Positions 1 to 64,000 of a stretch of 64,000 nucleotides of DNA are shown here, piece after piece. Both the position numbers and the translations under genes were made by a program. The DNA is from Silvibacterium bohemicum (lineage in GTDB: Bacteria; Acidobacteriota; Terriglobia; Terriglobales; Acidobacteriaceae), in the NCBI RefSeq assembly GCF_001006305.1, contig NZ_LBHJ01000019.1:374017-438016 (forward strand), in the 5' to 3' direction. The notes under the pieces were generated by a model. That model made no database searches. It worked only from the letters and a program-made list of their open reading frames with translations, and was not told the origin of the DNA. The number at the start of each line of letters is the position of its first letter. Position 1 is the stretch's first letter.

Positions 1-1245
1 GAGGTCGTAGAGCTGCGCGCCGCTTCCGGAAAGCATCGCCTCCACGCGCGCCGCGGGGTAGCTCAGATCCAGCGGCAGATAGCAGCCACCGGCTTTGATC
101 ACACCCAGCATGGCCGCCAACATCTCCGCCCCGCGCTCCATGCGCAGCGCCACCAAGCCACCGCGCTGCAGACCCGAGGCCCGAAGATGCCGCGCAATCT
201 GATTGGCACGCGCTTTCAGCTCTCCGTAACTGACACGCTCTTCGCCGCTCTCCACTGCCAACGCCAACGGATTGCGTCGCACCTGCGCTTCGAACAGCCC
301 TGCCAGCGTGCCTTGCGGGCGCGAACGACGATCACCGTTCCACACCTCAAGCAGATTTCGCCGCTCCGCCTCATCAATCAGCTCCAGCTGGTGGAGACGC
401 GTCTCAGGATGCTTCGATGCGCTCTCCAAAACACGCTCATACCAGCGAGCTATCCGCTCCGCTGTCTCACGATCGAAGAGATCCTCGCTGTACTCCAACC
501 CGCCAGCCAATCCCAATGCCTCGCCGCCTGAGCCCCGGCGCTCCCACATGCCCAAGGACAAATCGAATTTCGCAACATTCATAGAGACAGGTTCGGGCCG
601 CACCACCAAACCGCGCATCTCGAGCTCACCGCCTGGCGTATTCTGCAAAGCGATCATGACCTGGAAGAGCGGGTGGCGCGCCAAGGAGCGGTCCGGGGCC
701 AGTGCTTCGACCACCCGCTCGAAGGGAACGTCCTGATGGCTGTACGCCTCCAGGTTGAAGCGGCGCACACGCTGCACCAGCTCCACAAAATCCGGATCGC
801 CGCTCACGTCCGTGCGCAGAACCAGCGTGTTCACGAAGAAGCCGATTAGATCTTCAAGCGCTCGCTCGCCACGCCCTGCCACCGGGCTTCCCAGAGCTAT
901 CTCATCCTCCGACCCCAGGCGCGACAGCAGCGCTGCAAGACCCGCCTGCAACACCATGAACAGGCTCGCGCCTGTGCTTCGCGCCACCTCCACCAGTCGC
1001 TCGTGCACCGCCGCGCTGACGCTTAGCCCTACCGTCCCGCCACGGTAGCTTGGAACCGACGGACGTGCTCGGTCCACAGGCAACCGAAGCTCTTCCGGCA
1101 ACGCTGCTAGTGCGCCACGCCAATACGACAGCTGCCGCTCCAGCTCACTCTCCGCGTCACCCTCCCGGCCCAGCAGCTCCCGCTGCCACACGCTGTAGTC
1201 GGCATATTGCACGCCGAGTGGCTCGTACTTCGGCTCACTGCCTCG
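1..1245 (-). repeat. Near-identical C/A segment, copy in module 16 (continues off window)
   Basis: Aligns at constant offset 27335 to 27336-28580. It covers the C-terminal lobe of the C domain, the C-A linker and the start of the A domain. One patch near 555-650 is divergent. The right border lies just after the C-domain HHxxxDG motif. Confidence 0.85.
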
Positions 1246-1735
1246 ACTCCGAGCCGCGTAGGCGATATTCAGATCCTTCGCAAGCGGTCCCATCGACCAT
1301 CCGTCGCCCGCGATGTGATGCATCACGATGAGCAGGATGTGGAGATTACTCTCCAGCTGGAACAGCCACGTCCGCAGCGGAGTTTCCCAGCTCAGATCGA
1401 AAGGGGTGCTCGCTGCTTCTGCCAGCCTCGCGCTCAGATCAGCCTCATCGACCTGCTCCCGGATGAGCTTGAAACCACATTGCGCGGATAACAGGATCTG
1501 TTGATGCGGTATTCCCTCCAGTTCCACGAAGATAGTCCGCAGGCTTTCGTGGCGCGTGATCAAGTCCTGAAGTGCTTGCTCGAGCGCGCCGGCATTGAGC
1601 TCGCCTTCCAGCCGCAGCGCCGCAGGTATGTTGTACGTTCCGTTCGGGCCTTCCATTCGATCGAGGAACCACAAACGCTGCTGTGCATAGGACAGCGGTA
1701 TTCTTTCCGGCCTCGACTGCTTCACGAGCGGTGCG
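1..1735 (-). other. Module 16: C and start of A, truncated by window edge
   Basis: Complete LCL-type C domain ([10 protein letters not shown]) and the first part of an A domain up to just before core A3. The specificity pocket is not in the window. Because the visible A segment is nearly identical to module 9, an Ile-type pocket is the first guess. Confidence 0.75.
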
Positions 1736-4700
1736 CGCGCGCGGGCCCCGATGTGGAGCCGAAGAGCGAGCTCGGCGACCGTTGCAGCTTCAAACAAGGC
1801 GCGGATGGGAAGCTCCACTCCCAGGTTTACGCGAATGCGGCTTACCAGCCGGGTCGCCAGCAGAGAATGGCCGCCGAGCCGGAAGAAGTTATCGTCCAGA
1901 CCCACCCGGTCGAGTTTCAAAACTTCGGCGAAGATGCCGCACAGGATTTCCTCTTCAGGTGTACGCGGGGCGCGATAGCCAGTAACGCGCCGTTCGGGCG
2001 CCGGGAGAGCTTTGGTGTCGAGTTTGCCATTCGCCGTCAGAGGGATTTCGTCCAAGATAACGTAGACGGCTGGAACCATATATTCCGGCAACCTCTCGTT
2101 CAGCCCCTGACGGAGCGTTTCCTCTTCGAGTGTTGAGCCGTGTCTCGCCTTCACATAGGCAACTAACTGTTTGCCGCCGGGACCGGCCTCCCGAACCAGC
2201 ACCACGGCCTGTTCAACCGCCGGCAAACTGCGCAGGCATGCTTCGATCTCTCCCGGCTCAATCCGGAAACCGCGTATCTTCACCTGCCCATCGGCTCGTC
2301 CCAGAAATTCGAGCTCTCCGTTTGCATTCCAACGCACGCGATCGCCGGTGCGGTACATCCGCTCCCCGGAGTGAGCGCTCCACGGATCTGCGACGAAGCG
2401 TTCCGCGCTCTGAGCAGGGCGCCGCTGGTAACCGCGAGCCAAGCCGGCCCCGGCAACATAGAGTTCACCTGCGACGCCAACCGGAACCGGCTCCAGCCAG
2501 TCGTCGAGAACGTAGACGCGGGTATTTCCGACCGGTCGTCCGATGGGCACCGTTACATCTTCTGCGCCTTCTACCAAATGCCAGGTGCTGAACGTCGTAT
2601 TTTCCGTGGGGCCGTAGACGTGGAGCAAACGGCGAGGCGCACCGTGCGCCAGCACCTCGCGCACGCAGGCGGGGTCCACCGCTTCGCCTCCGAACAACAA
2701 GTCGCGCAGCCCGGAGAAAGCTTGCGGTGTCTCCCGCGCGATCTGGTTGAACAGGGCTGTGGTCAGAAAGAGCGAATCGATTCTAAGTTCTCGCAGCGCG
2801 CGGCTTATCGCATCGGTCGAGAGTGTTGTCTCTCTCGGAAGAATGACGACGCAACCTCCATTCAGCAGAGCGCCCCAGATCTCGAAGGTAGCCGCGTCAA
2901 ACGAGGTATTGGCCACATGCGCGATCCGGTCTTCGGGCTTGAGATCGACGTATCCGCTGTCGTGCACTAACCGGATGATCGCCTTATGAGGAATGGCGAT
3001 GCCCTTGGGCTTGCCAGTCGATCCGGAGGTGTACATCACATAAGCCAGGTCCTCTGAACTTGCCGGCTCCCCAAGGTTATCTTCGTTCGTGCTCATGCGC
3101 TCGAGATCGAGCACACTTGCGCCACTATCGCGCAGCATTGAGTCCACACGCTGCCGGGGATAAGCGGGGTCCAGCGGCAGATAAGCCATCCCAGCTTTCA
3201 CGATCGCGAGGATGGCGACGATCATCTTCGCACTGCGTTCCAGGGGCACCGCCACCAGGCCGCCGCGTTCGACACCCGACTCCTTGAGCTTCCAGGCCAG
3301 CCGATTGGCGCGCGCATTCAACTCACCGTAGGTGAGAGTGACACCGTCGCCCTCCACCGCGGCCGCATGCGGACTTCGCTCCACCTGCTCTTCGAAGAGC
3401 CCAGAGAGTGTTCCTGCCGGCTGTAAGCGCCGTTCTCCGTTGAAGCCTTTGAGGATCTTCGACCGATCCGTTGCGCTTACTAAGTTGATGCTATGCAGGC
3501 GCAACGCAGGCTCTTCTGCCACCTCTGCGAGCAGTCGCTCATACCAACCAGCGATCGCTTCCGCCGTCGCGGGCTCGAACAAGTCGCGGCTGTACTCCAG
3601 CTCTCCCTCGATACCCTCGGCCTGCCCGGATACTCCGCGGCGCTCCCACAATGTAAAGGTGAGATCGAACTTCGCAACATCCATGGCTATCGGCTGCGGG
3701 AGCAATACCAATCCTGGCATCTGCAGCTCTGCTTGCGGCGTGTTCTGCAGAGCCAACATCACTTGAAATAGAGGATGCCTGGCCAGCGAACGCTTCGGCC
3801 TGAGCGCTTCCACTACGCGCTCGAACGGCACATCCTGATGTCCGTATGCGTCGAGATCGAAAGCTTTGACGCGTTCGAGCAGATCCAGAAAGCGAGGATC
3901 ACCGCTGACATCCGTTCGCAGCACCAACGTATTTACCAAGAAACCGACTAACTCTTCTAATGCCTGCTCGCCGCGCGCGGCTATCGGAGTTCCGATGGGG
4001 ATATCTTCGCCGCAGCCCAGCCGTGTGAGCAAAGCCGCCAGTGCAGCCTGGAGAACCATGAACAGGCTGGCTCCGCTGCTCTGCGTCAACTCCAGCAGAC
4101 CACGATGCACTTGCTGGCCGATCCGCAAAGGTACTCTGCCGCCGCGATAGCTCATGACAGCCGGGCGCAGATGATCAACAGGAAGACTTAATTCTTCCGG
4201 AAGACCAGCCAACCGGCTGCGCCAGAAGTTGAGTTGCTGCGAGAGCAGGCTCTGCGGATCCTCTTCGGCGCCCAGCAAATTCCGCTGCCACAAGGTATAG
4301 TCGGCATACTGCACCGGCAGGGCTGCAAAGCCGGGAGCTTTCCCACTCAGCCTCGCCTCATAAGCACGTCTCAAATCCGCCGCCAGCAGGCCCATGGACC
4401 AACCGTCGCCAGCGATGTGGTGTACCACCAGCAGTAAGACATGGCGATCCGCGGCGCTGCGGAAGAGCCACGCCCGCAGCGGAGTTTCACGGCTCAGATC
4501 GATTGCACTGCCGGCGGCCTCTGCCAGACGCGAGCCCAGTTGGGCTTCGCTGGTCTCTTCGCGGAGGAAACGGGGACGGCCTTCATCCCCAGGTAGGATT
4601 TGTTGCCAAGGCGTTCCGTCCGCTTCTACAAAAATCGTGCGCAGGCTTTCGTGCCTCGCGCATACGTCGGCCATCGCCTCCTCGAGCGCGTCAGCATCGA

Positions 4701-7700
4701 GTTCGCCTTCCAATCGCAGGGCCACCACGATGTTGTAGTTTCCCTGCAGCTCCTCCATGCGATGGAGAAACCACAGGCGCTGCTGCGCGTAAGACAGCGG
4801 GATTCGCGCCGGTCTCAGCTGCGGAACCAGGGCTTCCCGTATCCCATCGCCAGCGCGGAGAATGAGGGCAAGTTTCGCCACCGTAGGAGCCTCGAAGACA
4901 GCGCGGATCGGCAACTCGGTTCGCCAGGCAGCACGAATACGGCTTATCAGCCTCATGGCCAGCAGCGAATGGCCGCCCAGGTGAAAGAAGTTATCGTCCA
5001 ATCCGACGCGATCCAGCTTCAAGACTTCCGCAAAGATGGCGCAAAGCATCTGTTGTGCGGGCGTGTGCGGTTCGCGGTAACCGGCAGAATGTCTCTGGGG
5101 AGCGGGGAGGGCCTTGCGGTCGAGTTTGCCGTTCGCGGTCAACGGCATCTCCGCAAGCGCCATATACACGGATGGAACCATGTAGTCGGGCAGCTTCCTG
5201 CTCAACTCGCGATGCAACGCAGCGTCGTCCAGCACCGCTCCTGCTGCGGCCTTCATGTATGCCACCAGCTGCTTGCCGCCGGCCGCCGAGTGGTGAACCA
5301 GCACCGCAGCCTGTTCTATGCCCGGCAGCAGATGAAGCTCCGCTTCGATCTCTCCCGGCTCGATACGGAATCCTCGAATCTTTACCTGTTGATCGGCGCG
5401 GCCAAGAAATTCCAGTCTTCCGTCGGCACGCCACTTCACTCGATCGCCGGTGCGGTAGATCCGTTCTCCGGGTTCGCCATAGGGGTTTGCTACAAAGCGT
5501 TCCGCGGTTTGCGCAGCCTGATTGCGGTAGCCGCGAGCCAGGCCCAATCCTGCCGCGTAGAGTTCGCCGATAACGCCGACAGGTACAGGATCGAGCCAGC
5601 TATCGAGAACATACACGCGTGTATGTCCGATGGGCCGCCCGATCGGAATCGTGTGCCCCTCTAGAATCTCGATACGATGGCACGCGGTGAAAGTGGTGTT
5701 CTCCGTCGGACCGTAGCCATTGATCACCGCGCATGCGGGGTGCGCCGATCGGAATTTATTCACATGCTCAACCGAAAGAACATCTCCGCCAGCGAGCAAC
5801 TGCTTCACTTCATGCAGCCCCGGCAATGCCTGTTCCACCACCTGCTGGAACAAGCCGGCGGTCAGCCATAGGGTGTCGACCTCGCGCTGTGACACGATGG
5901 CGGTAATTTCCTCAGGCTTGAGAACTCCCGGCGGCGCCATGACCACGCAGCCGCCATTCAGCAGCGCGCCCCAGAGTTCAAACGTGGCAGCATCGAAGCT
6001 CAATGGCGCGAGGTGCAGCACCCGGGACGAGCTTCCCAGCTCTACGTAGTCTGCATTGCAGACGAGACGAATCACTGCGATCTGCGGTACAAGAACACCC
6101 TTGGGGCGACCCGTCGAACCCGACGTGTAATTCACATAAGCTGGCCGCTGCGGCTCGACCGGCACACACGGATTTTGCTCATCCGATTCGCCCGTCATGT
6201 CGAGGCTGGTAATCGTGAGAGCGATACCGGCATCTGCCGCGAGTGCTTCGCGGCGCGCCTGAGGCAATTCCGGATCAATCGGCACATAGCAGGCACCCGC
6301 TTTGACGATGCCGAGAAGGGCCACCACCAGCTCCAGAGAGCGTTCGACGCAAATCGCCACGAGGGATTCCGGACCAATGCCCGCCGCGATCAGGCGATGC
6401 GCGACAAAGTTTGCGCGGCCATTCAGTTCGGCATACGTGAGGCCTTGGTCGCCGAAGACCACAGCCGGAGCGTCCGGATTGTTCAGCACATGCCGTTCAA
6501 AGAACTCGGCCATAGTGCCTTCCGGCAGCGGCCGTGGCGACGGATTGAACTCTTCGAGCAACCGCTTGCGTTCAGCGCTGTCCAGCAACTCCATGCTTTG
6601 CAGCGAAGCGTCGGGATAGTCCAACGCACGGTTCAGGAAGCGGATCAGATGCTTTACGATCGACGACGCCTCGGTTTCGCTGAATCGATCCGGATCGTAG
6701 TCCAGGCGAATGCGCAGCTCGTCTCCGGGCAGCACGACGAGAGTCAGAGGATAGTGGGCTGCATCGTGCCCCTCGACGCCGACGATGCGAAGATCCTCCA
6801 ACGAGCCCGCAACTGCCACGCCATCGATCGGATAGTTTTCAAATACGAAGAGTGTGTTGAATAGCTCTTCCTGGCCTGCCGCTCGTTGGATCGCTGCGAG
6901 TCCGACATATTGATAGGCCATCAGGATCGACTGGCTCTCCTGAATCTGGTCCAGCAGCATCGCGATGGATTGCCCGGCGTGAAGCTTCACTCGCAGCGGC
7001 AGCGTGTTGATGAACAGCCCTACCATGCTTTCGACACCAGGCAGATCGGCGGGACGCCCGGACACGGCTACACCAAAAGCCACATCATCGCGATTCGTGA
7101 GGCGGCCCAGCAATAACGACCACATTCCCTGGAGCAAAACGCTCTGGGTGAGGCCTCTTTCGCGCGCGAAAGCCTGCAGGCGTGCGGTCGACGCTCTGTC
7201 GAGGACGCCGTCGCAACGCTTTGGCGGCGCGGGCCGCGCCGACGACGCGCCTAACTGTGCCGGTCCTTCGTAATCTGCGAGATGGTCACGCCAGGCATCG
7301 AGAGCGGCTTTTTCATCCTGCTCGGCCAGCCATGCGAGATAGTCGCGGTACGGCCGCACATGCGGAAGCGCACCGGTATCTCCGGCGGTCCGATATAACG
7401 CGAGCAGCTCGCCGATCAATGTCGGCATCGACCAGCCATCCAGCAAAAGATGATGTGCGGTGAAGAGCAGAAGATTCCGCTGCGGCCCGAGCCACAGGAG
7501 CTGACAGCGCAGCAGTGGGCCGCCGGCAAGAGAGAAGCGATCTTTGCGATCGCTCGCGAGGAATTCTTCGCGGTCTGGAAGTCCGGCCAGAGTTTCCTCC
7601 CGCCACGTCAGACCCACACTTCGCGCGATGATCTGGACAGGACGCGGTAGTCCTTCATGCCGGATAACTGCGCGGAGATTTCCGTGACGGCGGCTTAAAG

Positions 7701-10700
7701 CCTCGACGGCGCGGCGCATTCGTCCCGCGTCGAGATCGCCCTCAAACTCCAGACCGAACTGCACCATGTAAATGTCTGACGCGCCCTGGTCATACAGCGC
7801 ATGGAATAACAGGCCCTCCTGAAGTGGCGACAGGGGCAGAATCTCTTCAAGGCCCGGATAGGCTGCTTCGAACTCGTCGATCTGCTCTTGCGACAAATCA
7901 ACTAATGGGAAGTCGGATGGCGTGTGTCCTTCCGCACCCTTTTCGACTTCCGTGGCGAGATCGCGCAGCGCTTGCTCCCAGGCGCCAGCGAACTCTTGCA
8001 CCGCCGGCTCAGACAGGTGCCTACCTGCCCATGTCCAGGTAGCAGAAAGCAACGGTCCCGCGGGACTGTCCACGGTGACGGCGTTGACCTCAAGGAAATG
8101 GGCGAGAGGCATCGCTGGGTCAGCGCCCGTGCCGAGATTGAACTCCTGGGAGAGACGTTCTGTTCCGAAACGGCCGAGGTAGTTGAAGCCTATCTGGACG
8201 GGCTCGAATTCTTTCAGGCGCGCGGCTGCGGTGGGATGAAGATGGCGTAGTAATCCATAGCCCAATCCGTTGCGGGGAATGGCTCTCAGCTGCTCCTTCG
8301 TTTTCTTGAGCGCGGATGCTGCGCTTCCTCCGGAGGCATGAAGGCTCACCGGATACAGAGTCGTGAACCAGCCAACCGTGCGCGAGAGATCGAAGCCCTC
8401 ATTCTTCGACTCGCGCCCATGGCCTTCGACATTGATCAGGATGCTTCCCCCCATCGCCCTCGCCAGAGCGGAGAGCAGGATGTCATTCATGCCGGCGTGA
8501 AAGGCCGCCGGTATTCGCGAAAGCAAAGCAGAGGTCAACTCGGCGCTGAATACATAGTGCAGATGGCCTGCGCTCGCATAGGTATCGTGGCTCGGATCGA
8601 GCGTGCTACCCGGAAGCAACGGCTTGCCGTTTTTTAGGATGCCTTCCCAGAACGGCAGCTCGGCCTCCGTGGCCTCACTCATGACCTCTCGATTCAGGTG
8701 ACGCGCCCATGTTCTGTAGGGCGTTTGCACAGCATCGAGGCTGGTTTCGCGCCATGCCGACTCAAGATCCGGCAGCAGGATTCGCCAGGACACTCCGTCG
8801 ACGGCAAGATGGTGGATGGTGAGAAACAGATACTCCTGTTCTCCACCGGTAAACCGCACTGCCTGGAAGATGCGCCCAGAGGCGGGATCGAGTCTCCGTT
8901 CTGCCTCTGTCGCGATCTGGGCAGCTTCGGGCCCGGCGGCGCTGGTATCCACACGCGTCCAGCAGCTCTCGGCGCGCACTGCGCCACGAGGCTCGATGCG
9001 CAACCGCATCCCGTCTTCCACTCTCAGCCGCAGCACATCATGCGTATCGATCAGCGCCTGGAGAGCCTGCTGCATCTGCTGTTGAGTCAATCCAGCAGGA
9101 ACCATCAAGGTCACGGACTGGCTGAAACGATTCCAAGCCCCGCCTCGCTCCCACATCCAACGCATGATGGGCGTAGCTTCGAACACTCCTATTGCGTCTT
9201 CGCCATCCCGCAAGGCGTGTGCCCGGCTCTCCGCTTTTTGCGCCACTGCGGCCAGCGCCTCTACCGTCTGCCGCTGGAAGACATCGCGCGGCGTCAGCGA
9301 GAGTCCGGCACGGCGCGCCCGGCTCACCAGTTGGATCGACACAATGCTGTCGCCACCCAGCCGGAAGAAGTTATCTCCTATCCCGACCTGTTCCAGCCCC
9401 AGCACTTCCCTGAAGACTTCACAGAGAATCTCCTCCGCCCAAGTTCGCGGCCGCCGATAACCCTCTGCGCGATCGCGCGGAGCCGGGAGCGCCTTTCGAT
9501 CGATCTTGCCGTTCGGCATCATCGGCAACGCGTTCAACATCTCGATCGCGGCTGGAATCAGATAGTCAGGCAGTCGATCACGCAAGCGACGACGCAGCAC
9601 CTCCTGATCAAGCGTTGCGCCTTCCGCGGCTACGACGTATGCCACCAGTTGCTTACCCTCGCGGAGATCGACGGCGGCGAGAGCGACATCTGGGAGGTCT
9701 TTGAGTGCGGCTTCGATCTCACCGGGCTCAATGCGATAGCCGCGTATCTTCATCTGTTGATCGGCGCGGCCCAGAAACTCCAGGCTGCCATCCGGCTTCC
9801 AGCGCGCCCTGTCGCCGGTCCGGTACATCAGCGCTCCACGCTGGTAGGGATTCGCTACAAAACGCTCCGCCGTCAGCGCCGCACGCCCCAGATAGCCGCG
9901 CGCCAGATTTGCCCCCGACACATAGAGCTCTCCCGCCACACCCAATGGCACAGGTTCAAGGTTGTCATCTAGCAAATACAGCCGCGTATTCGCGATCGGA
10001 CGGCCGATCGGCACGGCGCCCGTCTCCGATATCTCCGCAGCGCATGCATGATGCGCCACCTGCACCGTCGTCTCCGTCGGACCGTACAGGTTCACCAGCG
10101 GCACGCCCCAGCTCTGCTCCACTCTGCGCGCTAGTTGATTGGAGAGAGCCTCGCCGCCGGAAAAGATCATCCGCAAACCCCTCGGCTTAGGCGTATCCGA
10201 CGCGCATACCGCCTCCAACAGCGTCGGCACGAACTGTGCAACGGTCACCTCCGCACGCTCCATCGCTGCATGCAGAGCCACAGGATCACGCGAGACCTCC
10301 GAACCAACGAGACACACACGAGCTCCGCTAAGAAGGGGCAAAAACAACTCCCACACCGCCGCATCGAAGCTCATCGAGGTGCGGAACAACACCGTGTCTC
10401 GCTCGTCTACCGGATACGCCGCGCACATCCACTCCATGTGGTTCAGCAGCGCGCGGTGCTCCACCACCACACCCTTCGGCTTGCCCATCGAGCCCGACGT
10501 GTAGATCACGTAGGCCGCATGCGAGGCCTGCAGTCTACTTATCCGATCCTCATCCGACGGGTTATGCTCCGCGCTGCCCAAGCCGTCGCGATCCAGACTG
10601 GCCTCATCCAGATCAACCACATCGATCGATGCCGGTAGATTCCGACGCTGTCCCGCGCGGCTCAGCACCACAGAGACTCCTTCCAGCATCTGCTGCAGGC

Positions 10701-13700
10701 GCTCGGACGGATATTCCGGATCGAGCGGAACATAGCCGGCTCCCGCCTTCAGCGCGCCCAGGATCGCCACCACCATCGCAGGCGTTCGCTCCATGCAGAT
10801 GCCAACCAGGCTCTCCGGACCCACTCTGCGGCCGATAAGAAAATGCGCCACGCGGTTCGCTCTTCGATTCAGCTCGTCGTAGCTCACCGTCTCCCCGTCA
10901 AACCACAACGCCGTTGATGACCCGCTGCGATCCACCTGATCTTCGAAGCGATCCACTAACGTTCCTGCAGCTACTTCGAACTCCGTCGCGTTAAATTCCT
11001 CCAACACGCGACCCCGCTCCTCTACAGACAACTGACCCAGTGCGGAAAGTGCTTGCTCCGAAGACTCCACTGCTGCCGTTAACAGCCGCACGAGCCGTTC
11101 GCCGATTGCTGTTCCATCTCCGACGAGATCCGGCTGGTAATCGAGGCGCAGGAGCAGTTCACTGAAGGGCGCTACGATCAGCGTCAGCGGATAGTGCGTG
11201 GCGTCTTTCCCGGTAAGGCCGGTTGCACGCAAGCCATCGACGCGCTGGGCCACCTGGCTCGTGTCCATCGGGTAGTTTTCGAATACCAGCAAAGTGTCGA
11301 ATAGCTCTCCGACACCGAGAGCCCGCTGAATTTCCGCAAGCCCTACGTGCTGGTGAGCAAGCAGGCCAGCCTGGCTCTCCTGAATCTGGCTCCAGAGATC
11401 GGACAGCTTTTCCTGGGCGCTCAGTTTTATCCGCAGCGGGAGCGTGTTGATGAACAGGCCGATCATCTGCTCCACTCCAGCGAGCTCCGCGGGGCGTCCG
11501 GAAACGGTGATCCCGAAGGTCACGTCGTCGCGACCGGTCAGCCGTCCGAGCAGCACCCCCCACAATCCCTGCAGCATGGTATTCAGCGTGAGACCGTGCT
11601 GCCGTGCGACCTCATGCAGCCGCATGGTCAGTTCCGCAGGCAGGCGCTGCTCCCATCGCTCCGTCTTTCGCTTCGAAGCAGCTCCCCTTGCTATCCGAGT
11701 GGGCTCTTCGATGCCGGCCAGATATTCGCACCATGCTTCGAGCGCGCCTTCGCGATTCTGACGAGCGTGCCATTCGAGATAATCGCGATAAGGCCGCACA
11801 CGCGGCAGGGAGAGATTGCCGGAGTAAAGTTCGATCAGCTCGCCGAACAACAATGGCATCGACCAGCCGTCGAGCAGGATGTGATGGTTGGTGAGAACCA
11901 ATAGATGCCGGTAGCTGCTGAGCCTGACCAGAGCGAATCGTAACAGTCCTTGTGACAGATCGAAGCGCTCGCGTTGATCGGCTTCGAGGAATCGGCGCGC
12001 ATCCGGCTGTTCTGACAACGCCACTTCAGGCAAATCCACTTCGCGCCATGCGATGGGCGCATTGCGCGCGATCACCTGCAGCTTTTCGAAGCGGATCGCC
12101 GAGCGCAGATTTGCGTGTCTCCGCACCAGAGTTTCCGCAGCCTTCTTCATGCGGACGGCATCCAATTTGCCTTCCAGCTCCAGGACAAACTGTACGGTGT
12201 AGATATCCGGTGCGCTCTCGTCATATAGCGCATGGAACAACAGGCCTTCCTGCAGCGGCGTCAAGGGGAGTATGTCTTCGAGCTCTGGATACGCTCCTTC
12301 CAGCTCTTCCACCTGCTGCTGCGAGACGGCTACTAGCGGGAAATCCGAAGGCGTATGTCCACCCGCACCGGATTCGACCTCCCGCACCATCGACTCCAAT
12401 GCCAGCTGCCATCGGCTCGCGAGCGCATGCACCTCATCTTCTGCAAGATGCCGACCGGCCCATGTCCAGGCAGCGGAAACGACAGGGTCGGTCGGACCAT
12501 CCAGCACGATGGCGTTTAGCTCCAACATGTACGCCAGGCCCATTCGATCATCCGGCCCGGCGCCCAACTTCGCGCTCGCTGTCATGCCATCGGTAGCCAG
12601 GCGGCCAAGATAGTTGAACCCTACTTGTGCCTTCTCGAAGCGCCTCAACTGCTCGCTGATTTCGGGATGCAGATAACGCAGAAGCCCGAAGCCAAGGCCG
12701 TTTCCGGGAATCGTGCGGAGCTGTTCCTTCACCTGCTTGAGCGTGGCTCCTGCGCTTCCCTCTGACGCATGCACACTCACTGGATAGAGGCTGGTGAACC
12801 AGCCAACCGTGCGCGACAGATCGAAACGAGTGTTTGCCGATTCGCGTCCATGGCCTTCCACGTCGACGAGAACGGGGCGGTCAATCGCGATCGCCAACGC
12901 CGCGAGCAACACATCGTTCATCCCGGAGTGAAAGGCCGCTGAGACCTTCGCAATCAGAGCAGCAGTCAAGTCCCCGCTGAGTATCTGTTGCAGATGACCC
13001 GCGCTCGCATAGGTATCCAACGATGGATCAAGCACGCGGCCGGGCAGCAGCGGCCGTCCTGCTTCGACAATGCGCCGCCATGCCGGCAGTTCTGCTTCTA
13101 TGGACGAAGCGGAGGCATGGCTCTCCAAATGCCGCGCCCAGGTCCGATAGGGCGTTCCCACAGGATCAAGATCGATTCCGTGCCATGCCGCCTCAAGATC
13201 TCCCAGCAGGATTCGCCATGACACTCCATCCACCGCCAGGTGATGGATCACCAGAAACAGGAGAGCCTTGTCTCCGCCGGTAAACCACACTGCTTGAAAG
13301 ACGCGTCCCGCAGCCGGATCCAGACGACCTTCCGCTTCTTCTGCTGCCTTCGCTGCTTCTGTTCCGTCAACGCTGGCCTGCACGCGCGTCAATACAGCTT
13401 GCGCACGGATGGCGCCGCGAGGCGAGATGCTCAACCGCGTCCCATGTTCTACGCGCATGCGGAGAACATCATGCGTATCGATCAGAGCCTGCAGCGCCCC
13501 CAGCATCTCTGTTTCGGTGAGGTCGTCTGGCACCTGCAGCGTGATGGATTGGCTGAAGCGATCGGTGGGGCCACCACGCTCCCACATCCAGCGCATGATC
13601 GGCGTGGCTTCAAACTCTCCGATTCCTTCGTCACTGTCAGGGCGGAGGAGTTCCCGGCTCTCCGCCCGCTCTGCCAGGGCGGCCAGCGCTTCGACGGTCT

Positions 13701-16700
13701 GCTGCTGAAAGACGTCGCGCGGCGTCAGTTCGAGGCCTGCGCGGCGCGCGCGGCTTACCAGCTGAATGGAGACGATGCTGTCGCCGCCGAGACGGAAGAA
13801 ATTATCCTCGACGCCCACATGTTCGAGCCGCAGTACTTCGCGAAACAATCCGCAAAGAATCTCCTCGGTCTTGGTGCGCGGCCCGCGATGACCGTCCCTG
13901 CGCAATTCAGGTGCAGGCAGCGCCTTCCTGTCGAGCTTTCCATTCGGCGTAAGCGGGAACGCGTTCAATCGGACATACGCCGAAGGCAGCATGTAATCCG
14001 GCAGCCGCTCGCTCAAGCCGCGGCGGAGCGCGTCTTCCTCCGGAAGCGAACCATCCTCAGCCACAAAATACGCGACCAGCTGTTTGCCATCGCGCGCCAC
14101 GACCGCGGCCTGCTTCACATTCGGCTGCAGCATGAGAGCCGCTTCAACTTCACCCAGCTCAATGCGGAATCCACGTATCTTGACCTGCTGATCCGCTCGC
14201 CCGAGAAACTCGAGCGTCCCGTCATCGCGCCAGCAGCCGAGGTCGCCGGTGCGATACATTCGCCCGCCCGCTTCATGACCATGCGGGTCCGCGACGAACC
14301 GCTCCGAAGTAAGACCGGGCCTGTTCAAATATCCACGCGCAAGTCCCGCTCCTGCGATATACACCTCGCCCTTGACACCGGTGGGAGTCGGCTCCAGTCC
14401 CCGGTCAAGCACGTAGACGCTTGTATTCCAGAGCGGACCGCCGATCGCCGGATCTTTATCCGAGCCTCGCGCACAGATCTGACCGGTGGAATACGTTGTA
14501 TCTTCCGACGGGCCGTAGAGGTTGTAAACGCGCTCCAGAGCAGTGGCGGTATAAAGGTCGCGAAGTAGATAACCCGGCAGCATTTCACCTGCGAGGTTGA
14601 TCGTGCTTACTTCAGGAGGAAAATTCTGCGAATCCACCAACGCGCGGGCGATCGATGGCACCGTGTTGACCAGCCTGACGCGGTCCCGGGCTGGAATCCA
14701 TGGCAGCTCCAGAGCGGACTCCACCAGGATTGCCGTGCCTCCGTGAATCAAGGCCACCAGCAGCTCGAACACCGACAGATCGAAGCAGATCGACGTGGAG
14801 GCAAGCACGCCCGCCCACTCGTCGGCGGTATACACACTTCCTGCCCAATGGGAAAACGTGACAGTGCTGCGGTGTTCGATAACCACGCCCTTGGGCACGC
14901 CTGTCGAGCCCGAGGTGTAGATGATGTAGGCGGGATGCCGGGGCAGAAGCGGGACGATCCGCTCCGTATCCGATGGGTTATGCGTCGAGCAGCGAGAGAG
15001 CTGCGCCTCAACCTCGGGTGCTCCCGGAATGACGGTGCATGTGTCTTCCGGCAATCCGGTGCAGAAATCGTTTGAGGATACAACCAGCACCGGACGCGCG
15101 TCGGAAAGCATGCGCATCACACGAGCCGCTGGATAATTCGGATCCAGCGGAAGGTACGCAGCGCCAGTCTTCAGCGTAGCCCACAGCACTGCAACCATTT
15201 CGGGCGAGCGATCAACGGCAATACCCACCATACGTTCGGGACCGACGCCTTGCGCGATGAGGTAGTGAGCCCATTGATTGGCTCGCGTATTCAATTGCGA
15301 GTAGGTGAGCGAGTCAGCGCCGAAGACTACAGCGACAGCATCGGGAGTGCGCTCTACCTGCGCTTCAAACAGATCCACCAGAGTCTGATCGGGGAGGAAG
15401 TGTTCGGTGCGATTGAACTCTTCGAGCAGCCGCTCTCTCTCTCCGCGCTCGAGAAAGTCCAGAGGCGCGTCGGGATCTTCGGCGGCCTGTTCCAGAACGC
15501 GGAGAAACTTCGCTGCAATTCGTTCCGCCGTCGAAGGTGAAAACAGATCGAGGCTGTATTCCAATCCCCCGTAAATTCCCGCGAGCTCGCCGCTGGCGCG
15601 GAACTGCTCGGTGAGGCCGAAGCCCAGATCGAATTTGGAGACGCCGCTGGGGACAGGCTCGGAACGAATCGTCAAACCCTGCAGGGCCAACGCTTCGGAG
15701 GGCGCATTCTGCAACACCACCATGACCTGGAAGATGGGATGTCGCGCCAGAGAACGCTGCGGCTGCAAAGCCTCGACGATCCGCTCGAAGGGAACATCCT
15801 GATGCTCGTAAGCATCAAGGTCGAAGGCACGCACTCGTGCGAGCAATTCGCGGAAGCTTGGATTGCCGGAGACATCGGCGCGCAGCACCAGGGTGTTGAG
15901 AAACAAGCCGACCAGTTCTTCGAGCGCCGGCTCTCCGCGACCTGCGATGGGACTGCCGATGGGAATGTCCTCGCCTCCGCCGAGAGAACGAAGAAGCACG
16001 GCCAGACCTGCTTGCAGTACCATGAACAACGTTGCACCGCTGGTTTGTGCGATTTCGACCAGACGTCGATGCAGCACAGGGTGGATGCGCAGAGGCGTAA
16101 CCCTTCCCCGATGGCTCGGAACCGGCGGACGCTTGCTGTCAACCGGAAGATCCAGCTCATCGGGAGATCCATTCAGAGCGGCGCGCCAGAACGCAAGTTT
16201 TTGCGAGATAAAACTCTGAGGATCGTTCTCTTCTCCAAGCAACTGCCGCTGCCAGAGCGTGAAATCCGCATACTGCACAGCGAGCTCAGGCAGATCGGGG
16301 ATCAGGCCGAGACAGCGAGCCTCGTATGCCGCCGCCAGATCCTTGAAGAGACTGCCGATCGACCAGCCGTCACCGGCGATGTGATGCAGCACCAGCAGAA
16401 GAACGTGGCGGCGAGGCGCCAGCTCAAACAGCAGAGCGCCCAGTGGCAGCTCGGAGCCGAGATTGAATCCGGTGCTTGCGGCTTCGGCCAATTGCAGCGG
16501 GAGCGATTCCTCCGTGGCGGTTTCGCAGCGGAGGACGATGCGGGCTTGATCAACCGGCAAGATCGACTGGTATGGCGAACCGTCGTGAGCCGGAAAAACG
16601 GTGCGGAGAATCTCATGACGCGCAACGACATCCTGCAATGCCGACTGCAGAGCATGCGTGTTCAGATCGCCTTCCATGCGCAGCGCTTCCGGGATGTTGT

Positions 16701-16980
16701 ACGTCGCGCCCGCGCCCTCCATCTGATCGAGGAACCACAAGCGAAGTTGAGCGAAGGAGAGAGGAATGCGCTCGGGCCGCTGCTGGCGAACCAGCGGCGG
16801 ACGATCTATCTGGCTTCCGCGCTCCAGCCAACCACGGAGCGCCTCGCGATGCTCTTTGATCTCGCGGCGCAGCGCATCGGTTATAACACCGGCGGGAGCA
16901 CTGATGCGGACTCGTTCGTCTTCGATCCAGACACGGGTGCCAAGGGCATAGAGATGAGAAAGTAGTTGTGCGGCAGTCAT
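1..16980 (-). CDS. NRPS subunit E (modules 12-16), 3' end beyond window
   Basis: Multimodular nonribosomal peptide synthetase, the last synthetase visible. It is open for 5660 codons without a stop and runs off base 1. The ATG at 16980 overlaps the TGA of subunit D as ATGA. Order seen: TubC-type docking domain (about residues 1-50), C-A-PCP-E (M12), C-A-PCP-E (M13), C-A-PCP (M14), C-A-PCP (M15), C-partial A (M16). C motifs HHxxxDG lie near residues 202, 1703, 3178, 4192 and 5223. PCP serines sit in LGGDS before the two E domains and in LGGHS in M14 and M15. E motifs HHLAVDG and EGHGRE are intact. The C domains after each E (M13, M14) are of the D-residue-accepting type. The only start signal is weak (GAAGAG 8 nt or GGAG 2 nt upstream), so translation probably depends on coupling to D. 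Release domain and total length are unknown. Confidence 0.96.
1740..4845 (-). other. Module 15: C-A-PCP, Ile-like
   Basis: LCL-type C ([10 protein letters not shown]). The pocket D-A-F-F-L-G-V-T-F is identical to that of module 9, and the A-domain DNA is clearly related to that of module 9. The PCP is LGGHS without an E domain, so an L residue is expected. Confidence 0.8.
4850..7924 (-). other. Module 14: C-A-PCP, Val
   Basis: The C domain is DCL-like ([10 protein letters not shown]). The pocket reads D-A-F-W-L-G-G-T-F, one conservative change from the Val code DAFWIGGTFK. The A3 core begins NYTSGSTG. The PCP is LGGHS. Confidence 0.8.
7925..12354 (-). other. Module 13: C-A-PCP-E, Gln-like, D-configured
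   Basis: The C domain is DCL-like ([10 protein letters not shown]). The pocket D-A-W-Q-F-G-L-V-Q is the same as in module 6. The PCP is LGGDS and the E domain is intact (EGHGRE). The A segment is an almost identical copy of that of module 6, but this module adds epimerisation. Confidence 0.78.
9665..11069 (-). repeat. Near-identical A-domain segment, copy in module 13
   Basis: This 1405-bp segment aligns without net indels (constant offset 27713) to 37378-38782. It runs from the C-A linker (ESSEQAL) to just after core A8 ([13 protein letters not shown]). Outside both borders the two modules diverge at once. Confidence 0.85.
12355..16980 (-). other. Module 12: docking-C-A-PCP-E, Ala, D-configured
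   Basis: The pocket reads D-L-F-N-N-A-L-T-Y, identical to a published Ala code. The C domain is LCL-type (HHIAGDG), fitting an L residue from module 11. The PCP is LGGDS and the E domain is intact. Confidence 0.8.
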
Positions 16981-19900
16981 AGCTCCAGCTCTTCGTACTC
17001 TTGAACTTCGGAGACCGATACGGACCGACTTTGGCCCGATGCAATTAATAACGCCTGAATCACGACCCCAAGTTCGCGGAGGGTCCTGGCCGCGAAGACG
17101 TCGCGTAGAGAGAGTTCCACATGGAATGCTTGACGCATGCGTGATACCAGGCGCATGCCGAGGAGGGAGTGCCCTCCGAGCGAAAAGAAATCGTCGTCCC
17201 TAGAGATACGCTCCACCTGCAGTAGGCTGGCCCAGGCTTCAGCGACGCGTTCCTCCACTGCTCCGGATGGCGGCTCGAAGTGGCGCAGTTCCGGATCGCG
17301 CGGGGAGGGCAGAGACGCGCGATCGATCTTCTTATTGGGTGAAAGCGGTATCGCGTCGAGCACGACAAACGCGGATGGAATCATCCATCCCGGAAGCGTG
17401 TCGCCCAGTGCATCGCGCAGAGCTGCCGCATCGAAAACAGCATCGGGCGCAAGGACCAGATACGCGACCAGTTGTTTGCCTCCTGCGCCTTCGTCGCGAA
17501 CCACAACAACCGCCTGCTGGACAGCGTCCAGGCTGGTGAGCGCCGCTTCAATCTCCCCGGGCTCCACGCGGAAACCGCGAATCTTGACTTGCTGATCGGC
17601 GCGGCCCAGAAATTCGAGCGTTCCATCCGCCCGCCACCGTGCCAGGTCGCCGGTGCGATACATTCGCGCTCCGCTTTCATCCGAGTACGGATTGGCAACG
17701 AAGCGTTCGGAGGTAAGTGCCGGTCGCTTGAGATATCCGCGCGCCAGACCCGCACCGGCAAGATAGAGTTCCCCTGCAACGCCGATAGGAGCAAGTTGCA
17801 ATCCGTTATCCAGCACGTAGGCACAGCTGTTCCAGACCGGAGAGCCAATGGACGGGGCCAGCGTCCATTCCTCCGTCTCAGAAGTGAGCGTTACCGCGGT
17901 CGCAACGTGGGTCTCCGCCGGGCCATAGTGATTGTGCAGCCGGCAATGCGGATGCCGTGCAAAAAAATGCCTCAATGCAGAAGTCACGGTGAGCGCTTCA
18001 CCGGCCTGGTGAATGTTGCGCAGCGTCGGCAGAGCGCAACCGGTCTCCAGCGCGACTCGCGCGAGGTTCTCAAGCACGACGTTGGGCAGGAAGAGATCAG
18101 AGATTTCATTGGTTCGAAGGAAGTCCGGATACTTGTCGAGGTCCAGCCGCGTTTGCGGATCCAGAACGACAAGCGTTTTCCCAAACAGCAACGCGCCAAA
18201 GATTTCCTGGAGCGAGACATCGAAGCTGATAGAGGTAAATTGCGCGACCCGCCCGGAGTTGGGCGTTTGCTCCTGCCACAGCAACAGGTTTAACAGCGTC
18301 GCCTGTGTCTGAACGATTGCCTTGGGCCGGCCCGTCGACCCAGACGTGTAGATGATGTATGCCGCATGCTGCGGTAGGGGATGCGTATTCCGCGGGTTGC
18401 CGTAACTGCCGCCGGTCAGTTCGACAGTGCAGGTTTCGACATCGGGCGATAGCTCTGCGCGCAACAGATCGCTGCTTAGCACCAGGGCTGGCGCTGCATC
18501 TTCCAGCATGGAACGGAGGCGCTCTGCAGGATACTCCCTATCCAGCGGAAGATAAGCTGCTCCGGTCTTCACAATTGCAAGCAAGGCCACAATCAATTCC
18601 AGAGAACGCTCCAGGTACACTCCCACGACGCTCTCCGGACCTATCCCCCGCTCGAGAAGAGAGTGCGCCAGCTGGTTGGCATATCGATTCACTTCGGCAT
18701 AGCTGAGAGATCGCTCGCAGCAGACCACCGCTATCGCGTCCGGGGTCCGGGACACCTGCGCCTCGAAGAGCTCCTGCAAGGTCAACTCACGGAGCACTCT
18801 TTCCTCAGGATTAAATGTCGAGAGCAGAAGGCTGCGCTCCTGCGGCGACACAATCTCCAGGCGGGAAAGCATTGCTTCCGGATGCTCCGCAGCGGTTTCC
18901 AGCAGCCGGACGAATCGTTCTCCAATCGTCCAGCCCTCCGCAATACGTTCCGCAGCGTAATCGATCCGCAGGTAAAGCTGCTTCCAGGGCGCGACGATCA
19001 GCGTCAACGGATAGTGGGTTGCGTCATGCCCTGTGAGTCCCACTGCACGCACTCCATCGACCCACTGGGTCACCTGGCTTGCATCCATGGGATAGTTTTC
19101 GAAAACCAGCAGCGTGTCGAACAGTTCTTCGACACCGGCGGCCCGATGGATATCCGAGAGCCCGATGTGTTGATGATCCAGTAAGCTTCCTTGGCTTCGC
19201 TGAATGCCTTTCCAGAGATCCTCCAGCTTCTCGCTCGGCATCAACCTGACGCGCAGTGGAAGCGTGTTGATGAAGAGCCCAATCATGCGCTCCACTCCAG
19301 CCAACTCCGGCGGCCGGCCGGACACGGTGATCCCGAAGACGACATCGTCGCGGCCCGTGAACCGTCCCAGGAGCACTGCCCACAATCCCTGAATGAGCGT
19401 GTTCAAGGTGAGGCCGCGATGCCGTGCCACATCATGCAGCCGTGCGGTCAACTCCTCAGAGAGGTGATATTCCCATCGCTGCGACGAGCGCTCCGACGAT
19501 GGTCCCGCTGCGATTCGTGTTGCACTATCGATGCCACTCAGATGTTCGCGCCAGACATCGAGAGCCGCATCTTTATCCTGTCGTGCGAGCCAGGCGAGGT
19601 AATCGCGATAGGGTCGCACCGCCGGCAAAGACTGATCGCCATAGAGCGCCAGCAATTCGCTAAATAACAGGGGCATGGACCAGCCATCGAGAAGCAGGTG
19701 GTGATTGGTCCATACGAGCAGGTACCGGTCGCGATCGCGGCCAATCAGTGCGACCCGCAACAGCGCTTTCCCTACATCGAGGCGCTCCCTTCGATCTGCT
19801 TCCAAAAACTCATCCACGCCCGATGAGTCGGGCAAGAATTCCTCCCGCCATTCCAGCTGAGCGCCTCGTGGAACAATCTGCAGCTTCTGTTCCCAGATCA

Positions 19901-20164
19901 TCACGCGCAGATTGGGATGCCGCAGCAGCAAGGCTTCCGTTGCGCTGCGCATTCGTCTTGCGTCGAGCGGACCTTCAAGCTCCATGACGAACTGCACGGT
20001 GTATACGTCCGGACTGTCGGCATCGTACAGCGCATGGAAGAGCAAACCTTCCTGCAGCGGCGAAAGAGGCAGGACATCTTCTATGTCTGAGTGCATCTCC
20101 TCGAGCGCTTCCACCTGCTCCTGAGCTAGATCCACCAACGGGAAGTCCGACGGAGTATGACCGC
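16977..20164 (-). other. Module 11: C-A-PCP, Pro-like pocket
   Basis: The pocket reads D-V-Q-F-H-A-H-V-A. Asp-Val-Gln, Ala301 and His322 are the signature of Pro pockets (DVQLIAHVVK), but His at 299 and Ala at 331 are divergent. Pro or a substituted proline is likely. The PCP is LGGHS and an acidic docking tail follows. Confidence 0.65.
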
Positions 20165-23100
20165 CTTCGCCTCTTTCAACAGCCTGCGCCAAGGCTTCGA
20201 GCGATGCCTTCCAGCCGCCGGCAATTTCTTTCACATCGTCTTCGTCCAGATGCCGCCCAGCCCAGGTCCACGTCGCCGACAAGACTGGACCTTCTGGGCC
20301 GTCGACGGTGACCGCGTTGATCTCGAGAATGTGCGCCAGGGACATGCCGGGGTCTGCAGCCGCGCCCAGTTCTCCGGACCCTGTTTCTTCACTCCTCGCG
20401 AAGCGGCCCAGATAATTGAAACCGACCTGCGCGACCGGCAACGCTTCGAGTCGCGCCCCCAGCTGCGGATGCATATACCGAAGCAGTCCGTAGCGGAGGC
20501 CGTTAGCTGGAATCGCCCGCAGCCGCTCCTTGACCTGCTTCATCGTCCCTGCGACTTCGCCAGACACCGGAAGATTGACCGGATAGAGGCTGGTGAACCA
20601 GCCAACTGTGCGTGACAGGTCGAGTCCGCTCTCCATGGGCTCGCGCCCGTGGCCCTCCACATCCACCAGGATGGGCCGGTTGATTCCGTGGGCCAGCGCC
20701 GCCAGCAATACGTCGTTGATCCCGGCGTGGAATGCGGAGGGTACTTCCGTCAACAGAGATGCCGTCAGCTTCGCGTCGAGAGTCTGGTGCAGATGTCCGG
20801 CAGTGGCGTAGGTATCGCGAGCCGCGTCGAGTACATGCCCCGGAAGCATCGGAGCTCCGCGTTCGAGGAGGCCTTCCCACAGCGGCAGTTCGGACTCCGC
20901 AGCTGCACTGCAGGCTTCCTGCGCAAGATGCCGCGCCCATGTTCGAAAGGGTGTGGCAACCGGATCGAGCTGAGCGCCGCTCCATGCTGCGTGAAGATCA
21001 GGCAGCAGAATTCGCCACGAGACGCCGTCGACCGCGAGATGGTGGATCACCAGCCGCAATAGATTTTTTTCGCGGAACCACAACGCCTCGAACACTCTTC
21101 CCGCGGCCGGTTCGAGTTGCGCCTCTGCAGGTTCTCTTTCGATGCGCGTAAGACAGTCCTCTGCCCGCACGGATCCTCGCGGCTCAATGTGAACCCGCGC
21201 CGTTCCCTCGCTTCGCAGACGCAGAACATCATGCGTATCGATCAACGCCTGCAGGCCTTTCAACATGCGCTCCTCGTCCACTCTCGCAGGAACCTGAAGC
21301 GTCATAGATTGGCTGAACCGATTCAGATCTCCGCCCCGCTCCCACATCCATCGCATGATCGGCGTGGCCTCGAACTCTCCGATCCCAGCGAATTCGTCTT
21401 CGCTGCTCTCCGGGCGCGGCGCCACTCCTGCAACTGCGGCCAGGGCTTCGACTGTCTGTTGCGAAAAGACATCCCGCGGAGAAAATTTCAATCCCGCACG
21501 GCGCGCGCGGCTCACCAATTGAATGGAGACGATGCTATCGCCGCCCAGCCGGAAGAAGTTATCTTCCACGCCCACCCGCTCAAGGTGAAGTACCTCGGCA
21601 ATGAGTTCACAGAGGATTTCCTCCGTTCTGTTTCGCGGGCCGCGATAGCCTTCGATGCGACGCACGGGAGCGGGGAGAGCCTGGCGATCGAGCTTTCCAT
21701 TCGTCGTGAGAGGCAGCGACTTCAGCGTCACATACGCCGACGGCATCATGTAATCCGGCAGTCTTCCGGATAAACCGCGGTGCAATCTTTCCTCGTCCGG
21801 CACCGCGCCTTCCGCAGGTACGATCCAGGCCACCAGATGCTGTCCGGATGGTCCGCCGCTAAGAGCCAGCACCACGGCCTGCGCCACACCAGGCTCATCC
21901 CTCAGCGCCGCTTCGATTTCACCGAGCTCAATGCGGAAACCGCGAATCTTCACCTGCTGATCCGCACGGCCCAAGAATTCCAGCCTTCCGTTCTCTTGCC
22001 AGCGGGCCAGATCACCGGTGCGGTACATGCGCACGCCGGACAAAGATCCATGCGGGTCCGCGATAAAACGCTCCGCAGTAAGCGCCGGCCTGTTTAGATA
22101 TCCTCGTGCCAGCCCTGCCCCGGCGATATACAACTCGCCAGAGACACCCACCGGCTGCGGCTCCAAACTCGCGTCCAGCACATACGCGCGGAGATCCGGA
22201 ATGTTGCCGCCGATCAGGCTGCCGTGCGCGTTGCGCGCCAGTTCTCGATCCAATGGCTGGAAGGTCACATGAACGGTGGTTTCCGTGATGCCGTACATGT
22301 TCACTAGGAAAGGAGCGTTGTCGTCATGACGCGCATACCACTCCTCGAGACGTTTCGCATCGAGCGCCTCTCCGCCGAAGACGACATAGCGGAGAGAGAG
22401 AGCGCCGGACGTTGTCGAGAATTCCTTTTCCGCTTGGATCAACTGGTAAAAAGCCGATGGCGTCTGACTCAGTACGGTCACGCCTTCCTGCGCCAGCATT
22501 TCGAGCATCTCTACAGGCGAGCGGCTGATGGCCTTCGGCACTACCACGACGCGGCCGCCATAGAGGAGAGCACCCCACACCTCCCACACCGAGAAGTCGA
22601 AGGCAAAGGAGTGGAAGAAGCTCCAAACGTGATGAGGGCCGAAGTCAAACCAGCGTTCGGTAGCCGCAAACAGGCGGGCTACATTCCGATGCGTAATCAC
22701 TACGCCTTTGGGCTTGCCTGTCGAGCCGGAAGTGTAGATCACATAAGCGGGATGATCCGGCTGCAAAGTCGGATGAGGTATCGAGTCCGGCGCGTTCTTT
22801 GCCGCCTCCGCATCCCACGCCATGCCATCGAGGCAAATCACTGTCTCGTCGTCGGGTAATCGTGAGCTCAGCTCGGTAGTTGTGATCACGAGCACTGGCG
22901 AAGCGTCGTTCAACATCGAACGCAGGCGCTCAATCGGATACTCCGGATCGAGCGGAAGATAGGCTGCGCCTGATTTCAAAACAGCGATCATGGCGACGAT
23001 CATTTCCGCAGAGCGGTCAAGACAGATGGCGACCAGGCTCTCGGGATGTGCGCCGCGCTCGCTCAGGCGCCGGGCCAGCCGATCGGCGTGGCGATTCAAC

Positions 23101-26100
23101 TCGCGATACGTGAGACTGCGGCCGCCTGAAACCACAGCCACCAAATTCCCGCTTCGCTCAACTTGCTTTTCGAAAAGATCAGGCAAGGTTGCCTGCGGAA
23201 ACGGCGGCGCGGCGGCGTTGAAGTCTTCGAGCACCCGGCGTTTCTCTTCGGAAGAGAGAAGGTGTAGCTGCGACACGTTGGCATCGGGCTGCTCAGCAGC
23301 TGATTCCAGAAGGTGATAGAAGCACTCCCCGATCGATGAGCCGAAGCCTTCGCTGAAACAACCGAGGTCGTAGTCCATGCGCAGGGTGAACCTCACGCCG
23401 GGCATCACCACCATGCTCAGCGGATAATGCGTGGTGTCGTGGGCGCTGAACCCAGTCACGCGCAGGCCGCCGTTGCCTTGCGTCAGCGAACTCGTTTCGA
23501 GAGGATAATTTTCAAAGACGAACAGGGTATCGAACAGATCGCTCGATCCCGCCGCGCGCTGGATGTCGGCGAGGCCTATATGCTGATATTCGAGCAGCGT
23601 GCTCTGACTTTCCTGGATCGCCGTGCAGAGGTCGAGAAGCTTATCTTGCGCTCGCATCTTTACCCGCAGGGGCAGAGTGTTGATGAACAGACCGACCATC
23701 TGTTCCACGCCCGTCAATTCCGCCGGGCGCCCGGATACGGTTATGCCGAAGATTACGTCTTCCGTTCTAGTCAGACGTCCAAGGAGGACGGCCCACGAAC
23801 CCTGCATCAGCGTGTTCATTGTGAGTCTGCGCCCGGATGCGAGAGCCTGCAACCGCCCAGTCAATTCATTCGGCAGCTCTCTCTCCCATCTTTGCGGGGG
23901 AAGCTTCGATGGCGGTCCTTCGGCCAACCGCGTTGGACGTTCAACACCGGCGAGATATTCGCGCCAGACCTCGAATGCGGTTTCCCGATCTTGTTTCGAG
24001 AGCCAGTCGAGATAATCCCGATAAGGACGAACCCTAGGCAGAACCTGATGCCCGTAAAGTGCGAGCAGCTCGCCGAATAGCAGCGGCATCGACCATCCGT
24101 CGAGCAGCATGTGGTGATTGGTGAGAACCAGCAGGTGCCGGTCTCTTGCCAGCTGCAATAACCCGAACCGCAACAGGCCCAGCAAAGGATCGAAACGGGC
24201 TTGTCTGTCGGCCTCAAGAAATTCCGTAGGATTCGACGTATCGAACTCCCGCCACTCCAGGCGAGGAGTGCTTGAAATCAATTGAACCGGCCGCTGCAGA
24301 CCTTCGTGGCGGATGACGGCGCCCAGATTCCGATGCCGAGCCACCAACGCTTCCGCAGCTTCCCTCATTCGCGCAGCGTCCAGTTCACCGTCGAGCTCGA
24401 GGACGAATTGCACTGTGTAATGATCTGCAGCGCTCTCGTCGTAGAGCGCGTGGAAGAGGAGTCCTTCCTGCAAAGGAGAGAGCGGCAGAACGTCTTCGAG
24501 CCCTGGGTAGGCGTGCTCGAACTCTTCCAGCTGCTGCTGCGAGAGAAGGGCCAGCGGGAAATCCGACAGCGTATGGCCACCGGCTCCTTCTTTCACCTCA
24601 CGTACGAGAGTTTCGAGCGCCTGCTCCCATCGATCGGCCAACTCGCACACCTGGTCCTCGCCCAGAAGGCGGCTGGCCCATGTCCATGTTGCGGACAAGA
24701 CCGGTCCGTCGAGACCCTCGACGATTGCTGCGTTGATCTCTATCAAGTGGGCCAGTGGCATTCCTGGTGCGGCACCTGCGGCGGACATCTGTTCGTTGGC
24801 CGCAGTCAATTCTCCAGCCGCTCCACCGCCGAAACGGCCCAAATAGTTGAAGCTCAGTTGTGGCTCGGAGTATGGCTGAAAATCTTTCCCTCCATCCGCA
24901 CGCAGATACCGCAGCAGGCCGTATCCAAAGCCATTACCTAGAATCGCGCGTAGCTGCTCCTTTGCCTGCTTCAAGGCATCGGACATGGTCTCGCCGGACA
25001 CATCCAGGCTCACCGGATAGAGGCTGGTGAACCAGCCGACAGTGCGCGAGAGATCGAGACCGCTCTCTCCTGGCTCGCGCCCATGACCTTCGACGTCAAC
25101 CGAGATCGGCTTCCCGATAGCAACCGCCAACGCGGCTAGAAACACATTATTGATCCCTGCGTGGAATGCTGCTGGAACGATCTTGAGCAGTGCGTCGGTG
25201 GTTTCAGATCCCACATTCTGTCGCCACCGGCCTGCGCTCGCCACCGTATCGCGCGCAGGGTCAAGATGCGCATCCGGAACAAGTTCGCCCCCACCGGTTA
25301 AGATTCGCTGCCATGCTGGCAATTCCGCCTGGAGTGCCTCGCTCGACGCGGTTTCCTCCAGCCATTCGGCCCACACTCGAAACGGAGTGCTGACGGCATC
25401 GAGATGAGGCTCTTCTCCGCGAGCGATGGCATTCCACGCGGCTTCGAGATCGGCGATGAGGATGCGCCACGATACGCCATCTACTGCCAGGTGATGGATC
25501 ACCAGCAGCAGCTGACCCGCTTCGTCTTCATTGAAAAACACGGCCTCGATCATGCGTCCTGCGTGCGCATCGAGCCGGCCTTCAGCCTGTTCGACTTCGT
25601 CCTCTATCCGCAATTGACGGGCGTGCGAAGCAAGACCATCAAGCTTTACACTGCGCACGCGTGCTTCGGCGTCTGCGGAGCCGCGCGGCTCGATGCGCAG
25701 TTTCCATTCACTACCCTCTTCGACACGCATCCGCAGCACATCGTGCGTATCGATCAGGGCCTGGAGCGCCTTCGCGAAGTCAGCTTGATTCAGTTTTCCA
25801 ACCCGCAGCAGAACAGACTGGCTGAATCGCTCCCAGCACCCTCCCCGCTCCACAAACCAGCGCATGATGGGAGTTGGCCGGAGCTCGCCGATTCCAGCTT
25901 CGAGATCCCATTGCGGACGTTCCGTTTTCGCCGCACGACCGGCGACAAGAGCCAGGTTCTCTACTGTCTGCTGCTGGAAGATGTCGCGAGGCGTCAACTC
26001 CAGTCCCGCTCGACGGGCCCGGCTCACCAGTTGTATGGAGACAATGCTGTCGCCGCCGAGGCGGAAGAAGTTATCGTCGAGTCCGACTTGCTGAAGATTA

Positions 26101-29100
26101 AGTGTGCTGGCGAAGAGTTCGCAGAGGATCTGTTCCTGGGGAGTGCGGGGAGCGCGATAGCCTCCACTGCGCTGTTGCGGTGCGGGCAGCGCCTTGCGGT
26201 CGAGCTTGCCGTTGGCCGTCAGCGGCATCTCGTCCAGCATCACGTAGTGCTCGGGAACCATGTAGTCCGGCAGCCGTTCGCTCAGCGATCGACGAAGCTC
26301 TGCGCCGTCCAATGCCGCGCCCTCCGCCGCCTTCACATACGCCACCAGCTGCCGGCCGCCGGGCCCGTCCTCGCGAACCACTACTACTGCCTGCTCCACT
26401 CCCGATTGAACGCGCAGCCACGCCTCGATCTCGCCCGGCTCGATGCGGAAGCCGCGGATCTTGACCTGCTGATCCACGCGGCCCAGGAACTCGATCGCAC
26501 CTTCGGCTGTCCAGCGATCAGTAGTCCAACGGTCTGTAGTCCAACGAACAAGATCGCCGGTCCGGTACATCCGTGCACCCGGTTCTGCACTATAGGGATC
26601 GGCCACGAAGCGTTCCGCCGTTGCACTTGGCTGTTGCTGATAGCCACGCGCCAGGCCCGCTCCCGCTACGTACAGCTCACCCGCCACTCCAACAGGAACC
26701 GGTTCCAGCCACGCGTCGAGGACATAGACTCGGGTATTTCCGACCGGTCGTCCGATAGGAACCGTTCCCTCTTCTGCGCTCTCTACCAAGTGCCACGTGC
26801 TGAATGTCGTATTTTCCGTGGGGCCATAGACGTGAAGGAAACGGCGGGGCGCGCCGTGCGCCAGCACCTCGCGCACGCACGCGGAGTCTACCGCTTCGCC
26901 TCCGAACAGCAGGTCGCGCAGCCCGGAGAAGGATTGCGGCGCCTCCCGCGCGATCTGATTGAACAGGGCCGTGGTCAGGAACAACGTGTCGATCTGCCGC
27001 TCCCGCAGCGCATGGCCCATCGTCTCCGGCGACAGAATCACCTCGCGAGGCAGCACCACTACGCAGCCCCCGTTCAGCAGCGCGCCCCAGATCTCGAAGG
27101 TCGCCGCGTCGAACGATGCGTTGGCCGCCTGCGCGATCCGATCGCCCGGCTGCAGGTTCACGTAATCGCTGTCCCGCACCAGGCGCACAATCGCTTCCTG
27201 CGTGATCCCGATTCCCTTCGGCGTTCCCGTCGATCCCGAGGTGTACATCACATAGGCCAGATCTGTTGGACCGGCATATGTCTGCAAATCCTCTTCACTG
27301 GCATCGGACGCACCGGCAAGGTCAGCGCCCGCGGCAAGGTCATAGAACTGCGCGCCGCTTCCGGAAAGCATCGCCTCCACGCGCGCCGCGGGGTAGCTCA
27401 GATCCAGCGGAAGATAGCAGCCGCCGGCCTTAATCACACCCAGCATGGCCGCCAACATCTCCGCCCCACGCTCCATGCGCAGCGCCACCAAGCCACCACG
27501 CTGCAGACCGGAGGCGCGAAGATGCCGCGCAATCTGATTGGCACGCGCGTTCAGCTCTCCGTAACTGACACGCTCTTCTCCGCTCTCCACTGCCAGCGCC
27601 AACGGATCGCGGCGCACCTGCGCTTCGAATAGCCCTGCCAGCGTGCCTTGCGGGCGCTCACGACGATCACCGTTCCACACATCCAACAGATTTCGCCGCT
27701 CCGCCTCATCGATCAACTCCAGCTGGTGAAGACGCGTCTCAGGATGCTTCGACGCGCACTCCAAAACACGTTCGTACCAGCGAGCGATTCGCTCCGCTGT
27801 GGCGCGATCGAAGAGATCCTCGCTGTACTCCAACCCGCCAGCCAATCCCCATGCCTCGCCGCCTGAGCCCCGGCGCTCGGAGAGGATGAAGGTCAGGTCA
27901 AACTTCGCGATGGCGATCAACAGCGGCTCCGGACGCACCACGAGGTTCGCCATCCGCAATTCGCTCTCGCCCGTATTCTGCAGAGCGATCATGACCTGGA
28001 AGAGAGGATGGCGCGCCAGAGAGCGGTCCGGGGCCAGTGCTTCGACCACCCGCTCGAAGGGAACGTCCTGATGGCTGTACGCCTCCAGGTTGAAGCGGCG
28101 CACACGCTGCACCAGCTCCACAAAATTCGGATCGCCGCTCACGTCCGTGCGCAGAACCAGCGTGTTCACGAAGAAGCCGATCAGATCCTCAAGGGCTCGC
28201 TCGCCACGCCCTGCCACCGGGCTCCCCAGAGCTATCTCATCCTCCAAGCCCAGGCGCGACAGTAGCGCTGCAAGACCCGCCTGCAGCACCATGAACAGGC
28301 TCGCGCCTGTGCGTCGCGCCACCTCCACCAGTCGCTCGTGCACCGCCGCGCTGACGCTCAGCCCTACCGTCCCTCCGCGGTAGCTCGGGACCGACGGACG
28401 CGCTCGATCCACAGGCAACCGAAGCTCCTCAGGCAAACTCGCGAGTGCGCCGCGCCAATACGACAACTGCCGCTCCAGCTCACTCTCCGCGTCACCCTCC
28501 CGGCCCAGCAGCTCCCGCTGCCACACGCTGTAGTCGGCATATTGCACGCCAAGTGGCTCGTACTTCGGCTCACTGCCTCGGCTTCGCGCTTCATACGCAT
28601 GCGCCAGATCACGGGCGAGAGGCCGCAGCGACCACTCATCTCCTGCGATGTGATGAAGGACGATCAAGAGAACGTGCTGGTCCGCTCCCAAGGTGAACGA
28701 CCACACCCGCAGAGGGATCTCTTGAGTTATGTCGATTCCTGTCGAAGAAGCGGCCGCCAGCAGCCCCGCAATCGCCGACTCTTCGCACTCTTCCTTGATC
28801 CAACGCAGCGCTGTCTCATCGGCTGCGAGCACACGCTGGTAAGGTATGCCATCCTCATCGGGGAAGATGGTCCGCAGGCTCTCATGGCGCGCGATCAGGT
28901 CGGCGAAAGCCGCTTCCAGCGCGGCTTGATCGAGTGCGCCCTCCAGCCTGAAGGCAACGGCGATGTTGTAGGTGGCGCTCACTCCATCGCGGCGTTGCAA
29001 AAACCACAAGCGCTGTTGCGCATAGGAAAGTGGGATTCGACCGACCCGTGATTGCGGTACCAGTGCGGTGCGCGCCGAGCCCGCTCCACGTAACTGAATA

Positions 29101-32100
29101 GCTAGCCCGCGCACGGTCGGCTTCTCGAAGAACCCCGCTATCGAGAGTTCAACATTGAAAGCCTCTCGAAGGCGCGCCAGCAATTGAATCGCTAGCAAAG
29201 AGTGGCCGCCGGATGCGAGGAAATCGTCGTCGGCTCCAACCTGATCGATCCCAAGCAGCTCCGACCATATGCCTGCGATGGCCTGTTCCGCGGCATCCTT
29301 CGGCGCAACGTATGGATTGGGTAAGTTGGGACGCGCATGGCGAGACAGGGAGACGCTTGGCAGCACAGTGCGCACCGGCATGTGCTCTTGCATCTGCGCA
29401 TCGCGGATTCGGGCATGAAGTCCGGTCGTCGAAACTACAACGCGGGGTGCATTTGCACTCAACGCGAATTCCAGGGCCAAGCCGCCTTCGGCCGGAGTGA
29501 TGCCGTTTCGCAGGCTCAACTCCCGTTGCGCCTTCAGCGCGTCGGGAATTTCCGTTTCGACAGCCATCCCAACTTCTGCCCATGTATCCCAGTTCACGGA
29601 GACCACAGGAAAAGCGGCGGCGCGGCTTTCGGCAAATGCGTCCAGGTAGCAGTTGGCGGCTGCATAGTCTATCTGCCCAAAGCCGCCCATCACGGCGTTG
29701 ATCGAGGAGGACATCAGGAAAAAATCCAGCGGGTCACCGCCGAATGTGTCCCACAGGATTTGAGTCCCCAGAACCTTTGCGGCCATTACACGATTGGCTT
29801 GCTCAGCAGTTCTGAGCTGAATCACGCCGCCGCCGGCAACACCGGCGCAGTGGAGAATGCCATTGATCGCGCCGAAACGCTGATGAATCTTTCCTCGGAG
29901 CTCGCGCACGGCGACGGGATCGGTGACGTCGGCGCTTTCAATCATCAGCTCGGCGCCGGAGCTCTGTATCTCCTGAATCCAGCGAATCTTTTCGATGTCC
30001 CATCCAGCGTCGGGGTGGCTGGCTGAACGTGAGATGAGGACGAGCTTTGCCTGCCATCGCGACGCAAGATGTGCGGCGAGTGCGAGTCCCATGCCGCCGA
30101 GCCCGCCAGTGATAAGATAGACGCCGTTCTGCCGGAAGCGGCACGCGGCATCCGCCGCATCGAGCCGTAGAGCTTCAAAGTCGATTGCCCATCGCCCATC
30201 GGAGCGAAGCGCAACCTGGCGCTCTTCGCTTCCGGAGAGCAACTCTTGAATGAGAATCGGCAGCGATGCATCATCTGCAGGAACATCGATGAATCGCGTG
30301 TGCAACTGGGGAAGCTCTTGAGCGATGACTTTGCACGCACCCGCCAGCAACGCGTTCTCCGGCCTCACCTGATCGACGGGCGAAACTTTGCCAGTCCCGG
30401 ATGTAACGACGAACAGATTCACGATCTGAGACTGAGAGGAACCGGCGATGGCCTGAACAAGAGCAAGGAGACCGAAGAAGCCGTCGTCAGGCTTTTCGGC
30501 CGAGTCGCCCTTGCGGTCCCACCAATAAACAATCGATCGCGGAGCTTTGAGCGAAGAAATCTCCGCCGGCGAAGCAACGACAACCTTATGATTGCCGCGG
30601 CTCTCGAGTGCGCTGGCTAACTCCATGGCCCGCGCATGATTTCCGCACACGATCACCCAGGGAGCGGAAGGAAGAGCAGCCGCCGCTGGTGCGCCCAGAT
30701 GTTTCCACACCGGCCTGTAAAACCACTCCTTGATGTCGTTCTTCTCGCTGCGGAGAGTGCGCGCGGGAGCAGCAACGGAATCGACCCAATAACGCTGCCG
30801 CTCGAAAGGATAGGTGGGCAGTGAAACCCGCATCCGTCTTTCGCCGCCATGAAATCCTCGCCAATCGATAGCAGCGCCATTGCTCCAGAGCGCAGCCGCA
30901 GCGCGCATCATGGTCTGCGAAGCAGGTGTTGGATCTTCCGCCCGCGACAGTGACGCGAGCACCAGCGGCCCGTTTTCATTCGCAAATGACGTGGCCAGCG
31001 TCGAGAGCACGCGGCCCGGCCCCACTTCGAGCAACGCCCGGCGCGATCCATCGTGAAGGGCTTGCAGATTCTGTCCGAAGCGGACGGTCCGGCGCAGATG
31101 TTGTCCCCAATAGGCAGGATCGGTTGCCTGCTCCGCGCTGATCCATGTTCCGGTCAGGTTGGAGAGATAAGGAAGCATCGGCGCGCGCAGATGAATTTGG
31201 CTGACGCGTTCTACGAAGGGCTCGACAATGGGATCCATCATCGAAGAGTGAAATGCATGCGAGGTATGTAGACGGCGGAAAGCTATGGAACGCCTTGCCA
31301 ACTCTGTTTCCGCGCGCTCAATTTCCTGCACTGTTCCCGAGAGGACCGAGAGCGATCGACCATTGACCCCAGAAAGCGAGAGGCCACCGCGAAGAAAATC
31401 GCCCAGCTCCTCTTCCGGCAAAGGGACGCTCAACATCGCGCCAGCGGGCAGCGCCTGCATAAGCTTGCCTCGCGCCGCCACCAGTTCCAGCGCGTCCCGC
31501 AGGGAGAGGACACCGGCCAGACAGGCGGCCACATATTCGCCGATGCTGTGTCCGGCCATCGCAGATGGAGCGATGCCCCAATGCATCCAGAGCTGCGCCA
31601 GCGAGTATTCGATTGCGAACAGCGCCGGTTGGGCGATCTCCGTTCGATTGATCGCGCTCTGGGCCTCGGGACTTGCAAAGTCCAATCCTGTGCAGTTCCG
31701 CAGAATCGCGTGACACTCATCGAGATGCCGGCGAAAGACCGGCTCTGAGCTGGAGAGCTCACCGCCCATTCCTGCATGCTGGGAGCCCTGGCCGGGAAAG
31801 AGAAAGACCACAGGCAACCGCGAAGCCGTTCCGGAGATGACATAGCCGGGATCGCTACGCTCCCATGCCGATTGTGCCTCCGCCACGTTGCTGGTCTGCA
31901 ACAACAGTGCGCGTCGATGCTCGAACGGTTGCCGCCCTACGCCGAGAGTCCAGGAGACATCCGCGATGTTGATGCCGGGATGCTGATCCGGATGCTGATC
32001 TGGATGCTGATCCAGGTGTCGCACCAGATTGGCCGTCGCCTGATCGAGCGCGGCCTGCGTTTTGTTCGACACCGGTAACAACTGCCAATCGCGGTTACTA

Positions 32101-33440
32101 ATGGACTTCGCAACCTGCGACGGTTCCTCGAGAACGACGTGGGCATTGGTGCCACCAATCCCGAACGAGCTCACACCCGCGCGACGCGGACCGCCTGCGC
32201 TTTCCCATGGCTGCAGCCGATCCACGATGTAGAACGGACTGTTTTCGAGATCGAGCCCAGGGTTGGGGGAATGATAGTGAAGACTAGGCGGCAAAGTTTT
32301 GTGCTGCAGCGCCAGCACCGTCTTGATCAGGCCAGCGATTCCTGCTGCGACGCTTAAGTGGCCCAGGTTGGTCTTCACCGATCCCAGACCGCAGAATTGC
32401 CGGCGCGCGGTCTGCATCCGAAAAACCTGAGTGAGCGCGGCCAATTCCACGGGATCGCCCAACGCCGTGCCCGTTCCGTGGCCTTCGATATAACCAATGC
32501 TGTCGGGGTCGAAGCCAGCCATGGCCAGCGCTGCGCTAATGGCGCGCGCCTGCCCATCAACGCTCGGCGCGGTATAGCCGATCTTATCCGCGCCGTCGTT
32601 GCTCAGCCCGAATCCGCGAATCACCGCATAGATCTGGTCTCCGTTCGCAAGCGCATCCTCGTGTCGCTTGAGGACAACGATCCCGGCGCCAGCGCCGCCC
32701 ACGGTGCCGTCAGAAGAGGCGTCGTAGGCGCGGCAATGGCCGTCCTTCGAGTTGATGCCGCCCTGCGTCCAGAAGTAGCCGCCGCCTTGCGGCACAAAGA
32801 TGGAAACACCGCCCGCAAGCGCGATATCGGACTGGTAATGGAGCAGACTCTGGCACGCCTGGCAGACCGCAACCAACGATGTCGAGCAGGCCGTTTGAAC
32901 GGTGACAGCAGGACCGCGAAGATTGAGCTTGTATGCGACGCGGGTGGTCAGATGGTCCTTATCGTTTGCCACTGCAAGCGCAAATATTCCTGTCGCTGTA
33001 ACCAGAGCCGGATTGTTGTAGAGGTTGAACAGATAGCTCGGCAAATCCGCGCCGCCGAAGACTCCGATCAGCGCATCTTCCCGGCTCGGATCGATTCCCG
33101 CATCCTCGAGCGCCTCCCACGCACACTCGAGAAAGAGGCGCTGCTGGGGATCGATGATTTCGGCCTCACGCGGATTGATTCCAAAAAATGCAGGGTCGAA
33201 CTTGTCGACATCCGCGAGGACTACGCCCCGTCCAACGAAATCGCGCCGGTTTCGAACCGCCGGATCTTGACCCGCAAGCCGCAGATCGTCATCTGTCAGC
33301 TCCCGGATCGATTCATGGCCGGAGACGAGATTGTTCCAGTATTCAGCTCCATTTATCGCGTCGGGAAAACGGCAGCCAATGCCAACCACCGCGATGGCAT
33401 TCGTCATTTCCTGCGGCTCGGGCGCAGACGAATCGCTCAC
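16977..33440 (-). CDS. Hybrid PKS-NRPS subunit D (modules 8-11)
   Basis: 5487-residue hybrid synthase. Order: KS (active Cys in TACSTSL near residue 185, HGTGT near 320, NLGH near 360), AT (GHSIGEY near 633, HAFHS near 730, a malonyl-type motif), KR (TGGLGG near 1115, YAAAN near 1260), ACP (SGGHS near 1412), C-A-PCP-E, C-A-PCP-E, C-A-PCP. There is no DH or ER, so the polyketide step should leave a beta-hydroxyl. I place the start at GTG 33440, which overlaps the TGA of subunit C and has GGAGA 7 nt upstream. The in-frame ATG at 33779 lies deep inside subunit C and gives non-homologous sequence before the KS. An ATG eleven codons into the GTG-started protein is a second possibility. The protein ends in an acidic tail ([10 protein letters not shown]) suited to docking with the TubC domain of subunit E. 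Confidence 0.95.
20165..24589 (-). other. Module 10: C-A-PCP-E, Thr-like, D-configured
   Basis: The pocket reads D-F-W-S-V-G-M-V-H, close to the well-known Thr code DFWNIGMVHK. The C domain is DCL-like ([10 protein letters not shown]), the PCP is LGGDS and the E domain is intact. Expected product residue: D-allo-Thr, since only the alpha carbon is inverted. Its hydroxyl could serve a later macrolactonisation. Confidence 0.82.
26509..26549 (-). repeat. 15-bp tandem repeat in A domain of module 9
   Basis: Two full 15-bp units plus 11 bases of a third (units start at 26509, 26524, 26539). They encode a WTTDR repeat between A7 (YRTGD) and A8 and keep the frame. Other A domains here have a single copy at this place. 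Confidence 0.85.
27336..28580 (-). repeat. Near-identical C/A segment, copy in module 9
   Basis: Direct-repeat partner of 1-1245. Homology ends abruptly at 28580, downstream of the variant HHIAGDE motif, so that motif is not part of the shared block. Confidence 0.85.
29085..33440 (-). other. Module 8: PKS KS-AT-KR-ACP
   Basis: A single cis-AT polyketide extension inside the peptide line. The AT HAFHS motif indicates malonyl-CoA. The KR has a full NADPH site and the YAAAN catalytic region but lacks the LDD motif of B-type reductases (VAGGG at that place). No DH, so a beta-hydroxyl is expected. With module 7 it should give a 4-amino-3-hydroxypentanoyl, statine-like unit. Confidence 0.85.
31979..32014 (-). 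repeat. 12-bp tandem repeat in KS-AT linker
   Basis: Three 12-bp units (31979, 31991, 32003) encode DQHP-type repeats in the linker between the KS and AT of module 8; the frame is kept. Confidence 0.85.
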
Positions 33441-36400
33441 GAATTCATCTCCATGCGACCGTTGCTGCGTTGTGTGCGCCGTGCAGCCAGCTGCTGCACG
33501 GCCTCTCTCTGCTTTTGAGCACGATCTTCCGGACGCGGGCTCTCGAGGCTGGGACCGCTGCTTTCCTTCGCCGCCATCGGCTTCAAGGTCTTGAGTCCAT
33601 CGAGAAATGCGGCGAGGAGTCTGATCTTGGGGTAACGGAACAGATCGATGGTGGCGATATCGGAGCTGACTTTCTCGCGCAGCTGCGATAGCAGCTTGAT
33701 CAGCAGCAGAGAATCTCCTCCGAGATCGAAAAAGTTTTCCTCCAACCCGATGTGTTCCATCCCCAGCACCTGGCGCCATACGGACGCCACCATCTGCTCC
33801 ATGCCGGAAGCGGAAACAGCGTCCTCTGGTTTTGGCAACGTTGCTCGACGATGCGGCGACGGCAATGCTGCGCGGTCCAGTTTTCCGTTCGGTGTGCGGG
33901 GGAGAGCGCTCAGGAATTCAAACGCCGAGGGAATCATGTAATCCGGCAGACGCTCAACGAGCGCTCGCCGCAGTGCAGTGATATCCGGATCAAAACCTTT
34001 TTCAAGCACGACATATGCAACCAGATATTTGCCACCCGGGCCATCTTCGCGGGCCAACACGGTCTGCTGAGCTATCCCCGGCTGCTCTTGCAGAACGGCT
34101 TCGATCTCACCTGGTTCTACTCGGAATCCGCGAATCTTCACTTGGTGATCGACGCGCCCCAGGAACTCGAGCTTGCCGTCCACACGCCAGCGGGCGCGAT
34201 CGCCGGTCCGGTACATTCGCTCCGCCGGAGCGCCGTGGGGATCGGCAACAAAACGTTCCGCTGTCCGCTGCGCACGTCGCCAATATCCTCGCGCGATACC
34301 GTCGCCGGCCAGATACAGATCACCCTCCACGCCAACGGGAGAAAGCTGCAGTTGGGAATCGAGCACATACGCGCGTGAATTCCACAGAGGCGTTCCGATA
34401 TCCGGATCTCCCGCGGAGTCACGCGAACAAAGGCTGATCGTCGAATATGTTGTGTCTTCTGTCGGGCCGTACAGGTTATAGACACGTTCGATGTGCTCGA
34501 ATCCGTAAAGTCCCTGGACCAGGGAGCCTCTGAGTATCTCGCCGCACAGATTCACTGTTCGAACACCAGACGGCAACGCGCGTAATTCAAGCAATGTCTG
34601 CGCCGCAGAAGGCACCGTATTGACAAGCCGCACCTGATCCCGCGCGGCGAGATGCTGCAGCTCGAGAGCTGAAGCAGCAAGGATCACGGTACCGCCGTGA
34701 ATGGGCGTCAACAGAAGTTCAAAGACAGAAAGATCGAAACAGATCGAGGTAGAGGCCAGCACCCCGGACCACTCCTCGGGGGTGTAGATGCTTCCTGCCC
34801 AGGCCGCGAAGGTGACGATGCTGCGATGTTCGACCACTACGCCTTTAGGTTTGCCGGTGGATCCGGAGGTGTACATCATGTAGGCCGGATGCCGCGACAG
34901 AAGCGGGAATGTGCGCTCCCTGTTGAGAGGATTCTGCTCGGAGGCTTCAGATACGGCCTGCATGGTGTCGGCAGCATCAAGCGGAAGGATGCGGGCGGCA
35001 TTGGGAAGTCTGCGTTGCACGGCAGTTGCACTCAGGATAAGCAGTGGTGCAGCGTCTGCCACCATGTATTCCAGCCGCGCCTCCGGATACGCTGGATCGA
35101 GCGGTACATAAGCGGCTCCCGCCTTCAATACGGCGAGCAGGGCCACCACCATTTCGATCGAGCGATCCAGGCAAATCCCGATGAATGCCTCAGGCCCCGC
35201 ACCCATAGCGATCAGATGGTTGGCCAAGCGATTGGCGCGAGCATTCAGCGAGCGATAGCTCAACCGCTCCTCGCCATGCACCAGCGCCACTGCAGCAGGA
35301 TTGCGCTCTACCTGCTCCTCGAACAGCTGCACCACGGTTGTGTCGCGAAGTTCGCGGGGCGCCGGATTGAAGTCGTCGAGGAGCCGCCGCTGGTCGGTGT
35401 CCGAAAGTATGGCAAAGCGCCGCAGCGGGAGATCCGGACTTCTCAGGACATTCTCGATGAGCTCTCGATGATGCCGTGCCATCTGCTCGATGCGCCACGC
35501 ATCGAAAAGATCACTGTTATAGAGCCAGTAAATGTCTAATCCAGACTCGCTTTCGACGGCATTCACATCCAGGTCGAAACGCGCGTGCATCTCCTCAACC
35601 GCCACGGGCTCGAGCTGCAATCCCTTCAGGCTTTGGGGACGCGAGGGCGCATTCTGCAGGGCGAAGACGACTTGAAAAAGCGGGCTCGCATTGAGACTTC
35701 GCTCCGGAGACAACTCGCCCACGATGCGCTCAAAAGGCACGTCCTGATGGTCGTATGCGTCGAGCGTAGTCTGCTTTACCTGGCCGAGCAGCTCGCGGAA
35801 GGTGAGGTCAGGGTTGACGCGTACCCGCATCACCAGCGAGTTCACGAAGAAGCCGATCAGGTCTTCGAGTTGCGCGTCGAGGCGGTTGGCAATCGGCGTA
35901 CCGACGACAATGTCCTGCTGGCCGGTGTAGCGCTCGAGGAGCACGGCGAACGATGCGAGCAACGCCATGTAGAGCGTCGCATGGCCGGCCTGCAGCATAG
36001 GTTGGAATGCGGCCAGTTGGTCAGGGGAAAGATGCGCGACGCCGACACCCGCAGCAAACGTTTGCACCGGAGGCCGGGGCCGGTCCGAAGGAAGCTCAAG
36101 GCGCGCCGGTATGCCGGCCAGTTCCTCTTTCCAATATTCGAGGCCGGAGGCCAGAGCACCGCCTTCGAGATGATTGCGCTGCCAGAGTGTGAAATCGGCG
36201 TACTGCACCGGCAGGGGCGTCAGCGGGTTCTCGCGGCCTTCGCAAAAGGCTTCGTACAGCAGCGCAAATTCCCGGCTCAAAATGGACGAAGACCAGCCAT
36301 CCGAAACGATGTGATGAAGCGTGATCAGCAGGAGATGATCCTCATCGTCCAGCTCCAGCAACTTGGCTCGCAGGAGAGGACCGCGGCTCAGATCGAATGG

Positions 36401-36847
36401 CTCACCCGCTTCTTTTCTTGCAGCCTCCGCCATGGTCTGGAGCCGCGAATGTTCTTCGAGTCCACGCCGCTGCTCTACGGGGATGGCGATCTGCAGCGAG
36501 TTGTCGACAATCTGCTCGGGCGTGCCGCTTACGTCAACAAAACGGGTGCGCAGGCTCTCATGACGCGCGACGATGGCATTGACGGCCATTTCCATGGCCG
36601 TCACATTCACGGGGCCGCGAAGGCGCATTGCCTGGGGAATGTTGTACTCCACACTCGAAGAACTGAGTTGACTCAGGAACCACAGGCGTTGCTGCGCGAA
36701 CGAAAGAGGGATATGGGAGGGACGTGTCTGCGCGGCAAGGGGCTGCACCGGCCGCGTATAGGACCACCCCGTTCCATCCCACCACACAGTGCAGCCAGCT
36801 TCGGTATCGTAGCCTTCTTCTCCGATGAGGATCGCTTCGTCAAGCAT
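33437..36847 (-). CDS. Single-module NRPS subunit C (module 7)
   Basis: 1136-residue NRPS with one C-A-PCP module: LCL-type C (HHIVSDG near residue 181), A (YTSGSTG near 661), PCP (LGGDSLLLIKLL near 1044). The start ATG at 36847 overlaps the end of subunit B by 8 bases (ATGCTTGA) and has a perfect AAGGAGG 10 nt upstream, the best ribosome site in the operon. The N terminus carries about 33 extra, mostly acidic residues ([18 protein letters not shown]). The C terminus carries a basic, helix-prone stretch of about 45 residues rich in R, Q and K. Both look like docking segments. The PCP has LGGDS although no E domain follows; instead it passes its chain to the KS of subunit D. Confidence 0.96.
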   Translation of the reverse strand: MLDEAILIGEEGYDTEAGCTVWWDGTGWSYTRPVQPLAAQTRPSHIPLSFAQQRLWFLSQLSSSSVEYNIPQAMRLRGPVNVTAMEMAVNAIVARHESLRTRFVDVSGTPEQIVDNSLQIAIPVEQRRGLEEHSRLQTMAEAARKEAGEPFDLSRGPLLRAKLLELDDEDHLLLITLHHIVSDGWSSSILSREFALLYEAFCEGRENPLTPLPVQYADFTLWQRNHLEGGALASGLEYWKEELAGIPARLELPSDRPRPPVQTFAAGVGVAHLSPDQLAAFQPMLQAGHATLYMALLASFAVLLERYTGQQDIVVGTPIANRLDAQLEDLIGFFVNSLVMRVRVNPDLTFRELLGQVKQTTLDAYDHQDVPFERIVGELSPERSLNASPLFQVVFALQNAPSRPQSLKGLQLEPVAVEEMHARFDLDVNAVESESGLDIYWLYNSDLFDAWRIEQMARHHRELIENVLRSPDLPLRRFAILSDTDQRRLLDDFNPAPRELRDTTVVQLFEEQVERNPAAVALVHGEERLSYRSLNARANRLANHLIAMGAGPEAFIGICLDRSIEMVVALLAVLKAGAAYVPLDPAYPEARLEYMVADAAPLLILSATAVQRRLPNAARILPLDAADTMQAVSEASEQNPLNRERTFPLLSRHPAYMMYTSGSTGKPKGVVVEHRSIVTFAAWAGSIYTPEEWSGVLASTSICFDLSVFELLLTPIHGGTVILAASALELQHLAARDQVRLVNTVPSAAQTLLELRALPSGVRTVNLCGEILRGSLVQGLYGFEHIERVYNLYGPTEDTTYSTISLCSRDSAGDPDIGTPLWNSRAYVLDSQLQLSPVGVEGDLYLAGDGIARGYWRRAQRTAERFVADPHGAPAERMYRTGDRARWRVDGKLEFLGRVDHQVKIRGFRVEPGEIEAVLQEQPGIAQQTVLAREDGPGGKYLVAYVVLEKGFDPDITALRRALVERLPDYMIPSAFEFLSALPRTPNGKLDRAALPSPHRRATLPKPEDAVSASGMEQMVASVWRQVLGMEHIGLEENFFDLGGDSLLLIKLLSQLREKVSSDIATIDLFRYPKIRLLAAFLDGLKTLKPMAAKESSGPSLESPRPEDRAQKQREAVQQLAARRTQRSNGRMEMNS
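33448..33452 (-). promoter_or_regulatory. Ribosome binding site of subunit D
   Basis: GGAGA, 7 nt before GTG 33440, inside the 3' end of subunit C; it supports the GTG start. Confidence 0.7.
33570..36847 (-). other. Module 7: C-A-PCP, Ala-like
   Basis: The pocket reads D-L-F-N-N-C-L-T-Y, one position from the Ala code DLFNNALTYK; Cys replaces Ala at 301. The chain passes next to a KS domain, so this residue is extended by a ketide unit. Confidence 0.75.
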
Positions 36848-39800
36848 TGGTGGTTTGCCTCCTTACGACAGTGGAAGACCTTGCGTATTGAACTGCGGAT
36901 CGGCCCGCGGCTTTCGTCAGGGCAAGTTTTTCTGCCAGTTCCGCGACCGTGGGCGAGTCCCACATCGTGCGGATGGATAGCTCCGCACCGAGTGCATTCC
37001 TCACCCGGCTCACCACGCGTGTGACCAGCAACGAGTGTCCGCCCAGCGCGAAGAAGTCGTCATCGATGCCGACTTTGGGGATCGAGAGGACCTCGGCAAA
37101 GATCCGGCACAGCTCCTCCTCGGTAACCGACCGCGGCATTCGATGCGAGTGGCCATTGCGATCCGGCATGGGTAGGCTGCGCCGATCCAGCTTGCCGTTA
37201 ACGGTGAGGGGCAGCGCGGCCAATGTGAGAAAGGCCGAAGGCACCATGTGGCGGGGAAGACGATCGGAAAGCGCGCGGCGCAGAGCGTCCGGTTCGGGTG
37301 TGCGGCCTTCAGTTGGAACCACCCAGGCCACCAGCTGTGCGGCTCCGTGACCGTTCTGGCGCGGATCGTTCGCGCGAAGATCGACGGCGGCGTGAGCGAT
37401 ATCGGGGAGATCTTTGAGTGCGGCTTCGATCTCACCGGGCTCGATGCGATAGCCGCGTATCTTCATCTGCTGATCGGCACGGCCCAGAAACTCCAGGATC
37501 CCATCCGGCTTCCAGCGCGCGCTGTCGCCGGTCCGGTACATCAACGCTCCACGCTGGTAGGGATTCGCTACAAAGCGCTCCGCCGTCAGCGCCGCACGCC
37601 CCAGATAGCCACGCGCAAGGTTTGTCCCCGACACATAGAGCTCTCCCGCCACACCCAATGGCACAGGTTCAAGGTTGTCATCTAGCAAATACAGCCGCGT
37701 ATTCGCGATCGGGCGGCCGATCGGCACAGCGCCCGCCTCCGGCAAATCAGCGGCGCACGCATGATGCGTCACCTGCACCGTCGTCTCCGTCGGACCGTAC
37801 AGGTTCACCAGCGGCACGCCCCAGCTCCGCTCCACTTTCCGTGCCAGTTGGTTCGAAAGAGCTTCGCCACCGGAAAAGACCATGCGCAGACCGCTCGGCT
37901 TGTGCATATCCGACGCGCATACCGCCTCCAACAGCGTCGGCACAAACTGTGCAACGGTAACCCCTGCACGCTCCATCGCTGCATGCAGCGCCATGGGATC
38001 GCGCGACGTCTCCGCACTCACCATACACACACGCGAACCGCTGAGAAGCGGCAAGAACAGCTCCCACACCGCCGCATCGAAGCTCATCGAGGTGCGGAAC
38101 AGAACTGTGTCTCGCTCGTCTACCGGATACTGCGCGCACATCCACTCCATGTGGTTCAGCAGCGCACGATGCTCAACCACCACACCCTTCGGCGTACCCA
38201 TCGAGCCCGACGTATAAATCACATAAGCCGTATGCGCTGCCTGCAGAGCACTCACCCGCTCCGCGTCCGACGGGTTATGCTCCGCAGTGCCCAAGCCGTC
38301 CCGATCCAGACTGGTCTCATCCAGATCAACCACATCGATCGATGCCGGAAGATGGGGTCGGTGCTCCGCGCTGCTCAGCACCACAGAGACTCCCTCCAGC
38401 ATCTGTTGCAGGCGCTCGGATGGATATTCCGGATCGAGCGGCACATAGCCGGCTCCCGCCTTCAGCGCGCCCAGGATGGCCACCACCATCGCAGGCGTTC
38501 GCTCCATGCAGATGCCAACTAGGCTCTCCGGACCCACTCCGCGGCCGATAAGAAAATGCGCCACGCGGTTCGCTCGCCGATTCAGCTCGTCGTAGCTCAC
38601 CGTCTCCCCGTCAAACCACAACGCCGTTGATGACCCGCTGGGATCCACCTGATCTTCGAAGCGATCCACTAACGTTCCCGCAGCTACTTCGAACTCCGTC
38701 GCGTTAAATTCCTCCAACACGCGACCCCGCTCCTCTGCAGATAACTGACCGAGTGCGGAAAGAGCCTGCTCCGAAGACTCCAGAACATTTTCGAGAATGC
38801 GCATGTAGCGTTGCGCCATCTGCTCGATACGCCACGCGTCGAAGAGATCTTTCTTGTACAGCCAGTAGAGCTGCAGCGATTCGCCCTGTTCCAACCAATG
38901 CAGTTCAAAGTCATAGCGCACGCTGCGCTCTTCGCTCGCCACCAGCGAGATTTTGATTCCCTTGAGCTGGCTCTTCTGTGAGGGCGCATTCTGCACCGCG
39001 AAACTAACCTGGAAGATAGGCGTCGAGTTCACCGACCTCTCGGGTGAAAGCTCTTCGACCAAGCGCTCGAATGGGATGTCCTGATGTTGATAGGCATCGA
39101 GCGTGCTTCGCCGTACCTCGCTCAGAAGCTGGCGAAAGCTAATCCCAGGCGTTACCTTTACCCGCATCACGAGCGTGTTGACGAAAACCCCGATCAGATC
39201 TTCCAATTGGGAGTCCTGACGATTGGCTATCGGCGAGCCGGCGACGATGTCCTGCTGACCGGTGTGGCGTTCGAGCGTCAGGGCGAACGCGGCCAGGAGT
39301 GTCATGTAGATCGTCGCGCCATTTTCGCGGCTCAGCGCCTTCAGCCTCGCAGTTTGTTCGGCTGCGACACTTACGCTCACAACATCGGCTGCATACACCG
39401 GCTGGGCAGGACGCGGGCGATCCAAGGGAAGTTCCAACCTCTCAGGAATGCCCGCCAGTTCCCGCTTCCAGTAGTCGAGGCCCTCCTGCAGTGCTCCACC
39501 CTCCAGCCAACTCCGCTGCCAGAGCGTGAAATCGGCGTATTGCACCGCCAGAGGTTGCAGCGGATTTTCCAGGCCTTCGCTGTACGCTTCATAGAGTTGC
39601 CCGAATTCGCGATTGAAGACGCCCGTCGACCAGCCATCCGAGGCGATGTGATGACAGGTGCGGAGCAGAATATGTTCTTCCGCTGCCAGCTTCAGCAGCT
39701 TGAAGCGCAGTACCGGACCTCGGCTAAGGTGGAAGGGATCGTGCGATTCACGGCGCATCGCGTCGATCACAGCTGCTTCGCGGAGGGCTCCAGCCAAATC

Positions 39801-42800
39801 ACTCAGATCCTCGAGCGGCACGCTGATCCGCAGTTCGGCTTCGATGACCTGCACCGGCTGACCGTCTTTCTCAGAGAAGTGGGTGCGCAGACTTTCATGC
39901 CGATCCACAATCGTCTGGACGGTGCGCTGCAACGCTTCGAGATTCAATTCGCCTTTAAGATGGAGTGCCTCGGGCATGTGGTATTCACGGCTGTCACCCT
40001 GCAGTCGATCGATAAACCACAGCCGCTGCTGCGCATAAGACAGTGGAATCTCAGCCGGCCTCGATCGGGCCTCCAGCCTGGGCCGCGCCTCAGGCTTCCC
40101 GCGCCGCGCTTCTTCAAGCACCTTTGCCAGATCATCCAGTCGTGGCGCGTCGAAGAGAGCTCGCACCCGAAGTTCCACTCCAAAGGCGTCACGCACCCGG
40201 CTCATTACTTGAGTAGCGAGGAGCGAATGGCCGCCCAGTGCGAAGAAGTTGTCCGTGTGCCCGACCAGGTCGAGCCCGAGCACTGATTCCCAGATCGCGG
40301 CGAGAACTCTTGCCGTTTCTCCTTGCGGCTCCTGGTATTCGCCGGTTGTGCGCGCGGATCTTCCTGGCACCGGCAATGCCGCACGATCCAGCTTGCCATT
40401 TGCAGTAAGCGGCCAGGCAGGCAGCACAACGACCGACACCGGAATCATGTATTCGGGCAGAGAATCCTTCAGGTATTCCCGCAGCGACCATCCCAGCTGA
40501 TTGTCGACTGCGGTCCGCGACGGATCGTTGGTAAATTGCCGATAGTGTGCGGCCGGCGTCTCCTCCAGCGGAACTGCAGGATGCCAGCGCGGATGGAAGA
40601 TGGCTTCATAGACTCCGCTGCTGTTGAAGCCGCGCCAGGAAACCTCGACGCCGAGACTCTGCGCCAGCTGCATCACGGCATCGGGATCTTCTCCGGAAAC
40701 ATGCGCAGTTGCCGCGCGAAGCTGCGCGACATCGCGGATGTCATAATCTCCCGATGACAGCAGGCTCGCGATTTGTACTGTGCCCGCTATACGGCGGTCG
40801 CGCAGGCCGCGAACTGCAACGGACTCCTCCGGCGCCGCCGCGAATGCTTCCTCCAGCTTTTCGCGCCAGATGCCGGCTTCATCCCATTGCACCCAGACCA
40901 CTGGCTCTTCAATCGCCTCCCTGACGCCCACGGTGATCGCGACGTCATAACGGAATCGGCTAAGCTCGTTGTCATACGCGCCTGCTTTGAGCGATACCTC
41001 ACACCGCCCGGCCTTTTCCCCACGGCTGGCCAGGTCGAAGAACAACTGTGGATTGAGAAGCAGCTCTTTATCGGCAAGCTGTGCGCGAAGCACACGCTGA
41101 CGCAGATCCGAGAGTGAGGTTTCGGGGCTGGCCTGATGCATCTGCACGGATGCGTGATATGCACCCAACAACGGCAGGCTCCGCACATCGCCGACAAAGA
41201 TATGCCCGCCTCGCCGGGTTACACGCAATGCCTCGTTCAGCACTTGCATCAGGTACCCGGTATCCGGGAAATATTGCACAATGGAATTCAGGATCACGAG
41301 GTCGACACTGTCGTCAGCCAGAAAACTGAGATCGTGCGCCAACCCCTGCCGAAGCTCCACATGAGCGAGATCGCGGCGAGTGGCGAGATAGCGCCCCAGT
41401 TTGTCCAGAGCCTTGCCGGAGAAATCGAGTCCGGTATAGCTCTTACTTCCGGTCGCAAGACGCGTGAGCAGCAATCCGGTTCCGCAACCTACTTCTACAA
41501 CGTTCGCAGCCTTCAGTCGACGAAGGCTCGCAACCGTCTCGTCGACCCAGATGCGCATTTCTCCGGGCGCTATGGGCTGCCCGGTGTAACTGCTCTGCCA
41601 TCCTGAGATGTCGAAATCGCCGTCTTCTGCCGCGCCTTCGGAATAGATCGTCTCGTAGAGTTCCTGCCAGCGTGTCACGTGCGACCGGTGCAGGCCGGTC
41701 TGCTCCGCTGGCTCGCGACGTCCGACGACATAGGCCAGCAGCTGCTTCTGCCCCGTGTGCTCGTGGACCGTCAGCAACGCGTCTGCGACATCTGGATGAT
41801 TTCGCAACGCTGATTCAATCTCGCCTAACTCGATGCGAAAGCCCCGGATCTTCACCTGGAAGTCGGCGCGTCCAATGAACTCGATCTGACCCTCAGCACT
41901 CCAGCGCGCGCGATCTCCGGTGCGATACATGATTTCGCCGGATTGCGTGGCGTAGGGATTGGCTACGAAGCGTTCGGCCGTCAATCCGGGCCGGTGGAAA
42001 TACCCTCGCGCAAGACCTCTGCCCGCGACATAAAGCTCGCCGGTGACACCCAGTGGAACCGGCTTCAGATCCGCATCGAGAATGTAGGCGCGCGAATTCG
42101 CAACTGCACGTCCGATGGATACCGACTCCGCATCCTCCGCGATGGAACGCAGCAGATACCAGCAGCTGAAGGTGGTGTTCTCGGTCGGCCCATATGCATT
42201 CAGCAGCCTTCCCGGAGGCCCATCTCGCAACACCGAACGCATGCACCGCGGATCGGCCGCCTCTCCGCCTACGAGGACGTCGCGCACGCCGGCAAACGAT
42301 CCCGGCGCCTCCTTCGCCATTTGATTGAAGAGAGATGTCGTCAGAAAAAGCGTGTCGACCCGATACTCCTGCAATGCTTCGGCCAGGGCCGAGGGAGACA
42401 GAACGATTTCGCGCGGAAGAATTACGGCCACGCCTCCATTAAGGAGCGCGCCCCACGCCTCGAACGTCGCAGCATCGAAGGATACGTTCGAGGCCTGCGC
42501 CACTCTCGTGCCAGGCACGAGCTCTACATAGTCCGTATCGCAGACCAATCGAACAATGGCGCGGTGCGGAATTGCCGCTCCCTTCGGAGCGCCAGTCGAT
42601 CCCGACGTGTACATGACATAGGCAAGATCCTCGCAGGTATTGCTGTGCGGCGGGTTCGAAGATTCGTCGCCCTTCATGAGCTCTTCGATCGCCAGACAAT
42701 CGACGTTCAGGGTGGAAAACTCCTGGCATTGCTGCGCAGTCGTCAGCACGATTCCGGCACGGCTGTCGGTCAGCATGGAGTGAATGCGGGTCTTGGGATA

Positions 42801-45800
42801 AGAGAAGTCCAGCGGCAGATACGCCGCTCCTGCCTTGATGATCCCCAGCATGGCGATCATTTCTTCCGGGCAGCGTTCCATGGACAGGCCTGCCAGACTG
42901 CCCCGGCCAACCCCGCATCTCTGCAATTGCCAGGCAACAGCATTGGCAGCGGCGTTGAGCTCCGCATAAGTGAGCGAGCGCTCCCCGTAGAGAATTGCCG
43001 TCGCGGCCGGATCGCGATCAACCTGCTCTTCGAAGAGCTGCGAAAGCGTCTTCCCGGATTCAACTTCGCCTGAGGGGTTGAACTCTTTGAGCACCTGTCG
43101 CTCATCTGCGTCGGTAAGCATCGATATGTCGCGTAACGGCAGATCCGGCGTTGCCGCCACCGCCTCAAGCAGGCTGGTGAAATGACGAAGCATCTGCGCG
43201 ATGCGCCAACCATCGAATAGATCGCGGTTGTACATCCATACCAGCTCGAGGCCGCCATCCCGCTCAACACAGTGTGCCTCGATGTCGAATCGCACGCGCA
43301 GCTCCTGGGCTTCGACAGACGTGATCTCGAGTCCGGCCAGCGTGCGCGCTCTGGTGGGCGCGTTCTGCAGCGCGAACATCACCTGAAAGAGCGGCGTTGC
43401 GCTCAGGCTGCGCTCCGGGGCCAACTCTTCCACCAGCCGCTCGAACGGGATGTCCTGATGCTGATAGGCGTCGAGCGTTGTCCGTCGCACCTCGCCGAGC
43501 AACTCGCGGAAGCTGGCTTCGCGCCTCACGCGTACCCGCATCACCAGGGAGTTGACGAAGAAGCCGATGAGCTGTTCGAGCTGCGGCTCCTGGCGGTTGG
43601 CAATCGGCGAGCCCACGACAATATCACCCTGGCCGCCGGTATAGCGATCGAGCAGCACCGCGAACGATGCCAGCAATGTCATGTAAAGCGTCGCGCGATT
43701 GTTCTGGCTCAGCCTCTGCAGCCTTGCCAAACCGGCGCGCTCGATGCGGCCGGTGCAAAGTCCTGCGGAGTTGGTCTGCACGGCGGGGCGGCGGCGATCG
43801 ACAGGCAGCTCCAGGCGCGCCGGGATGCCGTCGAGCTGCTTCTTCCAGTAGGCAAGTCCCTTATCGAGAGTCTCTCCTTCCAGCCAGCTGCGCTGCCACA
43901 GCGCGAAGTCTGCATACTGAACCGGCAGAGGAGTGAGCGGAAACGCACCTCCCTGATGGAAGGCGCTATAGAGAAGGGCCACCTCCTCGCCCAGCGCCCC
44001 CGCCGACCAACCATCGGAGACGATGTGATGACAAGTGAGAAGGAGAATATGTTCCCGTCGCCCGAGCTGTAGCAACTTCACTCGCAGCAGCGGTCCGCGG
44101 CTCAGGTCGAAGGGCTCATCCCATTCCTTTCGCAGCATTGCCGCTGTCGCTTGCTGCCGCTCCGCTTCCTCAAGGACGGTCAAATCTTCCAGCTCAACCG
44201 TTATGGACGCGGAATCGGCGATGATCTGCACCGGCTGGCTATCCATCTCGGCAAAGTGGGTGCGCAGGCTTTCGTGGCGTTCCACGATTGCGCCGATGGC
44301 CCTCTGCAGAGCTTCGACATCCAGATCCCCGCGCAGCCGGAGCGCTTCCGGCATGTTGTATTCCGCACTCGCTCCCCGCAGCTGGTCGATGAACCACAGG
44401 CGCTGCTGAGCGTATGACAGCGGGATCCATTCCGGACGCGGCTGCGCACGCAGCGCGGGCCTGGTATTTCTGGCCGCACGTTGCGCGTCCTCGATGGCCC
44501 GTGCCAGACTTCCCAGGCGCGGCGTGTCGAAGATCGCTCGCACCGTCAAACCCACGCCGAAGACCTCACGCACGCGGCTCATGACCTGGGTCGCCATCAG
44601 GGAGTGGCCGCCCAGGGCGAAGAAATCATCCTCCTCGCCGGCGCGATCGATGTGCAGGATTTCCGACCAGATGGCAGCCAGTAATTTCGCGATTTCCCCG
44701 CGCGGCTCGATGTATTCGCTGCTTACCAGGCCGCGCCGCTCCGGTGCGGGGAGCGCCCGCCGGTCGATTTTGCCATTCGGCGTAAGCGGCCACGCGCGCA
44801 ATACCACAACCGCCGCGGGCACCATGTAGGCCGGCAGCACTTGGCGCAGCCGGCCGTGCAGCGCCCAACCAAGCTCGGCGTCGCCGGCGCTGTGCGCGGG
44901 ATCATTTGCAAAGGCCTGCGCAGTATCTTTTACTGCTGCGAATGCCGCCTTCATCCACCGCGGATTGAAAACCGCACTATAGATGCCTTCTGCCGTAACG
45001 GCGGTCGCGGTCCAAGCTACACCCAGCGATCCGGCCAGAGCGATCAGCGTCCCGGGGTCCTGCCCGGCGACGGCAGCCGACGCGGCACGCAATTGCGCGG
45101 CGCTTGCGATCCTGCCCTCTTCGTCGTTCAGCAGCCGGACCGCTTCGATAGCGGGCAGCACGCGGCCGTCGCGGATGCCGCGCACTGCTATCGTGGCCTG
45201 CGGCTTTTGCTGAAGCTCGGCCTGGAGCGCGCGCTGCCATTCTCCGCGTTCATCCCAGTCGAGCCAGGATTCGGGCTCAGCAAGCTGTTCCTCGTCTCCG
45301 AGACTCACCGTCACGTCGTAACGAAAGCGGCTGAGTTCGTTATCGTAGGCTCCAGTCTTGAGAAACATTTCGACGCGACCGGCCTTCTCCACCCTTCGAG
45401 GCAGATCTTCAAACCATTCCGGCGCGAGAAGCAGCTCTTCTTCATTCCGCTGCGCGAGGAAAATGCGCTGTCGAAGCGATTCCAGATTTGTCTCTCCGGC
45501 AGCTTTATGCAGCTGCACCGAGGTGTGATAGGCCTCGAGAAGCGGCAGACTCCTTACGTCGCCGATAAATATGCTGCCTCCGCGGCGGGTGACACGGATG
45601 GCTTCGGTAATTACCTGATCGAAATAGTCGAGATCCGGAAAGTACTGCGCAACCGAGTTGAGGATCACCAGATCGACGCTGTCATCCTCGAGAAATTTCA
45701 ACTCGTGAGCTAGTCCCGGCCGCAATTCCACATGGCGCAGCTCCGGCTTGGTCCGCAGGAACGATCCCAGCCGATTGAGGACCCCGGCCGAGAAGTCAAT

Positions 45801-48800
45801 CCCGGTATAGGCTTCGCAACGGGCCGCGAGACGCAGCAGAAGCAATCCCGTGCCGCACCCGATCTCCAGCACGCGCCGTGGTCGCAGAGCTTCGATGCGG
45901 GCCACCGTTTCGTCGACCCAGAGGCGCATCTCCGCTTCGGGAATGGCCTCGCCGGTGTAGCTGCTGTTCCAGCCGGAGATTTCGAACTCCTGATCGCGGC
46001 CAGCTTCGGCGTAGGTCGATTCGTAGATCTCCCGCCAATGGTCCAGGTGCGCGCGCTGGCGCTCATCGGAAAGCCGCGGGCGACCGACCACGTATGCCAA
46101 CAGCTGGTTGTCCGCGTCCTCCTTCTGCACGATCGCGAGCGCGTCCTGCACCTGCTCGTGCCTGCGAAGTTCGGCTTCGATCTCGCCCAATTCGATACGG
46201 AAGCCGCGAACCTTTACCTGCTGATCGGCTCGTCCCAGAAACTCGAGCGTGCCATCGATCCGCCAGCGGCACAGATCGCCCGTGCGATACATGCGCTCCC
46301 CCGGCTCGCTCGCATAGGGGTCGGCAACAAACCGCTCTGCGGTGAGCCCAGGACGGTTGAGATAGCCGCGCGCCAGGCCAGCCCCCGCGATATAAAGCTC
46401 TCCAACGACTCCTGCGCTCGATGTTTCCAGGTGCTTGTCGAGAACGTAGGTCCGGATGTTCGGAACCGGCGATCCGATGGGCACATCGGCGTCAGGCGCC
46501 TGCTGCAATTCATAGACGCTGCATCCCACGGTGGTTTCCGTGGGGCCGTATTCGTTCACGATGCGAAGCGCCGGAACATGGCTGCGCCAGAATGCGGCTA
46601 CCGAACCACGCAGCGCCTCGCCGCCAACGACGAAAACCCTCGCCCGCACTGCCGAAGCCCGCGCTCCGAGAATGCCCCGGAGAGCCTCTAGGTGCGCCGG
46701 CGTCAGTTTGACTAGAGTCAGCTCCTGCCCACTGGCCAACAGATCCGCCAACTCTTCCAGTTGCCGTTCTTCATGCAGAAGAATCACCGGCCGCCCCGCG
46801 AGCAGCGGCAGATAGAGACTGGTGACGGTTGCGTCGAAAGCCAGCGGAGTGTTGACCGGCGCACCGGTGCCCTGACTCGCGTCGTACCGCTCGCCGGCCC
46901 AGCTTAGATAACTTCTTAATGCACCGTGCGGGACAACCACGCCCTTTGGTTTTCCTGTCGATCCCGAGGTATAGATCAGATAGGCCGGATGGTGAGGAAA
47001 CAACGCTGCCGTACGATCTTCATCTCTCGGGTTCCACTCTGGAAACTGGGACAACTCTTCGGAAGCTTCGATGAACAGCAACTTCTCAGCAAAGGGCAAA
47101 GCCAATCTGGTTGCTTCGCTGGCCATCACCAGCAGAGGAGCCGCATCGTCCACCATGAAACGCAGCCTGGCTTCGGGATAGGCCGGATCGAGAGGAATAT
47201 ATGCTGCGCCCGCTTTCAGCACGGCAAGCAGGGCAACGATCATCTCCGGCGATCGATCGACGCAGATGCCGACGAAGGTTTCAGGCCCGGCTCCGCGAGC
47301 GATCAAGGAATGCGCGAGCCGATTGGCCCGAACATTGATTTCCGAATAGCTGGATGATTGCTCGCCGAACACTACTGCGGTTGCCGTTGGTGTTCGTTCC
47401 ACCTGGGCTTCGAACAACTTCGGCAGAAGCGCCGGGGGCACCGGCTGAATAGCCCCCGTGGCAGCCTTCAGCAGGAGGCCGCGTTCGGTGCTTGCGATCA
47501 TATGCAACCGTCGCAGTGGCAAATCGGGCGAGGCTACTACCGCCTCCAGCAACGTCATGTAATGTTTGGCCATCTGCTCGATGCGCCAGCCGTCGAACAT
47601 CTCCCGCTTGTAGACCCAGTACAGAGCGATGCCGCCGTCTTCTTCAAAGCAGTGCAACTCAAGATCGAAGCGAACCTGCAGGTGCTGCGTGGCCAGAGGT
47701 TCCACTTGCAGGCCCTTGAGCTTCTGCGTTCCCATGGGCGCGTTTTGGAGGGCAAAGCTGACTTGAAAGACGGGTGTGTGGCTCAGGCTCCGTTCCGGCG
47801 CGAGATCGTCCACGATCTTTTCGAAGGGAACGTCCTGGTGTTCGTAGGCATCGAGCGTGGTGCGTTGGACGGCGGAGAGCAGTTGCCGAAAAGTCTCCTC
47901 CGGCTTCACGCGAACGCGCATGACCAGCGGATTCACGAAGAAGCCGATCATCGCTTCGAGTTGTGTGTCCTGGCGGTTCGCAACCGGCGATCCCACAACG
48001 ATGTCGTCCTGACCGCACCAGCGCTCCAGCAGTACCGCGAACGCGGCAAGCAGAGTCATGTAGAGCGTGCTGCCATTGTGCCGGCCCAGGTTGTTCAGCG
48101 CCGCTACCTGATCCACGGACAAGCTGGTCTTCCAGCTTGCCGCATCCCAGACGGGAACGGCAGGCCGCGGACGGTCCGAGGGCAGCGACAATTGCTCGGG
48201 AATTCCCGCCAGCTGCTTCCTCCAGTACTTCAGGCCTCCGCCCAATGATTCGTCGCTCAACCACTTGCGCTGCCAGATAGCGAAATCGGCATACTGTACG
48301 GCCAGAGGCTGCAGAGGATTCTCCCGGCCCTCGCGGAAGCACTCGTACAAGAGAGCGAATTCGCGGTTGAATACACCGACCGACCAGCCATCCGAGACGA
48401 TGTGATGGAAGGATCGCAGCAGAATGTGATCGTTTGCCGCAAGCTTGAGGAGCTTGAGCCGGAGTACGGGACCGCGGTTGAGGTCGAAGGGGCGCTGCCA
48501 CTCCTGTTTCTGGGCCGCCGCAATCGCTTCCTTCCGCGACTCTTCGTCGAGGAAGCTCAAATCCTCCATCGGAATCGCAATATCGAAAGTCTCAGCAATG
48601 ATCTGCGCGGGCACGCCATCAACTTCCTCGAAGTGGGTCCGCAGAGATTCATGGCGGCCAACTATCGCCCGGATGGTCTGCTCCAAGGCCTGATAGTCGA
48701 GGTCGCCGCGCAGGCGCAGAACTTCCGGGATGTTGTACTCCGCGCTCGATCCCTCCAACTGGTCGATGAACCAGAGCCGCTGCTGGGCATAGGACAGCGG

Positions 48801-49022
48801 AATATGCGCCGGTCTTTCCTCTGCCGACAAAGGAGGACGCGCTGCTGTGCCCTGCCACTGCCGCTGTAGAAGCAGGCGAATGTCGTCTTTCTGAACGCTT
48901 AGCTCAGCCCAGATTTCTTCGCTGAGGGTCCCGCGAGCCGCGCTGACACGAACGCGTTCCCCTTCTAACCAGACCTTGGCGCCGACCGCAGAGATTTGAG
49001 CGAGTAGTTCAGGCGCCGTCAC
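36840..49022 (-). CDS. NRPS subunit B (modules 4-6, two N-methylating)
   Basis: 4060-residue NRPS. Order: TubC-type docking domain (residues 1-55; [10 protein letters not shown] strand), C-A-nMT-PCP (M4), C-A-nMT-PCP (M5), C-A-PCP (M6). The methyltransferases interrupt the A domains after core A8 and carry the SAM-binding motif GCGTGLLL near residues 1056 and 2514. C motifs HHIVSDG or HHIASDG lie near 209, 1667 and 3127. PCPs (LGGHS) are near 1472, 2932 and 3994. I choose GTG 49022, which overlaps the TGA of subunit A as GTGA, has GGAGGAG 8 nt upstream, and begins exactly at the docking domain. The in-frame GTG at 49301 would add 93 residues of junk translated from subunit A. The C terminus is a basic tail ([11 protein letters not shown]). 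Confidence 0.95.
36858..36864 (-). promoter_or_regulatory. Ribosome binding site of subunit C
   Basis: AAGGAGG, 10 nt before ATG 36847, inside the 3' end of subunit B. Confidence 0.8.
36900..40095 (-). other. Module 6: C-A-PCP, Gln-like
   Basis: The pocket reads D-A-W-Q-F-G-L-V-Q, close to the Gln code DAWQFGLIDK. The A core motif is YTSGSMG with Met. The A-domain DNA is almost identical to that of module 13. The PCP is LGGHS and the subunit ends about 40 residues after the carrier fold. Confidence 0.75.
37378..38782 (-). repeat. Near-identical A-domain segment, copy in module 6
   Basis: Direct-repeat partner of 9665-11069. Same length and orientation; long stretches are identical, with scattered substitutions. 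Confidence 0.85.
40105..44460 (-). other. Module 5: C-A-nMT-PCP, branched-chain-like
   Basis: The pocket reads D-A-F-F-L-G-A-T-F, one position away from the Ile-type code of modules 9 and 15 (Val322 to Ala). The methyltransferase carries [10 protein letters not shown]. Predicted residue: N-methyl Ile, Val or Leu. Confidence 0.7.
44470..49022 (-). other. Module 4: docking-C-A-nMT-PCP, Asn-like
   Basis: The pocket reads D-A-T-K-V-G-E-V-G, closest to published Asn codes (DLTKxGEVGK). The methyltransferase has [10 protein letters not shown] and retains the long C-terminal region seen in modules 1 and 5. Predicted residue: N-methyl-Asn or a close analogue. Confidence 0.7.
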
Positions 49023-52000
49023 AGATATCTCTCCTCCAATTCGTGCTCCTCCGCGTTCTGATCTTGCGGAGTCAACAGCTCTGACTGCGGGGCTGATTCG
49101 CTGCGCAGCGCCTGACAGATCACGGACAGCCTGGAGACCGTTCCCGAGAGAAATATGTCGCGCAAGGAAACTTCCAGACCCAGCGCAGTACGGATTCTGC
49201 TCACCAGCTGGGTGGCCATGAGCGAATGTCCCCCCAGTTCGAAGAAACCGTCGTCGAGTCCCACCCGCTTCAGTCCGAGCACACCCGCGAAGAGCTCGCA
49301 CAGCGTCTGCTCATCCGGGGTTCGTGGAGCACGGTAGTTGTCTTGCCGTGTTTCGGCGTTTTCCGGAGAAGGCAGCGCGCCGCGATCGATTTTTCCATTG
49401 GGTGTGAGCGGCCATGCGGCAAGCGGAAGGAGCACGGACGGGACCATGTATTCGGGGAGACGCTGCCGCAGATAGTCGTGTAGCGACAGCTCCAGATCCT
49501 CTTCCAGGGCACGGCGGGAGCGCGCGATGAAATAGCCTACGAGCTGTTTGCGCTCGCCCTCCTGATGCACTTTCACCAGCGCGTCCTGCACCTGGGCATG
49601 GCCTTTGAGCACAGCCTCCACTTCGCCCGGCTCCACGCGGAAACCGCGCAGCTTCACCTGATCATCGACTCGGCCTACAAACTCCAGCGTTCCCTCGGAA
49701 CTCCAACGCGCCCGGTCACCGGTGCGATACATCCGTGAACCCGCCTCTTCCGCATACGGATTCGCCACGAATGACGACGCAGTCAATCCCGCACGGTTCA
49801 GATATCCGCGCGCCAGACCGGCTCCGCTTACATACAGCTCCGCCGTTACTCCCACCGGCACCAGATTCAAAACCTCGTCCAGCACATACAGCTGCGTATT
49901 CCCTACCGCTCGACCGATCGGCACGGACAGCTCTTCGTCCGCAACGCTTTTCACGTCATGCCACGTAGCCAAGGTGGTGTTCTCGGTGGGGCCGTAGGCA
50001 TTGATCACCCGGCATCGCGGGTTTGCCGCGACGACTTCGCGCACACAGTGCGGATCCGCGACATCCCCGCCCAGGAACAGCGTCTTCAGCTCCGTGAAGC
50101 TGGCCGGAGCTTCACGCGCCATTTCATTGAAGAGCGCTGTGGTCAGCAGCATGGTGTCGATGCGGTGCTCGCGCAAGGCTCTGGCCAGCGCTGGAGGAGA
50201 AAGGGTTGTTTCGCGCGACAGGATGGTGAGGCTCCCCCCGCTCAACAGCGCTCCCCAGATCTCAAACGGCGCGGCATCGAAGGACGCATTTGCCACCTGG
50301 GCAATCCGGTCGCCCGGCAACCACTCCAAGTAGCCACAATCCTGCACCAGCCGGATGACGCCACCCTGCGTGATTCCAACCCCCTTCGGCTTGCCGGTCG
50401 AGCCCGAAGTGAACATGACGTAGGCCAGGTCGCTCAAGCCCATCGCTTCGCTGGCGTTCTCGTCAGCAGCGCGGGCAGTTCCGATCTCATCCACGAACAT
50501 CTCATCTACGAACACGGGCTTCGCATCGCTCCCGGACAATGCGGCGAGATCCGACGTCGTCAGCAGCAGTTCCGCTTCGCACTCGCTGATCATCCACATC
50601 AATCGTGAGTTCGGATAAGCGAGGTCCAGAGGCACATAAGCTCCCCCGGCCTTGATGATCCCGAGCATGGCGACGATCATCTCCGGTCCGCGCTCCATCC
50701 GGATCGCAGCCGCATCGCCTCGCTTCAATCCCAGATGCCGGAGATGATGGGCCACGCGGTTGGCCCGCGCATTGAGCTCTCTATACGTCAGCCGCTGTGT
50801 TCCGCATGTGACCGCCGGCGCGTCGGGATGCTCTCTGGCGTGGCGCTCAAAGAGCCCTGCCAAGGTGCCCTGGGGCTTCTCCCGCCGCGCGCCGTTGAAT
50901 TGTTCGAGCAACTCCCGGCGTTCCGTCTCGCTCAGGATCTGAAGCCGGCTGGGGACCAGATCCGCAGAGTGCGGCACAGCTTCCAGCAGTGCAACCAGAT
51001 GTCTGGTCATCTGCTCGATGAGCCGGAGATCGAGCCGGTCCCGCTTGTAGAGCCAGAAGAGATCGAGTCCCCCCTCACGCTCCAGCGCGTGAACCTCCAG
51101 GTCATACCGCGCACCGAGGGAATCAGGAACGATGCGCTCGAGTTCCAGGCCCTCGAGGCGCATCGGATCTCCGGGCGCGCTCTGCAGCGCGAAAACCACC
51201 TGGAACACCGGTGTATGGCTCAGGCTGCGCTCGATGGAGAGATGATCCACCACCCGCTCGAACGGAATGTCCTGGTGCTGATAGGAGTCGAGGGTCATGT
51301 TCCTGACGCTCGCCAGCAAGTCCGTGAACGATTCGGCCGGATTCACCCGAACCCGCATCGCAAGTGAATTCACGAAGAAGCCGATCATCTGCTCCACATG
51401 CGTATCGCGGCGATTGGCGATGGGCGACCCCACCACGATGTCTTCCTGACCGGAATAACGCGACATGACCGCAAAAAAAGCGGACAGCAGCGTCATGAAC
51501 AAGGTGCTTTGATGGTCCCGGCTGAAGTTTTCGAGCTGCGCCGTCAGGCCGGAGGGAACAAAGATGTGGACTTTTCCGGCTTCAAGCAGCGGCGTTTCCG
51601 GCGTGCGCAAGGCTGAAGGCAATTCCAGGCGCTCCGGAATCCCTGCCAGTTGCCGCTTCCAGTAGTCGAGTCCCGACTGCTCCGCCGCTGCATCCAGCCG
51701 CTTCTGCTCCCACAACGCAAAATCCGCGAACTGCATGGCGAGCGGAGGCAGCGGATTCTGCTTGCCGGCGCAGAAGGCCTCGTACAAAACCGCCAGTTCG
51801 CGATTGAAAACCCCGATTGACCAGCCATCGAAGACGATGTGGTGAAAGCTGCGGAGCAAAACATGGTCTCGCTCGCTGAGCTTCAGCAATCTCACCCGTA
51901 GGAGCGGACCGGACGCCAGGTTGAAGGGCTCGGTTCTTTCCTTGCGGAGTGCCGCGGCAAGCGTTCGATCCTTTACCTCGCCATCCAATGTGGACAGGTC

Positions 52001-55000
52001 CTCAAGAGCGATCCGGACCCTTGGCAATGGCCAGATGACCTGAGCCGGCACACCGTCAACCATGGCAAAACAGGTGCGCAGAACCTCATGCCGCTCCTCG
52101 ATGCACCGAATGGCTCGCTCCAGCGCGGACAGATTCAGGTCGCCGCGCATGCGGATCGAGTCCGGCATGTTGTATTCAGGGCTGTCGCCCTGCAATTGGT
52201 CGATGAACCACAGTCGCTGTTGCGCAAATGACAGCGGGATAAGCAGCGGCCGCGTCTGGCGAAGCAGAGGCTTGCCTGCAGGACGTTGATCGCGCAGGCG
52301 GTCGGCTAACTGCGCCACGGTCGGCGCTTCGAACACCGTTCGAACCGGCAAATCCACTCTCAGCGCGCGCCGTATCCGGCTCGCTACTTGTGTCGCCAGC
52401 AGAGAGTGGCCGCCCAGATGGAAGAAGTTATCGTCAATCCCTACGCGCGGGAGCTTGAGGACTTCGGCGAAAACATCGCAAAGCACCTGTTCCTCGGGAG
52501 TGCGCGCCGCTCGATACGAGCCGGTCTTCCACACAGGCGCGGGCAGCGCGCGCCGGTCCAGCTTGAGATTGGGGGTGCGCGGCAGGCTGTCCAGAATGAG
52601 AATGCCCGCGGGAACCATATAGTCCGGCAGCCGTTCGGCAATCGCATTCCGCAGCGCCTCCGTATCCGGAGTTCCCCCCGGAGCCGCCACCACGTATGCC
52701 ACCAGGTGCTGGCCGGTGGAATCCTCTCCCACCGCGACCGCCGCCTGGAATACCGCAGGGTCAGCCAGCAGGATGGACTCGACTTCGCCGAGTTCGAGGC
52801 GAATTCCGCGAATCTTTACCTGATCGTCGGCTCGTCCCAGGTACTCGATCTCGCCATCCTGCCGCCAGCGGGCAAGATCGCCGGTGCGATACATGCGATC
52901 GCCCGGTTCAGAGGCATGCGGGTTAGCCACGAAGCGTTCGGCTGTAAGTCCCGGCCGCCTGAGATAACCTCTCGCCACTCCTGCGCCGGCAACGTACAAC
53001 TCACCGGCGATTCCGATGGACACCCGCGACAACGAAGAATCGAGAATGTATACCCGGCAATTGGAGATCGCCGGTCCGATGCTGACCATCGCCGGACCTG
53101 ATTCCGCCAACATGTTTCGAGGTATGGTGGCCACCGTCGCATCTGCGGAGACTTCTGTTGATCCATAGAGGTTGTAGAGGGTCGCCGCCGGGAATTTTGC
53201 ATAGAAATCTTCGGCAAGGCGAATGTTGAGTGCTTCTCCGCTCGAACCCCAATGATCGACGCGCAGCTGGTGCAGTTTCTCCGCATCCTGCTGCAGAATG
53301 GCTTCAATGAGTGAAGGAACCAGGATGATTCGGGTCACTCGCTCGCGAATCAGCAGATCGACGAACTTCTCCACGTCGTGAACCTGCTCATGACTCAGCA
53401 TCACCAGCGGCACGCCTCGGAAGAGCGGTGCGAAGATCTCCGCGAGATGATCCACAAAGCCCAGCGTGGTCCTGTTGCAGCAAACATCGGAGGCTTGAAA
53501 GGGATGTTCCCTCCACTCCCACTCGAGGCGGTTCACCACACCGCGAGTCGTGCCCACGACGCCTTTGGGACGACCACTGGAACCGGAGGTGTAAAGGACA
53601 TACGCCGGGTGTTGCTGCAGCAGGAGAGCCGTGCGATCGGAGTTGCTTGGGTTATGCGTCAGCTCCCGCGCCAGGACGGTTTCCATCTCGGGAGCATCGA
53701 GATCGATCCTCACCGCGATATCCGGCAGCTTGCTGCGCAGTGCACGCACACTTAGCACGCACACCGGAGCCGCGTCTTCGAGCATGTACGCAAGACGCGC
53801 CACCGGATAGTCCGGATCGAGCGGAAGATACGCCGCGCCCGCTTTGAGAACTCCCAGCATCGCAGCCAGCATGGTGAAAGAGCGGTCGATGCACAGCCCA
53901 ACGAGACTCTCCGGTCCGATGCCGCGACCAATGAGGTAGTTCGCCAGGCGATTCGCTCGCGTATTGAGTTCGCGATAGGTCAGCCGGTCTTCGCCGTAGA
54001 CAACGGCAACGCTGTCCGGAGTCAGAGCCACCTGCGCCTCGAAGAGCTCCGGCAATGTCTTCCGGGAGATCGAGTGCGTGGCGCCATGAAAGCCGTCGAG
54101 CTGCCGCTGTTCGTCGCTCCCCAGGCTTTCGAGCTGCCACAGCGCGCGGTCCGGATCTTCCGCCGCGCCTTCGAGCAGCCGCACGAATTGCTCCGCGATC
54201 GCCTGACCCCGCCGTTCACCGAAGTGTGCCGCGTCGAAGTCGACTCGCAGATACAACTGTTGCCCGGGAACTACGGTCAGGCTCAAGGGGTGATGGTTGG
54301 CCGATGAAATCTCAACCCCAACCACCCGAACTCCCGCCGCCTCCTGCGCAAACGTTGTGGTGGATTCCGGATAGTTCTCGAAGACCACCAGAGTGTCGAA
54401 CAGATCGGCAAGTCCAGCCGCTCGCTGGATCTCCGCCAGCCCGAGATGCTGATGCCCGAGAAGATCGCCTTGCTTTGTCTGTATTTCCGCGCACAGGGCC
54501 GACAAGCTGTCTCCCGGCCTCAGTTTTGCCCGCAGCGGAAGTGCGTTAAGGAACATCCCTACCATCTGTTCCACTCCCGCCAGCTCCGCGGGACGGCCTG
54601 AAACCACGATCCCGAAGACTATGTCGTCCGCACCGGTCAGCCGCCCCAGCAGCACGGCCCACAATCCCTGCAAGATTGTGTTCAGCGTCAAACCGCGATC
54701 CCGCGCGGTCTCCTGCAACCGCGCCGTCAGCTCGAGCGGCAGCTCTTTTTCCCATCGCATCGGCGAGGACTTCGAAGAAATTCCGCTCGCCACCTTCGTA
54801 GGGCTTGCGAGACCGGCCAGATACTCCTGCCATACGTTGAGCGCCGCGGGGCGATCCTGTTTTGCGAGCCATTCAAAGTACACACGATACGGACGGACCT
54901 GGGGCAGTGCTCGAGCATCGCCACCGTTGGCATACAAAGACATCAATTCACCGAACAGCAGGGGCATCGACCAGCCGTCCAGCAGCAGATGATGATGAGT

Positions 55001-58000
55001 CAGCACCAGCAGCCAGCGCTCCGCTGCCATCTTCACCAGCGTGAAGCGCAGCAGTTGTTCTCTGACGTCGAGGCGCACGCTGCGGTCTGAATCGAGGAAA
55101 CCATTGACCCCGGACTTTTCAGGCCACTCGATCTCACGCCATGCCAGAGGCACGCCGCGGGGAATGACCTGGACGGGGTGCGGCAGGCCTCCATGTGCTA
55201 TCACCGCGCGCAGATTCGAGTGGCGGTCAACAAGGGCTTCCGCCGCGCGGCGCATCCCCATTGCATCGAGCGGCCCTTCGAGCTCCAATGCGAACTGCAC
55301 GGTGTAAACATCGGGTCCGCTCTCGTCGTAGAGCGCCCGGAAAAGAAATCCCTCCTGCAATGACGACAGGGGTAGAACTTCCTCGATATCGGAATAGGCG
55401 TCTTTCAGCTCTTCGAGCTGCTCTTGTGTCAGCGCTACCAGATCGAAGCCGGAAAGCGAGTGATCGCCAGACCTCTGATTTTTCGGCTCGTCGGCCGGAG
55501 TTCCCGACATTCGTTCGGCGGCTCGGGCGTTCGCTTCGCGCTCCGCTGCTGCAAGCTCGAGAGCCGTGAGCTCTCTCGCCGTCAGAGCCAGGCTTTCGAC
55601 GGTTGGCTGCTGAAAGACATCCCGCGGAGAGAACTCCAATCCTGCGCGGCGCGCACGACCGACCAATTGGATGGACAGAATACTGTCGCCGCCGAGACGG
55701 AAGAAGTTATCATCCAGCCCCACGTGGTCGAGCGAAAGCATCTCGGCAAATAACTGGCACAGGATCTTCTCCGCCTGCGTCCGCGGCTCGCGATAGTCTT
55801 TGCCTTCGCCTCCCATCCGCTCTGCTGCGCCGGGAATGGGCAGAGCTTTGTGGTCTAACTTGCCATTGGGAGTTACCGGCCACGCAGGAAGCACAACAAC
55901 AGTCGAGGGGACCATGTAATCCGGCAGGCGTTCCTGCAGGTAGCCCTGAAGTTCGCGTCCCAGTTCGCCTTCGACAGCCGCCTGTGAAGGCGCGTTGGCA
56001 AACTGCCGGTAGAACGATCGCTCTGCCACCGGCAATCTCTCGGCGGGATTCCATTGCGGGCGGAAAACGGCATCATAGATTCCGGATTTCTCAAATCCAC
56101 GCCAGCTCAGATCGACACAAAGCTGGTCGGCGAACTGAATGACCGCATCCGGATCTTCTCCCGGCAGGTTCGCGCACAGAGTCCGGAGCTTGCCTGCGGT
56201 TCCCAAGCCAGAGTTTGCAGAAAGCAGAGAACGCGCCGCTTCCACCGCTCCCGCGACACGTCCGTCAGGCACGCCGCGAAGTCCTGCACTCTCTGCAGGC
56301 TCGGAGGACAGCAACGATTCGACCGCCTCTCGCCAGTCGCCGCCTGCATCCCATCTCACCCAGAGATGAGGCTCCTCAATCTCTTCTTTTCGATCGCCGA
56401 CGTTTATCGTTACGTCGTAACGGAACCGGCTTAGTTCATTTTCGTAAGCACCCGCCTTCAGGGAAGCATCAACGCGTCCCAACTTGGTAGAGCGACGTGC
56501 CAACTCTCTGAACAGCTGCGGATCTAACACCAGTTCGTTTTCATGCCGCTGCTGATAAGTAACGCGCTGCCGCAGATCGGGCAATGAGGTCGTGACAGCC
56601 GCTTTGTGCATCTGCACAGAGGCATGATAAGCGCCCAGCAGTGGCAGGCTGCGCACGTCGCCGACGAAGATGTGGCCGCCTCGCCGGGTCACGCGCTCTG
56701 CCTCTCGCAGCACGTCGAGCAGATAACCCGCATCCGGGAAATACTGCACGATCGAATTCAGGATGAGCAGGTCGACGCTGTCATCTTCAAGGAAGCTCAG
56801 ATCGTGCGCCATGCCCTGCCGCAGCTCCACATGCTCCAGATCCGGGCGAGTTACGAGGTATCTGCCCACCTTCGCGAGGGCTTCTGCGGAAAAATCCAAC
56901 CCCGTGTAGCTCTGGCAATCACCCGCGAGCCGAGTCAGCAGCAACCCGGTTCCGCAGCCGACCTCGACGACGCGCGAGGGATTCAGGCGCTTCAGCCGGA
57001 CCACGGTTTCGTCGACCCAGATCTGCATTTCGCGTGGAGGGATAGGCTTGCCCGTGTAACTGCTGAGCCAGCCCGTGATGTCGAAATCGCCGCCTACATC
57101 CACACCATCGGCGTACGTCGACTCGTAGAGCTCTCGCCAGCGTGTCACATGCGAGAGTCCCGCGCTCCTCCGCTCGGCATCCTCCTGCCGTGCAATCACA
57201 TAGGCCAGCAGCTGCCCGGAATTCTCGCCGGCGACGACCAGCGCCTCCCGCACCCGGTCATGTCCCAGTAATGCCGCCTCGATCTCGCCCGGCTCAATGC
57301 GAAAGCCGCGAATCTTCAACTGCTGGTCAGCGCGACCTGCGAATTCAAGCACGCCGTCTGAGCCCCAGCGAGCCATATCTCCGGTGCGATACATGCGTCC
57401 ACCCGGAGCCAGGCTGTGCGGGTCAGCCACAAAGCGATCGGCTGTCAGGCCGGGCCGGTTCAGGTATCCACGCGCGAGTCCCGCGCCTGCGATGTACAAC
57501 TCTCCAGCGATGCCGATCGGCACCGGCTGCAAAGCCTTATCGAGGAGATAGACGCGTGTGTTCCACACCGGTTTTCCGATGGGTGGAGTCTGTTTCCCAG
57601 ATAGGGGTTCGCTGATGGTCGCACAGACGGTCGATTCGGTGGGGCCGTAGGCATTGATCATCCTTCGCCCCGAAGACCAGAGCGCCGCCACCGCGGAAGA
57701 ACAGGCATCGCCGCCGACGATCAGGCATTCGAGCGGGATGTTCGCAGCATCCTCCAGGGTCGAAAGCACGACGGGAGGTAACAGTGCATGCGTTATCTTC
57801 TCGGCGATGAGCAGCCGGCGCAGAGCGTCGCCGGCGCGCGCATTTTCAGCAGGCACTACGAGCGTTCCCCCGCTCGTAAACGCCATGACCATCTCCCACA
57901 GAGAAGCGTCAAAGTTGAGCGACGCAAACTGCAATACCCGGGAATCCGAGTTGAGCCCCAAACTTCCAACCCGAAGCTCTGCCAGGCTGGAGATACCGGC

Positions 58001-59950
58001 ATGCGTCACAACTACGCCTTTGGGCACACCCGTCGATCCGGATGTGTAAATCACATAAGCAGGATGCTCGCAGCGTAACGGTGCGCATCGATCCTCATCG
58101 ACAGGATTCACATCGACACGATTCACATCGACACGATCGGCGACGGAAGGATCGACCAGCAGCACTTCCGTCTCAGGCGCATTCAAGACCATTCGCGGAA
58201 CATCGACCGGCAACTGTGATTGCTGTTCGCTGCTGGTAAGCACCAGTGCCGGCTTGGCGTCCTTTACCATCTGCAGTAGTCGCGCAGCCGGATAGTTGGA
58301 GTCGAGCGGCAGGTAAGCGGCTCCGGCTTTGAGCGCGGCCAGAATTGCTACGACCATATCCACCGACCTGGCGAGGCAGATGCCGACCAGAGACTCCGGA
58401 CCAACGCGCCGCCCGATGAGGAGATGGGCCAAACGATTGGCCCGCGCATTTAGTTCCGAATAAGTGAGGGTCTCGCGCTCGAATACAAGCGCGGGCGCGA
58501 GGGGATGACGTCGCACCTGTAGTTCGAAGAGTTCGGCAAGCGTGGCCTGGGGAAGATCGCGATACGTAGCATTGAAGTCATCCATCACCTGCCGTCGCGC
58601 AGATGGCAACAGCATCTCGATGCGATGCAAAGGAGCCGCATCGTCAGCTATGGCGATTTGTTCCAGCAGCCCGAGAAAATTCCGCTGATACTCTCCCAAT
58701 GCTGCCGCGGTATAGTGCTCAGGATTTCCGATGAACTCGATGCAGACATCCGAATCATCTCGCCGGTCATACACTGCGATCTGCAAGTCGTCGACCGACC
58801 AGTTCCCGATATTACGTGCGCGGCACTTACTCCCGGCAAAGGTAAAGTCATAACGGAACGGCATTACATTGACGATCGTGCCGTAGATTCCAGGGTCGGA
58901 GGGCCGCAAGCCGCAATCGTTCCTGAGATCTTCGAGCCGGTAGCGCTGATGAGCTGAGGCCTCCCGAAGGTCGTTCGCGGTTCGGCGTAGAAGATCGCCA
59001 AGCGTCTCATGCAAGGAAACGGTGGAACGGAATGGAACGGCGTTGGAGCAGAGAGCGACGACCCGGCGCATTTCATCCGTGGTCCGGCCCGATACTGCCA
59101 TGCCGAGCACCGCGTCGTTGACCCCGGCGAGACGGTGAAGATATACAGCCGCAGCAGCCATGATCGACGATGCAAGCCCAGCGCTCCGGCCGCCGCCGCG
59201 AGTGCGCAACGACTCAATCGTGGAGCGCGAGACCCACTCTACGCTGCGTAGAAACCGGCTCGATCGCGCCGGCAGCTTCCCTGAAATAGTGGCTGCCTCT
59301 GGCCGGTCCTCCAGATAGTTGCGCCAATAAGATCTGTCGAGCTCATAGCCGGAAGAAAGCTGATAGCTGCGGTCCGCGGCCAGCGGTTCGAGGCAGGATA
59401 GAAATCCCGCCGGTTCGACGGGGCGGCCCGCTGCGAGCGCGGAATAGATTTCCGCGACACGCCGCGCAATCATCGCGAGCCCGAAGCCATCGATGCAGAT
59501 GTGGTGGTAGCGCCCGTACCAGAGATACCGGTCCGCAGCGAGCCGGAGCAGAGCGTAGGAAAAAGGCGCTTCACCGCTAACATCGTGTCTCACCGCGATG
59601 TCGCGGCGCATCCATGCCTCTGCTGCCTCCGCCGGATCGGCCTCATCGCCGAAGTCGATGAAAGACATCGTCCAGACAGGGTCGCGTTCCAGATACTGGA
59701 CCGGGCCCTGAGCTGTATCTGAAATCCGCAGACGCAGGGTATCCGTATCCTGGACCATCCGGCGCAGTGATTGCTCGAACAGCGCAGGCGCCACAGGGCC
59801 AAAGATCTCTATGTACTCCGCGATTTGATAAGCGCAACGGCTTGCATCGAGAGCCGTCGCAGCCCAGACACCGCTTTGCGCAGCGGACAGCTTATATCTT
59901 TGTGGGATCGAACCCGGCGCAATAACTTCCCCGTTGACCGACGCTTTCAC
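49019..59950 (-). CDS. NRPS subunit A, chain-initiating (modules 1-3)
   Basis: 3643-residue NRPS, first of the assembly line. Order: C (HHICIDG near residue 152), A interrupted by an N-methyltransferase (VGCGTGLLL near 1001), PCP (LGGDS near 1422); C-A-PCP (LGGHS near 2515); C-A-PCP (LGGHS near 3573). The first C domain ([11 protein letters not shown]) resembles EntF-like or starter C domains rather than the internal LCL or DCL types here. With no loading A-PCP before it, a carboxylic-acid starter is inferred. The start is uncertain: GTG 59950 has GGGGG 6 nt upstream and leaves a short leader before the C domain; the longest frame begins at TTG 60040 with no ribosome site. The protein ends in an acidic tail ([10 protein letters not shown]), probably the docking partner of subunit B. 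Confidence 0.93.
49031..49037 (-). promoter_or_regulatory. Ribosome binding site of subunit B
   Basis: GGAGGAG, 8 nt before GTG 49022, inside the 3' end of subunit A. It decides this start against the upstream GTG at 49301. Confidence 0.8.
49090..52285 (-). other. Module 3: C-A-PCP
   Basis: LCL-type C (HHIVFDG). The pocket reads D-A-F-L-F-G-A-T-L, a relative of the branched-chain pockets of modules 5, 9 and 15 but with Phe at 299 and Leu at 331. The substrate is probably aliphatic and cannot be assigned. The PCP is LGGHS, followed by a linker and an acidic C-terminal tail. Confidence 0.7.
52290..55480 (-). other. Module 2: C-A-PCP, beta-amino-acid-type pocket
   Basis: The C domain ([10 protein letters not shown]) is of the type that follows E domains elsewhere in this locus. 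The A pocket reads V-D-A-I-G-S-L-A-D: Asp235 is replaced by Val and Asp appears at 236 and 331. This matches the beta-alanine code remembered for the bleomycin synthetase (VDWVISLADK) at six of nine variable positions. The A domain also has unusual motif variants YTSGSSG and YGSTEVSAD. Confidence 0.7.
55570..59950 (-). other. Module 1: C-A-nMT-PCP
   Basis: Pocket residues read by alignment to GrsA positions 235-331 are D-A-W-L-I-G-A-V-C plus the invariant Lys. This is close to the hydrophobic/aromatic pocket of GrsA (DAWTIAAxCK) but with Leu at 278 and Gly at 301, so Phe/Leu-like is only a guess. The N-methyltransferase is inserted between A8 and A9. The PCP has LGGDS, typical of carriers that serve an E domain, but none is present. 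Confidence 0.75.
58090..58134 (-). repeat. 15-bp tandem repeat in A domain of module 1
   Basis: Two perfect 15-bp units (58105-58119, 58120-58134) preceded by a degenerate third. They encode RVDVN-type repeats in the loop before core A3. Confidence 0.85.
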
Positions 59951-60267
59951 TTTCAGCCCCCAAAACACAACGTCTCGCAGTCCGAAGCACAACTCTGCAA
60001 TTTCGCAACTTCGAATTTGATCGTTATTTGCAGCGAACAATCAAAGCGAGAAAACCCGCCAGGAAATTCATTCCGCTAGCACTCTGGAGAAGGACATCAG
60101 TGAATCACTTAGCAGCAAAAACAGTAAGTCTCTTTATGCTCTATGTGGGTACGGTACTGATCAGGAATCCAAGTTAAGGCAAGCATCGCCAGTGAGCTCT
60201 GCCGAACAAAGCGGCAGTTTTGTATTAAGGCTCATGAAAGAAGCGAGTCAGCGCAACCGCAACGCGT
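59951..60267 (-). other. Non-coding leader region upstream of the synthetase operon
   Basis: 317 bp, more AT-rich than the flanking genes. It should hold the operon promoter, but I see no convincing -35/-10 pair on the minus strand. A hairpin CTGCCG-7 nt-CGGCAG at 60199-60217 is followed by TTTT only on the plus strand. A 15-codon frame (60024-60071) lacks a ribosome site. Confidence 0.5.
59957..59961 (-). promoter_or_regulatory. Possible ribosome binding site of subunit A
   Basis: GGGGG, 6 nt before GTG 59950. It is only a partial match to GGAGG, but no better site precedes the other candidate starts (TTG 60040, GTG 59971). Confidence 0.4.
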
Positions 60268-60474
60268 TCAAACGGTGACCTCGCCGGCGGATTGGGCGCG
60301 GACTTCGGCGACCTGGTCTTCGATATCCTCGGCGATCTCTTCCTGGATCTCTCTCAATTTAGAGCCCAGCGCAATACCGCCTTTGACGACACCCTTAGTG
60401 ATCTGCTTCGGGTATTTTCCAAATGCGTATCCTGCAGCTGCACCCACGACGAGAATCAGCAGTTTATTGCCCAT
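60268..60474 (-). CDS. Small membrane-anchored protein, DUF5132-like
   Basis: 68-residue protein. The ATG at 60474 is preferred because the longer frame to 60594 starts with arginine-rich, non-protein-like sequence. Residues 3-18 are hydrophobic and glycine/alanine-rich (LLILVVGAAAGYAFG), a likely membrane segment. The rest is a KGGIALGSKLREIQEEIAEDIEDQ amphipathic, acidic helix. The layout resembles, from memory, small DUF5132 or YtxH-like proteins, which are often encoded near HMA-domain transporters. It lies between the transporter cassette and the synthetase operon on the same strand, behind a possible terminator. Function unknown. Confidence 0.6.
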   Translation of the reverse strand: MGNKLLILVVGAAAGYAFGKYPKQITKGVVKGGIALGSKLREIQEEIAEDIEDQVAEVRAQSAGEVTV

Positions 60475-60521
60475 GGCCCAGCCAACTCTCCACTCGGTTG
60501 CATTTGATCGGGTGCATCGCC

Positions 60522-60544
60522 AAAAAGGCAGAGGTATACCTGCC
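60522..60544 (-). terminator. Candidate intrinsic terminator
   Basis: On the minus strand, GGCAG, an 8-nt loop and CTGCC are followed directly by TTTTT, about 77 nt after the stop of the gene at 60621. The stem is only 5 bp. If real, it separates that gene from the one at 60268. Confidence 0.4.
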
Positions 60545-60620
60545 GCTTTGCGCTGCGACGATGAGATGAGGCGGGGCCTGCGACGGCCCCTCAATTTGAC
60601 TGCAGACTTCTAACCGCTGT

Positions 60621-60923
60621 TTACTTAGCGGAGGTCTTGCGGGCGGTTGTTACTTCTGCTGACTCGCGAGCCGCTGTTTTGGTAGCCAGGCGGTCAACGA
60701 GGGTCCTGCCCGACACCGACTTCGAGAAGGAGTTGGCGCCAACCAAAACATATCCGAGCGGGCCAAAGACAGTAGCTGCTGCGAGACCGGCAACAGTGTG
60801 GAGAGCTGCTTCACCAATCTTTCTATCCAGGTAGAGGCTGAAGCCTGGGAGACTTAATTCCCCGGCACCTTTCACAACTTTTCCAAGAGTTTCTTCAGTT
60901 ACGAGGGGGGCGGCGGCTGACAT
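60621..60923 (-). CDS. Small glycine-rich hydrophobic protein, DUF6072-like
   Basis: 100-residue protein. The start at ATG 60923 is decided by a strong GGAGGA 7 nt upstream; the longer frame from 60947 would place its start upstream of that site. Residues about 30-60 hold an uninterrupted hydrophobic region (AALHTVAGLAAATVFGPLGYVLVGANS) followed by a short basic tail. The pattern of PGFSLYLD, a glycine-rich hydrophobic core and ANSFSKSVSGRTL recalls the DUF6072 family, from memory only. It lies 159 bp downstream of the ABC transporter gene on the same strand and may have its own promoter. Role unknown; a membrane-associated accessory to the transporter is a guess. Confidence 0.65.
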   Translation of the reverse strand: MSAAAPLVTEETLGKVVKGAGELSLPGFSLYLDRKIGEAALHTVAGLAAATVFGPLGYVLVGANSFSKSVSGRTLVDRLATKTAARESAEVTTARKTSAK

Positions 60924-60930
60924 GCTTGTT

Positions 60931-60936
60931 TCCTCC
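60931..60936 (-). promoter_or_regulatory. Ribosome binding site of the small protein at 60621-60923
   Basis: GGAGGA, 7 nt before ATG 60923; it fixes the start downstream of the longer frame. Confidence 0.75.
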
Positions 60937-60945
60937 GGCAATAAC

Positions 60946-60972
60946 ATTATGCTATTCCATTGCTTCCGACAA
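60946..60972 (-). promoter_or_regulatory. Candidate sigma70-type promoter
   Basis: TTGTCG, 15-bp spacer, CATAAT (5 of 6 in the -10 box), located just upstream of the GGAGGA site. The spacer is short, so this is tentative. It would give a leader of about 15 nt. Confidence 0.3.
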
Positions 60973-61082
60973 GAGCTATCTCGAATAAGTCCTAAATTAA
61001 ATTCATCCGTAACATCAGGCTCTATTTATTACATTCGTAAGGCGGAGATATACCCCTTTACCCCGACTCAAATAAATGTGAA

Positions 61083-63173
61083 CTAGCCCCGGGAAAGCGG
61101 ATCAGTCTGCCCGCGGACCATGCCCGTCTGGACATCCCAAAGCGAGGCGTACAGCCCGTTCAACGCGAGTAATTCGTCGTGCTTGCCCTGCTCCAGGATT
61201 CTGCCGTCTTCCATCACGTAGATGCGATGTGCGTTCCGTACCGTCGACAGGCGATGGGCAATAATCATCATGCTGCGCCCAGCTTCGAGGCGCTCAATCG
61301 ATCGATGGATCGCAGCCTCCGTCTCGTTATCGACCGATGCCGTAGCCTCGTCCAGCACTAGAATTGGAGCATCTTTGAGAATCGCGCGCGCAATCGAAAT
61401 CCGCTGACGCTGGCCTGCCGAGAGCCGCGATCCCCGCTCTCCAACCGGGGTGTCGTAGCCCTGTGGAAGACCACGGATGAACTCCTCTGCTTCAGCTGCC
61501 CGGGCCGCTTTTATCACTTCTTCGCGAGTGGCTTCCGGACGCCCGTAAACAATGTTGTCGCTTACCGTTCCGTCGAATAAGTAGACGTCCTGGCTAACGA
61601 ATCCCACCGCCTGCCTCAAGTCCTGGAGAGTCAGGTCGCGCACATTGATGCCATCGATGGTCACTGCGCCCCGATTAACGTCGTAGAAGCGAAGCAGAAG
61701 CTTTACCAGGGTCGTCTTGCCGGCTCCCGTTGCTCCAACCACACCAATCGTTTCGCCTGCGCCGAGTTGTAAGTCCAGCCCCTTAAGAACGTCGTAACCC
61801 TGTCGATAGGCAAAGCCCACGCTGGAAAATGAAATCTCCCCACGCACCCGGTCCAAGGCAAGACGCCGTTTGCCATTGCGAATCGCGGGCTGAGTATCGA
61901 GCAGCTCCAGCACTCGGGCGGAGGAGGCCGACGCATTCATGTAGAGATCGTACAAATCATTGATCGCGCCCATTGCCGACATGAGCCGCGGTATCAGTTG
62001 GGCCAGGGTAAGAAAAGCGCCCGACGTAAGGCTCCCTTCCTCCACCGAAACACCACCCAGCGCGAGAGCAAACGCGGCCACGGATCCATAAATTCCACCC
62101 TGCATACTCGCATATGCGGACCCTGCCACAGCTGCGTCAACATTCGCCTGGCGTACCTGGTTGCTCAGGTCGCGGACCCGTTTTGCTTCGTAGCTTTCGG
62201 CGGTAAAACTCTTGACCGTCGCTACTCCGGATAGATTGTTGGTAAGCACGCCGTTCAACTCAGCCGAACGCAAGCCGACATTCGCATACCGGGGCGCCAG
62301 CTGTCTTTGAAAATAACGATAGGTCAGGAATACGGCGGCTATCGGCAGGGTGACGATGACTGCAATTCCTGGGGCAACCAGCAGCAGCAGACCGATTGCT
62401 ACCCCCACAGAAGTAGCCGATTCAATAGCAATGCCGGGCCCCGTCTCGATGAACTTGCTGACGTTCGCCAGGTCCGCCGAAAGCACGTTCATAAGCGCGC
62501 CCGTACTCTCGTTATCGAAATACGACATATCGAGTTCTTCGAGATGAGCGAATGCGCGCGTACGCAATTCGTGCTCCACCGAGGTGGCGAGCGCCTTCCA
62601 GTATCGGTTCTGATAATGCCGTACCACCACCGCCGCCGTCGCCCCTGCGGCGGTCACAAAGCCGAAAAACCATAAGTCGGATTTCGCCGATTTTGTTTTG
62701 CCTCTTTTGGCGACTACGCCGAGCAGTGCCGAGGTGCACCATGCGATCACGAAGTTACCCAGCGTGCTCAACACCGATGCCGCCGCGGCTTTGTTGAGCA
62801 GCTTGCGATCCGGCTCTACCCGGAGCACTAAACGGAGCAGCGGGTTTTGAAAGAGAGAGAGCTCTTGAGAACCTTCAGAAGCTCTTGCCTTCGATGACTT
62901 CTGCAAGGCGGCCCGCAGCAGCGCTTCGATCTGGCCTTGCGGCGAATCGGGCTCATACGTCACCAGGATGCGGCCCGTCATCGGGTTTGCAACTACAGTG
63001 AGGATCCCCTGCTTTTCCTGCAGCGCACTTTGCACCACCGCAGCGATCCGCGGCTTATGGCGAATCTCCTCAACCTCCCAACGCTCCCTCCCGGGGATCG
63101 CCGACCGCAAATGAATGTCGATCACAGGCGTCGCCGATTTCTGATCGCGCCTGGAGGCAGTCTTCGTCGCCAT
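61083..63173 (-). CDS. ABC half-transporter (permease-ATPase) with N-terminal HMA-like domain
   Basis: 696-residue exporter-type ABC protein. Residues about 15-95 form a ferredoxin-like HMA-type domain without a CxxC metal motif (VVANPMTGRILVTYEPD), like the HMA_2 family. Residues about 125-430 are the six-helix type I exporter membrane domain. The ATPase domain follows with Walker A GATGAGKTT near residue 481, Q-loop SQDVYLFDG, signature LSAGQ near 586, Walker B VLDEATAS near 606 and H-loop AHRLST near 637. It is a half-transporter, so it should act as a dimer in the inner membrane. Its position beside the synthetase operon suggests export of the peptide or self-protection, but the HMA-like domain is unusual for that job and other substrates are possible. 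AAGGGCG about 12 nt upstream of ATG 63173 may serve as ribosome site. Confidence 0.9.
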   Translation of the reverse strand: MATKTASRRDQKSATPVIDIHLRSAIPGRERWEVEEIRHKPRIAAVVQSALQEKQGILTVVANPMTGRILVTYEPDSPQGQIEALLRAALQKSSKARASEGSQELSLFQNPLLRLVLRVEPDRKLLNKAAAASVLSTLGNFVIAWCTSALLGVVAKRGKTKSAKSDLWFFGFVTAAGATAAVVVRHYQNRYWKALATSVEHELRTRAFAHLEELDMSYFDNESTGALMNVLSADLANVSKFIETGPGIAIESATSVGVAIGLLLLVAPGIAVIVTLPIAAVFLTYRYFQRQLAPRYANVGLRSAELNGVLTNNLSGVATVKSFTAESYEAKRVRDLSNQVRQANVDAAVAGSAYASMQGGIYGSVAAFALALGGVSVEEGSLTSGAFLTLAQLIPRLMSAMGAINDLYDLYMNASASSARVLELLDTQPAIRNGKRRLALDRVRGEISFSSVGFAYRQGYDVLKGLDLQLGAGETIGVVGATGAGKTTLVKLLLRFYDVNRGAVTIDGINVRDLTLQDLRQAVGFVSQDVYLFDGTVSDNIVYGRPEATREEVIKAARAAEAEEFIRGLPQGYDTPVGERGSRLSAGQRQRISIARAILKDAPILVLDEATASVDNETEAAIHRSIERLEAGRSMMIIAHRLSTVRNAHRIYVMEDGRILEQGKHDELLALNGLYASLWDVQTGMVRGQTDPLSRG

Positions 63174-63394
63174 GATATAGGTCGCCCTTTCGCAGCTTAT
63201 TCAATGAGATTATTAGTCGGTTATCTGATCCAGCCAGCCTGCATGGCCCCGGCCTATCTGCGTGGTCAGATATGTCTCGATAAAACGTGACCAGCTTATC
63301 CGGAACCATACTCGCATAAACCGCGCAATCCGGCGAGCCTGTCCCCCTGCTGGACCTGAAAACAAGAGAATGTTACAGGGTCGTTACATCGCAC

Positions 63395-64000
63395 TTACGT
63401 GTGGCTATATGACCGTAGCCGCGCTTCGATTGCACCGACCAGTGCGTCCAGCTGCGAATGTACAAAAAAATGGTTGCCCTGAAAGATTTGCAATTCGAAT
63501 GAAGATGCCGTCTGATGCTGCCAGAGAGCCAGGTCCTCTGGCGAGAGCTCTGCGTCTTCCGAACCGCCCCAGGCGGTGATAGGGCAAGCGAGCGGCGGTT
63601 CTGCAGTGTAGGAATAGGTTTCATCCATTGCAAAATCCGCTCGGAGTGTCGGCATGAGAAGTTCCATCAGTTCCTGCTCCGCCAGAATTTCAGGGCCGCT
63701 GCCGCCTAGCTCACGCAGTCTTTCCACGAACTGTGCGTCGGGCAACCGATGTGCAGGAGGATCGGTCTCCGGTGTCTGCGGTGCGCGGTGAGCGGCAGCG
63801 TAGAAATGCAGAGGCAGACGCTCGCCATTTCGGCGCAAAGTGCGCGCGAGCTCAAATGCGATCAGGGTTCCCAGGCTGTGTCCCAGAAAAACAAAGGGAC
63901 GATCCCGCAGAGGACGGGTCGCCTGGGCAAGCTCCGCCACCAGTGCCTGCATATCTCGAGTGGGCTCTTCGTGAAAACGCTCGCCCCGGCCGGGGAGCTG
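63395..64000 (-). CDS. Type II thioesterase (editing), 5' end beyond window
   Basis: Alpha/beta-hydrolase thioesterase of the NRPS/PKS-associated type II family, which removes misprimed or stalled acyl groups from carrier proteins. The last 201 residues are present and the frame is open to base 64000; roughly 40-50 N-terminal residues are missing, judged from the usual length near 245. Visible marks are LPGRGERF just inside the edge, the nucleophile elbow GHSLG, the acid residue in GGSEDAELS and the catalytic histidine in GNHFFVH. The first in-frame ATG (63952) falls after the conserved LPGRGERF segment, so it is not the start. It is on the same strand as the transporter, 221 bp upstream of it. 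Confidence 0.9.
   Translation of the reverse strand, partial: QLPGRGERFHEEPTRDMQALVAELAQATRPLRDRPFVFLGHSLGTLIAFELARTLRRNGERLPLHFYAAAHRAPQTPETDPPAHRLPDAQFVERLRELGGSGPEILAEQELMELLMPTLRADFAMDETYSYTAEPPLACPITAWGGSEDAELSPEDLALWQHQTASSFELQIFQGNHFFVHSQLDALVGAIEARLRSYSHT

Follow-up and report, generated by a model that had tools for sequence, protein, structure and literature searches.

A hybrid NRPS-PKS lipopeptide line of unrecognised order in Silvibacterium bohemicum, predicted from sequence, that appears to have lost the epimerisation domain of its first module

A run of five synthetase genes on one contig of Silvibacterium bohemicum raises the question of what such a line would make, and of how it would begin if, as appears to be the case, its first module has lost its epimerisation (E) domain. 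The window, that is the whole stretch of 64,000 nucleotides that was analysed (C11:374017-438016), belongs to a genome of 6,459,122 bases in 25 contigs, and its open reading frames were read together with the flanking contig. A comparison of rpoB, in which 7 of 9 references were matched, places the host closest to the Acidobacteriota, with 67.7% identity over 1000 residues to an Acidobacteriota MAG, as against 55.8% over 923 to an Acidobacteria MAG, 55.2% over 649 to Pseudanabaena and at most 50.7% to the rest. The locus is of interest as a candidate for a large lipopeptide line, unrecognised in its order, from a phylum whose products are little known.

Genes, domains and order of the line

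The five genes, here called gA to gE, are long frames on the minus strand, and synthesis proceeds from high to low coordinate in the order gA, gB, gC, gD, gE. Together with their neighbours they are as follows, negative numbers lying below the first base of the window.

49019..59950, minus strand: gA, modules 1-3, starter C-A-nMT-T / C-A-T / C-A-T (frames, motifs, nMT Pfam match, codes)
36840..49022, minus strand: gB, a TubC_N domain and then modules 4-6 (Pfam, motifs, codes)
33437..36847, minus strand: gC, module 7, C-A-T with a presumed Ala code (frames, code)
16977..33440, minus strand: gD, KS-AT-KR-ACP and then modules 8 (Ile, E), 9 (Thr, E) and 10 (Pro-like) (Pfam, codes)
29100..33410, minus strand: the PKS module KS-AT-KR-ACP inside gD (Pfam, motifs)
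1..16980 and onward to window position -6500, minus strand: gE, a TubC_N domain, modules 11-16 and a thioesterase (Pfam, codes)
-6724..-6497, same run: MbtH gene downstream of gE, which it overlaps by 4 nt (Pfam)
60621..60947, minus strand: small DUF6072 gene between the exporter and gA (Pfam)
61083..63173, minus strand: ABC exporter, ABC_membrane and ABC_tran with an HMA_2-like N-terminus (Pfam)
63395..64000, continuing to 64246, minus strand: type II thioesterase (Pfam)

Successive genes overlap by 4, 8, 4 and 4 nt (gA/gB, gB/gC, gC/gD and gD/gE respectively), with likely coupled starts at GTG 49022 (gB), ATG 36847 (gC), GTG 33440 (gD) and ATG 16980 (gE); the start codon of gA is uncertain, GTG 59950 being one candidate in a frame that stays open to 60040. 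In gB the modules are C-A-nMT-T with an Asn code (module 4), C-A-nMT-T with a Val/Ile-like code (module 5) and C-A-T with a Gln-like code (module 6), while the series in gE is 11 (Ala, E), 12 (Gln-like, E), 13 (Val), 14 (Ile), 15 (Ile) and 16 (NMe-Val), followed by the thioesterase (TE). TubC_N docking domains, found by Pfam at the N-termini of gB and gE, face acidic C-terminal tails on gA and gD, which fits transfer from gA to gB and from gD to gE; the docking evidence covers these two transfers, and the N-terminus of gC gave no Pfam match. The G+C content of the line is 60.9%, as against about 57% in the flanks.

The line consists of 16 NRPS modules and one PKS module and ends in a thioesterase. 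Pfam Condensation (PF00668) is matched 24 times in the genome. The line accounts for 20 of these matches (16 C and 4 E domains, E-values 1.3e-120 to 3.0e-30), and the remainder are two in another synthetase (contig C1) and two weak fragments (43 and 31 bits). Sixteen A domains were read, Pfam placed the four N-methyltransferase (nMT) domains in modules 1, 4, 5 and 16, and the four E domains belong to modules 8, 9, 11 and 12. The A3 and A7 motifs, the A10 lysine and the T-domain serine are present in all 16 NRPS modules (A10 of modules 2 and 10 was read by eye), the PKS active sites are intact (ACP serine, KS Cys/His/His, AT Ser and KR Tyr), the E motifs are present in four out of four and TE has its Ser, Asp and His contexts. 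With C-A-T modules bearing their motifs, an embedded KS-AT-KR-ACP and a terminal release domain, the locus has the make-up of a collinear modular NRPS-PKS hybrid, and we regard it as very probable that gA-gE form a complete lipopeptide line running from starter-C acylation to TE release. The C domain that follows the PKS module reads HHIAGDE, compared with the usual HHxxxDG. Among 185 matches to the motif in long frames of a set of reference loci (L004-L052) the final residue was G in 156, A in 10, E in 6 and another in 13, and four of the six E-type matches came from a single Nonomuraea locus (HHIAGDEWS twice, HHIACDEWS twice); as that locus carries the same motif type, the notion of a broken domain was set aside, and the domain is probably not broken.

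An earlier note on this DNA had described five overlapping genes and their order and domains, all of which was reproduced here from frames, Pfam and motifs. Its interval of 1-59950 proved too short for the line, gE running on to -6500, and its figure of 16 or more modules can now be given as 16 NRPS modules plus one PKS module, a total of 17 that is a minimum because module 15 is split by a gap of 10 N. It had also spoken of a clean order with no broken active sites; the motifs are indeed intact, but it had missed the apparent loss of E from module 1, the run of N that splits module 15 and the recent copying.

The junction between modules 1 and 2

The mismatch at the start of the line lies within gA, where two features are concerned.

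55468..55597, minus strand: junction of T1 and C2, with a linker of about 40 residues at the place of an E domain (alignment with four E-bearing modules)
54101..55414, minus strand: C domain of module 2 (C2), of the D-donor (DCL) type (tree, WSxP signature, PDB matches)

Carriers of the pre-E type (GGDSI) occur in five modules (1, 8, 9, 11 and 12) and C domains of the D type also in five (2, 9, 10, 12 and 13), compared with four E domains. An E domain is followed by a D-donor C domain at modules 9, 10, 12 and 13 and the pairing fails at module 2, the only elongating module in which the type of the C domain disagrees with whether an E domain precedes it. The C and T types were judged against the same reference set, which was picked by similarity to gA and is not a random sample; in its 49 loci from named genomes, once C domains of unclear upstream context had been removed, the WSxP signature was found in 20 of 24 post-E C domains and in none of 57 others. 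All ten of the nearest reference neighbours of C2 were post-E domains, and so were those of the line's four remaining D-type C domains; the other ten elongating C domains were placed wholly among non-post-E references. Reference carriers read DS[IV] before an E domain in 45 cases out of 47 and HS[LI] before a C domain in 61 out of 68. Since seven of the carriers that precede a C domain deviate (six read DSI and one DSL), the carrier motif alone is no proof of an E domain. T1 shares 61-63% of its residues with T8 and with T9, and C2 shares 55-60% with the other D-type C domains. In the alignment some 40 unrelated residues stand in place of the whole E domain, the E-to-C linker being retained between T1 and C2, and the junction contains no N. 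Modules combining nMT and E exist in two of the reference loci (L023 and L024), which makes an ancestral A-nMT-T-E plausible for module 1. Taken together, these signatures indicate that module 1 appears to have lost its E domain. Dual C/E domains are marked by an additional histidine motif in the first part of the domain, and no HH was found between residues 180 and 1681 of gA; nor was a stand-alone E domain present among the PF00668 matches of the genome.

It may be, though this is less likely than not, that the line works in spite of this loss, with C2 accepting an L, or an externally supplied D, N-acyl-N-methyl donor and with the line rewired by copying of C-lobe-A-half-T units within itself. 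If true, this would be a natural example of domain removal and of exchange-unit edges like those used in NRPS engineering, and a line that works without the expected E domain would allow the strictness of stereochemical gating by C domains to be tested directly. Among the papers listed by a literature search on E loss, none was used as a precedent here.

It is also possible, if doubtful, that residue 1 is still D, either because A1 loads a D-amino acid made by a racemase or because T1 is epimerised in trans. The retention of D-side signatures in both C2 and T1 argues for this, whereas no racemase was found among the 10 neighbouring genes scanned with Pfam, and the lack of a stand-alone E among the PF00668 matches and of the histidine pair that would mark C2 as a dual C/E domain argues against it. 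For cyclosporin, a separate racemase is reported to supply the D-amino acid (PMC8949500). A line crippled at this point, in which a D-type C2 refuses the L donor left by the missing E and little or no product is made, is in our view unlikely. The mismatch between modules 1 and 2 may indeed render the line slow or dead, given that no E domain stands between a carrier of the pre-E type and a C domain of the D type, and that none of the 24 PF00668 matches is a stand-alone E; however, the five genes are open over some 66 kb with their motifs intact, and donors that are both acylated by a starter C domain and N-methylated are unusual and could be ones to which C2 has adapted.

Acylation, substrates and predicted product

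The chain would begin at the first C domain of gA.

58601..59908, minus strand: starter C domain of gA (PDB matches; Pfam Condensation)

The best PDB matches of this domain are RzmA (7c1k, 268.6 bits), CdaPS1 (4jn3, 177.1 bits) and EntF (5ja1, 156.7 bits), an order that places it in the starter class of lipopeptide synthetases and lends support to the acyl start that had earlier been queried; an EntF-like reading was dropped, as the starter C domains of RzmA and CdaPS1 score higher. It has Leu at the place of RzmA R148 and keeps the Tyr at the place of Y138. According to the RzmA study, R148 is the gate residue for acyl length and holds the acyl group at C2, the acyl group grows from C2 to C8 or C10 as the side chain at 148 is shortened (R, M, L, V, A, G), and Y138A combined with R148G lengthens it further (PMC7804268). 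By analogy, a short to medium acyl group is suggested here. No acyl ligase was found among the neighbouring genes scanned with Pfam, and this is no obstacle since RzmA uses acyl-CoA.

Substrate codes were read at A-domain positions 235, 236, 239, 278, 299, 301, 322, 330 and 331, in the customary numbering.

Modules 1 to 4: DAWLIGAVC, VDAIGSLAD, DAFLFGATL, DATKVGEVG
Modules 5 to 8: DAFFLGATF, DAWQFGLVQ, DLFNNCLTY, DAFFLGVTF
Modules 9 to 12: DFWSVGMVH, DVQFHAHVA, DLFNNALTY, DAWQFGLVQ
Modules 13 to 16: DAFWLGGTF, DAFFLGVTF (14 and 15), DAFWLGGTF

We take the DLFNN-type codes (modules 7 and 11) to denote Ala and the VD-type code of module 2 to denote beta-Ala, and a literature search for these two codes found neither reading in print. 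The AT domain carries HAFH, which is presumably of the malonyl type, and the KR is accompanied by neither DH nor ER, so that a hydroxyl would remain at the ketide step. The code of module 3 matched none of those searched in the literature, and that of module 1 has a single printed neighbour, DAWCIGAVCK, which is one letter off and is given there for hydrophobics and Phe; a hydrophobic or aromatic substrate is suggested for module 1. Of the remaining codes, the papers cited give DATKVGEVGK as Asn, itself a prediction there (PMC3547906), DAFFLGVTFK as Ile and some Val (PMC2533009), DAFWLGGTFK as Val (PMC9113097), DFWSVGMVHK as Thr (PMC12283262), DAWQFGLIDK as Gln (PMC2866473) and DVQ-type codes as Pro (PMC2866473 / PMC9113097). 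The Gln-like (DAWQFGLVQ) and Pro-like (DVQFHAHVA) codes are near, and not identical, to printed ones.

The codes and domains suggest a lipopeptide of 16 amino acids and one polyketide step, with a predicted first part (residues 1-6) of short/medium acyl–NMe-hydrophobic/aromatic–beta-Ala–X3–NMe-Asn–NMe-Val/Ile–Gln and, after this Gln, a predicted second part (residues 7-16) of Ala-ketide(OH)–D-Ile–D-Thr–Pro–D-Ala–D-Gln–Val–Ile–Ile–NMe-Val. Calculation for 36 variants suggests a mass of about 1.80-1.95 kDa. Nearly all of the substrates proposed in the earlier note were recovered from the codes, and the chain that it had left at "X16 and more" does continue, the reading here adding an Ile module and an NMe-Val module ahead of TE. 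In the mechanism that we propose, the starter C domain would, on the model of RzmA, take the acyl group from acyl-CoA and attach it to a first residue that is N-methylated and either hydrophobic or aromatic. This residue would be L if C2 is tolerant or D by some other route, the E domain of module 1 being apparently lost. The chain would then be elongated along gA-gB-gC-gD-gE by the 16 NRPS modules and one ketide extension, in which Ala and malonyl would yield, after one reduction, a 4-amino-3-hydroxypentanoyl unit of residue mass 115.063, and the terminal thioesterase would free the product, perhaps as a lactone via Thr9. The MbtH protein, type II thioesterase and ABC exporter would serve the line, a role in export being likely for the exporter at 61083..63173. 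With its predicted D residues, N-methyl groups and statine-like unit, the peptide would be well suited to being secreted and to resisting proteases.

Internal copies, distribution and relation to known systems

Parts of the line are duplicated within it.

26053..28664, minus strand: copy unit of module 8, with its partner in module 15 at window positions -1222..1329 (DNA alignment)
37373..38782, minus strand: A domain of module 6 (Gln), with 91.3% identity to that of module 12 across 1410 nt
9660..11069, minus strand: Gln A domain of module 12, copy partner of module 6 (DNA alignment)

From the HH motif of the C domain to the Ser of the T domain, the DNA identity of modules 8 and 15 is 93.4% over one stretch (1213 nt) and 89.5% over another (1332 nt); outside these edges identity drops to about 0.3-0.66, and inside them one 100-nt step stands at 0.54 and another, at the gap, at 0.33. 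The A domains of modules 3 and 16 share 87.3% identity across a 408-nt piece. Both the unit common to modules 8 and 15 and the pair of Gln A domains stem from recent copying within the line and have sharp edges, and such copies, at 90-93%, mark natural cut and join sites (HH motif to T Ser, or the A domain alone) that bear on engineering rules. The 10 N lie at window positions -9..0 (C11:374007), in the A domain of module 15 within gE, and no other N run occurs in the 124 kb that were read. The 71 nt of module 8 at this point correspond to 11 in module 15; the two differ by 60 nt, which leaves the frame intact, and the true gap is probably in frame and about 70 nt, possibly longer. The position of this gap, in a stretch about 90% identical to module 8, is what could point to an assembly artefact, with modules misjoined or collapsed and their order or number wrong, but this is quite improbable, given that the N run is the only one, that frames agree on either side of it and across the 60-nt difference, that the copies differ by some 7-10% and hence have not been collapsed, and that the T1-C2 junction is free of N.

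No orthologous line was seen in eight congeners, several of them incomplete; three are 72-75% complete in 260-440 contigs, so that absence from these is weak evidence. PF00668 matches were present in 19 of 60 relatives besides the host, with 0-6 in the congeners and at most 10 in any relative. As regards an empty site in the congeners, the encapsulin gene of the left flank and the MFS gene of the right flank are on separate contigs in one of them (G008), and close relatives of both flanks were found on one contig in none of the eight. A PKS-region probe of 395 other genomes of the phylum gave a best match of 47% identity and no orthologous line; it was answered by 392 of 396 genomes, any ketosynthase being matched, and was judged by identity and length alone, with two first-look candidates scored per genome. 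A gA probe of 84,980 species (one genome each, a scan that may omit records of the host's own or very near genomes) found 49 loci with best-segment identities of 27-54%, and among loci covering most of gA none exceeded 41% and none was an ortholog. Open-access text on the codes and on N-methyl-asparagine peptides yielded no matching peptide, and nothing matched among koshikamide and other sponge peptides, koshikamide not being mentioned in PMC12858407. With no gA relative above 41% over most of the query, a best PKS match of 47% among 395 genomes and text searches that produced no match, it is highly improbable that the line makes a peptide which has been described before and has gone unrecognised here. 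The earlier impression of an unfamiliar line thus holds across congeners, phylum genomes and the 84,980-species scan, and the product, judged by sequence, is an orphan of an order unrecognised in the genomes searched, from a machine of ordinary kind.

Known systems resemble the line in parts. The starter C domain of RzmA (PDB 7c1h/7c1k) is the closest structural relative of the first C domain, with which it shares the Tyr at 138, but it has Arg rather than Leu at 148, and the remainder of RzmA is unrelated in order to this line. The closest PDB relatives of C2 are the C domains of microcystin McyB, bacitracin BacC, surfactin SrfA-C and tyrocidine TycB, all of which take D donors from an upstream module with an E domain, whereas none stands upstream of C2 here. 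A 3721-residue synthetase from the Acidobacteriota MAG CP_BM_RX_R9_16 (L006), organised as C-A-T(GGDSI)-E-Cd-A-T-Cl-A-T, is 41% identical in part to gA; it has the E domain and, by motif, no nMT, and its pocket regions differ by eye from those of gA, which rules it out as a gA ortholog with E intact. The PDB search also gave weak matches to Txo1/Txo2 of teixobactin, which differs in sequence and has no PKS step, but which begins with N-methyl-D-Phe, made without a canonical E domain at that position, and in this may resemble the predicted first residue of the present line.

Encapsulin and its putative cargo

In the flanking stretch of the contig (L001), beside the synthetase line, lie the following:

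L001:8682-9602 and 9544-11820 (window -11318..-8180): type 2A encapsulin shell gene and class-V aminotransferase gene

The shell gene is SrpI-like (PF19307) and overlaps that of the aminotransferase, a cysteine desulfurase-like protein with a long N-terminus rich in proline and alanine, which is likely to be the encapsulin cargo. Near relatives were found in three congeners (G001, G006 and G008). At locus L077 of G008 (contig C68) the encapsulin genes have another, different synthetase cluster on their opposite side.

Other neighbouring genes

L001:4654-7671 (window -15346..-12329): pyridoxal-dependent decarboxylase-TPR repeat fusion, 1005 residues
window 60621-60947, same strand as the exporter and gA, between them: small DUF6072 protein gene

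The fusion, whose otherwise unassigned C-terminus by eye resembles ATP-grasp, might conceivably supply beta-alanine to module 2.

A second cluster in the host

G000:C1:860911-870487: host NRPS-PKS cluster, smaller than the gA-gE line

This cluster looks conserved and the genus's own, since frame pairs of similar size occur in congeners G001, G002, G003, G006 and G008.
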